From Oryzias latipes (Eukaryota; Chordata; Actinopteri; Beloniformes; Adrianichthyidae), in assembly GCF_002234675.1 (NCBI RefSeq), contig NC_019859.2, positions 15,115,002 to 15,179,001 of the forward strand: DNA of 64,000 nt, read 5' to 3'. The position numbers and the translations under genes were made by a program. Within the stretch, counting starts at the first letter, position 1; each line of letters opens with the position of its first letter. The notes below the pieces were generated by a model. That model ran no database searches. It saw only the letters and a list, made by a program, of their open reading frames with translations, and had not been told where the DNA came from. Positions 1-64,000 of this stretch are shown piece by piece.

Positions 1-214
1 ACTTCATGAATAACTAATAGACGGTCTGCCTTCTCTCTTCATGCACATTATGCAACTCCTAACCCAACAGATGCTGCGTGGCAGCAGCATTCCAAAAAAG
101 CCACAAAGAGAAAATTGAGACTACATCCTATATATATTCTACATATATATGGCAGAAATAATCAATTTCCTCTGAGATGAGGTTGCAAGCACTCATGGAT
201 CTACCTTGTGTCTG

Positions 215-600
215 AAAGACTCACTCCAATAAAAACCGTGTTTTTGGTGTTTTTAACACGTTCTTGTGGCATTTTTCTGATGATGGAGTACATACAGTAT
301 ATATATATATATATAAAGAGAGAGAGAGAGAGAAAATTAAGCTTAAATTTCTATAATCAAATTATTGGGATCCAGGAGCAGGTACCATTTAAAAAAGCCT
401 AGGTGCTACAGTTGCAGGGGCCACTACCTCCCTTCTCTGCTTTATTCTGATGCATCCACTTGCAGACAAATAGATCCAAGTACATCTTTTTTACTCTCAT
501 CTGAGCTGGCATCTGACTCAAAATTTGTGGCTTAATAGCTCTGATATTCTTGCCATTTTTGTTGCATTGATTATGTTAGGTTGGAGTTTTAACAAAGTGG
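215..600. repeat. Dispersed repeat, copy 1
   Basis: This stretch matches 2557-2900 along its length with gaps. Shared landmarks are 'cgtgtttttggtgtttt', 'ctgatgcatc', 'tctgagctgg' and a final 'ggttggag/ggttgggg' block. It contains a TA/GA simple repeat at about 297-332. No coding frame is conserved between the copies, and the family is not identified. Confidence 0.6.
297..332. repeat. (TA)n(GA)n microsatellite
   Basis: About eight TA units run directly into about eight GA units, inside dispersed repeat copy 1. Confidence 0.9.
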
Positions 601-1035
601 CAATGAGAAGTCAGGGTAGGCTCCGTACCAACACAACAAAGGCAAATTTCAGATAAACTTCTGCCGCTCTGCAGAAACTATGGCCTAGAAATAAACACAG
701 GTTTATAAATTTCGGCAAAATACGGTATTATCATAATTAAAAGACCTATGGGAAGGCTAGATCAAGGATGAGTGGAGATGCAGTGATGCCTTTCCCTGCT
801 GGTAAAATGTATCTAACTCTCTTCTTCTGTCATGGCAAGAGTCAAAAGCTAACAGGCTCAAGTTCCCTCAAGGCATCCAACTGCTCGCCTTAGATAAACA
901 CACTTCATCTGTTTGTGTAGACATTATGCCATGATCTCCTCTGGATTTCATAGATTTCCTTCGAAACTCATCAAATCCTTTAGGTCCACAAAGGCATTTC
1001 AGCACAAACATAAAAACTCTCATTGCCGGGTGAAA

Positions 1036-1562
1036 GCTACAGAGCCCCTAAAGGGCCATTGAAGAAAAGAAAAAATTGAAGTAAAAAATAACTGGTGCAC
1101 ACCAGTTAGTCACGGTGCCTTGTCTACAAAGAGATTACAGCTTTGCTTGCTTACCGTCACATTTATATCATCTCTGAACGTCATCTTAAACGAGTTTTAA
1201 AGTCATGTGGTTTGTTTTGGCCCAGGGGTTACACCAGTTTAGAACAGGTTCAGGAAGAATAAAGATCATCGAGTAAACTCTATTATTATTGGTGGATGCA
1301 TGCAAAGTGCATTCAAAATGGACTGCGAATGGACCCCTTTGGGCTTCCAAAGGGTCCAAATTATATTTGGCATTTGGATTCTTATGACAAACTGAAGCCA
1401 TTTGCTATTTATATTAATGGCTATTAGTAACTGGTGAAAAAATCCCCAGTTGAAGTAAAACAAAAACTAACCCGGTACTAACGGGTGCGTACCCGTTAGT
1501 TTTTTATTTATTTTTTTACTTCAATTTTCTTTTTCTTCAATGGCCCTATAGGAGCTCCATAG
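1036..1562. mobile_element. MITE-like element with ~50 bp inverted ends
   Basis: The left end (about 1036-1095) and the right end (about 1500-1562) are inverted copies of each other, sharing 'agggccattgaagaaaa' and 'ttgaagtaaaaaa' as reverse complements. Just inside each arm is a small hairpin ('actggtgcacaccagt' on the left, 'taacgggtgcgtacccgtta' on the right). The interior of ~380 bases has no convincing frame. The build is that of a non-autonomous DNA transposon; superfamily and exact ends are not settled. Confidence 0.6.
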
Positions 1563-2556
1563 TAAGCTGATTCACTTCATCACCATAAGAATAAAACAAA
1601 AATATTCTGATTATACTTCTAAACGTTTTTTTTATTCAGTCAAGTTGAGTTTTTTCTGAACTACAACTTCTAATTCATTTGTACTTTATGTATCAAGAAT
1701 CAAAGAACATTGGAACAAATCCCAAATCACTGGAAAGTGCGTCAAAACATTTTGGTTGCCACGAGAGATTTACTCATCTCTGCTCTGCAAGCAGTTGCTT
1801 TGCAGACCATCCTTACAATTATATGTGGAGTATAAACAATGGCAGGGTAAGAAAACAAAGAATCTTATTTGAAATTATTCACAAATTTGCATAGCTCACA
1901 ATAAAACAAGACCATCACTGCAGAGAGCAGCTTAAAGGGTTGCAGAATGTAAATTGGTTCTTCCATTGATTGTGATGTTTTCTTGGTCCTCCGATGAGTT
2001 ACTCATTTTTGCCTGAAATCTTTCTTTATAGAGGAACAATATGCTAATCATTCCTAATCAAGAGATGACCAAATTAGGACAAGAAGCTTGAATAATTGAT
2101 GATGTAATCAAAACATGCATCTTTATATTGTACATGGAGGCTTTGTGAAGAAGGAGTCTTGCTGCAGTCTATTAAGGCTAATTCTGATTCACATCAGGCA
2201 CTTAAGAGATTTTTGTCACCTGGTAATATGCAAAAAGCAAAAGTTTTAAGGATAAAGCAGCGGCTGTATGACTATAAAGCATACATATTGTGCAATGAAA
2301 TGGATGTTTGATCCTCATAGAGGATGTTATGTGCAATGGTATAAGTTCTGGGTGACTACTTTGAAATATAACTGAACAAATAAATACCCAGACTAGAAAA
2401 AGGACAACCACTGTGGATATCTGATGGTCAGTGACGTGCAGTCAGGGTTGGCAGTTGAGGCTGTTCCTCACCTGCATGGCTTTCTTTTGAGTCTTTGAGA
2501 TCTGATAAGACCCTGAACAAGCCCTTCAAAGAGGAACTTTTAACAAGTATTGATAC

Positions 2557-2900
2557 TAAAGACCCACTCCGATTAAAATCACGTTTTTGGTGTTTTGAAC
2601 AACTGTCCTCATGATGGAGGAAAAACATACATACTGAAAATTCGGCTTAATATTGCATTTGCCAGTATTTCTTTATTCAAATCGTTGTAAATCAGGAGCA
2701 CATGAAAAATCCCGTTTGAAACAGCTTGTTAGGTTTAAAGTAGAACCTATAACGGCTTTGCCCCATCCTGATGCATCTCTTTGTAGACGACTGAATCCAA
2801 AAAATCTTTGTTTTGTCTCGTCTGAGCTGGAATCTGGCTCAAAAGTGTACGAATAGACAGCTCCGACATTGCTCATAAGGTTTGGTTGGGGCTGTAAGTT
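2557..2900. repeat. Dispersed repeat, copy 2
   Basis: Second copy of the family at 215-600, in the same orientation. Short open frames here on both strands are not conserved between the two copies. Confidence 0.6.
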
Positions 2901-5900
2901 ACTGGAAGAGAATATAACCTTTGTGCTATCCTAGCATTTAACATTAGGAGATGGGTCATCTAGACCACTAGACAGTGCTCTGAACTTTTTCTTCAATGAT
3001 TTGTGAACCTCACCTGTGTCCATGGATTACATGAATTTTCCACCTTTATCCACCTTTGTCATGGTAGGGAGAACACGTCAATGCAAGGGTGGGGTCATCT
3101 AAGATAGCAAAGGGATAAACAAAGGATGATGGGAAATGAGTGACCCTTACTCTCAACATCAACGGACGATCAGAGTGGGTTTTTAAAGTTGTAACAGGAA
3201 AAACAGTAGAAGGAAACCACGCTGCAAGAAGCCAAATTCAAGTTTATTAATAAAAAAGAACCACACGTGTTGAACAAAAAGTGCTATAAACTCTTTAAAC
3301 ACCTGAGTGATGGCTTTAAAAAGAAGCAGATGAGGATTCATGAAAAAAGAGTCCACACTTAGGACCCAGAGACATCTATTTGAATCTGAAACAAACTAAA
3401 GTGCAGGCGGCTGTGACAATATGGAAGCAATTCTGAATTTTGAGTAATCTGATGCAGCTTAATTTTGAAAATTAAAAAGCATTTCTGTTAATCCATTTTA
3501 ACTGTCAAATTAGTCATTTCTAAATGAATTTTGCTACACATTTACCAGAGAACCTTTTGAAAATGAAATGTCAAGTACCATTTTCTTTTTCATTTTAATT
3601 AAGGGACAGAATAAGCAGTGCTGAAGAACGAAAAGGAAAAAGCATTTTGGCGGACTGCTTTTTCATGTAATTTTGAGTCAAAAAATGCAGCTTCATTTTG
3701 AAAATGAAAAAGCATTTATGGTTTTGACTTTTATATTTAATAATGCTACAGAATCGCTTCCATATGACAACTCCAATGAGTTGATCTAACTGGTACTGTC
3801 AGTGGTCCAGCAATTCTTGTTAGCATACTAAAAAGTTCTCAGATTTAACTTAAATCAATTTGAGAAAAGGCAGAAATTGGAGCTAATTGCAATGTTTGAT
3901 GAACATAGAATTAGTCAAATGTCCAATTTTACATGTAAACTAGAAGACAGTAAAAAAGTAAATTACCATAAATCAAAGACAATTCAGCGAGGGCTTCAAA
4001 CAAATGTTCAGACATCAACTTTAAGTAAGGTTTTTTATGTGCTGTTTTTTTCTTAAAAATTATAAGCAACAAGAATCGATTGATTTCATGTTGTCTGTAG
4101 AGCTGGTACGACTGCTGACAAACAAGACGATGTACACATTCTCCTCCATTTTGGTACCAACATAATTCTGTGCTGCTGCTAATATTAGCAAGTGAAGAAA
4201 AACATGTAAAGAGTTTTTTAGCAAACACAGTTTGTGGGGAGGTAAAAGAATAAAATTTATTTTGCGAGATGCCACAAGATCTCTCAGCTCAACTACACCA
4301 TATATCTTTGTGAACATCTTCGAGAAATTTGGTATTTATCATTATTTTAAAAGGCAGAAAAAATAAAAGATTTTGCTTTGAAAGCTTCAGTTTTGTGTGA
4401 AAAACATCTTTCTGCTGCAGAGTTGTGTAATCTGACATTTAATTCATGATGTTCAACTCTGTTTTGATTCGAGAAAGACCTTCAGGGCTTCAGGTGACGT
4501 CCCAACTAAATAGCTACATACCATAGGCTTAGATGTTTTTTTTATGTGGCCACGGAAACACCTGGCAAAGAGACGAGAATGTGATGAGCTGGTTGGAATA
4601 TTTTCAGTGCTTTCAAAGAGCTGCTTTTATTGTGCCATAAATACGACCAAGATGACAGCTGACAGAAGAAATAGAGAAGATTCCAGACCTGAAACTATGT
4701 GACAAACATCCACCGAACAAACAGCAGAGACAAAACACAGGATATGTTTCCCGTTGACATTTTTGACAACTCTCTGAAATGAGTCTTACCTTTGGTGTTT
4801 CACAATCATGACTCATGTTCCAATGCATAGACAGTCAGGATGGTGGAAATCGCGTAGAGATGTCATTCATGTAAGTCAGCTAATGAGTCCCAAAGAGACG
4901 GCCATGCATAAACAATGAAGGACACCTGAAGCCCAGGTACGGTGGTCACATTGTAATGCCATCTTTAACAACTGATGGGTTTGATCTTTCAAAATAAACC
5001 AAGAAAAAAAAACTTAGCTGTCTCTAAATTTACTGCGTTTGCCAATCACATCATTTGTTTAGAATGACACTTACCCCCCATTATTCTAGTTTTTATTCCA
5101 AATTTAACGTGATGGTTTTAAAATTGACACATTGAGATCCACAGAGGAATAAATCGTCGGGACATTGCACATAGTTTAATAGAGCTTTGCCTGTTTCTTT
5201 AGACAGTTTTTACATTGTTTTGACCTTCTTTAAGTTTTACATTTATGAATTTTAGTTTTTTTCCGTTACACCATTTTGATCTTTGGTTGGTAAAATATAT
5301 GCAAAAACTGGATCCAATTTTCTTTTTTTTTGGCAGTAAAAATAAAGACAAAATAAAATGTTGCTTGCTGGAATTGACTTTTTTGAACAGTTTCAGGTTA
5401 ATCGTGGAATTATTGTGTGAAATAATGAAAAATATATGTTAAAAAAAGAAGCTGGGGTTGTACTAAAAAGATTGATGTTAAGCATTTACACCTATAAAAA
5501 TGATACATTATTATAGCAAATTATGAATGTCCAAAAAGGTTAGGTCTACAGAGGGATAAATAAAATTTTATGTGAAAAATAATCTGTGTCTGCGTGTGTG
5601 TGAGACAAGTTTTACCTGCGGGTCTGTTGGTGAGTAGCCCCTCTGGGCCAAAATGATCACAATTAGACTCAAAAAAAGACCTTAGAATTGCCTGATGTGG
5701 TGATAGCTTTGTTTTTTATCCTTCACAGACACTTTATGTGGACATAATTCAGCCACAAAATGACCGCAAAGTATCATTTGGTTCCACAGTTATATTCCTC
5801 TTTACAGAATTACACAGTTGAAGTAAATGTGATACAGGGATGTCTGCTGTTTTAGGTTAACCTCTGCAAAGAAGCTGCTTGCTGGAGGTCAGCCGATACT

Positions 5901-8262
5901 GACACACTTTCAGCCACCCACCCCCCACATACAACATGGGTTGATTTGTGCGGGGGTGGGGGTGGGGGGGGGGACACTCAATTAAATGAAAATTTATAAC
6001 ACCTAAGCAGGTTTTGTTTTCAAGAAAGTGTTTTTCATCATTTCCATCTGTGCACAATATGGTTCTACAAGAGGCTGCACTGAATCTGAATTGACATGCT
6101 TAATATGTAAGAAGAAACAAAAAATCATGCCAACATGTAATTGATTTGTGGTTGTTGTTGATCGATAGTCAGGCTCACTTTGCACGTGTGGCATCCCGGG
6201 GACGCATAGAATGTTTTTACATGGAGACTAATCAGAAAAAGGTGTAATTTACGACTCTTTCATTAGAGAATAAATCGCAGTTGCTTGTCACAGTGAGAAT
6301 TAATCAAGTGACCCCTGACATGCATTGTTACCAAAAAGGCACTTTGCCAAAAACCTAGACCTGGAACTTCGGCCATGGGAGATGGGGATATGACGACTCT
6401 AAGGATAAATTACTCTTCCCATGTTTCACTCATAAAAAAAAAAAAAAAAAAAAATTGACAACAAATATAGTTATGTTTGTAATTGTTCTGGTTTTACATA
6501 TGATGCTTTTCTTTAAACATTTAGTTTTTGAATAAAAGCTGTTTAATGGTTTTCGTATTTTTTGTGAAAAAAACCCCCAAATGACATATTTTGAATTTTG
6601 CATGCATTTCACGTTGTTGGTGAGTGTTAAAGGAATTTTGAGAAATACTGGCTGGAGAGATTTCTGGGAATTTTCGCACAGCATCCCCTTAAAATTCCAG
6701 CAGCACCCCTGCTACCCCCTATGATCAACTTATTTCTTCTCCCTGCTTGTGAAAATGAATTTGATTGAGAACCCATGCACACAAGACATGCACCAGTGAT
6801 TTTCCTGTAACAATGGAACCACTTCACATCCATTCATGGAGGTAAATAATAGTCTGCTACTTGCTGGGACAGGGCTGCCACCTTGTGAGCCATGACCTCC
6901 ATTACTTGTGCCTGTTACCTAAATTGGTAGTTATTTTCTCCTAAATTTAGCTAAAGGATTTATAAAAGATGTTCTGATATGAGGGTAGAAAAGGTGAATA
7001 GAGGGAAAGAATAAAGAAAAAAGGACCAAAGTGAAATCAAATTGAAGACACTGACCTCATTTTTGTTTTGGCAAGAGGAGTGATTTGTAAAACTTTCAAG
7101 TTAAAAAGTTAGAACAGAAAACTTAATTAAATCAAAAGAAAAGTTGACATTTATCAGAGACATTTAAAATTTGGTAAAACCTTTTGCAGATTTTTGTACA
7201 CTTATAGGCAACTACAGTTTTTAAACAATAAATATGTGAAAAAATTCAGTTTAAATGAGAATTATATCAATCTATGAATGCCATTTTAATTTACAGAATC
7301 ATGTGCAAAGCATACAAGTAGTGAAAAACACGTCAAATGACTTGTTTTCCCAGCTACATGGAACAACAGACCAGTTTGCTCTTTATTTAATGGATGTTCC
7401 AAGGCTGGAAAGAAGCCCGTGAGGCACTAAATCCTTAAGAAAAACATCTTCTTCAGGAAACCAGCCTCAGAGACAGAAATTTCCTCAGGGTAAATGACAC
7501 ATAGTTTGTTGCCCTGCTGCACTTATTCTGCCAAGTCATTTTCACAGGCTTTTAGAACGGAGTATCAGAGCACACATACTGAGTAACACTGAATTTCACA
7601 TTGCACTCGCTGTGTTTTGCTTACTTTTGTTATTAGAAAAGGAGAAAAAACTAAAGAAAAAGAGTCTTTGCACTGGAGTGGAACCCTTATTGTCTATGTC
7701 TCTTCGAACAAAAAAACCTTCCAAAATGACATAGAAATATTTAAGAATGTTTTTTTTTCTGTTTAATACACTGGTTTTTGGTGGTTTTATTATTTTTTTT
7801 AAATAAAACTTTACAAAATAATTTGTAAATACGGAGTGAATGAAGGAACTAACCTTTTCAGTCACAGGTTAAAGGGGAAACAATTGTATTCTGGAACTGC
7901 AATATGAATAAAAATGTATAATTTTATATCTTGGTAAAATGTTTATCTTAAAAATACAAATGTTTTCAACTGTATATGAGTTATATATTAGTTACATAAC
8001 TATATATGAGTTTAAACTGACCCCTGCCTACACCAGTACTTTTTGTCATATTATTAAAAAAAAGTTATTTTATGAATGCAGCTTCAATCAGGAAAACTTT
8101 ATTCATCCCTTTAAGGTCAAAATTCAAATTCATGGTAAACAGTTAAACACTTCACTATTACCTTTTATTTATTCTCTCAGTGAGTTATTTAGGAAGCAAA
8201 TCCAAAACCAAGGACTTTCTCTATTAAAACATGTTTGAAATTGATATTTTGCAGCTGTTCCG
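2901..8262. other. Intergenic, no gene recognised
   Basis: AT-rich DNA with scattered short frames that lack splice context or recognisable domains. It includes a G-run at about 5951-5972 and an A-run at 6434-6453. I see no RNA gene and no exon series here. Confidence 0.55.
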
Positions 8263-8278
8263 TTTATTGAAAATAGCT

Positions 8279-11200
8279 TCATTTTTTCTCATCCTCATCT
8301 GTTTTCTTTTCTTCTTCTTCCTCTTCATCTTCATCTTTTTCCTCCTTCATTTCCTCTGGTTTTTCTTCCTCTTCCCCTCTTTTTTCTTCACCTTTCTCCG
8401 ACACTTCACCTTTTTCTTCTTCTTTTTTCTCCTCCTCATCATCTCCCACCTTTCCATCTGCTCTCTCCTCCACAGCTTCTTCCACTGTTGCTTCCTTTTT
8501 CACATCTTCATCCTCCTCATCTTCTTCTGCTTCTTCTCCACTCAGGCGCTCCAGATCTTTGATTCGCTCTTTGAGTGCTTTGTCAGCGCTTTTTTTCTTT
8601 TGTAGAATCTTCTTGAGCTTAGTTTGCATCAAGTCCATTGCGTTATACAACTTGTCCACCTTTTCTTCCAGCTCTTTCGCCTCAGGTTTGATGTTTGCGG
8701 GATCCAGGTCTATCAGGCCGTCTTTTATCAGGATCTGCCTTCCCTTCTCCTCCAGCATACCTTTGGCGTCTGGATACTCTAACAGGGACTCCATTAGGTC
8801 ATCTTTGGAGAGGCAGAAGAGATCAGAGTATCCAATGCTGCGGATGTTCGCTGTCCGCCTGTTTCCTGCTTTGCTGCCTTTAATATTAAGAATACTGATC
8901 TCACCAAAATAGCTGCCACTACCTAGCACAACAAACTGTGTGACCCCATCATCGGCAACCACTGCTAGCTTTCCGTCTTTGATGATGTACATCTCACGAC
9001 CAATGTCCCCCTTTTTGCAGATGTAGTCTCCCGGGCTGAAAACCTGTGGTCGGAGTTTTAGCACCAGTTCGATGAGGAGTCCTGCCTCGCAGTCTGCAAA
9101 AATACGAACTTTTTTCAAGGTGTCCATGTGGACCTGGATGGCTATTTCTGCTTTCAACTTGTCTGGGAGGTATCGCAGCACTTCTCTTTCATCTTGTGCC
9201 TTTCCATTATTCCACAGGTAATCAAACCACTTGATGACTCGCAACTCAAGCTCTTTGCTGACTTTTCGAGCCTACGAACAAAAAGAAAGGGAATCATCAA
9301 GAAAAGGGATCAACACAATAGTATGCTTATGTGGCACATTATTAACCTGCATATAGTGCTTGATGTTGTCAATCCGAGACTGGAACTGGGCTTGAGCTGC
9401 ATTCATGTTGGAGATCATTGTGGCGATGTTTCCCACAATAGTAGCAAAGATCAGGACACCAACCAGGAAGTCCATCACATGGAAAAAGAATTCTGAATCC
9501 AGAGCTGGTGGGGGGGTTTCTCCGATGGTGGTCAGCGTCAGAGTGGACCAGTAGAGACTAAACGCATACTTCCTCATTGGCTGCCCAAACTCCGGTTCAT
9601 CAGGATCATCCAGAGCTGGATAGACCCAATCATCGGCCCCAAAGCCGATGGATTTAGAAAAAGAAAAGTACAAACAGGCATTCCAGTGAATGATGATGAG
9701 GATGTACATGATCAGGTTTGCAATGCGAAAGATGTTAGGGTAGTTAGTTTTGGTTTCTGTCTTCGTGAAGAATTCCATCATTCGACCTATTCTCAGCAGC
9801 TTGTTGATTCGGATCTCTGGGTAATCAAGACCTAAAACAAGATAGAAAATATCTGTCGGCAGCATGGATAGAGCATCAAGACGGAACTGGAAGCTGGATG
9901 TATAGCGATCCTGGAGCAGCTTCTTGTCTTTCACCATCAAACCTTGTTCAAGGTAGCCTGCAATGTCAGACATAAATATAAATTTTTATTTTTATTTTCA
10001 AAGGAAAATATGTCCTGATTTTCACTGGTATCACTGAAACTTGATGACTTTAAGGATCTATTTAGATGGATTAATACTTTACCTGTTCTGGTCCTGAAGA
10101 ACATGTCAGCTAGGTATATTAAGTCAGAAGTGTAATCCAAAAAGAACCAATAGATTATATAGTCATGCTGAAGTTCTTCAAAGCAAGCTCTGATTGTAGA
10201 AACAAAGGTAAGAAAACAAAGACATGCGAAGGTTAGTATCATGGTCGACTTTTTGACACTACTTTTTCTAAAATCCAGATCATTTTCATTCACTCCGGTT
10301 CCAGTCTCTATTTCAAGCACAGTTTTTTGTTTTGATTTATTTTTCTCTGAGTGCCTGGTACACAAGTTGTTTCTACTCTTGTATACAAAAAAATCTACTA
10401 CAGTTCCGAATTCCACTTGTGCCAAGAAATCTTTGTCCTGTCCCACGGATCTTTAAAATGAATGATTTAAATCACAAATTTAGAGCAAGTCCTTAGTTAA
10501 TAACAACAAGCGTCACCATTTCTGCACTTTGCTGAGGACAGAAAATGGAACGCAACACTTGCAAGAAGGTTGCAGGAGTTGGAAGATGCCTTTACATTTC
10601 CATTTTTAAACATAATTTGATGGTTTATGGCTTTTCTTGATAGTCTTGCTGGCATTAAAATTGTTTCTATCTATTTGAATCAATGTTGTTATGTTTTTAT
10701 TTTATTTAAAAGTTGAAGTTTTAATGAGCTTACAGAGCTGACAGAGTTACATATTTAATAGTCACCTGGCAACGATCATGGTCCAGTTGTACATAACAGG
10801 CACTGTGATGAAAAACAGCCAGTTGTAATATAGATTCCCAGCTGGATTAATCACAAATATTTCTTTAGGCCTAAAAAAAGAGAAAGAGGTGATGGGAGAA
10901 ACCAAGCAATAACAATATGTAAAAAGTTTCTATAAAGCTTTTTGGTATTTTTTTTTACTTGTCCTTGTCCTTTTCTTTCTCTTTTTCCTTTGCTTTTTCT
11001 TTTTCCTTTTCCTTCTCTTTTTCCTTTTCCTTCTCTTTTTCCTTTTCTTTCTCTACTTTTTCCTTTTCATCCTTCTCTTTGGCTTCTTTTTCCTCCTTCT
11101 TCTTCTTTTTCTTTCTAAAAACATTAAAAAAGAAAGATGAGTTGAAGTGTTCTCTTGCTGTAAAACTATATTAAATATAGAATCACAAAATACTTACTCT

Positions 11201-11614
11201 TTTTTCTCTTTCCTCTCCTTCCTCTCTTTTTTCCTTTGTGCCTTTTCCTCTCTAAAAAAACAGGTAAAATATTAAACGGGAATAATCTGCTGCGGCTCTT
11301 ATTTTGAAGGGCTTTGAAGGGCTTTAAAATACTTAAAATCTTACTCTTCATTATTGTTGTTGTTATTTGTGTTGGTCACATGAGGGGGATTTGACTCTGG
11401 TCTATTTCTGTTACAAACACAATCCCAGCAATCATTTATTTAAATGAACATTTTTTAATTTAATGATGTTTTATGACTTTTTTCTCCTTATTTAAGCCTT
11501 TCATAGAGATTCAGCTTACAGTTCTTCTTCGCTTTGCTCTCCACTGTCGGTGCAAGACTGTGGTTCTGTGTGAGGTGGTAAAGAGAGGCGGTGAACTGCT
11601 GTGGATGAGCTCAT
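8279..11614 (-). CDS. cnga1: cnga1-like cyclic-nucleotide-gated channel alpha subunit, 8 coding exons
   Basis: Pore-forming subunit of the rod photoreceptor CNG cation channel, opened by cGMP in the outer-segment membrane. Coding exons in transcript order: 11614-11520, 11407-11345, 11251-11198, 11114-10959, 10870-10766, 10189-10083, 9957-9347 and 9271-8279. They sum to 2184 bases (727 aa plus stop), all with GT/AG borders. Exons 3 and 4 encode a long Lys/Glu stretch typical of CNGA1. Exons 5-7 carry the S1-S6 core with YYNW, a RACFEELQ block, the selectivity filter TIGETPPP and HYMQ at the S6/C-linker side. The last exon carries the C-linker (KWFDYLW), the cyclic-nucleotide-binding fold ([16 protein letters not shown]), a leucine-zipper-like helix and a very acidic Glu/Asp/Lys tail. 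The start is the first ATG of the exon ([10 protein letters not shown]). A polyadenylation signal on this strand lies at 8268-8263, giving a very short 3' UTR. cnga3 is the alternative, but the Lys-rich N-terminus and [12 protein letters not shown] favour cnga1. Confidence 0.9.
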
Positions 11615-11639
11615 GGCGACGCTTCTGCAATCTACACTG

Positions 11640-13455
11640 AAAAATAGTAAAAATAAATTAGGATTTAACAAAAATAAAGTAAAAACAGTCCTAAATCAGT
11701 GTTTTTTAGGATGATCAATACTCAAAAAGAACTTGATCATTCATCTGAGACAAAAGACCTAACAGCAAAACACTTATTGGGGTCAGAATTTAATTGCTAA
11801 CTGCAAATATACCAATCATTTTAATTAGATGTTATGTAAATAACTGCAATTTAAATATTTATCTGAAAATCCACGCTGCAAAGCAGAACCTCACTTCATT
11901 TTAAAAATCCTCCACTTAATTTGTCATTCTTTCCCCATTTTCTCAATTATCAAACCATTACAGACCACTCTGTTCTTTGTAACATCACCAATTATTCAGA
12001 ATAAGCCACTGTGAGGATTGCTGGAGGGAAAAAAGACAACATTTCAGTTAATTAAAAAGTCTCTGAACACATTTATAGAATGCTGGATTTGTTTAATAAA
12101 GCATTGCTTTCCATAAATTATGCACACGGAGGAGAAAAAAGCATTTTCCTCCTCAGCATTAGATTATAGGAACGGTTCATGGAGCATTCGAAGCAGACTG
12201 ACCATAACAATGTCAAACTTTATATTTGACTTTAAAAAATAAAGGTAAAAAAAAAAATACTGAAGTAATTATTTTAGAGCAGGTCGTTTAAAAAGACCTC
12301 TTGCCAAGTCATCAATAAAAATGTATAAGACTGCATTTCAGAGGCACAGTGCAAATGGGAACAAAAACCTCATCAAATGAGTGTGACGGCTGACAAAACT
12401 TTTGTTTTTTTATTTCATTTACCAATATTTGTCTTTTCTCATGTACATTGAATCGTGAAACAACAAAATTCAGCATTCAGAAAAACTTGAAAAAATGTAA
12501 CAATAGTCAAATGTCTCAATTTTCACAAAAATACTTTCTTAATGGAATTTTAATCAATCTATGCACTGTAAGCATCCCAGCTTGGACATATTTGTTATTA
12601 TTCATCTGTTAAAACCTTTCAGAAACATTTTAAACAATAGAGAAAAGCTTGTTTGACTTGTCTGAATTTAAAAAAACAAAAACCCATAATTAACTAAAGT
12701 GATTCAAATCAAAATGTTCTTTTTCCTTTAGAGTAAAATCAGATTTGAAGGAACTAGATATGAAGTAATTAATCGTCTTACCTTTCCACTCCTTAATTGT
12801 GTGATCGGTCCATTTACCTTGTTTTTTAGTTTGTTTTTTTCCAAATCTTAGGCTGGTCTAAGAGGCTTTAGATAATCATTTACACCAAAAATCATTTAAA
12901 ATTACATCTAGGATAGGAAAATGACACCTTTAAGCAGTGCATGATCTAACTATGTCATGGAGTCCCAATGACCCTATTGAGGATTTGTGGATTAGAGTTG
13001 GCTGAGAAGAGGACAGTCAATCGCTCATCTTTATTTTTTTTAAAGAGTCTTATTTAATGTAACAATCACAGCCCACGACACAGAAAAATAATTGTGTTAT
13101 CGATTGTATAAGTTGTAACCAGTGTTTTATGACCATCTGAAAGGAACTGCAAGATTTCTTGTTTTGACAAACACACACACTTGTACGCGCACAAGCCCCT
13201 CTTCTGCTTAGTCAGCACTCTCAGCCAAATCCCTTTCTGATCCTATTAGATCAGCCCCATCTGAACAGATTTCAGGTCAGATTAACATGAAACCTCTTGA
13301 GTGTGTAGAGTCATTTAGACTACACTTTTTATTTTTCAGTTTGCGAAAAAAATTAAATTAAAAAAAAAGGGGGGGGGGGGTAATACCTCTCCCTGTTGGC
13401 AGGTGTGCTTTTTACAACTCACCAACATAAAATGAATACATGCATTTGCATGCAT
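11640..13455. other. Intergenic, no gene recognised
   Basis: Lies between the first coding exon of the channel gene and the 3' end of the acidic SCPP-type gene. AT-rich, with a poly(G) run at 13369-13380. Upstream non-coding exons and the promoter of the channel gene probably lie here, but I could not place them. Confidence 0.5.
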
Positions 13456-13924
13456 AGAAGCAAACAGCACTTTATTTGGTTTACAGCAATAATAGAAAGC
13501 AGGAAAAGGTAGTAGTACAGGATTTATTTCAAATCAAATCAACATTTACATGAAATGAAATATAAGTCTACACAAGACTTTGAAAATAAGATTTGAAGGA
13601 AAAGGTCATGACACTACATAATGTAAGCTACATCCGTTTGACTTTCTGCTAAAAAAAGGTTCCCGTCGCTGCTGCAGTCTGAAAGATGAGGCTTTTTAAT
13701 GTCAAGCACGGAAAAATCAGGAAAATAAAAGACAACAACTTCCAAGCTTTGCCAAATGGAACTACATTAAAAAAACACAAAACAAAGCAAACAATTTCTA
13801 ACTACTTTCATGCTTAGAGTATAAAAAAGAGAAAAGGTTGTTTTTCGAGGTTTCATTTTTTCCTTTTGCCTCTCTTCTACATCAGATGTGAGTGTTTCAG
13901 TCATTTAACAACAGAGGAGGGCAG

Positions 13925-16027
13925 CTACAGTGCAGCAGGATCTGCGATGCCTCCCGTCACCTCATTCTCAGCTGCGTCTGTGTCAGTGTCACCAGCAGCC
14001 GGGACATCAGCAGCAGCGGGGATATCAGCTGCGGCAGGACCGGCCACATCAACAGCCACCTCGGGGGCGATGTCAACAGCGGCAACGTCAACGGGAGGCA
14101 CGTCCACAACAACATCATCAACTGGTGCAGCATCCACAGCCACATCCACCACGGCAGGCTCAGCAGCTGCTGCCGGAGGCGCTGCCGTGGCCTCTGCTGC
14201 CGTCTCCACCACTGCCGGCTCCACTTCAGTGGCCTCCACCTCTTCAACCTCGTCTTCCTCGTCAGAGTTTAGGGGTGCCACCCCAACACCGGGACCTGGG
14301 TTCCCACCCTTTGTAGTAAAGTCAAAAAGAAATAAAAAAGTTTGATTTGGACCAGGAAGAATCAGCTGCAGAATCCTAATCTCTGTGAATTTGGCTCAAT
14401 AAATAGGATGTAAAACAAGCGCATCTTTGGTTGGCTTGTTTGATTAAATAAATGAAAAAGCCTTTGCATGCATACTTTTACAAAATCTCCAACAAGGTTT
14501 TCTTATGAGAAGAAAGAATAAAAAAAAAACACAAATTCTCAAGGCTTAAGTATAAGTTAGTAGCACATGCTGGGATGTTCGGTTTGTTTTGGTTAGTTGT
14601 TATTGTTGCAGAAACCTTAGCAACACCCAGCAATTTCCGACAATACCGAGACAAAATATATCCACGGAATAATTGTTGGTTTATTTAAATTTGTCTCACC
14701 ACTGTAATGTCACGTGTGTCTGGAGTTTTGGTGGAGCCATTTATTTTCCTTTAATTCAACAATAGAGCTTTGCGTCTGGTTAGGAGTGTGTGACTAATTC
14801 CAGGAAGCTTGAAGAAACTGGAGCAGAACTGTCAATGCATCAGTTACTTCAGTTTTACACCCTGGAGTGTCATTATTTCTATTTGTGTGACTTTTTTGGA
14901 GCAAACAGCTCCTTAAACAATTAAAAGAAATTACAAGATGGAACAAATCAGTTTAGTACAAACAAAGGGGACAAAAAATAGCCTTGGTGTGAATTGAAGG
15001 CTCACCTCAGCCTCCTCATCTGAGGCATCTCCTGCTGGGATGGCAGCAGCAGCTGGCTGGACTGGTACATTTATCTGGATTTAAAACGGTTCAATTTAAA
15101 TGCAGTATTGAGTTTTGTCAGTTTGGATGGTGCAATGTAATGAAGGTTCTTACATCTGCAGCCGCTGCAGGACCAGCCTAGAAAAAGCAAAGATCAAACA
15201 TACTCAAGTGAGAATTTGACGATTTTTTAGATTTTGTTAATTTGCATAAAGTAGAACACTTGAAGTTATATTTTATTAGGTCTACTTGAGGATTATGTGT
15301 AGTAAATACCCTAGACCATGTGATAGTGTAGAAAGTATATCAACTGAAGACTTATTCAGACTAAATTGGAACAATTTAAATTTACAATATATGGATAGGA
15401 CACAAAAAGTAAACTTCAAGGATACTATCTCACTTTTAGCATCAGTATACTTGTAGTACACCTAAACTGACTACTTTTTGCTACAGAAAGTCAAACAGAA
15501 TTTATCTCAAAACTCACATGAGCACCAGCGGCAGGAAGAAAGGGGTTTGCAAGTCCCTGAAAAGGTAAATATTCATGGTTGATCCTTAAAGTCAAGTCTA
15601 ATTTAAGTGAAACATTGTTAGCTCCTGTACCTGCTGCTGGTACATCCTAAACAGCTCCATGAGCCTGAGGGCTGCATTAGCATGTGCTGCAACCTGTTGG
15701 ATAAATACCAGACATCCGAAGTGGTGAGCAATGAAAGCAATTATTTCCCCTCTCTAAAAAAGCTGTTGTTGATGACGTGACAAAAACGTGATGCGACAAG
15801 TCCCAAAAGCAGATCAAAAGGAGCACCTTTACCTCACTGCTGTCACTGTCTGGAGCCTGCAATTGAGGAGAAAGACACAAATAAATATACATAAGGGAGT
15901 TCTAAAGATCAACAGCATTTAAATTTTTTAACAAAAGATGCATTCTTTTCTTAAAGAAAGATATAATGAGACTCACGGGAGCAGCAGAAGCGGAGATGAT
16001 CAGGTACAAAAATACAAACAACTTCAT
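13925..16027 (-). CDS. Acidic Ala/Val/Asp-rich SCPP-type secreted protein, 7 coding exons
   Basis: Coding exons: 16027-15977, 15856-15833, 15693-15631, 15556-15518, 15177-15154, 15074-15006 and 14308-13925. All junctions are phase 0 and the product is 217 aa. Exon 1 of the coding set is a signal peptide (MKLFVFLYLIISASAAP). The next exon is APDSDSSE, with the S-x-E sites used by the Golgi kinase FAM20C in SCPPs. A 21-residue exon (VAAHANAALRLMELF...) would form an amphipathic helix. Short Ala/Pro exons follow, then a 127-aa last exon with an SDEEDEVEEVE block and Asp/Val/Ala repeats (VDVA, VDIA, AAADIP). The signal exon has its own acceptor and a non-coding exon upstream at about 16216-16272. 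A polyadenylation signal lies at 13476-13471. Structure and acidity fit an acidic matrix SCPP such as the fish gene called SCPP1; the identity is not proven. Confidence 0.82.
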
Positions 16028-16215
16028 TTTGGGTCCTGCAGAAAATACAAAAAAAAAAGAAGATTTTTTTGTTGTTGAAAAAATGATACTTTTTATTTTT
16101 TAAGAAAACATACTAATGATATCGCGAAAACATAAAGACATTTTTTTTCTCTGGTGAAAAGTTCAGAACAAACCTTTTAATAATCCAATTCCCCAAAAAA
16201 TAAACAAGATCTTAC

Positions 16216-16302
16216 TTTTTTTCTGCAGTAGACAAAGTCTCTTCTCAGATTCTCAGATACGGAGCCAAGTCTTCCTCATGTTGCCCAAAGAAGCCATTTA
16301 TA
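16216..16302 (-). promoter_or_regulatory. TATA box and non-coding first exon of the acidic SCPP-type gene
   Basis: TATAAAT on the minus strand at 16302-16296. About 30 bases on, a presumed start near 16270 opens an untranslated exon ending at 16216 before a GTAAG donor. A TATA box plus a small non-coding exon 1 is usual for SCPP genes. Confidence 0.65.
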
Positions 16303-17949
16303 TTCTGGAATACCCAGTGATAGCCAATCACATCCAGTAAAACATGCAGAGCTATGTGTTTGAAGAAATGTCTTACGTGTCAAAACCAAAGAAAAAGTGG
16401 TATGTGGGGTTGAGGCCCTGGTTACCCTTAATTATATGCTTTGTTCAAGTCGACTTAGCAAACATGCTCATCTTTATTGCCCTAAAACCAAAGCTTGAAA
16501 GAAAAGGAGATCCATGAAAGCAACCCAAAATATTACTTACTGTGGTGTGAAAAGAAATGCAAGAACCTTGCGGGCAGATCTGATTTTCAGTAAGAATTGT
16601 TCCAAGACATTGATAAAATAGCGACAATACTTTCATTTTTCTCATCCACTTCATTAAACCTGTTTGAGAAACATATGTGAAGAAATGTACTCATTCAAAC
16701 ATGAATTTGTCATTTTTTAAACACATCTGATAGAGCAAAAAGAGTGAGAAATGATGTTAAGCAGAAGTGTTCAACCATCGTTTGAGCTTCAGGAATTTTT
16801 TTCTATGTCCTTCTAATTTACTTGATCCCTGTCAAGACTCTGACCTCAGACCTGGAACCGCAACGCCCCACAGCCCAACTGTAATTACAAGGGGCTCCTT
16901 CAGTGCCAGTAACACAAAAAAAATAAATGAACCCAGAGTTTGGTGGCAACATTTTCATTAAACTATACATCATTTCAAAAGATAATTGGAATTTTTTCCT
17001 GAAGTAATCTTGCTAACGATCTATTTTTAACCTTTAAATCAATTCTGAATACAAACATCACATGAATAACTGTGTTGTCCTGGCATAAATCTTTAAGGCT
17101 CACTGCCTTGAAAGAAATAAGTCTGTGCTCCAAATTCAGAAATTCCATTCCCAGTAACCATAATTTACAGACAATGTATGCGATACAAGCACGTACACAT
17201 TTTTAATGATAAGTATGGGGTGTCTATACGTTTGTTTTGGTTGTACATCATAGTCATTTTGAACAATGCAGGTCTCAAAGCGTTTTCTTTCCAGATCAGA
17301 TAATGAGGCACTCACTCTGTAATCTACAAAACCGTTTCCCAGACTTGCCTCAGATCTGCTGAGATAATGAGTTTTCCCTCCAAGATAACTTATCTCTTCA
17401 TTAGTTCTTCAAGACAAGTTTTTGTTTTATTTTCAGTTATTGACTGTCTTTTCCAGTGGGAATTCTTCATATTTGACGAGTTAATCTGTCTGTATTTTGT
17501 TTGGCAAAGTAGCAGGATAGGACACTGTTTAATACACAGATCTTGGTGGCTCGTACTTGCTGAGTTGCAAATTTTTGACAGCTGCAGTTTGAGGAGCTGT
17601 CTGGGAAATACACAATTTACAGGTCTACTGGAGTCACCAGGTTCAGGGTGTCTACACTATAGGTAGCTTCTGGAAGAAAAAAGGCTTTAAAAAAATGTAA
17701 TATCTGGTTGCATTTACACCAATAAAAAAACAAAAAAAAATTTCTATTAAGTGATTTTTTTTCTAACAAGGTTTGATTTGATTAAACTGCTATAAAAATG
17801 TTGCCTTCAGTAAAAAGGCTATGTTGTGCTCTTTTAAAGCAAGCTATATTCATAAATGTATTTACATTAGGTTTTCATTTGTTTTAAGAAACATTGTAAA
17901 CCCTTCTGTTAAGACCAAAACTATACATATGTTGTTCCTTTAGCACTGA

Positions 17950-18180
17950 CATCCCCCATAGAAAATGGCTTACACCCAGTTCCAGCCAAATAAAATCAAT
18001 CCAGTTAAATCAGCCTTCATCTTTTCGTGATACGGATACTACCATGTTGGAGCCAGACAACATCAGCAAGCAGTGATTGGTCTGAGTCATTCATAGTCTA
18101 TATGGCAGTCAATCTCGGCCAATCAATCAGGACTGAGTTTATTGGAAGTCCACACCCCCTACCACTTGTAAACAGGAAGA
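17950..18180. repeat. Dispersed repeat related to 54960-55190
   Basis: Shares the blocks 'ccatgttgga', 'gtgattggtctgag' and 'gaagtccacacccc.taccactt' with 54960-55190 in the same order and orientation. The family is not identified. Confidence 0.6.
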
Positions 18181-20507
18181 AGAAAAAAAAGTAAATACAA
18201 CACACTACACATTACAAAGCAATTGTGTTTTTTTTATTCCTCTTATTCTAAAACAAATGGAAAGTAGTGTTGAAACAAAGCTCATCCATTACATTTAAGT
18301 CTATAATCCAGCTTTTAACTGAGCTTTCACAGTATTTCCCTCTGTGAGGTAGATAGAAAAGCACAACCCTAAAAAGCTGGAAAACCTGCTGAATGACTAA
18401 CCTTTTCTTTAGAAATGCTGCCCTTCAGTGTCAGACATACATCTTCAAAACCCTGGTGTTACGCCTTCAAACAGCACAGCAGCACATGGGACAAAATACT
18501 ATCTAGCTTCATTCTTTCATTTGGATGTGCTGCCACCCTGCTGTCTGGAGTTCTCTGGCATAAGGAGGTTTGAACATCCTCTGCAAGGGATATGCTAAAC
18601 CAAACCAACATCATTTATCACCACTGCAGAGCAATAAGAATACATTAATACAGACTTTATAAAACTTCCTACTTTTATTTTAAAAACGTTTCCATCCTCC
18701 TCCCGGCACTTTAATATACATTTTTCATGATTGCTTTTTAATTGCTTTATTTCAAACTTTCAGAACAATCCGAACCTTCTATATCAAAGGAAGATATAAT
18801 AATTGAATTGATCTTTTTATTCTACAGTACTACAATGTTTTTCATTGAAACATTGGAGAGTTTGACATACACTGTAATGCTCATATTTGAATATTTTCAA
18901 CAATTACCTGATGTTGCAGCAGCACATCCTACACATACACCTGAAGCTGACTCATTTCTGTATGCTATGATATGCTATGCTACACTGGTACTGAAGTACC
19001 AACATACAAAAGTGTGCCAAGAAAATATCTCCCACACCACATTCAAAGTAAATTAAATCCCCTTTCTTTCCCCGTTGTGTTGCTCAGTTTGAACTGCAGC
19101 AGATTGTCTTGACCATGTCCACATGCCTAAATACATGAAGTTGCTGCAATGTGATTGGCTGATTGGAAATTTGCATTAACGAACAGTTGGACAGGTGTGT
19201 CTAATAGGGTACTTTCACAAAGAAAGCCCCTTGCTGTCATGATTTGTTTTTCAGTTGTCTGCTTATTTTTATGCATGATTCAACAAATCGAAAACTTTAA
19301 GCTAAAAAATAAATCGGATCAAAAAGGTTTGCTGGATCAAACTATCTTTCACTCCTGGTTCTTTCAACAAAACTCCACCAGCTGATGATTGGAGTTATGA
19401 CAAAGAATCCCTAATAAGAACGGAGAGTGTTAGCGTGAGAGGACGGCATGTTGCTTTGCGGGGATAAAAATTAAAATCATGCTGGGACAGGATTTTTACT
19501 TCAGGGTCTGAAAAACAGAGGAACTTTCCCTTGATGTCTTTGTCTACAGAAGTTACATTTCACTGCGGGGAAATTTGCTCAACCACTGAAATAGTTATAT
19601 TTAGTTTAATGTCTTTAAGCAGTGGTATGTAGGATGAATAACATTCAGTTGCTGTAATGTCTATATAGTAAATCCTGGGATGAAGATAATTCTAGACTTG
19701 TCAGACAGAGGAGATGAGATGAGTATGTGGAAAAGAAATCTTTCCCATGTCTCATTTCCTTTTATGATTTCTTCCTAAATTGTTAATCTGTGATAGTCGT
19801 TCTTGTGCTTATCACATGCTTTTTTAATTCTATAAATGAGCACAAATGCAAATATTTTTAAAACTTGAGATTACCTTTTGGGGGATTTTTGATGTAAAAT
19901 GTATTATTTCCCATATTCCAAGAATGGAGAAAGCCACCCACGTTCATGCAAAGTGTTTGTGAACATTTTATGCAGACTGTACACACCTTAATATAAGTAG
20001 AAACGTGTTGACACCCAAAAGCACGACTTAAAAGATTAAATACAAAAATATATGTACTATCTTTCCTTTTAATAAAGTGACTCATAATGAATAAATTCAA
20101 ATTCTGTTACTTTCCTTTCTTTGTTATTTGTTTTGTATAAAAAGAGAACACCAGGGGGCAGAAGATGGGTGTCAGTGAGTCTTCAAGTTTTAGGTTTTTG
20201 CACTGTTAAGCAGCTAAGTCAGTTGCACCTTTTTGTATTATCAACTTTTTATTTGTTGCTTTAGCAGGTTTGAGTGTATACTGTCTGTATTTTATTGAGT
20301 GGATGCTTGTAACACTGATTTTACTGTTGATTGTTTGTCTTCAACCGGCAAAGGAAGTTCATGTCAGAAAAATAAAGTGGCTTTGACTGAATTTAACTGA
20401 GTTGAATTTTTAAAATAAGCATATTTTGCCCCATTTTTTTATTTTTCTCTTCCATATTTTTATTTTTTGTATTGAATGCATTTTTATTGGTTTTAAAAAT
20501 TTTTTTG

Positions 20508-20700
20508 CAGGGGTGTCAGACTCTAGGCCTAAAGGGCCGGCCTCATGCTGGTCTTCCAGAAATCCTGCCTTATCAACAGCATTTTACCTGGATCAGGTAT
20601 GTGTAGCCAATAAGGAGCTTCAATGGCAGGTTGGTTGAAAAACATGTAGGACACTGGCCCTCGAGGCCGGGAATCGGACTCCCTGCTTTCTGTCCTTAGT
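20508..20700. mobile_element. Short palindromic MITE-like repeat
   Basis: Begins 'caggggtgtcagactctagg' and ends with an imperfect reverse complement ('ggccctcgaggccgggaatcggactccctg'). The arms carry 'gggccggc' and 'ctggccctcgaggccggg'. This is the look of a very common fish foldback repeat; no coding content. Confidence 0.6.
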
Positions 20701-21172
20701 TGAACAGTCTACCAGACATAACAGGTACACGTTGATAGCTTTTTTTTAAGAAATCACTCATGAGTTAGTTTCAGCCATTCACTAAACAATAATACCAACT
20801 TCCAAACTGTTTCACAATAAACAGTAGGCATGAGAGAAATGCTTCAAAGTGTTTGTTTATTAAAGAAAATGACAAAGTAGGACGTGAGGACAACATGAAC
20901 TAAGATGCAGCACATGCTGTGAGAAAAAAATAAAAAATAAATCCCTGTCTGCAGACCTACAATAGCTTACTGTTAATAATCAGAGGATGAAGAAATCAAA
21001 AGGTTGTATTTTTAACATGAATCATTCTAAGAATGTAATTCAGTCAAACTTTTTTTCTGCTAATATTCTTTCTTTTCATTATTTACTTTCATGAAAAGCT
21101 TCCATTTAACGTAATTTCAGTTTTTGTCAAGCACTTCCAGGTTCACTGGCAGATAATGACGGAGGAGCTCCT

Positions 21173-22463
21173 TTACACCTTTGGATGCACCTGCAAAGAC
21201 ACATACTCCTTACATATCCTTCTTTACATGTCCTGCTTCAAAGTATTTTGGAAAGTAAAAGGCTACCTGGCTTGCCTGTGTGGGCTTATTCTGCAGGAGT
21301 GACTGCAGTGGATCCTGGGATGGGACAGCTTTGGCATCAGAGGTTGGCTTCTGTAAAGAGAAGAAGGGGAAAATGGAACAAGAGGCTACATACAAATCTT
21401 TTCAGGTATATTTTTCAGTTCTTACATTTATGGTTTGCTGAGGCATGTTTTGAGGAGGATATTCAATTGGGAAAACCTGCAAGATGCAAAAGACACACAA
21501 ACAGGGTTTTCAAACAGCAGCAAGATATAAATGTGTTTAGATTTCAAAATAAAATCATCTCACATCTGGCATTATGGGTTGGTTTGACATGGGAGGAAGG
21601 TTCTGCACAATCTGAAACCAGAGAAAACCCACTCAATCATTTCAGTACATACATATTATGATAGCACTTGTGCAAAATATTGCACATATATAGTTTACCC
21701 TTTGCTGACTGAAGTCATAGGGGTAGAACTGCAGAGGAAAACACAAGAACATTATGATTAGTTGATGTGCCAAACGTAATAATGCTTGCAGGAGGCAAAC
21801 ACTTACAATCTCTAAACTCTGTCTGCCTGGTGGCTGAGGAATGGAGTATTTGATGAAACCATAAGAAGAAAAGGGCTGCAGGAAAGACGATCAATTAGGA
21901 CCAAAAGTCGCTCAAACTATTATTGATTATTCTTTATAAATTAAGACTTTACAGAACCGTGTTCATTCTTACCTGTGTTGGATTAGCTCCACCAGTGGGA
22001 CCACCAGGAAATCTGTGAGGATAAATCTTAAACACAAACAAAAGTACCTTTAGTAGAGCTCAATAACTTTTGAGTTTTATTTTACAAATATCACCAGGTA
22101 CTCTGAAGTACTATAACATACCAGTTCTATACTATAAGCTCCTGGGAGTCCAGGTTGTGGAAAACCAGATGAAAAGGGATTGTTCCCCTGGATAAAGTTT
22201 ACAAAAAGAATATTTATGAGTTTTTTCTTACAAATGAGATAAAGCAAAAGCTATAGCAAAATCTGCATTACCTGTACAGGTGGCTGCTGCTGTCTGGAGC
22301 CTGGGAAGTGTGGCAGGTACTGAAACTAAAGATAAACACAAATGCTGCTAGGTGACATATACACAGATTTTACTGGGGAAAGTAAATCTGATTTTTGTCT
22401 TGGACTTACTGGTACAGCACAGGCTGTGCTCACCAGGCACAGGCACAGGATGGCAAACTTCAT
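21173..22463 (-). CDS. scpp5: scpp5-like Pro/Gln-rich SCPP, 10 coding exons
   Basis: P/Q-rich SCPPs are secreted by tooth and bone-forming cells and by dental epithelium. Coding exons: 22463-22410, 22325-22272, 22187-22122, 22026-21973, 21875-21807, 21728-21699, 21611-21564, 21476-21426, 21350-21267 and 21190-21173. All introns are phase 0 with GT/AG borders and the product is 175 aa. Order of parts: signal peptide MKFAILCLCLVSTACAVP; a Gln/Pro exon (PGSRQQQPPVQ); a GNNPFSSG exon; the marker exon with YGFIKYSIPQPPGRQSLE; an exon reading FYPYDFSQQR; three Pro/Gln exons; and a last exon of only five codons (VHPKV). The YGFIKYSIP/YPYDFSQQR pair is the feature I recognise as SCPP5. A polyadenylation signal lies at 20861-20856. 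I see no broken splice site or stop. Confidence 0.85.
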
Positions 22464-22554
22464 TTTGTCCCTACAAATATCAACACTCATCATTAGAAAC
22501 TGATACAATTCTCACTGAATGTTTGTTTTCATGCGCAAACATTCATAAACTCAC

Positions 22555-22653
22555 CCTCAGAAGCAAAAGACCCACAACAATGAACCGTCAAAACAATGAG
22601 TTTAGGCTATCTGATTGCATTGTATCATGCAAACAGTCCCTTTTGCTTTTATA
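22555..22653 (-). promoter_or_regulatory. TATA box and non-coding first exon of scpp5
   Basis: TATAAAA on the minus strand at 22653-22647. The untranslated first exon would run from about 22620 to 22555, ending before a GTGAG donor; the signal-peptide exon begins at 22470. Confidence 0.7.
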
Positions 22654-23653
22654 GAGTCCCTGCTTTCTTCGGTGGGCCAATCCCAGGAGAGGAAAAGGGA
22701 GGGAATTCACTCAATGAGGGGGTACAGAGAACATGTCTAGTCTTCAGCTTTACTAAATGACCAGTGGTCAAATCCACTCTCTGAGTAATGTACTCAGGTT
22801 AATTATACTGTCTGGAGCAGAGCACCTTTACTCTTTTTGTATAAACAGGTATATCAGAATCTAGAAGCCACCCGTTACTTGCATTTTTGATCTATCGCTG
22901 ATCAAATATTTCTTTAAAAAGTACCATAAATTTGTCAGTTAAGTTATGCGTTTGTTACACATACAATTGAAACAAGATGGTTTAAGGCAGTGTCCTCCAA
23001 GAAAGCTGAAAACAACCTTGAATGTATGCCAGTAATATTTTTAAAATGTCTCAGGAGGCTGCTTTCTGAGAAAGGGACATATTTCTGTTACATTTTGGTT
23101 CATTGTGTTTTTATGGAAACCATCATGCAGTTCCAATCTTTACTCATTATACTCATTAAAAACAGAAATATTTCTCAGATGATGAAGAACCACAAAGGAA
23201 TCTGCGAATGCAACCATTTTATTTATTAGACAATTGGCAAATATGACAGCAGATAGAGATGAAAAAACATGCAAAGATGTCAAAAAAACAAAAAAAACAA
23301 AATCACATTTTAAGTTTTAGCTTGTTACTTGTCATGATTTACTAAAGTAGCACCATGTTCACAGTGCATTTCCGTTAGGCAGCAAAGCACCGTATCTGTA
23401 AATCACTTAAAGAAGTGCTGGCTTGAGATGGGGGTATTGAGGGGTTGAAAGCCTTACTCGTCCAGTCACCTTAAATAAAAGAATCAAATAATCCTCATCA
23501 ATACTTAAACATTGGATATCTGCACACATAATTTTGTCAAATGTCACTAAAATAGAACATTTTGTGAAAAGATCTGTGAAAACACCTAACTTTTCTCAGG
23601 TGTTTTACCTGTTGGCTCACTTGGTAGCAAAAAAAGAAAATGCTGATGTTTTC

Positions 23654-24949
23654 TCAGTCATCTTCATCCTCCTCATCATCTCCCTTGGGTATGGGAGCCT
23701 GAAATGACAGGTCTCTGGTGAGTCAGACAAGAGTAATGCCAACGTGCTGCATGTGATCTGATTGTCGAGTCAGTGTTTCTCTGCCAAAAACGTCATTTAA
23801 AGACTTTGTTGAACTTGATGCCCTCATCACTGTTGCAATTTCCTCTCTTCTTGCAGCCATTTAATCAAATTATTTAAAATATGGCCAGAATGTTAATTTT
23901 TAGTCAGTTTATTCAATTATTACCGGGGCAGCGACGACCAGAACTGGAGCAACAGGAGCGGCAGGAACAGCAGCAGGAGCAGCAGGAACAGCAGCAGGGA
24001 TGACGGGGTCAGCAGCAGCAGCTGCTGGTGCAGCTGGAGCTGCCACGTTAAAGCCAAAGGGGTAGTACTAAAAGAAGAAGTTCAGATCATCAAATCAGTG
24101 CAACTTCAAAATATTTTCCTGCCTTCAAAATAAAATCAGGGGACACTTACCACCTCGTCATCTTCACCATTTCCCCGTGGAATCTCCTGTTTAATGAAGC
24201 CACTCACCTTTTAATGGAAAACACATTTGGACATTCATATATGCGTGCAAAAGTATTTGGTGCGCACATGCTCAATGTGATGGTTTGTTCCATTTTAGGC
24301 TCTGAAATGTCCAAAATTAATCATTTTTAAAACGTTATAGTTTACTCACGGCTCCTCCAATTGGTTGTCTGAGGCTGTTCACCGGCAGCAGCTGAAAAGA
24401 CGGAAACATGAGTAAGTCTGTGGAGATTCTCAGTCATCCAGGTCAGCAACAATAGTACCACATCAAAGAGAATAAAAGTCAAATAAAAGCTGAATTTTAT
24501 TTTATTTTTTCTTACAACTTCGAGAGTTCCAGCTGGGGCTCCAGCAGGGATGGCCTGGGCTGCCTGTAAAGAATATTAACCAAGTTAAAAGAATTTCTAT
24601 TTCTTAATTTTACTTCATCATACAAAACTACACCTCAGCCGGAGCATGATGGATGTCAAACTCCTTGTAACCCTGTGGTTTCTGTAAGATAAAATTATCC
24701 AAAAAGTAACTGTCAGTAAAAATGTTTTGGATCCAACAAACACAACCTTTTTAAAATCACAATTATTTCATGAGAGAAGCACAATGTCAATGTGAGAAAT
24801 CCCGAATAAAGAAAATGAGGGATGTATTCTATATATACTTTATATGTCAAAAAGTAGCTTCTTAAAAGATGTTTTAAATCAAAATATTTACTTACAGGGG
24901 CACAGAAAGCAACCGCAAGTATGCAGGACACAAGCAGAATAAATTTCAT
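23654..24949 (-). CDS. Ala/Pro-rich SCPP-type protein with acidic tail, 7 coding exons
   Basis: Coding exons: 24949-24896, 24681-24634, 24563-24516, 24391-24350, 24207-24151, 24067-23924 and 23698-23654. All are phase 0 and the product is 144 aa. It opens with a signal peptide (MKFILLVSCILAVAFCAP), then KPQGYKEFDIHHAPAE, two Ala/Pro/Leu exons, an exon with SGFIKQEIPRGNGEDDEV, a 48-residue exon starting YYPFGFN and continuing with VPAAP repeats, and a tail ending GDDEEDEDD. The SGFIKxEIP exon followed by a YYPFGF exon mirrors the marker pair in scpp5 next door, so the two look like old tandem duplicates. Polyadenylation signals lie at about 23227-23218. The second exon uses a GTGTAG donor. Which named fish SCPP this is (for example scpp7) I cannot tell. 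Confidence 0.82.
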
Positions 24950-25032
24950 TTTGAAGTGAGCTGTTAAAGAGGATTTTCAGAATTAGTAATATTCTTTTTG
25001 TATGAAACTGTCTTTTTTAATGCCTACATTAC

Positions 25033-25114
25033 CTTCTTCTTCCAGCAGAACGTGAAGACAGAATATCAAGGTGAGGGATGTGCTTTGCACTGAGAGACCT
25101 GCTCCTATTTATTC
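25033..25114 (-). promoter_or_regulatory. TATA-like box and non-coding first exon
   Basis: AATAAATA on the minus strand at 25114-25107. An untranslated exon of about 45-50 bases ends at 25033 before a GTAATG donor, and the signal-peptide exon starts at 24960. Confidence 0.55.
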
Positions 25115-28100
25115 GCTGATAAAACAAAGCATGCGCGAACTTTTGACAGGTTTTGATGTTGAGCCAAAGTTTGAAACTTTATGATCGAAAGCTGCCAACA
25201 CCGTCTTCGTGAGAAAAATCCATAAACATATTTATCTTTTTGGCTTGAACCCCATTAATTACTCTAGGATACTCAGGCAAAAGGTGCAAGACTCTTTTAA
25301 CTCTACAAAGTGCAGGGAGTCTTTTTTTATTTCAACAAATCCTTGATTTGTGACTTTTTACATGCACTTTCTCCAAAATAAATACATTGATATAGAAGGA
25401 ACCATATAGAAAATGGAAAATTTAATTTTTATGGTTAATTTGTGTCTACCTGTTGTTTTTGTTAACCAACAACTTGCAGAGCAGCCATACAAGGAGACGG
25501 TTGTATTTTTCTTCAGAAATCTAGCGTACAGTCAGATCAGATAGTTTGGCAAACGGGATTAGATTTCGGAGAAAAACTTCATATTTTTATGGTTTGAAGG
25601 GACTCAAATGTCTGAAGATGTGTCAGAAAATACCCTTGACCAAGAGGAAAAAGAAGTTAAAAAAAAACAGAAGTCCCACCCCATTAGACATTGATCCAAA
25701 TAGGTAAAATGTTTATCCTAGAAAGGACAAAAATGTCTACCTCCTGGTCCCCTCCTTTGCTGCAATCACCAACTTATTAACTTATTATTACCAAAACAGA
25801 TGTTTCAGGGGATTTGTATTTATTCATTTATATCCTGTTCTCTACTTGTTGCCATCGCTAACATACCTTGTTGGTTTTAATATTGATGTTTCTGATTTAT
25901 TTTTTTTGTCCTCTTGTCTCTTTCGTGTCTCAGACAGTCCTCACTGAGTCTGCTGGAGGCTTGTTTCCATTCTTTAGAGAGGCTTTTCCTCTTCACTGTC
26001 CCTTTTTCCTTGTGTAGTTTGGGGGTTGCACTAAAACTCTCGGTCACTTATAGAAGCCAAGACTTTAAACAATCTAGTGTTATTGGAATAAAAAATTGAA
26101 CTAATTTAGCTTGACTGCATGTTTTCTACCTTTTTGTATAGCATTTTAAAACAACCTAAATTGACTCTATATATATATATATATATATTTTTTTTTTATT
26201 CAATTATATGTCATTATATTTTTCTTTTTTTATATTTTCTATAGATATTATCAGACTTTAAGTACTGTAGTAATTCTGCATTTACAATCACAATGAGTCA
26301 CTTTGAGTTGTTACCATACCAAGCTACATACAAAGGGAAGTGTGGACCTGTACAACCTTCATTAACACATCATGAGTTGGGTAAATAAAGAGAAATCTGA
26401 TCAGGGCCAGAACATGAATCCATTTAGTCTTGTTCACACACTGAACCAGGGTGTGAAGTCAGGCCACAGCGTCAGACATTGCAGTTCTGAAAGCTTTCAC
26501 ACACAACTTGTTTCCAAAACAGCTTTTTCCCAGCTGGAGTCTGTTTGGCGACGCAGTACTTAAAAAAATGAAGACTGGACAATCAAAAACAGCAAAGCAA
26601 ATAATGTTGCCTCCCATACAAGTCATTATGCACCAAAAGTCTACTCAATCAGTTTGGACACTGTGTGCAGTAATGTGTGGTACTGATTTGTGTCATGCTA
26701 ATCCTTTTCACTAATTATGATTTAATTCCGTGTTTTCAGTAACATTTTTTTCATAAACTGTATAAACTGTCTTATCATCCATTTGTCCATTTTCTTAACC
26801 TGCTATGTGCTTTTTGGCATAATACTGTTGGGCGAGGGTTTGGGTAGACTGGGCAAGTCAACAGGCACACACTCACACTTGGACACTTTATGAAGAATGT
26901 TTTTGGACTGAGGGAGGAAGCTGGAGTGTATGGAGTGAACATGCAAACTTCACACAGAAATGTACCTGCTGGGAACTAAACCTATGTAGAGATTAAGAAT
27001 GAGTATCCTGGTAGACTCATCAAATGGGCTCCAAATCTCAGTGAAGGTTGTGATCTTTTAAAAAGACCTATATTTTCATTATATTTGCATTTATTACTAA
27101 TTAGGTAAACTCTTTTTGCTAACACTGTCATTTCTAAAGTATTAAAGTTATAATGTGATTAAGATGCATGTAATATAACATGCATCCATAGTTTTTATGA
27201 ACTTTAAGGAGTTTTGCTCCTAAAACCTATGAGTCAAGTCCAAAATGTTATTCTGAAAATGAAGTATCTCTCAACACAATTAAAAATACCAAAAACATCA
27301 TAGATATTTCATGTAAAAAAATAACAAATAAATAATAATAAAACCAGAAGCACTGGAAAAACAAAGACATTTTTTTAAATTAGTCTTTCAAATAATGGTC
27401 ATATTGAAATAAAAAGATTTAAACTAAGAGCTAAAAAAGAGTATTATGTGGTGTCACTTCTCACATTTGGTACTACAGACCATTGGGAGGAACATTTCTT
27501 CTCTTCTCAAGAAAACGTTTTCTAAGATGAGATGAACTTTCATCATCAACACTTTACATTTAAACAAAGTTGATATATACATTATAACTGGGTACAAACA
27601 AAACACACTTTTACCAACATGGAGGAATATATTCACCAATGTTATCATACCATTTACTGTAGTTCTGGTTTCGTTACAAAGCCATTAAATGTGAGGAAAG
27701 AATGGTGAAATAAGCTTGAAAAAAAGGAGTTTCTCGGGTAAATTTGTATTAAAACGTCTTTGGTTTGAGGAAATCTACACTAAATATCCCTCTGTGATTT
27801 CAAGGACAATGTTCAGCTGTGCCATGAAGTTCTTCTTTGAACGAGATAGAACAGATAAGCAGCCGTAACAGACATTCAAATTCACAAGAGTGATCAAAAC
27901 ATCTGCACACACACAGAGACAAAGAACTTGCCAAAAATACCACAGATGAATATCTAAAAAACAAAGTGTTTGATGAGGTAATTGATAATGCATCTGTTTG
28001 TAGCTCCTTTTAAATAACTATTTTTTTCACAGTTGAACTCTTTGCCCTTAGTTTTTAAATGAGTTTGTTGCTTTTCTGCCTCATTTTTTCTGTTTGTTCT

Positions 28101-28650
28101 CATTATTTGCCCCATCGCCCCATTGATCCAATGCAATGGGTGTAATATTATAGTAACATGCCAGAAAAATCTCCAAAAAGAACATTTATGTATTACAAGT
28201 GAGATTTCACTGATGAATTTTTATTTTTTCTGTTCAAATGCAGTTTTTGTTAATAGCTTGTAAACAAATGTCTTTTTTTTTACAGAAATGTTACATTTTA
28301 GTTATTTATATGTTTTGGGTTTTGTGTCACCTGATGGTCTGATGAGGGAACAATCCACAAAAGCAGCTGGCTGCTAAACACAGACGAGGCAATTAGCTGC
28401 TAAAGTGACAGACAGTCCCTGAAGACTCATTATTGACTACATGCTGCGAGGTACATAAGCAAACACATTTTTCTTAACAAAAGCTGTTGTTAATTGATGT
28501 CTGCTCAGATTGTACCTCTGGCTTTGCACAAATTTGGTGGGTGCTTTTAAACACGTAACAAGATCCAGGTTTAAGAAAATAACCTAAAGTAAACAAAAGC
28601 CTTCTATACAGCTAATTCGAAAATAAGGAAATGTGCAGGTTTGGTTTGTC
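25115..28650. other. Intergenic, no gene recognised
   Basis: Contains a (TA)n run at 26168-26189 and a worn dispersed repeat at about 26780-26995. No exon series with shared frame was found. Confidence 0.5.
26780..26995. repeat. Worn copy of a common fish dispersed repeat
   Basis: Contains the phrases 'catccatttgtccattttcttaacc'-type start, 'gtttttggactgagggagga' and 'gaacatgcaaacttcacaca', which I recognise from a very abundant fish repeat. Heavily diverged. Confidence 0.5.
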
Positions 28651-28756
28651 TTGTGCTTCTTTTTTATTTCATTCTACTTATTGAAAGGCAACAACAATAA
28701 CATATGAACATCACTTGGACAGACACAGATTACACTGAGCACTTTCTTGTTTCCTA

Positions 28757-30725
28757 TCAGTTAGCTTTGCTACGGACTAAGTTTCGATTTGTGGGGAGAC
28801 TCTTGGCGTGATTCTGAGTCTGGACGGCGTTAGCCTCAGGCACTGCAGTCTTCACACCTGCAGGCACACTGTTGGAGTTCAGCAGTGATCTGGAGCATGC
28901 CGGGCCCTGTAATGAGCGAACTCCTGCTGCCGAGCCTCCCACATGTGGCGTGGCACCTTGCTCCCCAGGGTTTGTTAGTCCAGCGGCTTGGTTCTCGGGT
29001 TGCACAGGTCCAGCACCTGCAGGCAGGTTTGTGAGCACACTGTACACGCTCATCTGGTTCAATTTCGCCTGCATCTGAAATGGAGACATGGAGGCATACT
29101 TTGGAAGGTATGGTAGGTGGGGGGTAGTTTCATCATCAGAGAGATCACTGAGTTTATTAACAGGCTGCCTGAACACGCCGTGGGACAGATACAGATCTTG
29201 TCTGTCTTACCTCAAGTTCCTCTGAGCTAAGACCTCCAATTGCAGGGTTCTAAAAAAAAAAAAACAACACCTGTCAAGATTGATATTCTTTAACTCTCCT
29301 AAACCAAACTTTTAATCCACATTTCTGTGTTCTTTACCATGGGCTGCTGTAACATGTATACAATCGGTGGGTTCTGTGGAGGAAATCTACACTGTATTAT
29401 CATGTCACAATTATTTATCTCTCCATTATATTTGATGAAACCTGATGTAAATTCCTCTTTATGTTATGTAATATGAGGAGACCTGTTGCTGTGTCTGCTG
29501 AGGTGCAGCTCCTACAGGAACTACATTTTCTGCAGGCGGTGCCGGATTGTTCTGCAGCTGCTGTGTTGGAGCTTGAAGAAAAGGTGACTCGCGAATCGAT
29601 GGAAAGCCATAAGGAGAGAACTTTGTGGATGATAAAAGAAAAATCCATTAGATTTTTATTTTTGTTATTCTGTCTTGTTACCAATTCAAGATCAATGCAG
29701 TGGCCTTATGAAGAATAGAATAGAATAGAATAAAATAAAACTTTATTGATCCCACAAAGGGGAAATAACCTAGAAAATGTGATAAAAGAGAACATTATGC
29801 ACTTTAGCATCATAACTCAACCAAAAATATGCGTACAACACTTTCTCTAGTATAAAAGTTACGTATACATTTTTTTCTTGCTGTAAAAAATGTATAAGAC
29901 TCCAAGGCACAACCTTTCAATTAACTTTGTGGTTGGGATTTTTTTCTTTTATTTTTTGATCTTTAGTCCATAGTTCCAACATGCAGAGTTTTATCATTTC
30001 TGTGAGTCTGTGTGTGATCTAGCTGCAGGCATGAAGACTAGCAATACCTTACCATCTGATTGCCATAGGGTGGAGCGAATAGTGGATAGAAACCATAAGG
30101 TGGAAACATCTGCTAACACAAAAAACATGAAATATCAGAATGCCTTTAGTTTCTACTGTTACCTTTTTCAGAAAACAAACAAACAATCACATTCAAATTA
30201 ATATCTGAATACGCTCTGATGTTTCCTCCTGTTTGATGTCCTACCAGAGGCAGCTGTCCTAGTGTGAGATGGTTGGCAGGTAGAAATGGGGGCACATTCT
30301 GAGGCATGGGGTTGATTGGGGTGCTGCCCCCCTGTGGATACCAGGTGTGCTGTGGCAATGAGGGGCTGGGCTCGAGGACGGCCTGGGGATCTGGCTGCTG
30401 GGGAATCCCAGATTGTGCTTGTTCTTGGATGGGAGAAAGAGGAGCTGGAGTCTGAACCTCAGGTTTATGGTTTGTGCTCTGAACAGGATGGATTCTTTGA
30501 GTGGCTCCTCCTTGTGGCAGCATGCGGGCATGGGTGTTTGGGGCAACCTGAGAAAAGAAAAGAAGAATTTTAGGAGTTAGAATTTCTTTAAAAATCACTC
30601 AGTAGCAGTACAATGCTAAATTGTATTTGTAGAAAACAATTTATTTTTTTTCCGATTCAAAGTTAACTTACCGGTACAGCAGACACCAGTAGGGTGATAC
30701 ATGACAGTAGCAATATGATAATCAT
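28757..30725 (-). CDS. Pro/Gln-rich SCPP-type protein with SSEEL motif, 7 coding exons
   Basis: Coding exons: 30725-30672, 30547-30245, 30109-30053, 29620-29483, 29373-29338, 29249-29211 and 29164-28757, all phase 0, 344 aa. Signal peptide MIIILLLSCITLLVSAVP, then a 101-residue Pro/Gln exon, an aromatic exon (MFPPYGFYPLFAPPYGNQM), a second YGF exon (FSPYGFPS...), then NPPIVYMLQQPM and NPAIGGLSSEELE. The last exon is long and begins PVNKLSDLSDDE. SSEEL after a short Pro/Leu exon also occurs in amelotin, and ameloblastin has a similar SSEE block, so this is a P/Q SCPP of the enamel-protein side of the family. The 29483 donor (CAG/GTCTCC) is weak; an alternative phase-0 donor lies at GTAGGA inside the same exon, and without splicing the frame stops shortly after. 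The last acceptor also has a close rival 4 bases upstream that would break frame. A polyadenylation signal lies at 28668-28663. Could be odam or scpp9; unresolved. Confidence 0.75.
29713..29780. repeat. Intronic LINE/SINE tail remnant
   Basis: 'gaatagaatagaatagaata' followed by 'aaactttattgatcccacaa' and 'aaggggaaat' is the usual 3' tail of a fish retroposon. It sits in an intron of the SSEEL gene. Confidence 0.6.
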
Positions 30726-31726
30726 TTCTAAGCTTAAAAGTTCCAATTACTTTCAGCTTTTTCCAGTGAATCAATAAGGACCTGAAGCGCATGTGCTTTG
30801 GGGGTAAATTCACTGCCGTTTTTTTGATGGGAGCGTGGACTTATGTATTGCTCGCAGAAGGAGCTAACCAATCATATGGCAGAAAGAAACGCAAAAAAAT
30901 TAACCTAAAACATCTGTTCTAAATGAAGTACTTAGGTGTTAACCGAGGAAATGGTGCTAAACTCCCTTAAATGCCTGTTTCTTCTAATTATGATGCTGTA
31001 ATGTCTAAAAAAGTGTATAGATAAACATTTTAAAGTGCAGGACTGGAGGTTTCCTGTTACTCAGAGAATCTGCTGTAATGTCTTAACGTCTAACCACTGT
31101 AATTATCATCAGACCAGATATGTGAACTGTGCAAAAGAAAAAATTTAGAAAGACGAAGTTTCTGTAAAGATGTTGGAAATACTTCAATTATTGTGACAAC
31201 ATCAAGGAGACAAGAAAAAAACAAAAGCAACAGTACTTTAACATTTTTACAAAGGACCTGTATAGATCTTCTGGCTCAACCCAGTGAATGAAGGTATGCA
31301 CATTATACAACAGCAGAGGGCAGAGCCACTTCAACAAAGAAAATTTAAGTTTGTAAATGATGACCTTTGAAAATTAGGTTTCTGAAAGCAGCAAAACTAA
31401 TGTTGCATTAGATGCTAGTCTTTGTCCTAATTTGCAGGCAACTAACATTTTTTCATAAATTACTATGGGTTAAACGATTAATTGACTAAATTGGTGATTC
31501 AATTTACGATCCAACCAGATCGATTTGTCAGAGGCAAATTGTTAATCAACTTAGACTGTTATAAAATTGTTTTAAAAGTAAAAAAAATTATTTTATTGAT
31601 ATTGGAAAATACTATTGGATTGAGGTACAGTTGGTTTATTTTCATATAATATCAAAATGGCCAAGTACCATCAGAGTGGACAACACATACGTGATGGCAG
31701 CAAAAAATGATCAAGCATCATTACAG

Positions 31727-31965
31727 TCCAATGAGGAGCCGGGTTAGCTTGTGCTGGTTTGCGGCGCCTTCCGCCCGTGAAACCATGGTTCGACTCCGGG
31801 CTGCTCCCTGTTCCCTTCTCTACCTCTGTTTCTGGTTCCAAGCCAGGTTTGACAAGGTTGCGTAAGGAAGGGCATTGGGCATAAAACATTGCCAAGTTTA
31901 CCATGCAACTTGTTCGCTGTGGCGACCCCTGATGGGAGAAGCCAAAAGAGGAAGAAGATCAATAC
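31727..31965 (+). mobile_element. tRNA-derived SINE
   Basis: Starts near 'gaggagccgggttagc' and carries a B-box-like 'ggttcgactcc' at about 31787. It ends 'gctgtggcgacccctgatgg...gaagccaaaagaggaagaag', the tail of a common fish SINE. Open frames across it are chance. Confidence 0.75.
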
Positions 31966-32359
31966 AGTCCAATGCACTGAATTTAACAAAGACATGTGAT
32001 CATTCAGTGAGGTTCTGTTTGGATTGTTTTGATGTGGAAAAACGACAGTGGATTGAACTTTAGGAAACTAAAATAGGAATGGATTTACCATTTATTCTTG
32101 TTTACTTGCTTGTTTGTTTGTACGCACATTTCATTTACACTTGAAAAATACAAGAAATCTGGAAAACTTCACGTGCACTGATCAGTACCCAGCTATTTAT
32201 CTTTGAGTCAAACTGGTTGAATTTTTGACTAAAGATGTCCTGCATCAATTTTAGTTCAATGAATCCGATCGTTTAAAATTAACCAATATTGACTATGAAT
32301 TGTATCGGCCCCACTAATTATGATAAGAATTATATCGTTATCAAAATGACTTCTTACAC

Positions 32360-32525
32360 CCCTACAGATTACGGACATTCTCCACACTTATATACACTGG
32401 AAGCTACGTGGCGGAGCCCCCATCCGTGTGTGACTGTGTGTGAATGGGTGAATGGAACTGTGACTGTAAAGCGCTTTGGGCCTTCTCGGAAGATAGATAT
32501 ATGTACACCGTTTGCCATTATTAGA
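32360..32525. repeat. Dispersed repeat tail
   Basis: Contains 'gtgtgaatgggtgaatgg' and 'tgtaaagcgctttgggcc', phrases I know from an abundant fish repeat. Boundaries are approximate. Confidence 0.5.
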
Positions 32526-32992
32526 AATTATTAGATTTGATGGATAAGTGAAGGAGAAGATTTAGTTTAATAAAACAACTAGATATTTTTTCCATAAAAA
32601 ATCTAAACTAAACTAAAAGCATATTTCTGAGCTAAAACTAATACTATATCATGGTATATCAAAATTATTTTTCACACTACATTACATTGCTGCCATGTTT
32701 TTGTTCACTTAAAAAAATACACCCATATCTGCAAAGAAACAATGTCAAGTGTGTTTCTGTGTTTATTTTTGTTGGTTGCAGATGAGAATCCATTACTTAA
32801 AATACATATTCAGAGTTTATATATTGAGATTCATCTTTATTTAGAAAGTAAACATTAAAATATTGGCATCTATAACTAGAAACATTTAACTTTGAGAAAA
32901 GTCAGTAATGGGAATCTTTTCTTCTCTTTTTTTTCAAAGTAGTCAGCAGTTCAGAGGAGTGAATGAAAATGTTGATCAAGAGGATAAATCTC

Positions 32993-32998
32993 ACACAC

Positions 32999-33041
<43 letters not shown>
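32993..33041. repeat. (CA)n microsatellite
   Basis: Near-pure CA repeat of about 24 units with two CCA interruptions near its start. Confidence 0.95.
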
Positions 33042-33044
<3 letters not shown>

Positions 33045-33486
33045 TGTTACAGACTCAGCTTCCACCCTTACTTAAGCTGTGCTGATCCAGCATGGTCATG
33101 TGAGTGCGCTGAGTGGATATTACAGTGTTGTGTCATCAGCACACTGTCATTAGTGTCTGCAGAAGACGCTCCCAACAGGATCCTTCCTTTCACCAGGTCT
33201 ACATTTTTGCTTCAATTAGACTCGTTTCACAGCAGAATCCTTTAGGTTTTTCACTGCAGCTTTTATTGCACATTATGAAAATAAAATAGAAAAAAATTGT
33301 ATTAAATATGGAAGAATCACCACTCAAATTTAAACAATAGTCACAACAATACATTCAGATTTTTTTTGTGTAGGCCTTAGAGGTGGGCAAACACAAAACT
33401 AACAGTGCATTACATTTTGGAGTACACACTCTCCATGAGAAGCAGAGCAGCTCCATGTGGAGATCTTGTTTAGGCATTGGCGCAGT

Positions 33487-33911
33487 TCAGAGGCTGTCTC
33501 CACGTGGGGTCCCTGCAGTTTCTGTGGTTTTTAGTGTTGTTGCTGTCGTAGTTGCAGTTGTAGATGTCGCAGGTGGGTTGCATAGAGTAGGAAGAAGCCT
33601 ACAGATATCTAGCAGTAAGGGCCTCAATTTCTACAGCAAGACAAAACAAAAGAACATATGAAGGAGGGGGCCTATGAAACAAGCAGTTTAAAAAAGGTTC
33701 CGTCTGTACCTCGATACTTTTGGATTCACTGCTAGAACTGTCACTCCTGTGTCTTCTCTAAAAAAAAAATAAGAAAAACATTTTTTTCCAAACATAAATA
33801 AAACAAAAAGCTCCAGAACATGTCAAAAGCAAGAAATGTTGTACTTACACTTTCACAGGGACTAACGAGGAGGAAAATCATGAGAAGGAACGTCTTCATG
33901 ATGCACTTCAT
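33487..33911 (-). CDS. Small SCPP-type protein, Ser cluster plus Thr-rich tail, 3 coding exons
   Basis: Coding exons: 33911-33849, 33757-33710 and 33630-33487, phase 0, 84 aa. The signal exon reads MKCIMKTFLLMIFLLVSPCES; a second in-frame ATG at codon 5 (MKTFLL...) would give a more ordinary signal peptide. The next exon is RRHRSDSSSSESKSIE, a textbook SCPP phospho-serine cluster with S-x-E sites. The last exon begins with a hydrophobic/basic helix (KLRPLLLDICRLLPTLC) and continues Thr-rich (ATSTTATTTATT), a good substrate for O-glycosylation. A polyadenylation signal lies at 33267-33262. A TATA-like TTTAAAAG is at about 34010. I do not recognise the gene; layout relates it to the next gene and to the array at 43-62 kb. 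Confidence 0.75.
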
Positions 33912-33959
33912 GTTGCTATTCGGACCTCCTGCAGCTTAAAACTGACACTGTGTCGCAGA

Positions 33960-35990
33960 GGAGTAGAAAGGTGAATCAAATATCGATCCCCACTTCTACC
34001 TCAAACGCTTTTAAACAGCCCAAGTGTGTCGACATTGCTCAAACACCACAAAGGTGTGGCTTCATCTTTAATCTTGTGGTCAGGTTCACAAAAAATTAAC
34101 ACGGGGATTTCCACACCGTCTTTCTCCCAGACGGTGCTTTTGTAACATTACAGTATACATTGTATTAATCATCTTGTTAATTGCAACAATATGTCCATAT
34201 TTTCCACAGCTACACCATCATGCATGCAGGCTTGGAAATCTCAGACTAGAACATGCAGCATTTTATTACCTTCACACAAATGCTGAATAAAGTCAGTGAA
34301 GATTGACAAAGCTGAAGGGCTTCATGGCCCCTTCATACTACTGTTGAAGGGTTTTGACAGTAATATGCCGTGCCTGGAGCTACACATCCGCCCATGAAGC
34401 AATTTCTTCCCAAAATCTTTTTAAGACTGTAATTATCTTGTTTACACATGGTGTATCATATTAATTTCCTCAGCAGGAGCCACAGCAGTGCACACCCTAA
34501 CACAGCGTACACATTCCTATTTGAAAATCTACCTTTCCAATCTGCTTTTTTTTTCTAAAGTGAAACATAAAGCTGATTAAATACTTCATAGTTAGTCAAA
34601 ATGTTCAAATTAATTTGGATTAGCAGAGAAATGTTTTAATGTAAATTGGTTTAATGATTCTTTAGTTGGTTACAAAAAAATTCCCCTGTAATCCCACATT
34701 TTATTGTAGACTGTACTTTTGATTTGATCATTTATAAAGACTCAATAACATGGTTGTTTTCCCAATTTTAAAAATTATCCCATTACTTTTTGGAATGAAA
34801 TATAACAAGTGGAAATGCAGGACAGAAAAGGACAGATTAGTAAAAGTTTAACTTCTAAAGCCTAATAGTCACATGTTTAACATCCTTTTACTCAATAGTT
34901 CTTGTTTAATATCAATCAATATGTAGAAATTACACATTTATTCGATATTTATGAAAAAAGAAAAGCTAGATAAAAGTCAACAAGCAGCAAATGATGTTAA
35001 TCAATTTCACTTTACCCTTTAACATAACTTTGACAGTTTCCTCTTATTTTGTGCATTTATTAGCAGTTGTGACTTAAAAAACTTCAGAGTTGAGATGAAA
35101 CCCAAAGAAAAAGAAAAACACAAATGCAAAAGATTTTATTGTAATTACAATTTCTTTATAAGTTTGTGAGGAATGTTAAGTCTTTACAAAAGGCAACAAA
35201 AAGTTCCTAGTCTTTGCTGCTACAAGTTGCTTACAAGGTTTTAAATCATAAAGCTTACAAGTTTTTCCACACCTTGTTTATTGGTTTTAGATTCATCAGT
35301 ATAAACATTCATACACACATTTGCATATTTTTTACTATTTTCTGCCTGTTTGGTGGCATTTAATGAACATTACTTTTTTATTTTTTATTATTTACAATAT
35401 TTTCTGGAACGTATTCTATATTTTGGGAGATACTGTTTATCAACCCGGCTGCTTAAGTGTTGAATGTTTAGTTTATATTGACCCCGAAGTAAATTTCCGT
35501 CAGCTTTGCTTCTTTTTAAGGCAAAATTCCATTCTCATATTTGACAATGTAAAATTCCTACAAAGAGTTTTAGTGAAGAGCAAATTAACCAAAGTAGAAA
35601 TTAATGGAAATCAATGTAATAAAAGAAATCTTCATGGATTGAATGTCACTAGAAAGGCAACATGTTAAATAATAAAACAAAACATTCATACTTTAGTTCT
35701 CTTCAGCAGCTTTTTATGCACTTAAGGAAAAAATATGAAGGTAAAAATGCTCCAAAAAGAACGCACTTGTAGATTTGATTTGAGAACTTGTAATACAGAA
35801 TGTGAATACTTGTGCATCAAAAATATGCATCTGTGTGTAAAAATCTTCTGCTGTGAACTGACAAATTTCCATTTGCATGTGTTTATTTAGAGTTACAAAA
35901 GTGGTGTGTGCAGACATTCAGTCATTTCTGTGGGGTGCAATAACCAACAGCCACCAGTAGAAGTCACTACACACCTGCAAATTGTTCAAT
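33960..35990. other. Intergenic, no gene recognised
   Basis: AT-rich; the longest open frame (35321-35668, plus) is low-complexity Phe/Tyr/Ile without a domain and is discounted. Confidence 0.5.
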
Positions 35991-36338
35991 GCTTTATTCA
36001 GTGGAAGGTCAGCCCTCCTTACAGCTGCTCTCACTTTGTCAGATTTCCTTATAGTTTCATTTCTTACTCATCTTATGTTGTATATAACTAAAATACTGAT
36101 GTTTTTTTTTCAATTTCATGTGAATCTTCACTTTATAGAAAATATTCAATTTTAACGTATTTATGTATGACTTGTAATGTAGACAAACTCATGCAAACTG
36201 TACATTTTTTTACTTTATGTTTTATTTAAGCAGCATTTTCAGAGAACAAGTGAAGTTTCACCATTATGTTCATTGAAAGTATTCTAAACCTTGTCAATTG
36301 ATGTAACTGATGTCCGCTGAAGAGGATGATTTCAGATC

Positions 36339-36920
36339 TCATAAAACAGTGGTAGCGGCGGCATCAGTGGTGGCGACATCAGGAGTGGTGGCGGCAGCAG
36401 CAGTGGTGCCGACATCAGCCGTGGTGGTGCTAGCAGCAGCGGTGGTGGCAACATCAGGAGTGGTGGCGGCGGTTTCAGTTGTTGTATCTGTGGCGCTGGT
36501 GGTTGCAGACACAGTAGTATCAGTACTGGGTGAAGTGGTCGGCTGAAGCTTCTCTAGGATGGACAGAAGGTACTGAAGGAAGTTCTGTGCGTCAAAAGGT
36601 CGGCCAGGAGGGTGATGGAAATCCCCTTCTCCCTGCGACAAAAACACATTTCTGTTCACATACAGAGAAATTTGGTTACAATATGTCTAAAATAATGGCA
36701 AAACAAGAGTCTTACTCTATGAAAGGGAAGATTAGGGGGGAATCTTTCAGGTTCTTCATGGCCCCTGTCATGCTTTATTGAATAAAAAAAAAAGTTAAAT
36801 AGCACATATAACTCTCAGGCCACAAAGGTTTAATACAAATACAATGAATTCTTCTGAACTTACAAATTTAGCCAGAGCGATGCTCAGGAGGCATCCAAGC
36901 ACAAGAGCTGTTTTGAGCAT
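36339..36920 (-). CDS. Thr-rich SCPP-like secreted protein, 3 coding exons
   Basis: Coding exons: 36920-36864, 36772-36716 and 36632-36339, phase 0, 135 aa. The signal exon (MLKTALVLGCLLSIALAKF) is clearly related to MLKLALVLGCLLSLTLAQP of the genes at 45-62 kb. Next is a charged exon (HDRGHEEPERFPPNL...). The last exon opens GEGDFHHPPGRPFD, then a helix (AQNFLQYLLSILEKL), then about 65 residues of Thr/Ala with repeats (TTPDVATT occurs twice), mucin-like. A polyadenylation signal lies at 35998-35993. This gene is the likely founder type, or nearest single-copy relative, of the tandem array. Confidence 0.78.
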
Positions 36921-37041
36921 AGTTAAACGATCACCTGTGGATGAAACCAAATAATGTTAAAACAAAAATAAGCATCACAAATCCATATTCAGCATCATAA
37001 TCATAAAAAGGAAGCCATAATAATAGAATAGTTACAATCAC

Positions 37042-37113
37042 GTCTTTACAACGTTAGCAGGCTGCTTGACTGGTCAGGAGAATGACAGCACGGCTACAGA
37101 ACTTTGCTTATAT
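37042..37113 (-). promoter_or_regulatory. TATA box and non-coding first exon of the Thr-rich gene
   Basis: TATATAAG on the minus strand at 37113-37106. A presumed untranslated exon ends at about 37042 before GTGATT, and the signal-peptide exon acceptor is at 36934. Confidence 0.55.
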
Positions 37114-37114
37114 A

Positions 37115-38476
37115 CTGCAGACTCATGGATGACTAAGTTTTATAATGTTGTAAAACTCTGCTATTAATAAAATCTTCTGCCTCCACATTTCAGAATGACG
37201 AAACCAATCAAACAGCAATTCAGCGGACACAAATTACTTTTTGATCTTCTCTAACACTTAGTAGGGGGAGGGGTTTAGGTAACTCAGGGTTTTCTGGAAA
37301 TTTAATTTTTTTGTTCAGGATGTTTAGACACTTCAAACTGGAAAAAACTTTAGGTGGGTATGTTTTTGTCAGAAGGATATCTAAGTATCTGGATGTCATC
37401 TTAAGTGGTCTGGATATCTGGGAGAAGAGATCCATGAATGACTTGTGCATGCATTTCTTGGATTTCTGGGTGTGTGAGTTTGTGCAGGCGTGACGGTGAC
37501 TTAGCCTTCTCTAAAGCACTTTGTGTTGTTTGTGTGTTCTCTTTGAAAACAGATGATTAATTGTTCATGTCAGGGATGGCGTTTTGTTTATGGAACTTGT
37601 GCTTAAATGCAGAAAGTAAAAAAAAACAACAGCAGAACACATAAAAAAACATTCAAGCCTAAAATGCTGGGCAGTTTCTGAGCACATGAGAAGATGCCAT
37701 TAGGACAGCAGGACAGACATCTTTCATCATATTCTCACAAGAGCTGCAGGAAATGTGATGGCAAAAACAAAGACTAGACACTGAACCCTGCGGAGGTGGT
37801 AGTTAAGCTTTTTTTTAAGGAAACCTCCCTCCCGTAATACTGTCTGCTGACATATAGCTCAGTTTTGATACTTGACTTGTGTCATAAAGGCGATGAAATC
37901 ACCTCCTTGCAGGGCGAATCTTGCAAAATGATTGCCCACTGGCTATCAAGAAATCACTGTTAATCTCTGCTCAGTTAGGAAACAGCCAACAATAGGAAAG
38001 GCTTTGTTTTGCTGCCAGGATGTGACTTGTGTTTGCAGTTTTGTCCAGTTTGTAAAGTAGCCCATTCACAAGACGTTTAGGTTAGGGGATGTCCTCCTGA
38101 CTTTTTATAACGATGTTAAAAATGCCTCAAAAACATTAAGCTTTTCTTAAAATTGTACTCAAGCTGTTGGTCCTCATAAAAGAGATGAATAAAATGTGTT
38201 TGTTTGAAATATCTTTTAGATGCAAAGCATGAAAGGTGTAAATTATACAGTGAAAGCTTCCAAAAGAGGTAAATATGTGGCTAAAAACAGGGCACAATCT
38301 TCTTGCTCACATTTGATAGATGCAGCTTCCATGTAATAAATGATAGAATATGCTGGATCTGACTGAATTTCGAAGGATCTGACATGTTACAAGAACATAA
38401 CATTAGGCACTGGGTGGCGCAAACAACCATCAGACCATGTCTGCTTTCTTGTTATGCCAGTTTGTTGTCCTTAGAC
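37115..38476. other. Intergenic, no gene recognised
   Basis: No domain-bearing frame or exon series seen between the Thr-rich gene promoter and the Harbinger element. Confidence 0.5.
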
Positions 38477-39546
38477 CAGGGGCCTGTTTCAGAAAGGAGG
38501 TTAAGTGTAAACTCTGAGTGGGTTAACCCTGAAATCAGGGAAACCCTGGGTTTTCCGTTTCAGAATGGGAGGTTTGTTAAACCAGAGAAAGCAGAGTAAG
38601 TCAAACCCGTTTCTGAAATAGAGGTAACTTATACTCGGAGTCAGTGTCCATGGTTACTTGCGCTGTGAACCTAATCTGGTCGGGAGCAGGTTTTATTCAC
38701 TAAACTCAAGGTTTCTGCCGGCCCCCTCCCCTTTTTAAAGACGAAGCGGTATTTTTCGCTTTAACCTTCATTGCCCACATTTCCGTCACACAGAGACAAG
38801 TGACAAGAATGGCTTGTCCTTTTTTGGAAGACCCAATAGACGAGGAGGCTGCATTAATTCGTAGAGAATTACATTTACTTCGTGCAAGGATTTTGAGACC
38901 TAGACTCGATTTTTTTGTCATTTCCCCAAACGTTTTTGTTTGAGCGTTACCGTTTTTCGTTGCAGTCAATTACATATATACAATGAAAACAACATTAGAT
39001 ATGTATTGCTATGTAGATGTTTCATATGTCAAATATTGTCAACAAAGCCTACATCCATGACATGCTCAAATTTTACCTGCTTGAATTATGTTTTTATACT
39101 TCATTTTTAGCTGCTGCCATGTTCTTTTAATTCCTGCAGGATTGCATCTACATGAAAAGGAAATCAGGGACATTGAATTAGATTAATGTAACAATTACTT
39201 TTTGGAAACACAATTTGCTAGTACTGCTTACTTTCTTAATCCCATATAAACCTATACCACTTGATCAATACAAGGGTAGACATAAGCTCACTTGTAAAAA
39301 AACAATTGAATGTATTAATATTAAACTGACCAACGTTTGCAAGAGGGGAAGGTTAACAAAAAAGTCCTCTAAACATTACCGACGTTAAATGCATTTTTCC
39401 CCCCGATGGGTTCTGTACACTGTGCAGCATTTCATGCAATTACACCAGGAATAACACTTCAAAAGTACACCTAAATATCGCCATTTTTTATTTCACACCT
39501 TACGCTATTTAAAAAGTTATCACAGCCAATATTTCATAACAATGAT

Positions 39547-39732
39547 TTAAATGCAAACTTGAGCATTAACTTGAGCAGCTATGTTTTCCCATGCTAACTG
39601 TCTCTGTTTTGCAGATGCAGCGGTGTTGCTTTTCTTCGGGAATATGTGCTCATATTCACTGTGACTCTGCAGCAGCATGTCAAGTTCAGCTGGCAAAAAA
39701 TACGTAGACCTCTCTTTTTCCACGGTTGCCAT
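39547..39732 (-). CDS. Myb/SANT-like ORF, left palindrome arm
   Basis: First exon of the DNA-binding partner protein of Harbinger elements, mirror copy of the right-arm frame. Starts MATVEKERSTYFLPAELD and contains a helix with YEHIFPKKSNTAASAK. It differs from the right-arm frame at six of 61 residues. A transposon gene, not a host gene. Confidence 0.7.
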   Translation of the reverse strand: MATVEKERSTYFLPAELDMLLQSHSEYEHIFPKKSNTAASAKQRQLAWENIAAQVNAQVCI

Positions 39733-39954
39733 GGTGACTCGTGATATCTGCGCGCCATTGATAATGGCTTCTTATAACTCTGAGGTTAAACTTGAACTCT
39801 GAGTTGGTCAATCGAGAGATTAACAACTCTGAGTTTTCTGATTCAGAGAAGCTGATCGGAGTTAGGCCAATCAACTCTGAGTGGACTGAGGTAAGCGTGC
39901 GCACCGCGACTATAAGAAGCCATTATCAATGGAGCGCAGATATTACGAGTCACC

Positions 39955-40140
39955 ATGGCAACCGTAGAAAAAAAGAGGTCTGCGTATTTTTCGCCAGCTG
40001 AACTTGACGTGCTGCTGCAGAGTTACAGTGAATATGAGCACATATTCCCGAAGAAAAGCAACACCGCTGCATCTGCAAAACAGAGACAGTTAGCATGGGA
40101 AAACATAGCTGCTCAAGTTAATGCTCAAGTTTGCATTTAA
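39955..40140 (+). CDS. Myb/SANT-like ORF, right palindrome arm
   Basis: Starts MATVEKKRSAYFSPAELD and continues to QLAWENIAAQVNAQ, the first two helices of a Myb/SANT-like domain as found in Harbinger accessory proteins. A separate stretch at about 40513-40575 in plus orientation reads CNPAGIKRTWQQLKMKYKN, the usual third helix, suggesting a second exon after an intron. Function in the family: binds the element's ends and brings the nuclease to the nucleus. Confidence 0.7.
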   Translation: MATVEKKRSAYFSPAELDVLLQSYSEYEHIFPKKSNTAASAKQRQLAWENIAAQVNAQVCI

Positions 40141-40737
40141 ATAATTGTTATGAAATATTGGCTGTAATAACTTTAAATAGCGTAAGGTGTGAAATAAAAA
40201 AGTGTTATTCCTGGTGTAATTGCATGAAATGCTGCACAGTGTACAGAACCAATCTGGGGGAAAAATGCATTTAACGTCGATAATGTTTAGAGGACCTTTT
40301 TGTTAACCTTCCCCTCTTGCAAACGTTGGTCAGTTTAATATTAATACATTCAATTGTGTTTTTAAAAGTGAGCTTATGTCTACCCTTGTATTGATCAAGT
40401 GGTATAGGTTTATATGGGATTAAGAAAGTAAGCAGTACTAGCAAATTGTGTTTCCAAAAAGTAATTGTTACATTAATCTAATTCAATGTCCCTGATTTCC
40501 TTTTCATGTAGATGCAATCCTGCAGGAATTAAAAGAACATGGCAGCAGCTAAAAATGAAGTATAAAAACATTATTCAATCAGGTAAAGTTTGAGCATGTG
40601 ATGGATGTAGGCTTTGTTGACAATATTTGACATATGAAACATCTACATAGCAATACATATCTAATGTTGTTTTCATTGTATATATGCAATTGACTGCAAC
40701 GAAAAACGGTAACGCTCAAACAAAAAAGTATGGGGAA

Positions 40738-40847
40738 ATGACAAAAAATCGAGTCTAGGTCTCAAAATCCTCGCACGAAGTAAATGTAATTCTCTACGAA
40801 TTAATGCAGCCTCCTCGTCTATTGGGTCCTCCAAAAAAGAACAAGCC
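40738..40847 (-). pseudogene. 5' fragment of Harbinger nuclease gene
   Basis: Reads MACSFLEDPIDEEAALIRRE and then RPRLDFLSFPHTFLFERYRF on the minus strand, the N-terminus typical of fish Harbinger (HARBI1-like) transposases. The catalytic part is missing. The left arm holds a mirror copy at about 38810-38930 on the plus strand in which the frame shifts after RPRLDF. Confidence 0.75.
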
Positions 40848-41499
40848 ATTCTTGTCACTTAGACCGTCTCTGTGTGACGGAAATGTGGGCAATGAAGGTT
40901 AAAGCGAAAAATACCGCTTCGTCTTTAAAAAGGGGAGGGGACCGGCAGAAACCTTGAGTTTAGTGAATAAAACCTGCTCCCGACCAGGTTAGGTTCACAG
41001 CGTAAGTAACCATGGACACTGACTCCGAGTATAAGTTTCCTCTCTTTCAGAAACGGGTTTGACTTACTCTGCTTTCTCTGGTTTAACAAACCTCCCATTC
41101 TGAAACGGAAAACCCTGGGTTTCCCTGATTTCAGGGTTAACCCACTCAGAGTTTACACTTAACCTCCTTTCTGAAACAGGCCCCAGCTGTGGTCTGCAAC
41201 CTGAGGCTCCAGAACCACATGCAGTTCCTTTTTCCTCCATTGTGGCTCTGCAAAATAATGCACATGATTTGGGTTTGGGGTTTGTAGTTTTGTTCAAATT
41301 TATTTTAGTTAATCAAGTTTTGTAATTTATGTTTGGATTTAAACATGTCAAATGACTAAACAAAATGATAGTAAAAGGTTTAATCTATTGATAGAGGTTT
41401 GACTTGGCTTTTTTGTCTTAAGTAAAATATAGCTGCTGCAGCTGGAGGATCTTTTTTGACAGAGTGAATCTTATTTTCAAGGGAAATTATATGTGCAGC

Positions 41500-42620
41500 T
41501 GGAATAAGTAAAATAAGTTAAAGTTGCTATATGTGGAAAAATACTTCATTTATAATTAATAACTATATAGAGAGGGGGGGAGCTGCATACGGAAAAAAAA
41601 GACAAAGGTGACAAATATATACATAAACATTTCCTTTAGCACATAGACATGTCTGTGGTTTAAATCATAGTCTTTTGTTTTTAATATTCCAGAATATCCC
41701 AGGCACGACAAATTTGTCTTATTTCTAATTTTCTAAGTTAAATGGAATTTGGCCACAAGGTTCATTTCTTGTATTTTTGGAGCGGCTCTTTTTTAACAAG
41801 ATTTTTTAAAGGTGTTTTTGATTTGGTTTCTTTAATTGATACATGGTTTAGATTATTCTGAATCTTGACACCTTGAATTGAAACACATCTTTCTTTTGTG
41901 TTTGTTTAGAATTTTGTCCAAGAGAAAAATTAACATCTATTTAAACCATGGTTACGTAGTCTTTTTTTAATGTTCTTTTTATATTGAGTGACATTTATGA
42001 GTGACAGACAATTCTGATGTTCTTTATGCATTCATTTTAAATTATTTTGCCATAGATGATTCTTAATATTTTTTAGTTGAATACAAAGTTGACTTTAGTA
42101 TGTATTGCACGTTTCCCCAAATTTCAATACAGTAATTGACAATCAAGGAGTTCCATACAGTGCTTTGTTACCCAGAGCTGAGTTAACTTTATGTACCACT
42201 GCAGTTGTTTCGCTATTTTTGTTTTGATAGTATTGAAATAGATTTTAAAGTAATACCGTCCTCATCAATGATAATGTCCAGAAATTTAACTTTCTTCATT
42301 CTGTCAATTTTAGTACCATCTATTTCAAGTTTGGGTTTGTGTGTCTGTCTATTGCTAAATATCATGACAGATGTTTTACTGCAGTTTAGTGACGGTTTAT
42401 TTACATTAAACCATTGTTTCATTATTTTCACTTCTTGTTCTAAATGATCACCTACATGAAAAAATGTTGTGTTGTCAGCAAAGAAGATACATTTGAACCT
42501 TTTGGATGCATTAACAATGTCATTTCTATAAAGATTAAATTACTTTGGTTCTAGGATAGAGCCTTGTGGTACTCCGCAAGTTAGATTGCAATAATTTGAT
42601 GTAATGTTGATTATTTGTAC
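41500..42620 (-). mobile_element. 5'-truncated LINE reverse-transcriptase remnant
   Basis: On the minus strand, pieces of a non-LTR reverse transcriptase appear in order: CGVPQGSILEP near 42590, a catalytic-box relative CIFFADNTTFF near 42470, then MKQWFNVNKPSLNCSKTSVM and KVKFLDIIIDEDG at 42431-42260. Below about 42213 the frame is broken by several stops, but a LINE-like C-terminus can still be followed to about 41500. Looks like a Rex/L2-type element. Confidence 0.75.
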
Positions 42621-43386
42621 TTACTATATATAGTTTGTTGTTTAAATCAAGTTTTATTTATAATCCTTTTAAAATTAGATTTTTGTGACAATTTAAAAGC
42701 TGCATTTGAAAAATTATTGGATCAATGGCCACAAAAAAATAGTGTATTTTTCTAAACAGGAAGTGGGACTTTGGGGTATCGCTGAGTTTTTGTTAGTAAG
42801 AAACTGGCCCGGATTGGCTCTTGTAGTATTAAGGGTGGCAGAACCCTGGCTTAGGCCAAAGTAGGGGTAAAACATCAGGTCAGAATTGGATGGCGTTTTT
42901 TTGTTTGTTTTGTCATTATTTTAAGCCAAGCATTGTCTCACTTCACCATAGGAAATCAAAAACTGAGCATGTATGTTGAAATCTGTACAGTTTTGTCAAA
43001 ATAAAAATAAAACATTTTGTTCAAATATTTTCTAATCTGTTTGCTTAACGTGATTGTTTTTTAAGATAAGTTTTCTATTAATTAAATACATTTCTAAAGT
43101 GTATGTGTTGAAATATTGTGCCTAATTTTATAATAATCTAAAATTGTGTTTATATAGCATTGTCAGAAAAGTACGTTTTGACTCTTTTCATTTTTTGCAT
43201 CCTAAATAAAATTTATGGAGTGTTTTTTGGGGGAGGCAAAAAACGCATTGTTCATTTGTTATTCATTTTTATTCAAAATTTTCCTAAAAACATCAAGGGT
43301 TTTAAAAATTAACAAGTTTAGTTACTTAATCTTATTTAGTTAAAAAAAACAGTTACAATATTTTTTTAATGGTTCCATGTGAGACT

Positions 43387-43689
43387 TTAGTTTGCATAAT
43401 TTAGAAGTTGGTGAATGAGCAGATATAGCTTCCTCAGTGATGACGTAGCTGTTGCACCTGCAGAAATTACAGCTGTAGTGTGCGTTGCCTTGAACAATAA
43501 ACAAACAAACATAAACAATAAAGTAAAGTGTAAGTCAGAACTGCATCTATGGGTAGCTATGGGCTGTTTGCGGGCAAAAAATTGGCCAAATATTAATGGG
43601 CACACAATTGGTCCGCACAAATGACAAAGTCATACAGCACTCACTGAACCATTGAGTAACAATAATCAAGCAACTTTCTGGTCTCAGGG
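43387..43689 (-). pseudogene. Decayed Thr-rich SCPP relative, block A (two exons)
   Basis: Last-exon relic at 43488-43387: open, 33 aa, ATHTTAVISAGATATSS then LRKLYLLIHQLLNYAN, the same Thr/Ala-plus-helix plan as the live gene in this block. Upstream relic exon at 43689-43645 keeps its acceptor and GTGAGT donor but has two stops. No signal-peptide exon is visible before the Tc1 copy. Either a dead paralogue, or the last exon serves as an alternative 3' exon of the gene at 45.1-45.6 kb. Confidence 0.65.
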
Positions 43690-44029
43690 CTACAGGTCAT
43701 ACTAAAACTATCTGTGCAATACACAAGCTAAGGTAAGAGTGAACTTGGTGAGACGCTGGCTTGTCGCACGTTTTTTAAATGTTTTCAACACCTCCAAATC
43801 CTGTGGGGTGCACAAGTAGTCTGTTAGTGCTGTTCACTAGTGTGCAGCATGACTATTAGAAATGAGGAAGTTACACAATGTAGTTTGTGTGGGAATCATA
43901 CAGGAGTCCTATGAGCATAGATGTTATAAACGCCATAAATGTTGTTGGTTCTTCTCACTTTTTACGGGACAACAGACAAAACTGTGAGATGCTACTTCCG
44001 TTTTACAAGTACCAGCAAAACTAACAACT

Positions 44030-44885
44030 GAACGTTCTTTGGATGCAACTCTGCATTCTTTCTCCTCCAAATATGATGAGTAGAGTTCTTCCTAAAAAAT
44101 TCTTCTTTGGTTTCATCTGACCAAAGGACATTCTCCTAATCCTGTTCTGGATCAACCAAATGCTCTCTTTAGATGGGCCTACACATGTTCTTGCTTTAGC
44201 AGGGGGACACGTCTGGCACTTCAGGATTTGAGCCCGTGGTGGCGTAGAGTGTTACTGGTTGGTCTGCTCTCTGTAGATCATTCCCTGGGTCCCCCCATGT
44301 GGTTCTAGGATTTTTGCTCACTGTTCTTGTCAGGGGGCCCCAGATCAAGGGAGATTATCAGTGGTCTTGTAAGTCCTCCATTTCCTGATAATTGCTCCCA
44401 CAACTGATTTCTCCACACCGAGCTGCTTACCTGTTGCAGATTCAGTCTTCCCAGCCCTGTGCAGGGCAATAATTTGGTTACTTTTGTCCTTAGACAGCTC
44501 TCTGGTCTCAGCCATAGTGGAGTTTGGAGTGTCACTGTTTGAGGTTGTGGACAGGTGTCTTTTAGATAAATAACCAGTTCAAACAGGTGCCATTACTACA
44601 GGTAACTACTGAAGGACAGAGTATTCTCTTACAGAAGAAGTTTTAGGTCTGTGCGAGCCAGAAATCTTACTTGTTTGCAGGTGACCAAATACTTATTTTC
44701 CACCATAATTTACAAATAAATTCTTTAAAAATCAGACAATGTAATTTTTCTGGATTTTCTTTTCTCCTTTTCTATCTCATAGTTGAAGAATACATATGGT
44801 GAAAATTACAGGTTCCTCTCATCTTTTTAAGTGGGAGAACTTCCTCAATTGGTGGCTGACTAAATACTATTTTGTCCCACTCTAA
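44030..44885 (-). mobile_element. Truncated Tc1-type transposon, block A
   Basis: The right end carries the Tc1 terminal sequence (reverse strand 'gtgggacaaaatagtattta'). A transposase start MAETRELSKDKSNQIIALHR follows at 44515, with a helix-turn-helix region to KWRTYKTTDNLP. Further fragments (LKS.SARRVPLLK, then YSSYLEEKECR) run to about 44030; the opposite terminal repeat and transposase C-terminus are missing. The same truncated copy sits at the matching place in blocks B and D, so it predates their separation. Confidence 0.8.
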
Positions 44886-45136
44886 ATGTTGTTAAAAAAA
44901 ACAGTTGTTAAAAACTGGCAGAATGACCCATTACGTAAAAAAAAAAAGAAAAGACAATTCAATTTGCTGATTAACATTTATTATAGTTGTGAGATTTTGA
45001 AGACAGCTATAATATCAGATTGATGTTCATTCTGAGCAACAACAAAAAATATTTGTCTCACAGGATTCTCACAAGAGCAAATCTTAGGAGAAGCAATGTC
45101 AACAATCCATTGAAAGTTAATTTTCCATGTCAGACT

Positions 45137-45605
45137 TTATCTTGCTCTGTTGAGAAGTTGCTGGATGAGCAGAATCAGCTGGCTCAGTGATGGTGTAGTT
45201 GTTGCTCCTGCAACAGTTGTTGCTCCTGCAACAGTTGTTGTTGCAGTAGTGGTGGTTGCCTTGATAAAATCACAAACATTGAAGTTAAACATTAAAACAG
45301 ACGACTCTCACAGGACTTTGTTACAGGATGTTATTTAAAAGTTTACTCAGAACAGAAAACACTCACCTCATGTGAGTTCGACCCAGAGTGATGATGCCCA
45401 TGTTTGGAACGAGCAAATCTCTGATGCTCCATCTGTAAAAAAAATCAAGAAAACAAGGTAATTATGTTTCTAATGTCATGAAAAATCCTTTGTTTTATCA
45501 CAAATTTTAGCTACTTTCCATGAAACAGTTTGAAACAATCAGACTTACAGGTTGAGCCAGAGTGAGACTCAGGAGGCATCCCAGCACCAGAGCTAACTTC
45601 AGCAT
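45137..45605 (-). CDS. Tiny Thr-rich SCPP-like protein, block A
   Basis: Coding exons: 45605-45549, 45432-45367 and 45259-45137, phase 0, 81 aa. Signal exon MLKLALVLGCLLSLTLAQP; second exon MEHQRFARSKHGHHHSGSNS ending HE, with a His cluster and an S-x-E-like end; last exon Thr/Ala with two TTVAGA units, then TPSLSQLILLIQQLLNRAR, an amphipathic helix. The exon plan is that of SCPP genes (separate signal exon, short second coding exon, TATA promoter, untranslated exon 1). A polyadenylation signal lies at 44982-44977. Secreted; Thr runs suggest O-glycosylation. I do not know a named family with this exact product, so function is open. Confidence 0.75.
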
Positions 45606-45760
45606 GATTTCCCTCCTGGAAACAAAAGTCAAATCTTTATCATCAGGTGCTGCAGCAACATCACACAGAAAATACTGAAATGTAGTTACAGTCAAGTCTT
45701 TGCAGCGTCAGCAGAAGATCAGGAAAGTTCTTGTGATGCTGTTCTGGATATTCATGTTTT

Positions 45761-45768
45761 CTTTTATA
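45761..45768 (-). promoter_or_regulatory. TATA box, block A gene
   Basis: TATAAAAG on the minus strand, about 160 bases before the start codon, with room for an untranslated exon and short intron. The same box stands at the same place in blocks B, C and D. Confidence 0.7.
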
Positions 45769-48059
45769 CCTTCTCTGGATCAGATGTGTTGAGAAACTGT
45801 ACACTTTAAGACATCTTTACCTAGAAAGAGGAGTGACTGATGATTGTGGACACAAGTTGCACAAGTTTTAAAGGAATGGTTGCATCACCAATAAAGATCT
45901 TATTTCTATAAGATCATGCAAATTGATTCTTTTTAGTCACTAATGGCTCACACCTTTCCTCATTAATAATATGCTGATGTAGAGGCATAATAATCAAAAA
46001 AAAACTCAGTTTTAGCATTGTGTATTATATAATCAAGGAATATTCAAATATTTATGTCTTAAATAATGGCCAGTTCCCTAGAATTTTTCCCTTTATGGAT
46101 GAACTTACTTAACAGGTAGAATTTCCTCTCACATTTGGTGTCTATAAAACATTACATTCAACATAACGTACTGTTTTTACATAGATTACATTTGGTTCAA
46201 ATGGTCACATATTTGAATGTGACTATTTTTCTTACAAATTTTGGAATCTAAAAGTAGCACTATGACACATGAGTTGAGTTTCTTGATTTCACCTAATTCA
46301 ATAGTAAAAAGTAAGGGTTTTCAGAACAAAAGCAATGGAAGAAATGATAGATATGCAAGCTTTTAGAAACTTAAAATGAGTAATACATTCTTTAGCTGTG
46401 TATTATGTGCATTTTTTTCATTAGGTGGATTTATTTTTCCATTTATCTTGTTACAGGTGTCTCAGGTCTGCCGGATTTGTTGCAATAATAATTTGCTGCT
46501 GGTCCTTATGTTTCAGTGTGACTTCAGTTCTTTAGGTTATGTGCTGCTTTCTTTTATTTCTTGGATGTTTTGTAGGCCAAAGGTTTGTTTTCCACCACAT
46601 GTTAATGGTTGCTTTGTACTGGACGCCGTTGGAAAGGACCCCTAACTATAACTGAAATGGAGCTCTGAGCAGGTACAGGACTTGGACTGACAGCACCTGA
46701 GACTTACTGTGGGCGGGCTGCACAAACAGAGAACTGAAGGTGGACAGTGCACCAGAAGACGGGAGGTAGCCAAGAGAGAGCTGAAAGCTGACTGGCAATG
46801 CTGAGAACGCAACGCAAGCCTGGTGAAATGGGAGGCAGCAGCCACACAGAGGGGGCGCCAGAGTTGACCGGGAAGCTGTGTGGAGAGAATGAATGATTGC
46901 TAAACAGAGCATAGAGAAAAATGGTCTGTCCTCCTGATCAAAGTATGCATGTGGCCGGTGTTGATGCAGCACCCTGAAGCTCTCTCTTATGTCATCCTTT
47001 TAGCTGCAACAAGAATGTTTTTTCCGTCATGGCTGGTTTAACAGTGGATACTTAAGGAGCAGCATGAAGACTGGATGGAATATTTAATTGTTGATTTTAT
47101 GTCTTTTCATCTTATTAACCAGTTACAACTTTTTTAGATTAATATATATTAAATATGCATTTTTAAAACTAGAAGCATGACACCTTCTTGCCAAAAAGAA
47201 ATATTTACTATGGACTTTAAAGCTTTTGAGGAACAATTCATTACAGAAAAGAGAAAAGCAACAACGATAAGCTATTATCAGTCAAGCAAGTAAATAAAAA
47301 AATACATTAAAAATACACTTACGGCTGCTTGAATGTGCTCCAGATCTACAAATCTATCAACAGAAATATGGTGAAAAGCATCCAAATTGAGTCTCACAAA
47401 ACTGGCTCTAAAACATTTAGAGGTAATTCTACCAACTCCATCACCATATCAAACATTTTTTAAAAAAAACAAGGGGTCGGTGTTGAAAACCCACAAATGT
47501 TAACTCCACCTAGAAAATAACCAGGCTGGAGAAACCTGCAGTGACGGGGCCAAATACTGTGCCAGGCTGTTGTTTAGTAAAAACTGATGACAATTCTCCA
47601 TATTTAGCTATTCTGGTTAAAAAGTCTAGTCATCTGTTTTTTCACGGGTCACAAAATGAGTTATTGGTCACTTCATAAAGCTGCAGAAAAGATTTGATTG
47701 GTACCTGCTATTATAGTAAACTAAAATTCATTTATTTCCTGTCAATTTTATAAACCAGTGTCAAATTACTGAGTGAAACAGATATCAGCTCACTTGGTTG
47801 TTTGTTTTTTAATTTTTGCCTTCTCAAATGTTAGAAGTGGATATTTCTACAGCAGCATTTGCTTCCACTGAAGTTTTAGAGGACCACCTTTTAGGATAAA
47901 GAAGAACCTTTTTTGGGATATTCCTGCATCAAGTGTGCCAAGAAAAAAAATGTCATTATGCTTTAGAAAATGTATGTAAAATTTACAGTTCTATGACAAC
48001 CTGCATAGATGATATTTCTAGTTGCTCTTCCAAAATAATTTCCCTAAAATGTGTTTTCC

Positions 48060-48560
48060 TGTCAGGTGTCGGGGTCGTCCTCGCACACCTGCTTGAGGAT
48101 CCGGTCTCTCACAGCTGTTCAGCATCCAATCAGTGAACCTATTTTAGTCCATCTCGCCCTCGAGCCTTTGTTGGTTCGTCTGCTTTCATGAAGGGCTCAC
48201 CGATCCGAGCCGAAGCCTACGCCGAAGCCTACACCCACGCCAAAGCCCACGCCAAAGCCCACGCCAAAGCCCACGCCAAAGTCTCCAGAACCAAAACCAC
48301 CAAAAACCAAAGCCTCCAGAACCAAAGTCACCAGAACAGAAGCCACCAGAACCAAAGCCACAAGGACTCACAACCAACCCCAAAGAACAAAACCCAAAGA
48401 ACCAAGAACCAAAACCAAAAAAACCAAAGCCAACATCAAAGAACACAAAGACCAACGCCAAAGATCCAAAGCCAAACCCCTTTTCATCCTACAATAAAAT
48501 TCACTAAATCAAACTAAGTCCCTGTCTGCATTTTTGGGTCCAGCGACTCCAAACCTAACA
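48060..48560. mobile_element. Solo LTR-like retroelement fossil, block B
   Basis: About 500 bases beginning TGTCAGG and ending CTAACA, flanked by the 5-base duplication TTTCC. Block C has the uninterrupted site. A short-period repeat of 'aaagccaccagaacc' type fills its middle. No internal region or genes remain. The same copy with the same flanks is in block D. Confidence 0.65.
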
Positions 48561-48830
48561 TTTCCATTTAAAATTTCCTTTTGGAATTTTGAGAAAGGTC
48601 TAAATATTTATGTAAAAATTTAAAACAATTTTAATTGATAAGAATTGTTTTATGTTATGTTTTATGTTGTGTTTTTTGGGGGTGGCAAAAAACACATTGT
48701 TCATTTTCAATCAATATTTTTATTCACGATTTTCCTGAAGACATCAAGGATTTTAAAATTAACAAGTTTAGTAACTTTATTTTTATTTAGTAAAAAAAAA
48801 AACAGTTTTTTAGTGGTTCCATGTGAGACT

Positions 48831-49111
48831 TTAGTTTGCATAATTTAGAAGTTGGTGAATGAGCAGATATAGCTTCCTCAGTGATGACGTAGCTGTTGCA
48901 CCTGCAGAAATTACAGCTGTAGTGGAGGTTGCCTTGAAAAACAAACAAACAAAAATAAAGGAAAGTGTAAGTCAGAACTGCATCTACGGGTGGCTATGGG
49001 CTGTCTGCGGGCAAAAAATTGGCCAAACATTTATGGGCACAAATGACAAAGTCATACAGCACTCACTGAACCATTGAGTACAAATAATCAAGCAACTTTT
49101 TGTTCTCCGGG
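48831..49111 (-). pseudogene. Decayed Thr-rich SCPP relative, block B
   Basis: Last-exon relic 48932-48831 is open (ATSTTAVISAGATATSS... ending LLNYAN, 33 aa). The upstream relic exon 49111-49067 has one in-frame stop after PGEQKVA. No signal exon seen. Confidence 0.65.
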
Positions 49112-49464
49112 CTACAGGCAGTGTCATACTAAAACTATTTGTGCAATACACAAGTGAAGGTAAGAGTGAACTTGGTGAGACGCTGGTTTGTCGTACGTTT
49201 TTTAAATGTTTTCAACACCTCCAAATCCTTTGGAGTGCACAAGTAGTCTGTTAGTGCTGTTCTCTAGTGTGCAGCGTGACTTTTAGAAATGAGGAAATGA
49301 CACAGAGTGTAGTTTGTGTGGGAATCATACAGGAGTCCTATGAGCATAGATGTTATAAACGCCATAAATGTTGTTGGTTCTTGCTGACACTTTTTACGGG
49401 ACAACAGAAAAAACTGTGAGATGCTACTTCCGTTTTACAGGTATAGACCAGCAAAAGTAAATAC

Positions 49465-50351
49465 TGAACGTTCTTTGGATGCAACTCTGCATTCTTTCTC
49501 CTCCAAATATGATGAGTAGAGTTCTTACCAAAAAGTTCTTCTCTGGTTTCATCTGACCAAAGGACATTCCCCTAATCCTGTTCTGGATCAACCAAATGCT
49601 CTCTTTAGACGGGCCTACACATGTTCTTGCTTTAGCAAGGGGACACGTCTGGCACTGCAGGATTTGAGCCCGTGGTGGCGTAGAGTGTTACTGGTTGGTC
49701 TGCTCTCTGTAGATCATTTCCTAGGTCCCCACATGTGGTTCTAGGATTTTTGCTCACTGTTCTTTTCTTCATTTTGACCCCACGGGGTGAGACCTTGCAC
49801 GGGGCCATAGATCAAGGGAGATTATCAGTGGTCTAGTATGTCTTCCATTTTTTAATAATTGCTCCCACAGATGATTTCTTCACACCCAGATGCTTACCTG
49901 TTGCAGATTCAGTCTTCCCAGCCCTGTGCAGGGCAATAATTTGGTTACTTTTGTCCTTAGACAGCTCTCTGGTCTCGGCCATTGTGGAGTTTGGAGTGTC
50001 ACTGTTTGAGGTTGTGGACAGGTGTCTTTTAGATAAATAACCAGTTCAAACAGGTGCCATTACTACAGGTCACGACTGAAGGACAGAGTATTCTCTTACA
50101 GAAGACGTTTTAGGTCTGTGCGAGCCAGAAATCTTACTTGTTTGCAGGTGACCAAATACTTATTTTCCACCATAATTTACAAATAAATTCTTTAAAAATC
50201 AGACAATGTATTTTTTCTGGATTTTCTTTTCTCCTTTTCTATCTCATAGTTGAAGAATACATATGGTGAAAATTACAGGTTCCTCTCATCTTTTTAAGTG
50301 GGAGAACTTGCACAATTGGTGGCTGACTAAATAGTATTTTTTCCCACTGTA
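49465..50351 (-). mobile_element. Truncated Tc1-type transposon, block B
   Basis: Same copy as in block A, with the Tc1 terminal sequence at 50351 and transposase start near 49983. It carries a ~50-base stretch near 49766-49805 ('attttgaccccacggggtga') that block A lacks. Confidence 0.8.
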
Positions 50352-50605
50352 AATGTTGTTAAAAAAAACAGTTGTTAAAAACTGGCAGAATGACCCATTA
50401 ACGTAAAAAAAAAAAAGAAAAGACAATTCAGTTTGCTGATTAACATTTATTATAGTTGTGAGATTTTGAAGACAGCTATAATATCAGATTGATGTTCATT
50501 CTGAGCAACAACAAAAAATATTTGTCTCACAGGATTCTCACAAGAGCAAATCTTAGGAGAAGCAATGTCAACAATCCATTGAAAGTTAATTTTCCATGTC
50601 AGACT

Positions 50606-51091
50606 TTATCTTGCTCTGTTGAGAAGTTGCTGGATGAGCAGAATCAGCTGGCTCAGTGATGGTGTAGTTGTTGCTCCTGCAACAGTTGTTGCTCCTGCAA
50701 CAGTTGTTGCTCCTGCAACAGTTGTTGTTGCAGTAGTGGTGGTTGCCTTGATAAAATCACAAACATTGAAGTTAAACATTAAAACAGACGACTCTCACAG
50801 GACTTTGTTACAGGATGTTATTTAAAAGTTTACTCAGAACAGAAAACACTCACCTCATGTGAGTTCGACCCAGAGTGATGATGCCCATGTTTGGAACGAG
50901 CAAATCTCTGATGCTCCATCTGTAGAAACATCAAGAAAACAATGTAATTATCTGTCTAATGTCATGAAAAATCCTTTGTTTTATCACAAATTTTAGCTTC
51001 TTTCCATGAAACAGTTTGAAACAATCAGACTTACAGGTTGAGCCAGAGTCAGACTCAGGAGGCATCCCAGCACCAGAGCTAACTTCAGCAT
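50606..51091 (-). CDS. Tiny Thr-rich SCPP-like protein, block B
   Basis: Coding exons: 51091-51035, 50919-50854 and 50746-50606, phase 0, 87 aa. Signal peptide and MEHQ exon are identical in protein to block A. The last exon has three TTVAGA units instead of two, then the same helix ending LLNRAR. Differences in the signal exon are silent. Protein identical to block D as far as I can read. TATA box listed separately. Confidence 0.75.
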
Positions 51092-51245
51092 GATTTCCCT
51101 CCTGGAAACAAAAGTCAAATCTTTATCATCAGGTGCTGCAGCAACATCACACAGAAAATACTGAAATGTAGTTACAGTCTAGCCTTGCAGCGTCAGCAGA
51201 AGATCAGGAAAGTTCTTGTGATGCTGTTCTGGATATTCATGTTTT

Positions 51246-51253
51246 CTTTTATA
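51246..51253 (-). promoter_or_regulatory. TATA box, block B gene
   Basis: TATAAAAG on the minus strand, same position relative to the start codon as in block A. Confidence 0.7.
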
Positions 51254-51655
51254 CCTTCTCTGGATCAGATGTGTTGAGAAACTGTACTCTTTAAGACATC
51301 TTTTCCTAGAAAGAGGAGTGACTGATGATTGTGGACACAAGTTGCACAAGTTTTTAAGGATTTGTTGCACCACCAATAAAGATCTTATTTCTATTAGATC
51401 ATACAAATGGATTATTTTCAGTCACTAATGGCTCACACCTTTCCTCATTAATAATATGCTGATGTAGAAGCATGATGATTTAAAAAACCTCAGTTTTAGG
51501 ATTGTGTATTATATTTTCAAGGAATAATAAAATATTTATGTCTTAAAATATTGCCCAGTTTCCAAGAATTTATCCCTTTATGGAGGAATTTTCTCTCACA
51601 TTTGGTGTCTATAAAACATTACATTCAACATGACATACTGTTTTTTCATAGATTA

Positions 51656-53117
51656 CCCGTAAATTCCGGACTACAAAGCGCACCCGATTACAAGCCGCAC
51701 CTACCCATTTTCACGTGTAAAATTAGTTTTATACATACACAAGCCGCGTCAGAGTACAAGCCGCGCATGTGTTAGTCCGTCCCGACAGATCACGGCCAGA
51801 ATCCCAGAGTGAGTGCATTTCATTAGCACATTGTGGGTGGTTCCAGCTTTACCTCTTTTATGTAATTGAGTGTATCGACATCTGTCAAACAGCATGAACC
51901 TCTATTCTGTTCACAAGTTCCTCAGTTATGGTGTTTTTATTTCATTTTTTTTTTACTTATTGACAATCTAGGTATCATACATAAAATTACTAACAGTAAC
52001 CATATAATCAACATTACATCCCTCAGTTATGATGAGGAAATTTACATCAGCGATTCCACATTTCCCATGAGTCTTAGGGGCTAAAGGCGGGGCCAATGCC
52101 CGGCTCGCCATTCTGTTGTACGTGTTTAAGAATGAGCAAGTATCAGGAGTGCATGGAGGGGTGAACGGGTACAGCTCTCCTTCCGCTTGTGTCGCGGCAG
52201 CGTTATGGGAGTAACAGGACTGGTTAGAAAACACAACGGTAAAATACAGCAGCGGCGACTGAAAAGCGCGCGCCTCAGCGTGATACGCGCGCCTCAGTGC
52301 GGCGCGTGCGTCAGAATTCAGAAGCCTCTGCACTCCGCGGACGCCTCTGCGCTCCGCTCCCGCCCCGCGCGCTCCTTGTCTCCCCTTCCTATCTACTCCG
52401 ACACCTCTGGCCAGGGCTGCTTCAAGGAGGAGCACTTCGTCCCCGTTGCGCCGGTGGATGGAGCAAATCGTTTCTGTGCAAAGCAATCGGACTTAATACT
52501 GTACGTTTTGTGTATGAGGGGCGGGTGCGTTGTTACGTGTGGGAGCCTTCAGACTGCCATCGGCCCCGCAGCTCAATCAGCAGGAGATGTCTCCAGCTCA
52601 CACGGAGGCTGTGAGTTTTTCAAAGCAAAATTCCGCTTTTACGGTTTCCTTACAAACCGTAAATGGAGTGTAAATTCACTCCATGCGCTGTTCTCTCCAT
52701 CACGCAGCAAACCGGCTTTTCCAAACCCGTTGGTGACGGTGGACTTTTTTACGCTGCTTTTAACGATTGCTTTTAACTTGAAAGCTTCATCATATTGTAG
52801 CGGCGATCACGTGCACGTTGGGTCTAATGGCCCCAAAGGATTCTGGGATGCGGCCGGGCATGCGTGTTTCATTTTGTTGAACCATGACTGAAGTGTCTAA
52901 GACCTGAAGTCAACTCCATGCTGTTTGGCTGCTTAGAGGTGTGTTGAATATAAATGTCTTGTGCTTGGTGTTAGATAAAGAGTACAAACATTCACTGAGT
53001 TCAAAAGTACGTACATGGCGGCCGCTAATTAAATCCATAAATTAGCCGCGTCACTGAATAAGCCGCAGGGCTGTAAGCGCAGGAAAAAAGTAGCGGCTTG
53101 TAGTCCGGAAATTACGG
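51656..53117. mobile_element. TA-flanked non-autonomous DNA transposon with GC-rich interior
   Basis: Ends CCCGTAAATTCCGGACTAC and GTAGTCCGGAAATTACGG are inverted copies, flanked by TA on both sides. Blocks A and D show the empty site 'atagattacatttgg'. Subterminal 'acaagccgc' motifs repeat several times. The interior (about 52180-52900) is strikingly GC- and CpG-rich against its AT-rich surroundings. Open frames there (52187-52891 plus; 51968-52486 minus) are not recognised and no transposase is seen. The TA target fits the Tc1/mariner-type superfamilies. Confidence 0.8.
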
Positions 53118-53949
53118 TACATTTGGTTCAAATGGTCACATATTTGAATGTGACTATTTTTCTTACAAATTTTGGAATATAAAAGTAGCACTATGACACA
53201 TGAGTTGAGTTTCTTGATTTCACCAAATTCAATAGTACAGAGTTTTCAGGACAAAAGCAATGGAAGAAATGATAGATCTGCAAGCTTTGAGAAGCAGCCA
53301 CACAGAGGGGCGCCAGAGTTGCCCGGGAAGCTGTGTGGAGAGAATGAATGATTGCTAAACAGAGCATAGAGAAAAAATGTCTGTCCTCCTGATCAAAGTA
53401 TGCATGTGGCCGGTGTTGATGCAGCACCCTGAATCTCTCTCTTTTGTCATCCTTTTAGCTGCAACAAGAATGTTTCTTCCGTCATGGCTGGTTTAACAGT
53501 GGATACTTAAGGAGCAGCATGAAGATTGGATGGACTATTTAATTGTTGATGTTATGTCTTTTCATCTTATTAACCAGTTATAACTTTTTTAGATATGCAT
53601 TTTTAAAACAAGTAGCATGACACCTTTTTGCCAATTCTTTGCCTGCAGACAGCCCATATTTACCCATAATGCCAGTTGTGACAAAGGCACAACAGTCTGA
53701 AGTCTGAAGTTTTGTTTGCTCACCTTATGCACAACTCTTTCCTGAAAGTGGCTCAACAATAAGCTGGGTTTACTACACAGCTGTTACTGAAGTTAAGAAA
53801 TGTTCCTGGACGGACTTGCCCACCTTTGGGGATTGGAGTCTTATAAGCATAGGCTTCTTCACGTCATGTGTAAACTTATTTTTTATTTAAAGTAAATGTT
53901 GATTTGATTTTAAATAAATTTGACTTAAATGATCTAAAAATAAATTAAG

Positions 53950-54145
53950 AGTTGGTTCCTTTGAACAGTGACTTTCAGGTTTAACAGTACAACACCCAAG
54001 TATTTAAATGTGTCCACAATCTCAATGTCTGAGCCCTGGATATGCACCGGTGAGTGTGATGGTGAGGACCTCCTGAAATCCAAAACCAACTCCTTTTTTC
54101 TTCCTGGTGTTTAGCAGCAGGTGGTTACTTTCACACCACCCCACA
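53950..54145 (-). mobile_element. LINE reverse-transcriptase fragment, block B
   Basis: The minus strand reads NHLLLNTRKKKELVLDFRRS, then PVHIQGSDIEIVDTFKYLGV, the conserved region after the catalytic box of CR1/Rex-type LINEs. Only this fragment remains; the same piece is in block D. Confidence 0.75.
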
Positions 54146-54959
54146 TGAACCAACCATTAACATGACAACATGACAGTTTCATTTTATCTGGGCAAAGCAA
54201 CAAAATAATAAAGGGATCACATACTTATTTTCTCCACTGTATACTGGCCAATTGTTTACTCAAATAGACGTGTGCTTGAAGACTTAATGAAAAAGCAGCT
54301 AATTTGTGCACTATAAATTTACTCTATTATTTTATCATTTTATAAGTTACTCAAACATGTTTTAATTTATTTTAAGACTGCACTTGTCTTTTGCTTATAA
54401 GACAAGGACATTGATCAAATGAGTTGGAATTGATGTTTTTTTCTTTTATCTGTACTAAACATCACAGATCATTTACAGTTGGATAATTTTGGATCTTTTT
54501 TTAATCTGTTGTCTTCATTATCAGTGTGTTCAGGTACCACATACACATCTTTTACAAGTTCCTGACCCTGCTCTATATTCTGGTCCTCGTCTCTATTAAC
54601 ATCTTTATTATCTGCATCTTGACTGTCTGCAGCTCCTTCCTTTTCTGTGTTTCTGCTGTTCTTTGGTGATCATTCAGTATTATTAGAGTAAGTGATTTCT
54701 TACTTTTTAGAGAACTAATCATTAAAGATTTAGAAAACTTAGTTGAATACATTGCAGTATTTCTCCTTCTCCTTATACTCTATGTTCAGTGTGGCACAAA
54801 CCACCACAAAAACCTATCCATGTTAACTTATTAATCTTAAAAGAAGCAGATTTACAAGCTTAACTGTGAGGATTGTGACCTTTGGGTGTCAGTTTTAGTT
54901 CCTTGGTTATCCTCATGTTCTGTATTCAGCTTTTTCCCCTGTCAGTCACACCTATTGTC

Positions 54960-55190
54960 CCCATATGAGAACTGGGCCGAGTGAAAATGAGATCACCCAT
55001 AAAAATATGGCTTACCTCCCATTTCAACTCAATTCAATTCAATTGCCATTTTTTCGCAATGTAGACGCCGCCATGTTGGAACCAGAAATAGGTGATTGGT
55101 CTGAGGTAACTGCTCTCAACAATCAGAAGTGTGCCTGTTTGAAGTCCACACCCCTACCACTTGGTAGAATCTGTCAATCTAATGTGACAA
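54960..55190. repeat. Dispersed repeat related to 17950-18180
   Basis: Same ordered blocks as at 17950-18180 ('ccatgttgga', 'gtgattggtctgag', 'gaagtccacacccctaccac'). Confidence 0.6.
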
Positions 55191-56000
55191 CTGTTTGACG
55201 TGAGTCCACCTACTTTCATTGAGACACCTGATTGGCCAGTTTCTAACTTGAATGGCTTGCACTACAAGACATTATAAAACATTATAAATTAAAATTAGGA
55301 TTAGCAAGAACATCCTAAAATAAATAGGTATCAGAGCATGAATGGTTATACTGACAAATACAATGACTGAGTAACAGCTGTTTATTTCTCTATAGAAGTC
55401 TATGGGATTTTGGCTTCTTGGATCCAGCAGGCACTTCCTGTCTGGAAGGCCAGGGGGGAGGAGTCGCTGTACAGTAAATGGTTCATGTTAGAAGTGGATT
55501 TTGCTATGGCAGTCTTGCTTTTCCTGAAGATTTAGAGGACCAGCTTTTAGGATAAAGAAGAAAAACCTTTTTGGGGATATTCCTGCATCAAGTGTGCCAA
55601 GAAAAAAAAAGTCATCATGCTTTAGAAAATGTATGTAAAGTTCACAGTTCTATAATTCTACAATAATAAAACCTGTATAGGTGATATTTCTAGTTGTTAT
55701 TCTAAAAGAATTTCACAGAAATGTGTTTTCCAGTTAAAAAGTCTCCTTTTGAAATTTTGAGAAAGGTCTGAATGATTATTTTGTAAAAATATAAAACAAT
55801 TTCAATTGATAATTGTTTTATGGAGTGTTTTGTGAGGGAAGGCAAAAAGTTCATTGTTCATTTTTTAATCAATATTTTTATTTACGATATTTCTGAAGAC
55901 ATCAGGGGTTTTAAAATAAACAAGTTTAGTAAAAAAAAAAAAATTCATTTAACTAAAAAAAAAACAGTTACAAATTTTTTTAATGGTTCCATGTAAGACT

Positions 56001-56299
56001 TTAGTTTGCATAATAATTTGGTGAATGAGCAGATATAGCTTCCTCAGTGATGACGTAGCTGTTGCACCTGCAAAAATTACAGCTGTAGTGTGCGTTGCCT
56101 TGACCAATAAACAAACAAACAAAAACAATAAAGTAAAGTGTAAGTAAGAACTGCATCTAGGGGTAGCTATGGGCTGTCTGCGGGCAAAAAATTGGCCAAA
56201 CATTTTTGGGCACACAGTTGATCCACACAAATGACAAGGTCATACAGCACTCACTGAACCATTGAGTACAAATGACCAAGCAACTTTTTGGTGTCTGAG
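56001..56299 (-). pseudogene. Decayed Thr-rich SCPP relative, block C
   Basis: Upstream relic exon 56299-56255 is open here, LRHQKVAWSFVLNGS, and lines up with MEHQRVARS of the live gene, which shows the relic's origin. The last-exon relic from 56098 begins ATHTTAVIFAGATATSS but a 4-base loss changes the frame near its end, so the helix ends differently and the frame runs on to 55949. No signal exon seen. Confidence 0.6.
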
Positions 56300-57154
56300 C
56301 TACAGGTCATACTAAAACTATTTGTGCAATACACAAGTGAAGGTAAGACTGAACTTGTTGAGACGCTGGCTTGTCGTACGTTTTTTAAATGTTTTCAACC
56401 CCTCCAAATCCTGTGGGGTGCACAAGTAGTCTGTTAGTGCTGTTCTCTAGTGTGCAGCGTGACTATTAGAAATGAGGAAATTACACAATGTAGTTTGTGT
56501 GGGAATCATACAGGAGTCCTATGAGCACACCTCATGCGTGCAGCATTTGTGCGTTGTCAATAAGGAAGCAGGACTCACACCTTACTACTCACTATAGAGT
56601 GTGGTGTAATGGCCCCTCACAACAGAACTCAAACAGGTCAACCCCCGTTTGGGTGCATGTTCTATAAATCTTTGATTATTAAATCTTATGGTCTACTAAA
56701 GCCAATGCAGAAGATAAATCCAAATATTGCATATTTTCCTCCTTTGGTAACCTATATATGTCATTGAAAACTCTGTCAAGATGAAAGATAGTTTAGGGCA
56801 TCTTTGTATCATTCAAATCTTTGTTTTAGTATAGCTGCAAACCACTTTGAGTTGGTTTCTGGTTTTATTAGTAGGAGATCAAATTATTTAGTCTATATAC
56901 ATTACATTTATTCATATGGGTATATGTAAAAGACATTTAAGGTGAACAAAACCAAAGGCTTCTGAGAAATACAGAGATATGATGAGGATTTGGAAAGAAA
57001 GAAAAGCAGTTGTTTTCATTTTCATTTGCTGCATTTATTTAAATCTGTAAAGACATGAAGGCTGTTTCACTCAGTCAAGACAGCAACAAATCAAAAACAT
57101 TGAAGTAGACATGTTTTCTTAATCACTTGTTGATGTATGCTTCCATCCCAGACT

Positions 57155-57545
57155 TTATCTTCCAGCAATAAGTCGCTGTATGACGAGAGCAAGTATTTGA
57201 GTCAGAGTGGAGGTTGAAGCTGTTGTTGCAGTCGTTGTGGCCTTAAAGCAATCAGAAAAACGTCGATCCAAGTAAACCTTCAGGACTTTGTTAGAGCAAG
57301 GGTTGCAGTTTTGGACTAATTTATCAGATTTGAAAACACTCACCTCATTTGAGTTGGAGTTTGAGCTCGACCGAGCAACTCTCTGATGCTCCATCTGTTG
57401 AAAATTCAAAGTTTTTAGGGTCTATCCTACTCTGCATAGCAAATCATTGGCGTCCAAACATGTGACGATGTGAAACATTCTCACTTACAGGTTGAGCCAG
57501 AGTGAGGCTCAAGAGGCATCCAAGGACAAGTGCAAACTTCAGCAT
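57155..57545 (-). CDS. Tiny Thr-rich SCPP-like protein, block C (diverged)
   Basis: Coding exons: 57545-57489, 57394-57344 and 57241-57155, phase 0, 64 aa. Signal exon MLKFALVLGCLLSLTLAQP; second exon MEHQRVARSSSNSNSNE, with no His cluster and an S-N-S-N-E end that includes an S-x-E site; last exon ATTTATTASTSTLTQILALV ending QRLIAGR, with no TTVAGA units. Gene plan and lengths otherwise match blocks A, B and D. TATAAAAG stands at 57743-57736. Probably the ancestral form of the family before the His cluster and TTVAGA repeat were added. Confidence 0.75.
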
Positions 57546-57735
57546 GGTTTCACACCTGGAAACAAACATCGAGACTTTATCAACAGATCAAATATGTTAA
57601 GCTCAATAATAATAAAAACATCACTGCAGCATCACAAAATATACTGAAACCAATCAATTGTGATTACTGTTGTGTCTTTGCTTCCTCAGCAGAAGATCTG
57701 GAACGTTGTGATGCTTCTCTAACTGCTGACCTTCT

Positions 57736-57743
57736 CTTTTATA
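57736..57743 (-). promoter_or_regulatory. TATA box, block C gene
   Basis: TATAAAAG on the minus strand, in the same relative position as in the other three blocks. Confidence 0.7.
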
Positions 57744-58856
57744 TGATCAGAAAAACTGAGGTGTTGTGAAACTGTATTCTCTGGTAAATTCTGTGTAAAA
57801 AAACACTGATTGCTGATGGAAGCTGCACAGGATTATGGGGATTTGTACGTCCATGTAAACACACTGAAAAACAATGGTGTTGTCAATGATTTTAAACATA
57901 TAGCTCAGTCACAAGTTACTGAGCAATATATCTTTGCTGTAATTACAGAGTTTAATGTGTGTGAGTTTAATGTTTAATGATATTTAACTAGTTAAGAAAT
58001 ATTTACTATGGACTTTAAAGCTTTTGAGGAACAATTCATTACAGAAAAGAGAAAAGCAACAACAATAAGCTATTATCAGTCAAGCAAGTAAATAAAAAAA
58101 TACATTAAAAATACACTTACGGCTGCTCGAATGTGCTCCAGATCTACAAATCTATCAACAGAAATATGGTGAAAAGCATCCAAATTGAGTCTCACAAAAC
58201 TGGCTCTAAAACATTTAGAGTTAATTCTACCAACTCCATCACCATATCAAACATTTTTTAAAGAAACAAGGGGTCGGTGTTGAAAACCCACAAATGTTAA
58301 CTCCACCTAGAAAATAACCAGGCTGGAGAAACCTGCAGTGACGGGGCCAAATACTGTGCCAGGCTGTTGTTTAGTAAAAACTGATGACAATTCTCCATAT
58401 TTAGCTATTCTGGTTAAAAAGTCTAGTCATCTGTTTTTTCACGGGTCACAAAATGAGTTATTGGTCACTTCATAAAGCTGCAGAAAAGATTTGATTGGTA
58501 CCTGCTATTATAGTAAACTAAAATTCATTTATTTCCTGTCAATTTTATAAACCAGTGTCAAATTACTGAGTGAAACAGATATCAGCTCACTTGGTTGTTT
58601 GTTTTTTAATTTTTGCCTTCTCAAATGTTAGAAGTGGATATTTCTACAGCAGCATTTGCTTCCACTGAAGTTTTAGAGGACCACCTTTTAGGATAAAGAA
58701 GAACCTTTTTTGGGATATTCCTGCATCAAGTGTGCCAAGAAAAAAAATGTCATTATGCTTTAGAAAATGTATGTAAAATTTACAGTTCTATGACAACCTG
58801 CATAGATGATATTTCTAGTTGCTCTTCCAAAATAATTTCCCTAAAATGTGTTTTCC

Positions 58857-59344
58857 TGTCAGGTGTCGGGGTCGTCCTCGCACACCTGCTTGAGGATCCG
58901 GTCTCTCACAGCTGTTCAGCATCCAATCAGTGAACCTATTTTAGTCCATCTCGCCCTCGAGCCTTTGTTGGTTCGTCTGCTTTCATGAAGGGCTCACCGA
59001 TCCGAGCCGAAGCCTACGCCGAAGCCTACACCCACGCCAAAGCCCACGCCAAAGCCCACGCCAAAGTCTCCAGAACCAAAGCCACCAAAAACCAAAGCCT
59101 CCAGAACCAAAGTCACCAGAACAGAAGCCACCAGAACCAAAGCCACAAGGACTCACAACCAACCCCAAAGAACAAAACCCAAAGAACCAAGAACCAAAAC
59201 CAAAAAAACCAAAGCCAACATCAAAGAACACAAAGACCAACGCCAAAGATCCAAAGCCAAACCCCTTTTCATCCTACAATAAAATTCACTAAATCAAACT
59301 AAGTCCCTGTCTGCATTTTTGGGTCCAGCGACTCCAAACCAAAC
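58857..59344. mobile_element. Solo LTR-like retroelement fossil, block D
   Basis: Same insertion as in block B, flanked by TTTCC on both sides, so it was present before B and D separated. It is about 13 bases shorter through a different count of its internal short repeat. Confidence 0.65.
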
Positions 59345-59605
59345 ATTTCCATTTAAAATTTCCTTTTGGAATTTTGAGAAAGTTCTAAATATTTATGTAA
59401 AAATTTAAAACAATTTTAATTGATAACAATTGTTTTATGTTGTGTTTTTTGGGGGTGGCAAAAAACACATTGTTCATTTTCAATCAATATTTTTATTCAC
59501 GATTTTCCTGAAGACATCAAGGATTTTAAAATTAACAAGTTTAGTAACTTTATTTTTATTTAGTAAAAAAAAAAAACAGTTTTTTTAGTGGTTCCATGTG
59601 AGACT

Positions 59606-59886
59606 TTAGTTTGCATAATTTAGAAGTTGGTGAATGAGCAGATATAGCTTCCTCAGTGATGACGTAGCTGTTGCACCTGCAGAAATTACAGCTGTAGTGG
59701 AGGTTGCCTTGAACAACAAAAAAACAAAAACAAAGGAAAGTGTAAGTCAGAACTGCATCTACGGGTGGCTATGGGCTGTCTGCGGGCAAAAAATTGGCCA
59801 AACATTTATGGGCACAAATGACAAAGTCATACAGCACTCACTGAACCATTGAGTACAAATAATCAAGCAACTTTTTGTTCTCCGGG
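59606..59886 (-). pseudogene. Decayed Thr-rich SCPP relative, block D
   Basis: Last-exon relic 59707-59606 open (33 aa, same as block B); upstream relic exon 59886-59842 with the same in-frame stop as B. Confidence 0.65.
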
Positions 59887-60229
59887 CTACAGGTCATACT
59901 AAAACTATTTGTGCAATACACAAGTGAAGGTAAGAGTGAACTTGGTGAGACGCTGGTTTGTCGTACGTTTTTTAAATGTTTTCAACACCTCCAAATCCTT
60001 TGGAGTGCACAAGTAGTCTGTTAGTGCTGTTCTCTAGTGTGCAGCGTGACTTTTAGAAATGAGGAAATTACACAGAGTGTAGTTTGTGTGGGAATCATAC
60101 AGGAGTCCTATGAGCATAGATGTTATAAACGCCATAAATGTTGTTGGTTCTTGCTGACACTTTTTACGGGACAACAGAAAAAACTGTGTGATGATACTTC
60201 CGTTTTACAAGTACCAGCAAAAGTAAATA

Positions 60230-61114
60230 CTGAACGTTCTTTGGATGCAACTCTGCATTCTTTCTCCTCCAAATATGATGAGTAGAGTTCTTACCAAAAA
60301 GTTCTTCTCTGGTTTCATCTGACCAAAGGACATTCCCCTAATCCTGTTCTGGATCAACCAAATGCTCTCTTTAGACGGGCCTACACATGTTCTTGCTTTA
60401 GCAGGGGGACACATCTGGCACTGCAGGATTTGAGCCCGTGGTGGCGTAGAGTGTTACTGGTTGGTCTGCTCTCTGTAGATCATTTCCTAGGTCCCCACAT
60501 GTGGTTCTAGGATTTTTGCTCACTGTTCTTTTCTTCATTTTGACCCCACGGGGTGAGACCTTGCACGGGGCCACAGATCAAGGGAGATTATCAGTGGTCT
60601 AGTATGTCTTCCATTTTTTAATAATTGCTCCCACAGATGATTTCTTCACACCCAGATGCTTACCTGTTGCAGATTCAGTCTTCCCAGCCCTGTGCAGGGC
60701 AATAATTTGGTTACTTTTGTCCTTAGACAGCTCTCTGGTCTCAGCCATAGTGGAGTTTGGAGTGTCACTGTTTGAGGTTGTGGACAGGTGTCTTTTAGAT
60801 AAATAACCAGTTCAAACAGGTGCCATTACTACAGGTAACTACTGAAGGACAGAGTATTCTCTTACAGAAGAAGTTTTAGGTCTGTGCGAGCCAGAAATCT
60901 TACTTGTTTGCAGGTGACCAAATACTTATTTTCCATAATTTACAAATAAATTCTTTAAAAATCAGACAATGTATTTTTTCTGGATTTTCTTTTCTCCTTT
61001 TCTATCTCATAGTTGAAGAATACATATGGTGAAAATTACAGGTTCCTCTCATCTTTTTAAGTGGGAGAACTTGCACAATTGGTGGCTGACTAAATAGTAT
61101 TTTTTCCCACTGTA
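60230..61114 (-). mobile_element. Truncated Tc1-type transposon, block D
   Basis: Same truncated copy and same ~50-base extra stretch as in block B; terminal sequence ends at 61114. Confidence 0.8.
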
Positions 61115-61367
61115 AATGTTGTTAAAAAAAACAGTTGTTAAAAACTGGCAGAATGACCCATTAAAGTAAAAAAAAAAAGAAAAGACAATTCAGTTTGCTG
61201 ATTAACATTTATTATAGTTGTGAGATTTTGAAGACAGCTATAATATCAGATTGATGTTCATTCTGAGCAACAACAAAAAATATTTGTCTCACAGGATTCT
61301 CACAAGAGCAAATCTTAGGAGAAGCAATGTCAACAATTCATTGAAAGTCAATTTTCCATGTCAGACT

Positions 61368-61853
61368 TTATCTTGCTCTGTTGAGAAGTTGCTGGATGAG
61401 CAGAATCAGCTGGCTCAGTGATGGTGTAGTTGTTGCTCCTGCAACAGTTGTTGCTCCTGCAACAGTTGTTGCTCCTGCAACAGTTGTTGTTGCAGTAGTG
61501 GTGGTTGCCTTGATAAAATCACAAACATTGAAGTTAAACATTAAAACAGACGACTCTCACAGGACTTTGTTACAGGATGTTATTTAAAAGTTTACTCAGA
61601 ACAGAAAACACTCACCTCATGTGAGTTCGACCCAGAGTGATGATGCCCATGTTTGGAACGAGCAAATCTCTGATGCTCCATCTGTAGAAACATCAAGAAA
61701 ACAATGTAATTATCTGTCTATTGTCATGAAAAATCCTTTGTTTTATCATAAATTTTAGCTACTTTCCATGAAACAGTTTGAAACAATCAGACTTACAGGT
61801 TGAGCCAGAGTGAGACTCAGGAGGCATCCAAGCACCAGAGCTAACTTCAGCAT
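61368..61853 (-). CDS. Tiny Thr-rich SCPP-like protein, block D
   Basis: Coding exons: 61853-61797, 61681-61616 and 61508-61368, phase 0, 87 aa. Same protein as block B: signal peptide, MEHQRFARSKHGHHH exon, three TTVAGA units, C-terminal helix LSQLILLIQQLLNRAR. The signal exon shares 'gaggcatccaagcacc' with block C rather than B's 'gaggcatcccagcacc', a silent change. The intron/upstream part has a short extra stretch near 61898-61925. Confidence 0.75.
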
Positions 61854-62030
61854 GATTTCCCTCCTGGAAACAAAAGTCAAATCTTTATCATCAGGTTAAA
61901 TAAAGTCAGTTAATCACTGCTTCAGCGACATCACACAGAAAATACTGAAATGTAGTTACAGTCTAGTCTTTGCAGCTTCAGCAGAAGATCAGGAAAGTTC
62001 TTGTGATGCTGTTCTTGATGTTCATGTTTT

Positions 62031-62038
62031 CTTTTATA
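62031..62038 (-). promoter_or_regulatory. TATA box, block D gene
   Basis: TATAAAAG on the minus strand, same relative position as in blocks A-C. Confidence 0.7.
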
Positions 62039-62629
62039 CCTTCCCTGGATCAGATGTGTTGAGAAACTGTACTCTTTAAGACATCTTTACCTAGAAAGAG
62101 GAGTGACTGAGGATTGTGGACACAAGTTGCACAAGCTTTAAAGGATTTGTTGCACCACCAATAAAGATATTATTTCTATAAGATCATACAAATGGATTAT
62201 TTTCAGTCACTAATGGCTCACACCTTTCCTCATTAATAATATGCTGATGTAGAAGCATAATAATCCAAAAAAAAAACTCAGTTTTAGCATTGCGTATTAT
62301 ATTTTCAAGGAATAATAAAATATTTCTGTCTTAAATAATGCCCAGTTTCCAAGAATTTATCCCTTTATGGAGGAATTTTCTCTCACATTTGGTGTCTATA
62401 AAACATTACATTCAACATGACATACTGTTTTTTCATAGATTACATTTGGTTCAAATGTTCACATATTTGAATGTGATTTTTCTTACAAATTTTGGAATAT
62501 AAAAGTAGCACTATGACACATGAGTTGAGTTTCTTGATTTCACCTAATTCAATAGTACAAAGTAAGAATTTTCCGGACAAAAGCAATGGAAGAAATTTTA
62601 GATCTGCAAGCTTTGAGAAGCAGCCACAC

Positions 62630-63110
62630 TGTCATGGTTTGAGTTTGTTTTGTCTTGGTTTTTGCTTTAGTTCCTGTTCTGTCTTGTTTGGTTCTGTTTC
62701 CTGCTTTATTTTGTAAGGGTTCCTGTCTTGTGTTGTCTTGAGTTGTACTTCCTTGGTCCCCATCTGCCCTGATCGTGTTCACCTGTGTCTTGTCTGCCCT
62801 GTCTGTACATACAGCGGGGAAAATAAGTATTGAACACGTCAACATTTCTCTCAAAAAACATATTTCTAATCGAGCTATTGATACGAAATTTTCACCAGAT
62901 GTCGGCATCAACCCAAGTAATGCACACATAGAAAGAAATCCAAACATTTATGTCCATAAATGAAGTTATGTGTAATAAAGTGAAATGGCAAAGGGAATAA
63001 GTATTGAACACATGAAGAAAAGGAGGGGTAAAAAGGTCTGGCAAACCAAGAAAGCAGCTGGAGTTTGTCAGAATTCAGAAGGTTAACCTGCCCCCTATTA
63101 GTGCAAAGTA
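62630..63110. mobile_element. Composite insertion: unclassified repeat plus Tc1-like end
   Basis: Replaces about 20 bases of the block B sequence between 'cagccacac' and 'gaagctgtgtgg'. The first part (62630-62812, 'tgtcatggtttgag...') is an unclassified fish repeat. The second starts 'tacagcggggaaaataagta', a Tc1-like terminus, with the motif 'aataagtattgaacac' repeated at about 62821 and 62997 as in inverted-repeat/direct-repeat type ends. Confidence 0.6.
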
Positions 63111-63769
63111 AGTTGACCAGGAAGCTGTGTGGAGAGAATGAATGACTGGTAAACAGAGCATAGAGAAAAAATGTCTGTCCTTCTAAACAAAGTATGCATG
63201 TGGCCGGTGTTGATGCAGCACCCTGAATCTCTCTCTTTTGTCATCCTTTTAGCTGCAACAAGAATGTTTCTTCCGTCATGGCTGGTTTAACAGTGGATAC
63301 TTAAGGAGCAGCATGAAGATTGGATGGACTATTTAATTGTTGATGTTATGTCTTTTCATCTAATTAACCAGTTACAACTTTTTTAGATTAATATATATTA
63401 AATATGCATTTTAAAACAAGTAGCATGACACCTTTTTGCCAATTCTTTGCCTGCAGACAGCCCATATTTACCCATAATGCCAGTTGTGACAAAGGCACAA
63501 CAGTCTGTGAAGTCTGAAGTTTTGTTTGCTCACCTTATGCACAACTCTTTCCTGAAAGTGGCTCAACAATAAGCTGGGTTTACTACACAGCTGTTGCTGA
63601 AGTTAAGAAATGTTCCTGGACGGACTTGCCCACCTTTGGGGATTGGAGTCTTATAAGCATAGGCTTCTTCACGTCATGTGTAGACTTATTTTTTATTTAA
63701 TGTAAATGTTGATTTGATTTGAAATAAATTTGATTTGAATGACCTGAAAATAAATTAAGAGTTGGCTCC

Positions 63770-63950
63770 TTTAAACAGTGACTTTCAGGTTTAACAGTAC
63801 AACACCCAGGTATCTAAATGTGTCCACAATCTCAATGTCTGAGCCCTGGATATTCACCGGTGAGTGTGATGGTGAGGACCTCCTGAAATCCAGAACCAGC
63901 TCCTTTTTTCTTCCTGGTGTTTAGCAGCAGGTGGTTACTTTCACACCAGC
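63770..63950 (-). mobile_element. LINE reverse-transcriptase fragment, block D
   Basis: Same CR1/Rex-type fragment as in block B (ELVLDFRRSS, DTFRYLGV on the minus strand), confirming that the homology of B and D runs to the window's end. Confidence 0.75.
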
Positions 63951-64000
63951 CCACATTTGATTTTGTTGATTTATTTCAAGCATTGTAGTCAAAGCAATAA

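Follow-up and report, generated by a model that had tools for sequence, protein, structure and literature searches.

On the minus strand of a 64,000-nucleotide stretch of the Oryzias latipes genome (GCF_002234675.1, NC_019859.2, 15,115,002-15,179,001, forward strand; hereafter the window, to whose positions all coordinates refer), four genes, each with three coding exons on the SCPP plan, are found at approximately 45.1-45.8, 50.6-51.3, 57.2-57.7 and 61.4-62.0 kb. They belong to a tandem array whose genes are very probably scpp3, a name assigned from position, copy number and size rather than from alignment to any scpp3 sequence. Our preferred explanation, a probable one, takes the locus as a whole to be the array of scpp3 genes in teleost SCPP cluster Ia. 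The original prediction had counted four members and ended the array at 63955; instead, at least 11 intact relatives were found in the same genome, spanning 36.9 to 100.0 kb, 5 of them within the window:

36339 to 36920, minus strand: fifth in-window relative (the 36920 gene), exons 36920-36864 (MLKTALVLGCLLSIALAKF), 36772-36716 and 36632-36339, 135 aa
45137 to 45768, minus strand: g1, coding exons 45605-45549, 45432-45367 and 45259-45137, 81 aa; TATAAAAG at 45768, AATAAA at 44982
50606 to 51253, minus strand: g2, exons 51091-51035, 50919-50854 and 50746-50606, 87 aa; TATAAAAG at 51253, AATAAA at 50451
57155 to 57743, minus strand: g3, a diverged copy, exons 57545-57489, 57394-57344 and 57241-57155, 64 aa; TATAAAAG at 57743, AATAAA at 57039
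61368 to 62038, minus strand: g4, exons 61853-61797, 61681-61616 and 61508-61368, 87 aa; TATAAAAG at 62038, AATAAA at 61213

Phase-0 GT-AG introns, TATAAAAG and AATAAA are present in each of g1 to g4; as predicted, their splice sites are intact and their products fall within 64-87 aa. TATAAAAG starts 162-198 nt upstream of the ATG, AATAAA starts 115-154 nt past the stop, and a TATA element is present. An AG acceptor 10 nt 5' of the ATG is the sole feature that points to a putative untranslated exon 1. In g1, exon 2 encodes the signal peptide plus QP, exon 3 ends S-H-E (S-N-E in g3, 57394-57344), and exon 4 carries the Thr run and a Leu/Ile-rich tail. The 36920 gene forms a long branch in which the helix precedes the Thr run, S-x-E is absent and TATATAAG stands in place of TATAAAAG.

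Phase-0 introns are part of the SCPP gene plan. All 11 genes have them and carry the signal peptide on one exon ending at the putative start of the mature protein, consistent with the SCPP definition in which one exon encodes the signal peptide and the start of the mature protein (PMC4373244, in excerpt). The predicted tandem expansion of real-looking coding genes on this plan is supported. S-x-E closes exon 3 in 10 of the 11, the exception being the 36920 gene, and the terminal exon is Thr/Ala-rich throughout. Splice sites depart from the common form in the gene at 71628 (AAAG acceptor) and the gene at 74265 (GTTGGT donor), and a decayed copy of exon 2 occurs at 94887.

As a test against chance, 174 kb were scanned for SCPP-type signal-peptide exons, defined by an upstream AG, a phase-0 GTRAG donor and a strongly hydrophobic core. 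The minus strand gave 19 ATGs at 18 places, since two starts near 33.9 kb overlap; not all of these places are established as genes. The plus strand gave 3, and 20 first-order Markov copies, each of one strand, averaged 0.25 (range 0-3). Such exons on the minus strand therefore exceed chance, and the gene at 74265 fell below the scan's threshold. A genome search for relatives, with 18 candidates scored, returned 8 matches, all in the array, and was not exhaustive, having missed g3-type genes.

The array sits in an SCPP cluster close to sparcl1. One flank holds SCPP-type genes rich in P/Q, and the other an odam-like gene, two more SCPP-type genes, sparcl1 (identified by the Pfam domains FOLN, Kazal and SPARC_Ca_bdg) and an acidic gene. 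The array, predicted to sit at the end of the cluster, is thus internal to it. A gene at 119341-120168 has a single exon, as reported for acanthomorph scpp9b (PMC13367325, in excerpt). Pfam lent no support to the odam-like and scpp9-like neighbors, whose names come from composition and place. Eleven tandem copies with an odam-like gene and sparcl1 beyond them fit teleost cluster Ia, home of the copy-variable scpp3 (PMC13367325 and PMC10932694, in excerpts).

The original prediction knew of no named family for these genes and saw in them a new lineage-specific expansion; given the place in cluster Ia, the copy number and the size, the name very probably exists, and teleosts have already been reported to vary in scpp3 copy number (excerpts of PMC13367325 and PMC10932694). 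The excerpted text of PMC13367325 describes scpp3 as the SCPP of varying number, with three or more in most actinopterygians and six in stickleback, where tooth-plate RNA-seq levels are very high; two copies are given for parrotfish and eight for gilthead bream (PMC10932694, in excerpt), and the scpp3b copies of catfish are located with odam (PMC9596584). Medaka loci resembling fugu scpp3a and scpp3b are annotated as ncRNA (PMC10568847), which is expected given such small products. The array resembles teleost scpp3 (fugu scpp3a, 3b and 3c; catfish scpp3a and scpp3b1-6; stickleback; bream) in cluster, tandem multicopy arrangement and a size so small that the medaka relatives carry an ncRNA annotation. 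Its 11 intact copies exceed any scpp3 count in the running text examined, Table 1 of PMC13367325 aside.

Composition argues against the scpp3 reading. Mature parts of the 11 proteins contain 19-37% Thr and only 5-12% P+Q, with net charges of -9 to +3, whereas scpp3 is classed among the P/Q-rich SCPPs (PMC13367325, in excerpt); the likeness to scpp3 is one of description. The array proteins are also neither acidic nor Pro/Gln-rich, as SCPPs tend to be, although in the excerpted sources this is a classing tendency and no strict SCPP criterion. It is conceivable, if improbable, that the array represents an unnamed, lineage-expanded SCPP subfamily apart from scpp3, likewise supplying an epithelial or tooth-matrix peptide. 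The Thr-rich composition and a name given without a reference alignment favor this, as does the 36920 gene, whose long branch could denote another SCPP such as scpplpq4; yet cluster Ia position, multiple copies and tiny size fit scpp3, and the literature examined, partly in excerpt, describes no other multicopy SCPP at that place. A literature search for Thr-rich SCPPs in teleosts found nothing. Amelotin (AMTN), an SCPP of tetrapods and coelacanth, is likewise secreted; Thr is one of its main residues, and in non-mammals it has S-x-E in a short early exon (PMC4373244, in excerpt), but it is far longer, has nine exons in mammals and is single copy; this comparison, too, is by description only.

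A Thr-rich low-complexity stretch is shared by g4 with mucin-like proteins, at scores below curated cut-offs (MUCL1, E 3.4e-4; New_glue, E 1.7e-4), although the SCPP gene plan and genomic place set the array apart from them. Pfam searches with g4 and g3 gave sub-threshold matches only (New_glue, MUCL1, DUF898). A PDB sequence search with g4 gave no match at E up to 1, Rfam had none at gathering threshold across the window, and the exact exon-2 pattern had 0 matches in viral and prokaryote contig collections. A rival reading is mucosal defense: the array would have expanded in an antimicrobial or mucin-like role instead of serving tooth matrix, its products being cationic peptides secreted by gill and mouth epithelium. 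The weak MUCL1 match speaks for this. Mature net charge (K+R-D-E) is +1 to +3 in 8 of 11 genes, and fugu scpp3b rises in gill after Vibrio, 14.5-fold by RNA-seq and 3.9-fold by RT-qPCR (PMC8841829, in excerpt). Two genes, however, have a charge of 0 and one of -9, and scpp3 is absent from the toothless seahorse and pipefish and present in toothed teleosts (PMC13367325, in excerpt). The predicted C-terminal amphipathic helix, moreover, is weakly supported, with hydrophobic moments of hand-picked 16-17-mers not above 5000 shuffles in g1 (p 0.12) or g3 (p 0.70); p was 0.016 in the extra exon-4-like exon described below and 0.004 in the 36920 gene. We regard a defensive role as unlikely.

Array growth was examined through the following segments:

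43212 to 46368: duplicated segment with g1, 91-92% identical to 48661-51656 and 59434-62619
44963 to 45438: probable gene-conversion tract, 475 aligned columns without mismatch between the g1 and g2 units
47196 to 51656: duplicated segment with g2, 97.3% identical to 57994-62443, which carries g4

From promoter to 3' UTR, g1, g2 and g4 are 94-100% identical. The mismatch-free tract covers exon 3, intron 3, exon 4 and the 3' UTR, while overall divergence between the g1 and g2 units is 4.68%; within the tract the Thr-repeat number differs by 18 nt, a gap that the mismatch count leaves out. The run length was reached in 0 of 2000 permutations for both g1-g2 and g1-g4, and the g2-g4 comparison was not significant (p 0.08). 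The array grew by tandem duplication, with a probable conversion tract.

Since g1, g2 and g4 were copied recently, little weight attaches to their agreement, and the informative comparisons are those with g3 and the diverged genes beyond the window. Between g1 and g3, exon 2 (57/67) and exon 3 (42/46) are better conserved than the introns (62/87 and 67/88; Fisher p 0.005 on pooled counts), whereas exon 4 (63/83) is no better than introns. The dN/dS is 0.20-0.23, with about 0.22 for the most diverged pair within the window, and the g3-g4 bootstrap gave 0.11-0.48, with 0 of 1000 replicates at or above 1; values above 1 occurred in 2 of 15 exon-2 pairs, both at low dS. These comparisons show that exons 2 and 3 are under constraint. 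That most copies are decaying pseudogenes or transcripts without translation, maintained by nothing but recent duplication, is very improbable: the recency of g1, g2 and g4, the decayed exon 2, a frame-changed extra exon after g3 and the ncRNA annotation (PMC10568847) speak for it, but diverged genes remain open with phase-0 junctions, the g3-g4 bootstrap stays below 1, and pairwise comparison of g1, g2 and g4 gave four coding differences (1, 1 and 2), every one synonymous.

Each of g1 to g4 is followed by a second exon-4-like exon:

43387 to 43488, minus strand: 3' of g1, open for 33 aa, with an AG acceptor and AATAAA 113 nt past the stop
48831 to 48932, minus strand: 3' of g2, 33 aa
55949 to 56098, minus strand: 3' of g3, frame altered near the C-terminus, 49 aa
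59606 to 59707, minus strand: 3' of g4, 33 aa

They were rejected as remnants of whole gene copies, since at E up to 0.01 the matches take in exon 4 and the final part of intron 3 but nothing of exons 1-3. Over about 28-35 aligned codons only, their dN/dS against exon 4 of g1 is 0.64-0.79, and against that of g3 it is 0.34-0.35.

For the probable scpp3 array we tentatively propose a mechanism in which tooth-germ, oral or pharyngeal epithelium would secrete large amounts of the peptides. The signal peptide would be cleaved near Ala-Gln/Pro, Fam20C would phosphorylate the S-x-E serine and the Thr run would be O-glycosylated; the short Leu/Ile-rich segment might drive self-assembly or bind matrix or cell surface, with peptide dose set by copy number.

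The array most likely adds no new kind of matrix gene. Possibly new are the count of 11, the probable conversion tract, the swapped helix/Thr order and the second exon-4-like exon after four genes. A bolder reading, doubtful when all its parts are taken jointly, is that at least 11 micro-SCPP genes have been overlooked, at least one annotation treating them as non-coding RNA; that gene conversion keeps copies alike, so that many copies yield one abundant phosphorylated, mucin-like peptide; that two subgroups have the order of helix and Thr run swapped; and that the second terminal exon in four genes could give an alternative C-terminus. If true, the amount of peptide, more than its precise sequence, would adjust how enameloid forms or how epithelium attaches in fish with lifelong tooth replacement. 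The locus also warns that very small SCPP genes fall out of annotation: a medaka expression study set aside scpp3-like loci because they were called ncRNA (PMC10568847). If these genes are scpp3, the locus would be a well-mapped setting in which to study the differences in scpp3 copy number between fishes, whose cause is called undetermined in the excerpted text of PMC10932694.

All four genes claimed in the original prediction (g1-g4, at ~45.1-45.8, 50.6-51.3, 57.2-57.7 and 61.4-62.0 kb) were present on the minus strand, and they share one SCPP-type plan with three coding exons. Each has TATAAAAG upstream, followed by an AG acceptor 10 nt 5' of the ATG, a 57-nt signal-peptide exon (exon 2), a 51-66-nt exon (exon 3) and an 87-141-nt terminal exon (exon 4) encoding a Thr/Ala run and a short tail rich in Leu/Ile. 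The products are 81, 87, 64 and 87 aa long for g1, g2, g3 and g4, respectively. A fifth gene was found at 36920-36339, with a signal-peptide exon identical to that of g1 at 45 of 57 nt; this and the remaining members are named here by ATG position.

The original prediction placed the array at 43205-63955, but it extends past both limits. A search of the medaka genome itself (734,051,031 bases in 25 contigs; the window is C1:15115002-15179001) with the exons yielded eight matches at E <=0.001, two of them past the window end. In 110 kb of flanking sequence, six further intact genes were recovered past the window end, with ATGs at 67347, 71628, 74265, 82413, 90911 and 100029 in window coordinates. 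This gives 11 intact genes with products of 64-135 aa, although 71628 and 74265 are less sure as genes because of an AAAG acceptor and a GTTGGT donor, respectively. The S-x-E motif closes exon 3 in 10 of the 11. Also beyond the window, between 90911 and 100029, a decayed signal-peptide exon of the family (94887-94834, LLKVAIVHRCTLSLILAE) represents a dead copy.

The members fall into two subgroups. In a tree of the 11 genes, built from 150 nt upstream to the end of exon 3, the split between a group of 36920, 90911 and 100029 and the remaining eight members has support of 96/97; the branches of 36920, 74265 and 100029 are long. TATAAAAG lies upstream of eight of the 11 genes, while 36920, 90911 and 100029 carry TATATAAG instead. 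In these three, a Leu-rich segment is N-terminal of the Thr run; it is C-terminal of the run in seven of the remaining eight genes, and 74265 is without it.

From promoter through 3' UTR, g1, g2 and g4 are 94-100% identical, which marks them as recent copies, and g3 therefore provides the informative coding test within the window. Between g1 and g3, identity was 57/67 in exon 2 and 42/46 in exon 3, compared to 62/87 and 67/88 in the introns (pooled exon 2-3 versus intron counts, Fisher p 0.005), and exon 4 was only at an intron-like level (63/83). Over 63 aligned codons, dN/dS of g3 was 0.21, 0.20 and 0.23 against g1, g2 and g4, values to be read with the uncertain alignment of the Thr run in mind. 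For g3-g4, the bootstrap range was 0.11-0.48, with none of 1000 resamples >=1; for exons 2-3 alone it was 0.03-0.67, with 0.4% of resamples >=1. The few coding differences among the recent copies (g1-g2, 1; g1-g4, 1; g2-g4, 2) were all synonymous. With exon 2 alone, dN/dS was 0 to 0.75 in 13 of 15 pairs drawn from six distinct members, and >1 in the other two, where dS was 0.07 and 0.23. Exon-2 identity among these members is 0.77-0.91, compared to 0.69-0.83 for the introns in gapped alignments, which leaves a modest contrast for 36920, the most distant of them. Taken together, these comparisons indicate constraint on exons 2 and 3.

The segment containing g2 (47196-51656) is 97.3% identical to that containing g4 (57994-62443), and each of these two shares 91-92% identity with the g1 segment. 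Despite 4.68% overall divergence between the g1 and g2 units, a mismatch-free run of 475 aligned columns extends from exon 3 to the 3' UTR (g1 side 44963-45438), compared to a longest run of 298 in 2000 permutations. The g1-g4 run of 319 columns likewise exceeded its permutation maximum of 254, and the same test on g2-g4 found no significant excess in run length (p 0.08). Uneven constraint may also generate mismatch-free runs; however, these runs include intron 3 and the 3' UTR, and gene conversion is thus the simplest reading of both the g1-g2 and g1-g4 runs. The g2 unit also carries an insert (~51657-53117) that the g1 and g4 units are without, with inverted ends (ccgtaaattccggactac... on the left, ...gtagtccggaaattacggta on the right), which is a DNA-transposon-like element. 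Both spacer copies (48137-48517 and 58934-59302) contain a repetitive Lys/Pro/Thr-coding frame, which seems to belong to a repeat element and not to a gene.

A second exon-4-like exon, with an AG acceptor and with AATAAA 43-113 nt past the stop, lies 1.1-1.7 kb 3' of each of g1-g4:

43387-43488, minus strand, after g1, open for 33 aa
48831-48932, minus strand, after g2, open for 33 aa
55949-56098, minus strand, after g3, changed C-terminus
59606-59707, minus strand, after g4, open for 33 aa

No additional copies were found in the 174 kb scanned. These may be alternative terminal exons, providing an alternative C-terminus, or leftovers of exon duplication. The proposal that the C-terminal helix is amphipathic proved weak: p values for the hydrophobic moment were 0.12 in g1, 0.70 in g3, 0.016 in the extra exon-4-like exon and 0.004 in 36920.

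SCPP-type genes flank the array on both sides, so that, contrary to the original prediction, it does not form the end of the SCPP cluster. To the left, on the same strand, are SCPP-type signal-peptide exons at 30725, 24949, 22463 and 16027, with another, less distinct, around 33.9 kb. The scan also yielded a few weak, chance-like candidates, one on the plus strand. Exons rich in P/Q follow 30725 and 22463. In the gene starting at 30725, just before a large open frame, a small candidate exon (29249-29211, minus strand, NPAIGGLSSEELE) resembles the SxxE exon preceding the large exon in AMBN, ENAM and AMTN. An acidic Ala/Val/Pro-rich open frame (13925-14395, minus strand) 3' of 16027 is possibly the large exon of that gene; a Pfam search with it returned no match. 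A cyclic-nucleotide-gated channel gene (8279-10452, minus strand; Pfam CLZ, cNMP_binding, Ion_trans) stands at the cluster border, and a 7tm_1 receptor frame lies immediately left of the window. To the right of the array are:

~109.7-110.8 kb, odam-like gene, P/Q-rich
115.2-116.1 kb, Pro/Met/Gln-rich gene
119341-120168, long single-exon frame
121364-123451, exon pieces of sparcl1, Pfam-supported
130146 and 131451-131951, plus strand, acidic Ser/Glu/Asp-rich gene

The odam-like, single-exon and acidic pieces gave no Pfam match above the cut-off. According to Kawasaki 2026 (PMC13367325), cluster Ia holds sparcl1 with enam, scpp5, ambn, scpp7, scpplpq4, scpp3, scpp16, odam, scpp9a, scpp9b and scpp1, and scpp9b is single-exon in Acanthomorpha; PMC9596584 places catfish scpp3b copies with odam. 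Based on these neighbours, the published cluster content and the catfish linkage, the array is located inside cluster Ia, where we infer the exact gene order, and is most likely scpp3 rather than a family without a name.

Teleosts differ in scpp3 number: stickleback has six copies, with very high tooth-plate RNA-seq levels (PMC13367325), parrotfish two and gilthead bream eight (PMC10932694). Published accounts disagree on the site of expression, given as the inner dental epithelium (PMC10568847), the outer dental epithelium (PMC13367325) or, in pufferfish, the oral and pharyngeal epithelium over the dental epithelium (PMC10932694). PMC10568847 describes medaka loci resembling fugu scpp3a and scpp3b that were annotated as ncRNA and excluded from that study, and older surveys reported scpp3 absent in some fishes (PMC4895719, PMC7327861). 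In PMC13367325, Kawasaki attributes absence calls generally to dependence on similarity searches and reports scpp3 in all teleosts examined but syngnathids. Since medaka data are cited there, medaka scpp3 is probably already in its supplement.

Beyond the gene plan, exon 2-3 constraint, genomic place and duplication observed here, analogy with the SCPP family suggests how these peptides might act. They would be secreted by epithelium, phosphorylated by Fam20C at the S-x-E closing exon 3 and O-glycosylated along the Thr run, and may assemble via the Leu/Ile-rich segment, and the number of gene copies would set the dose of peptide.
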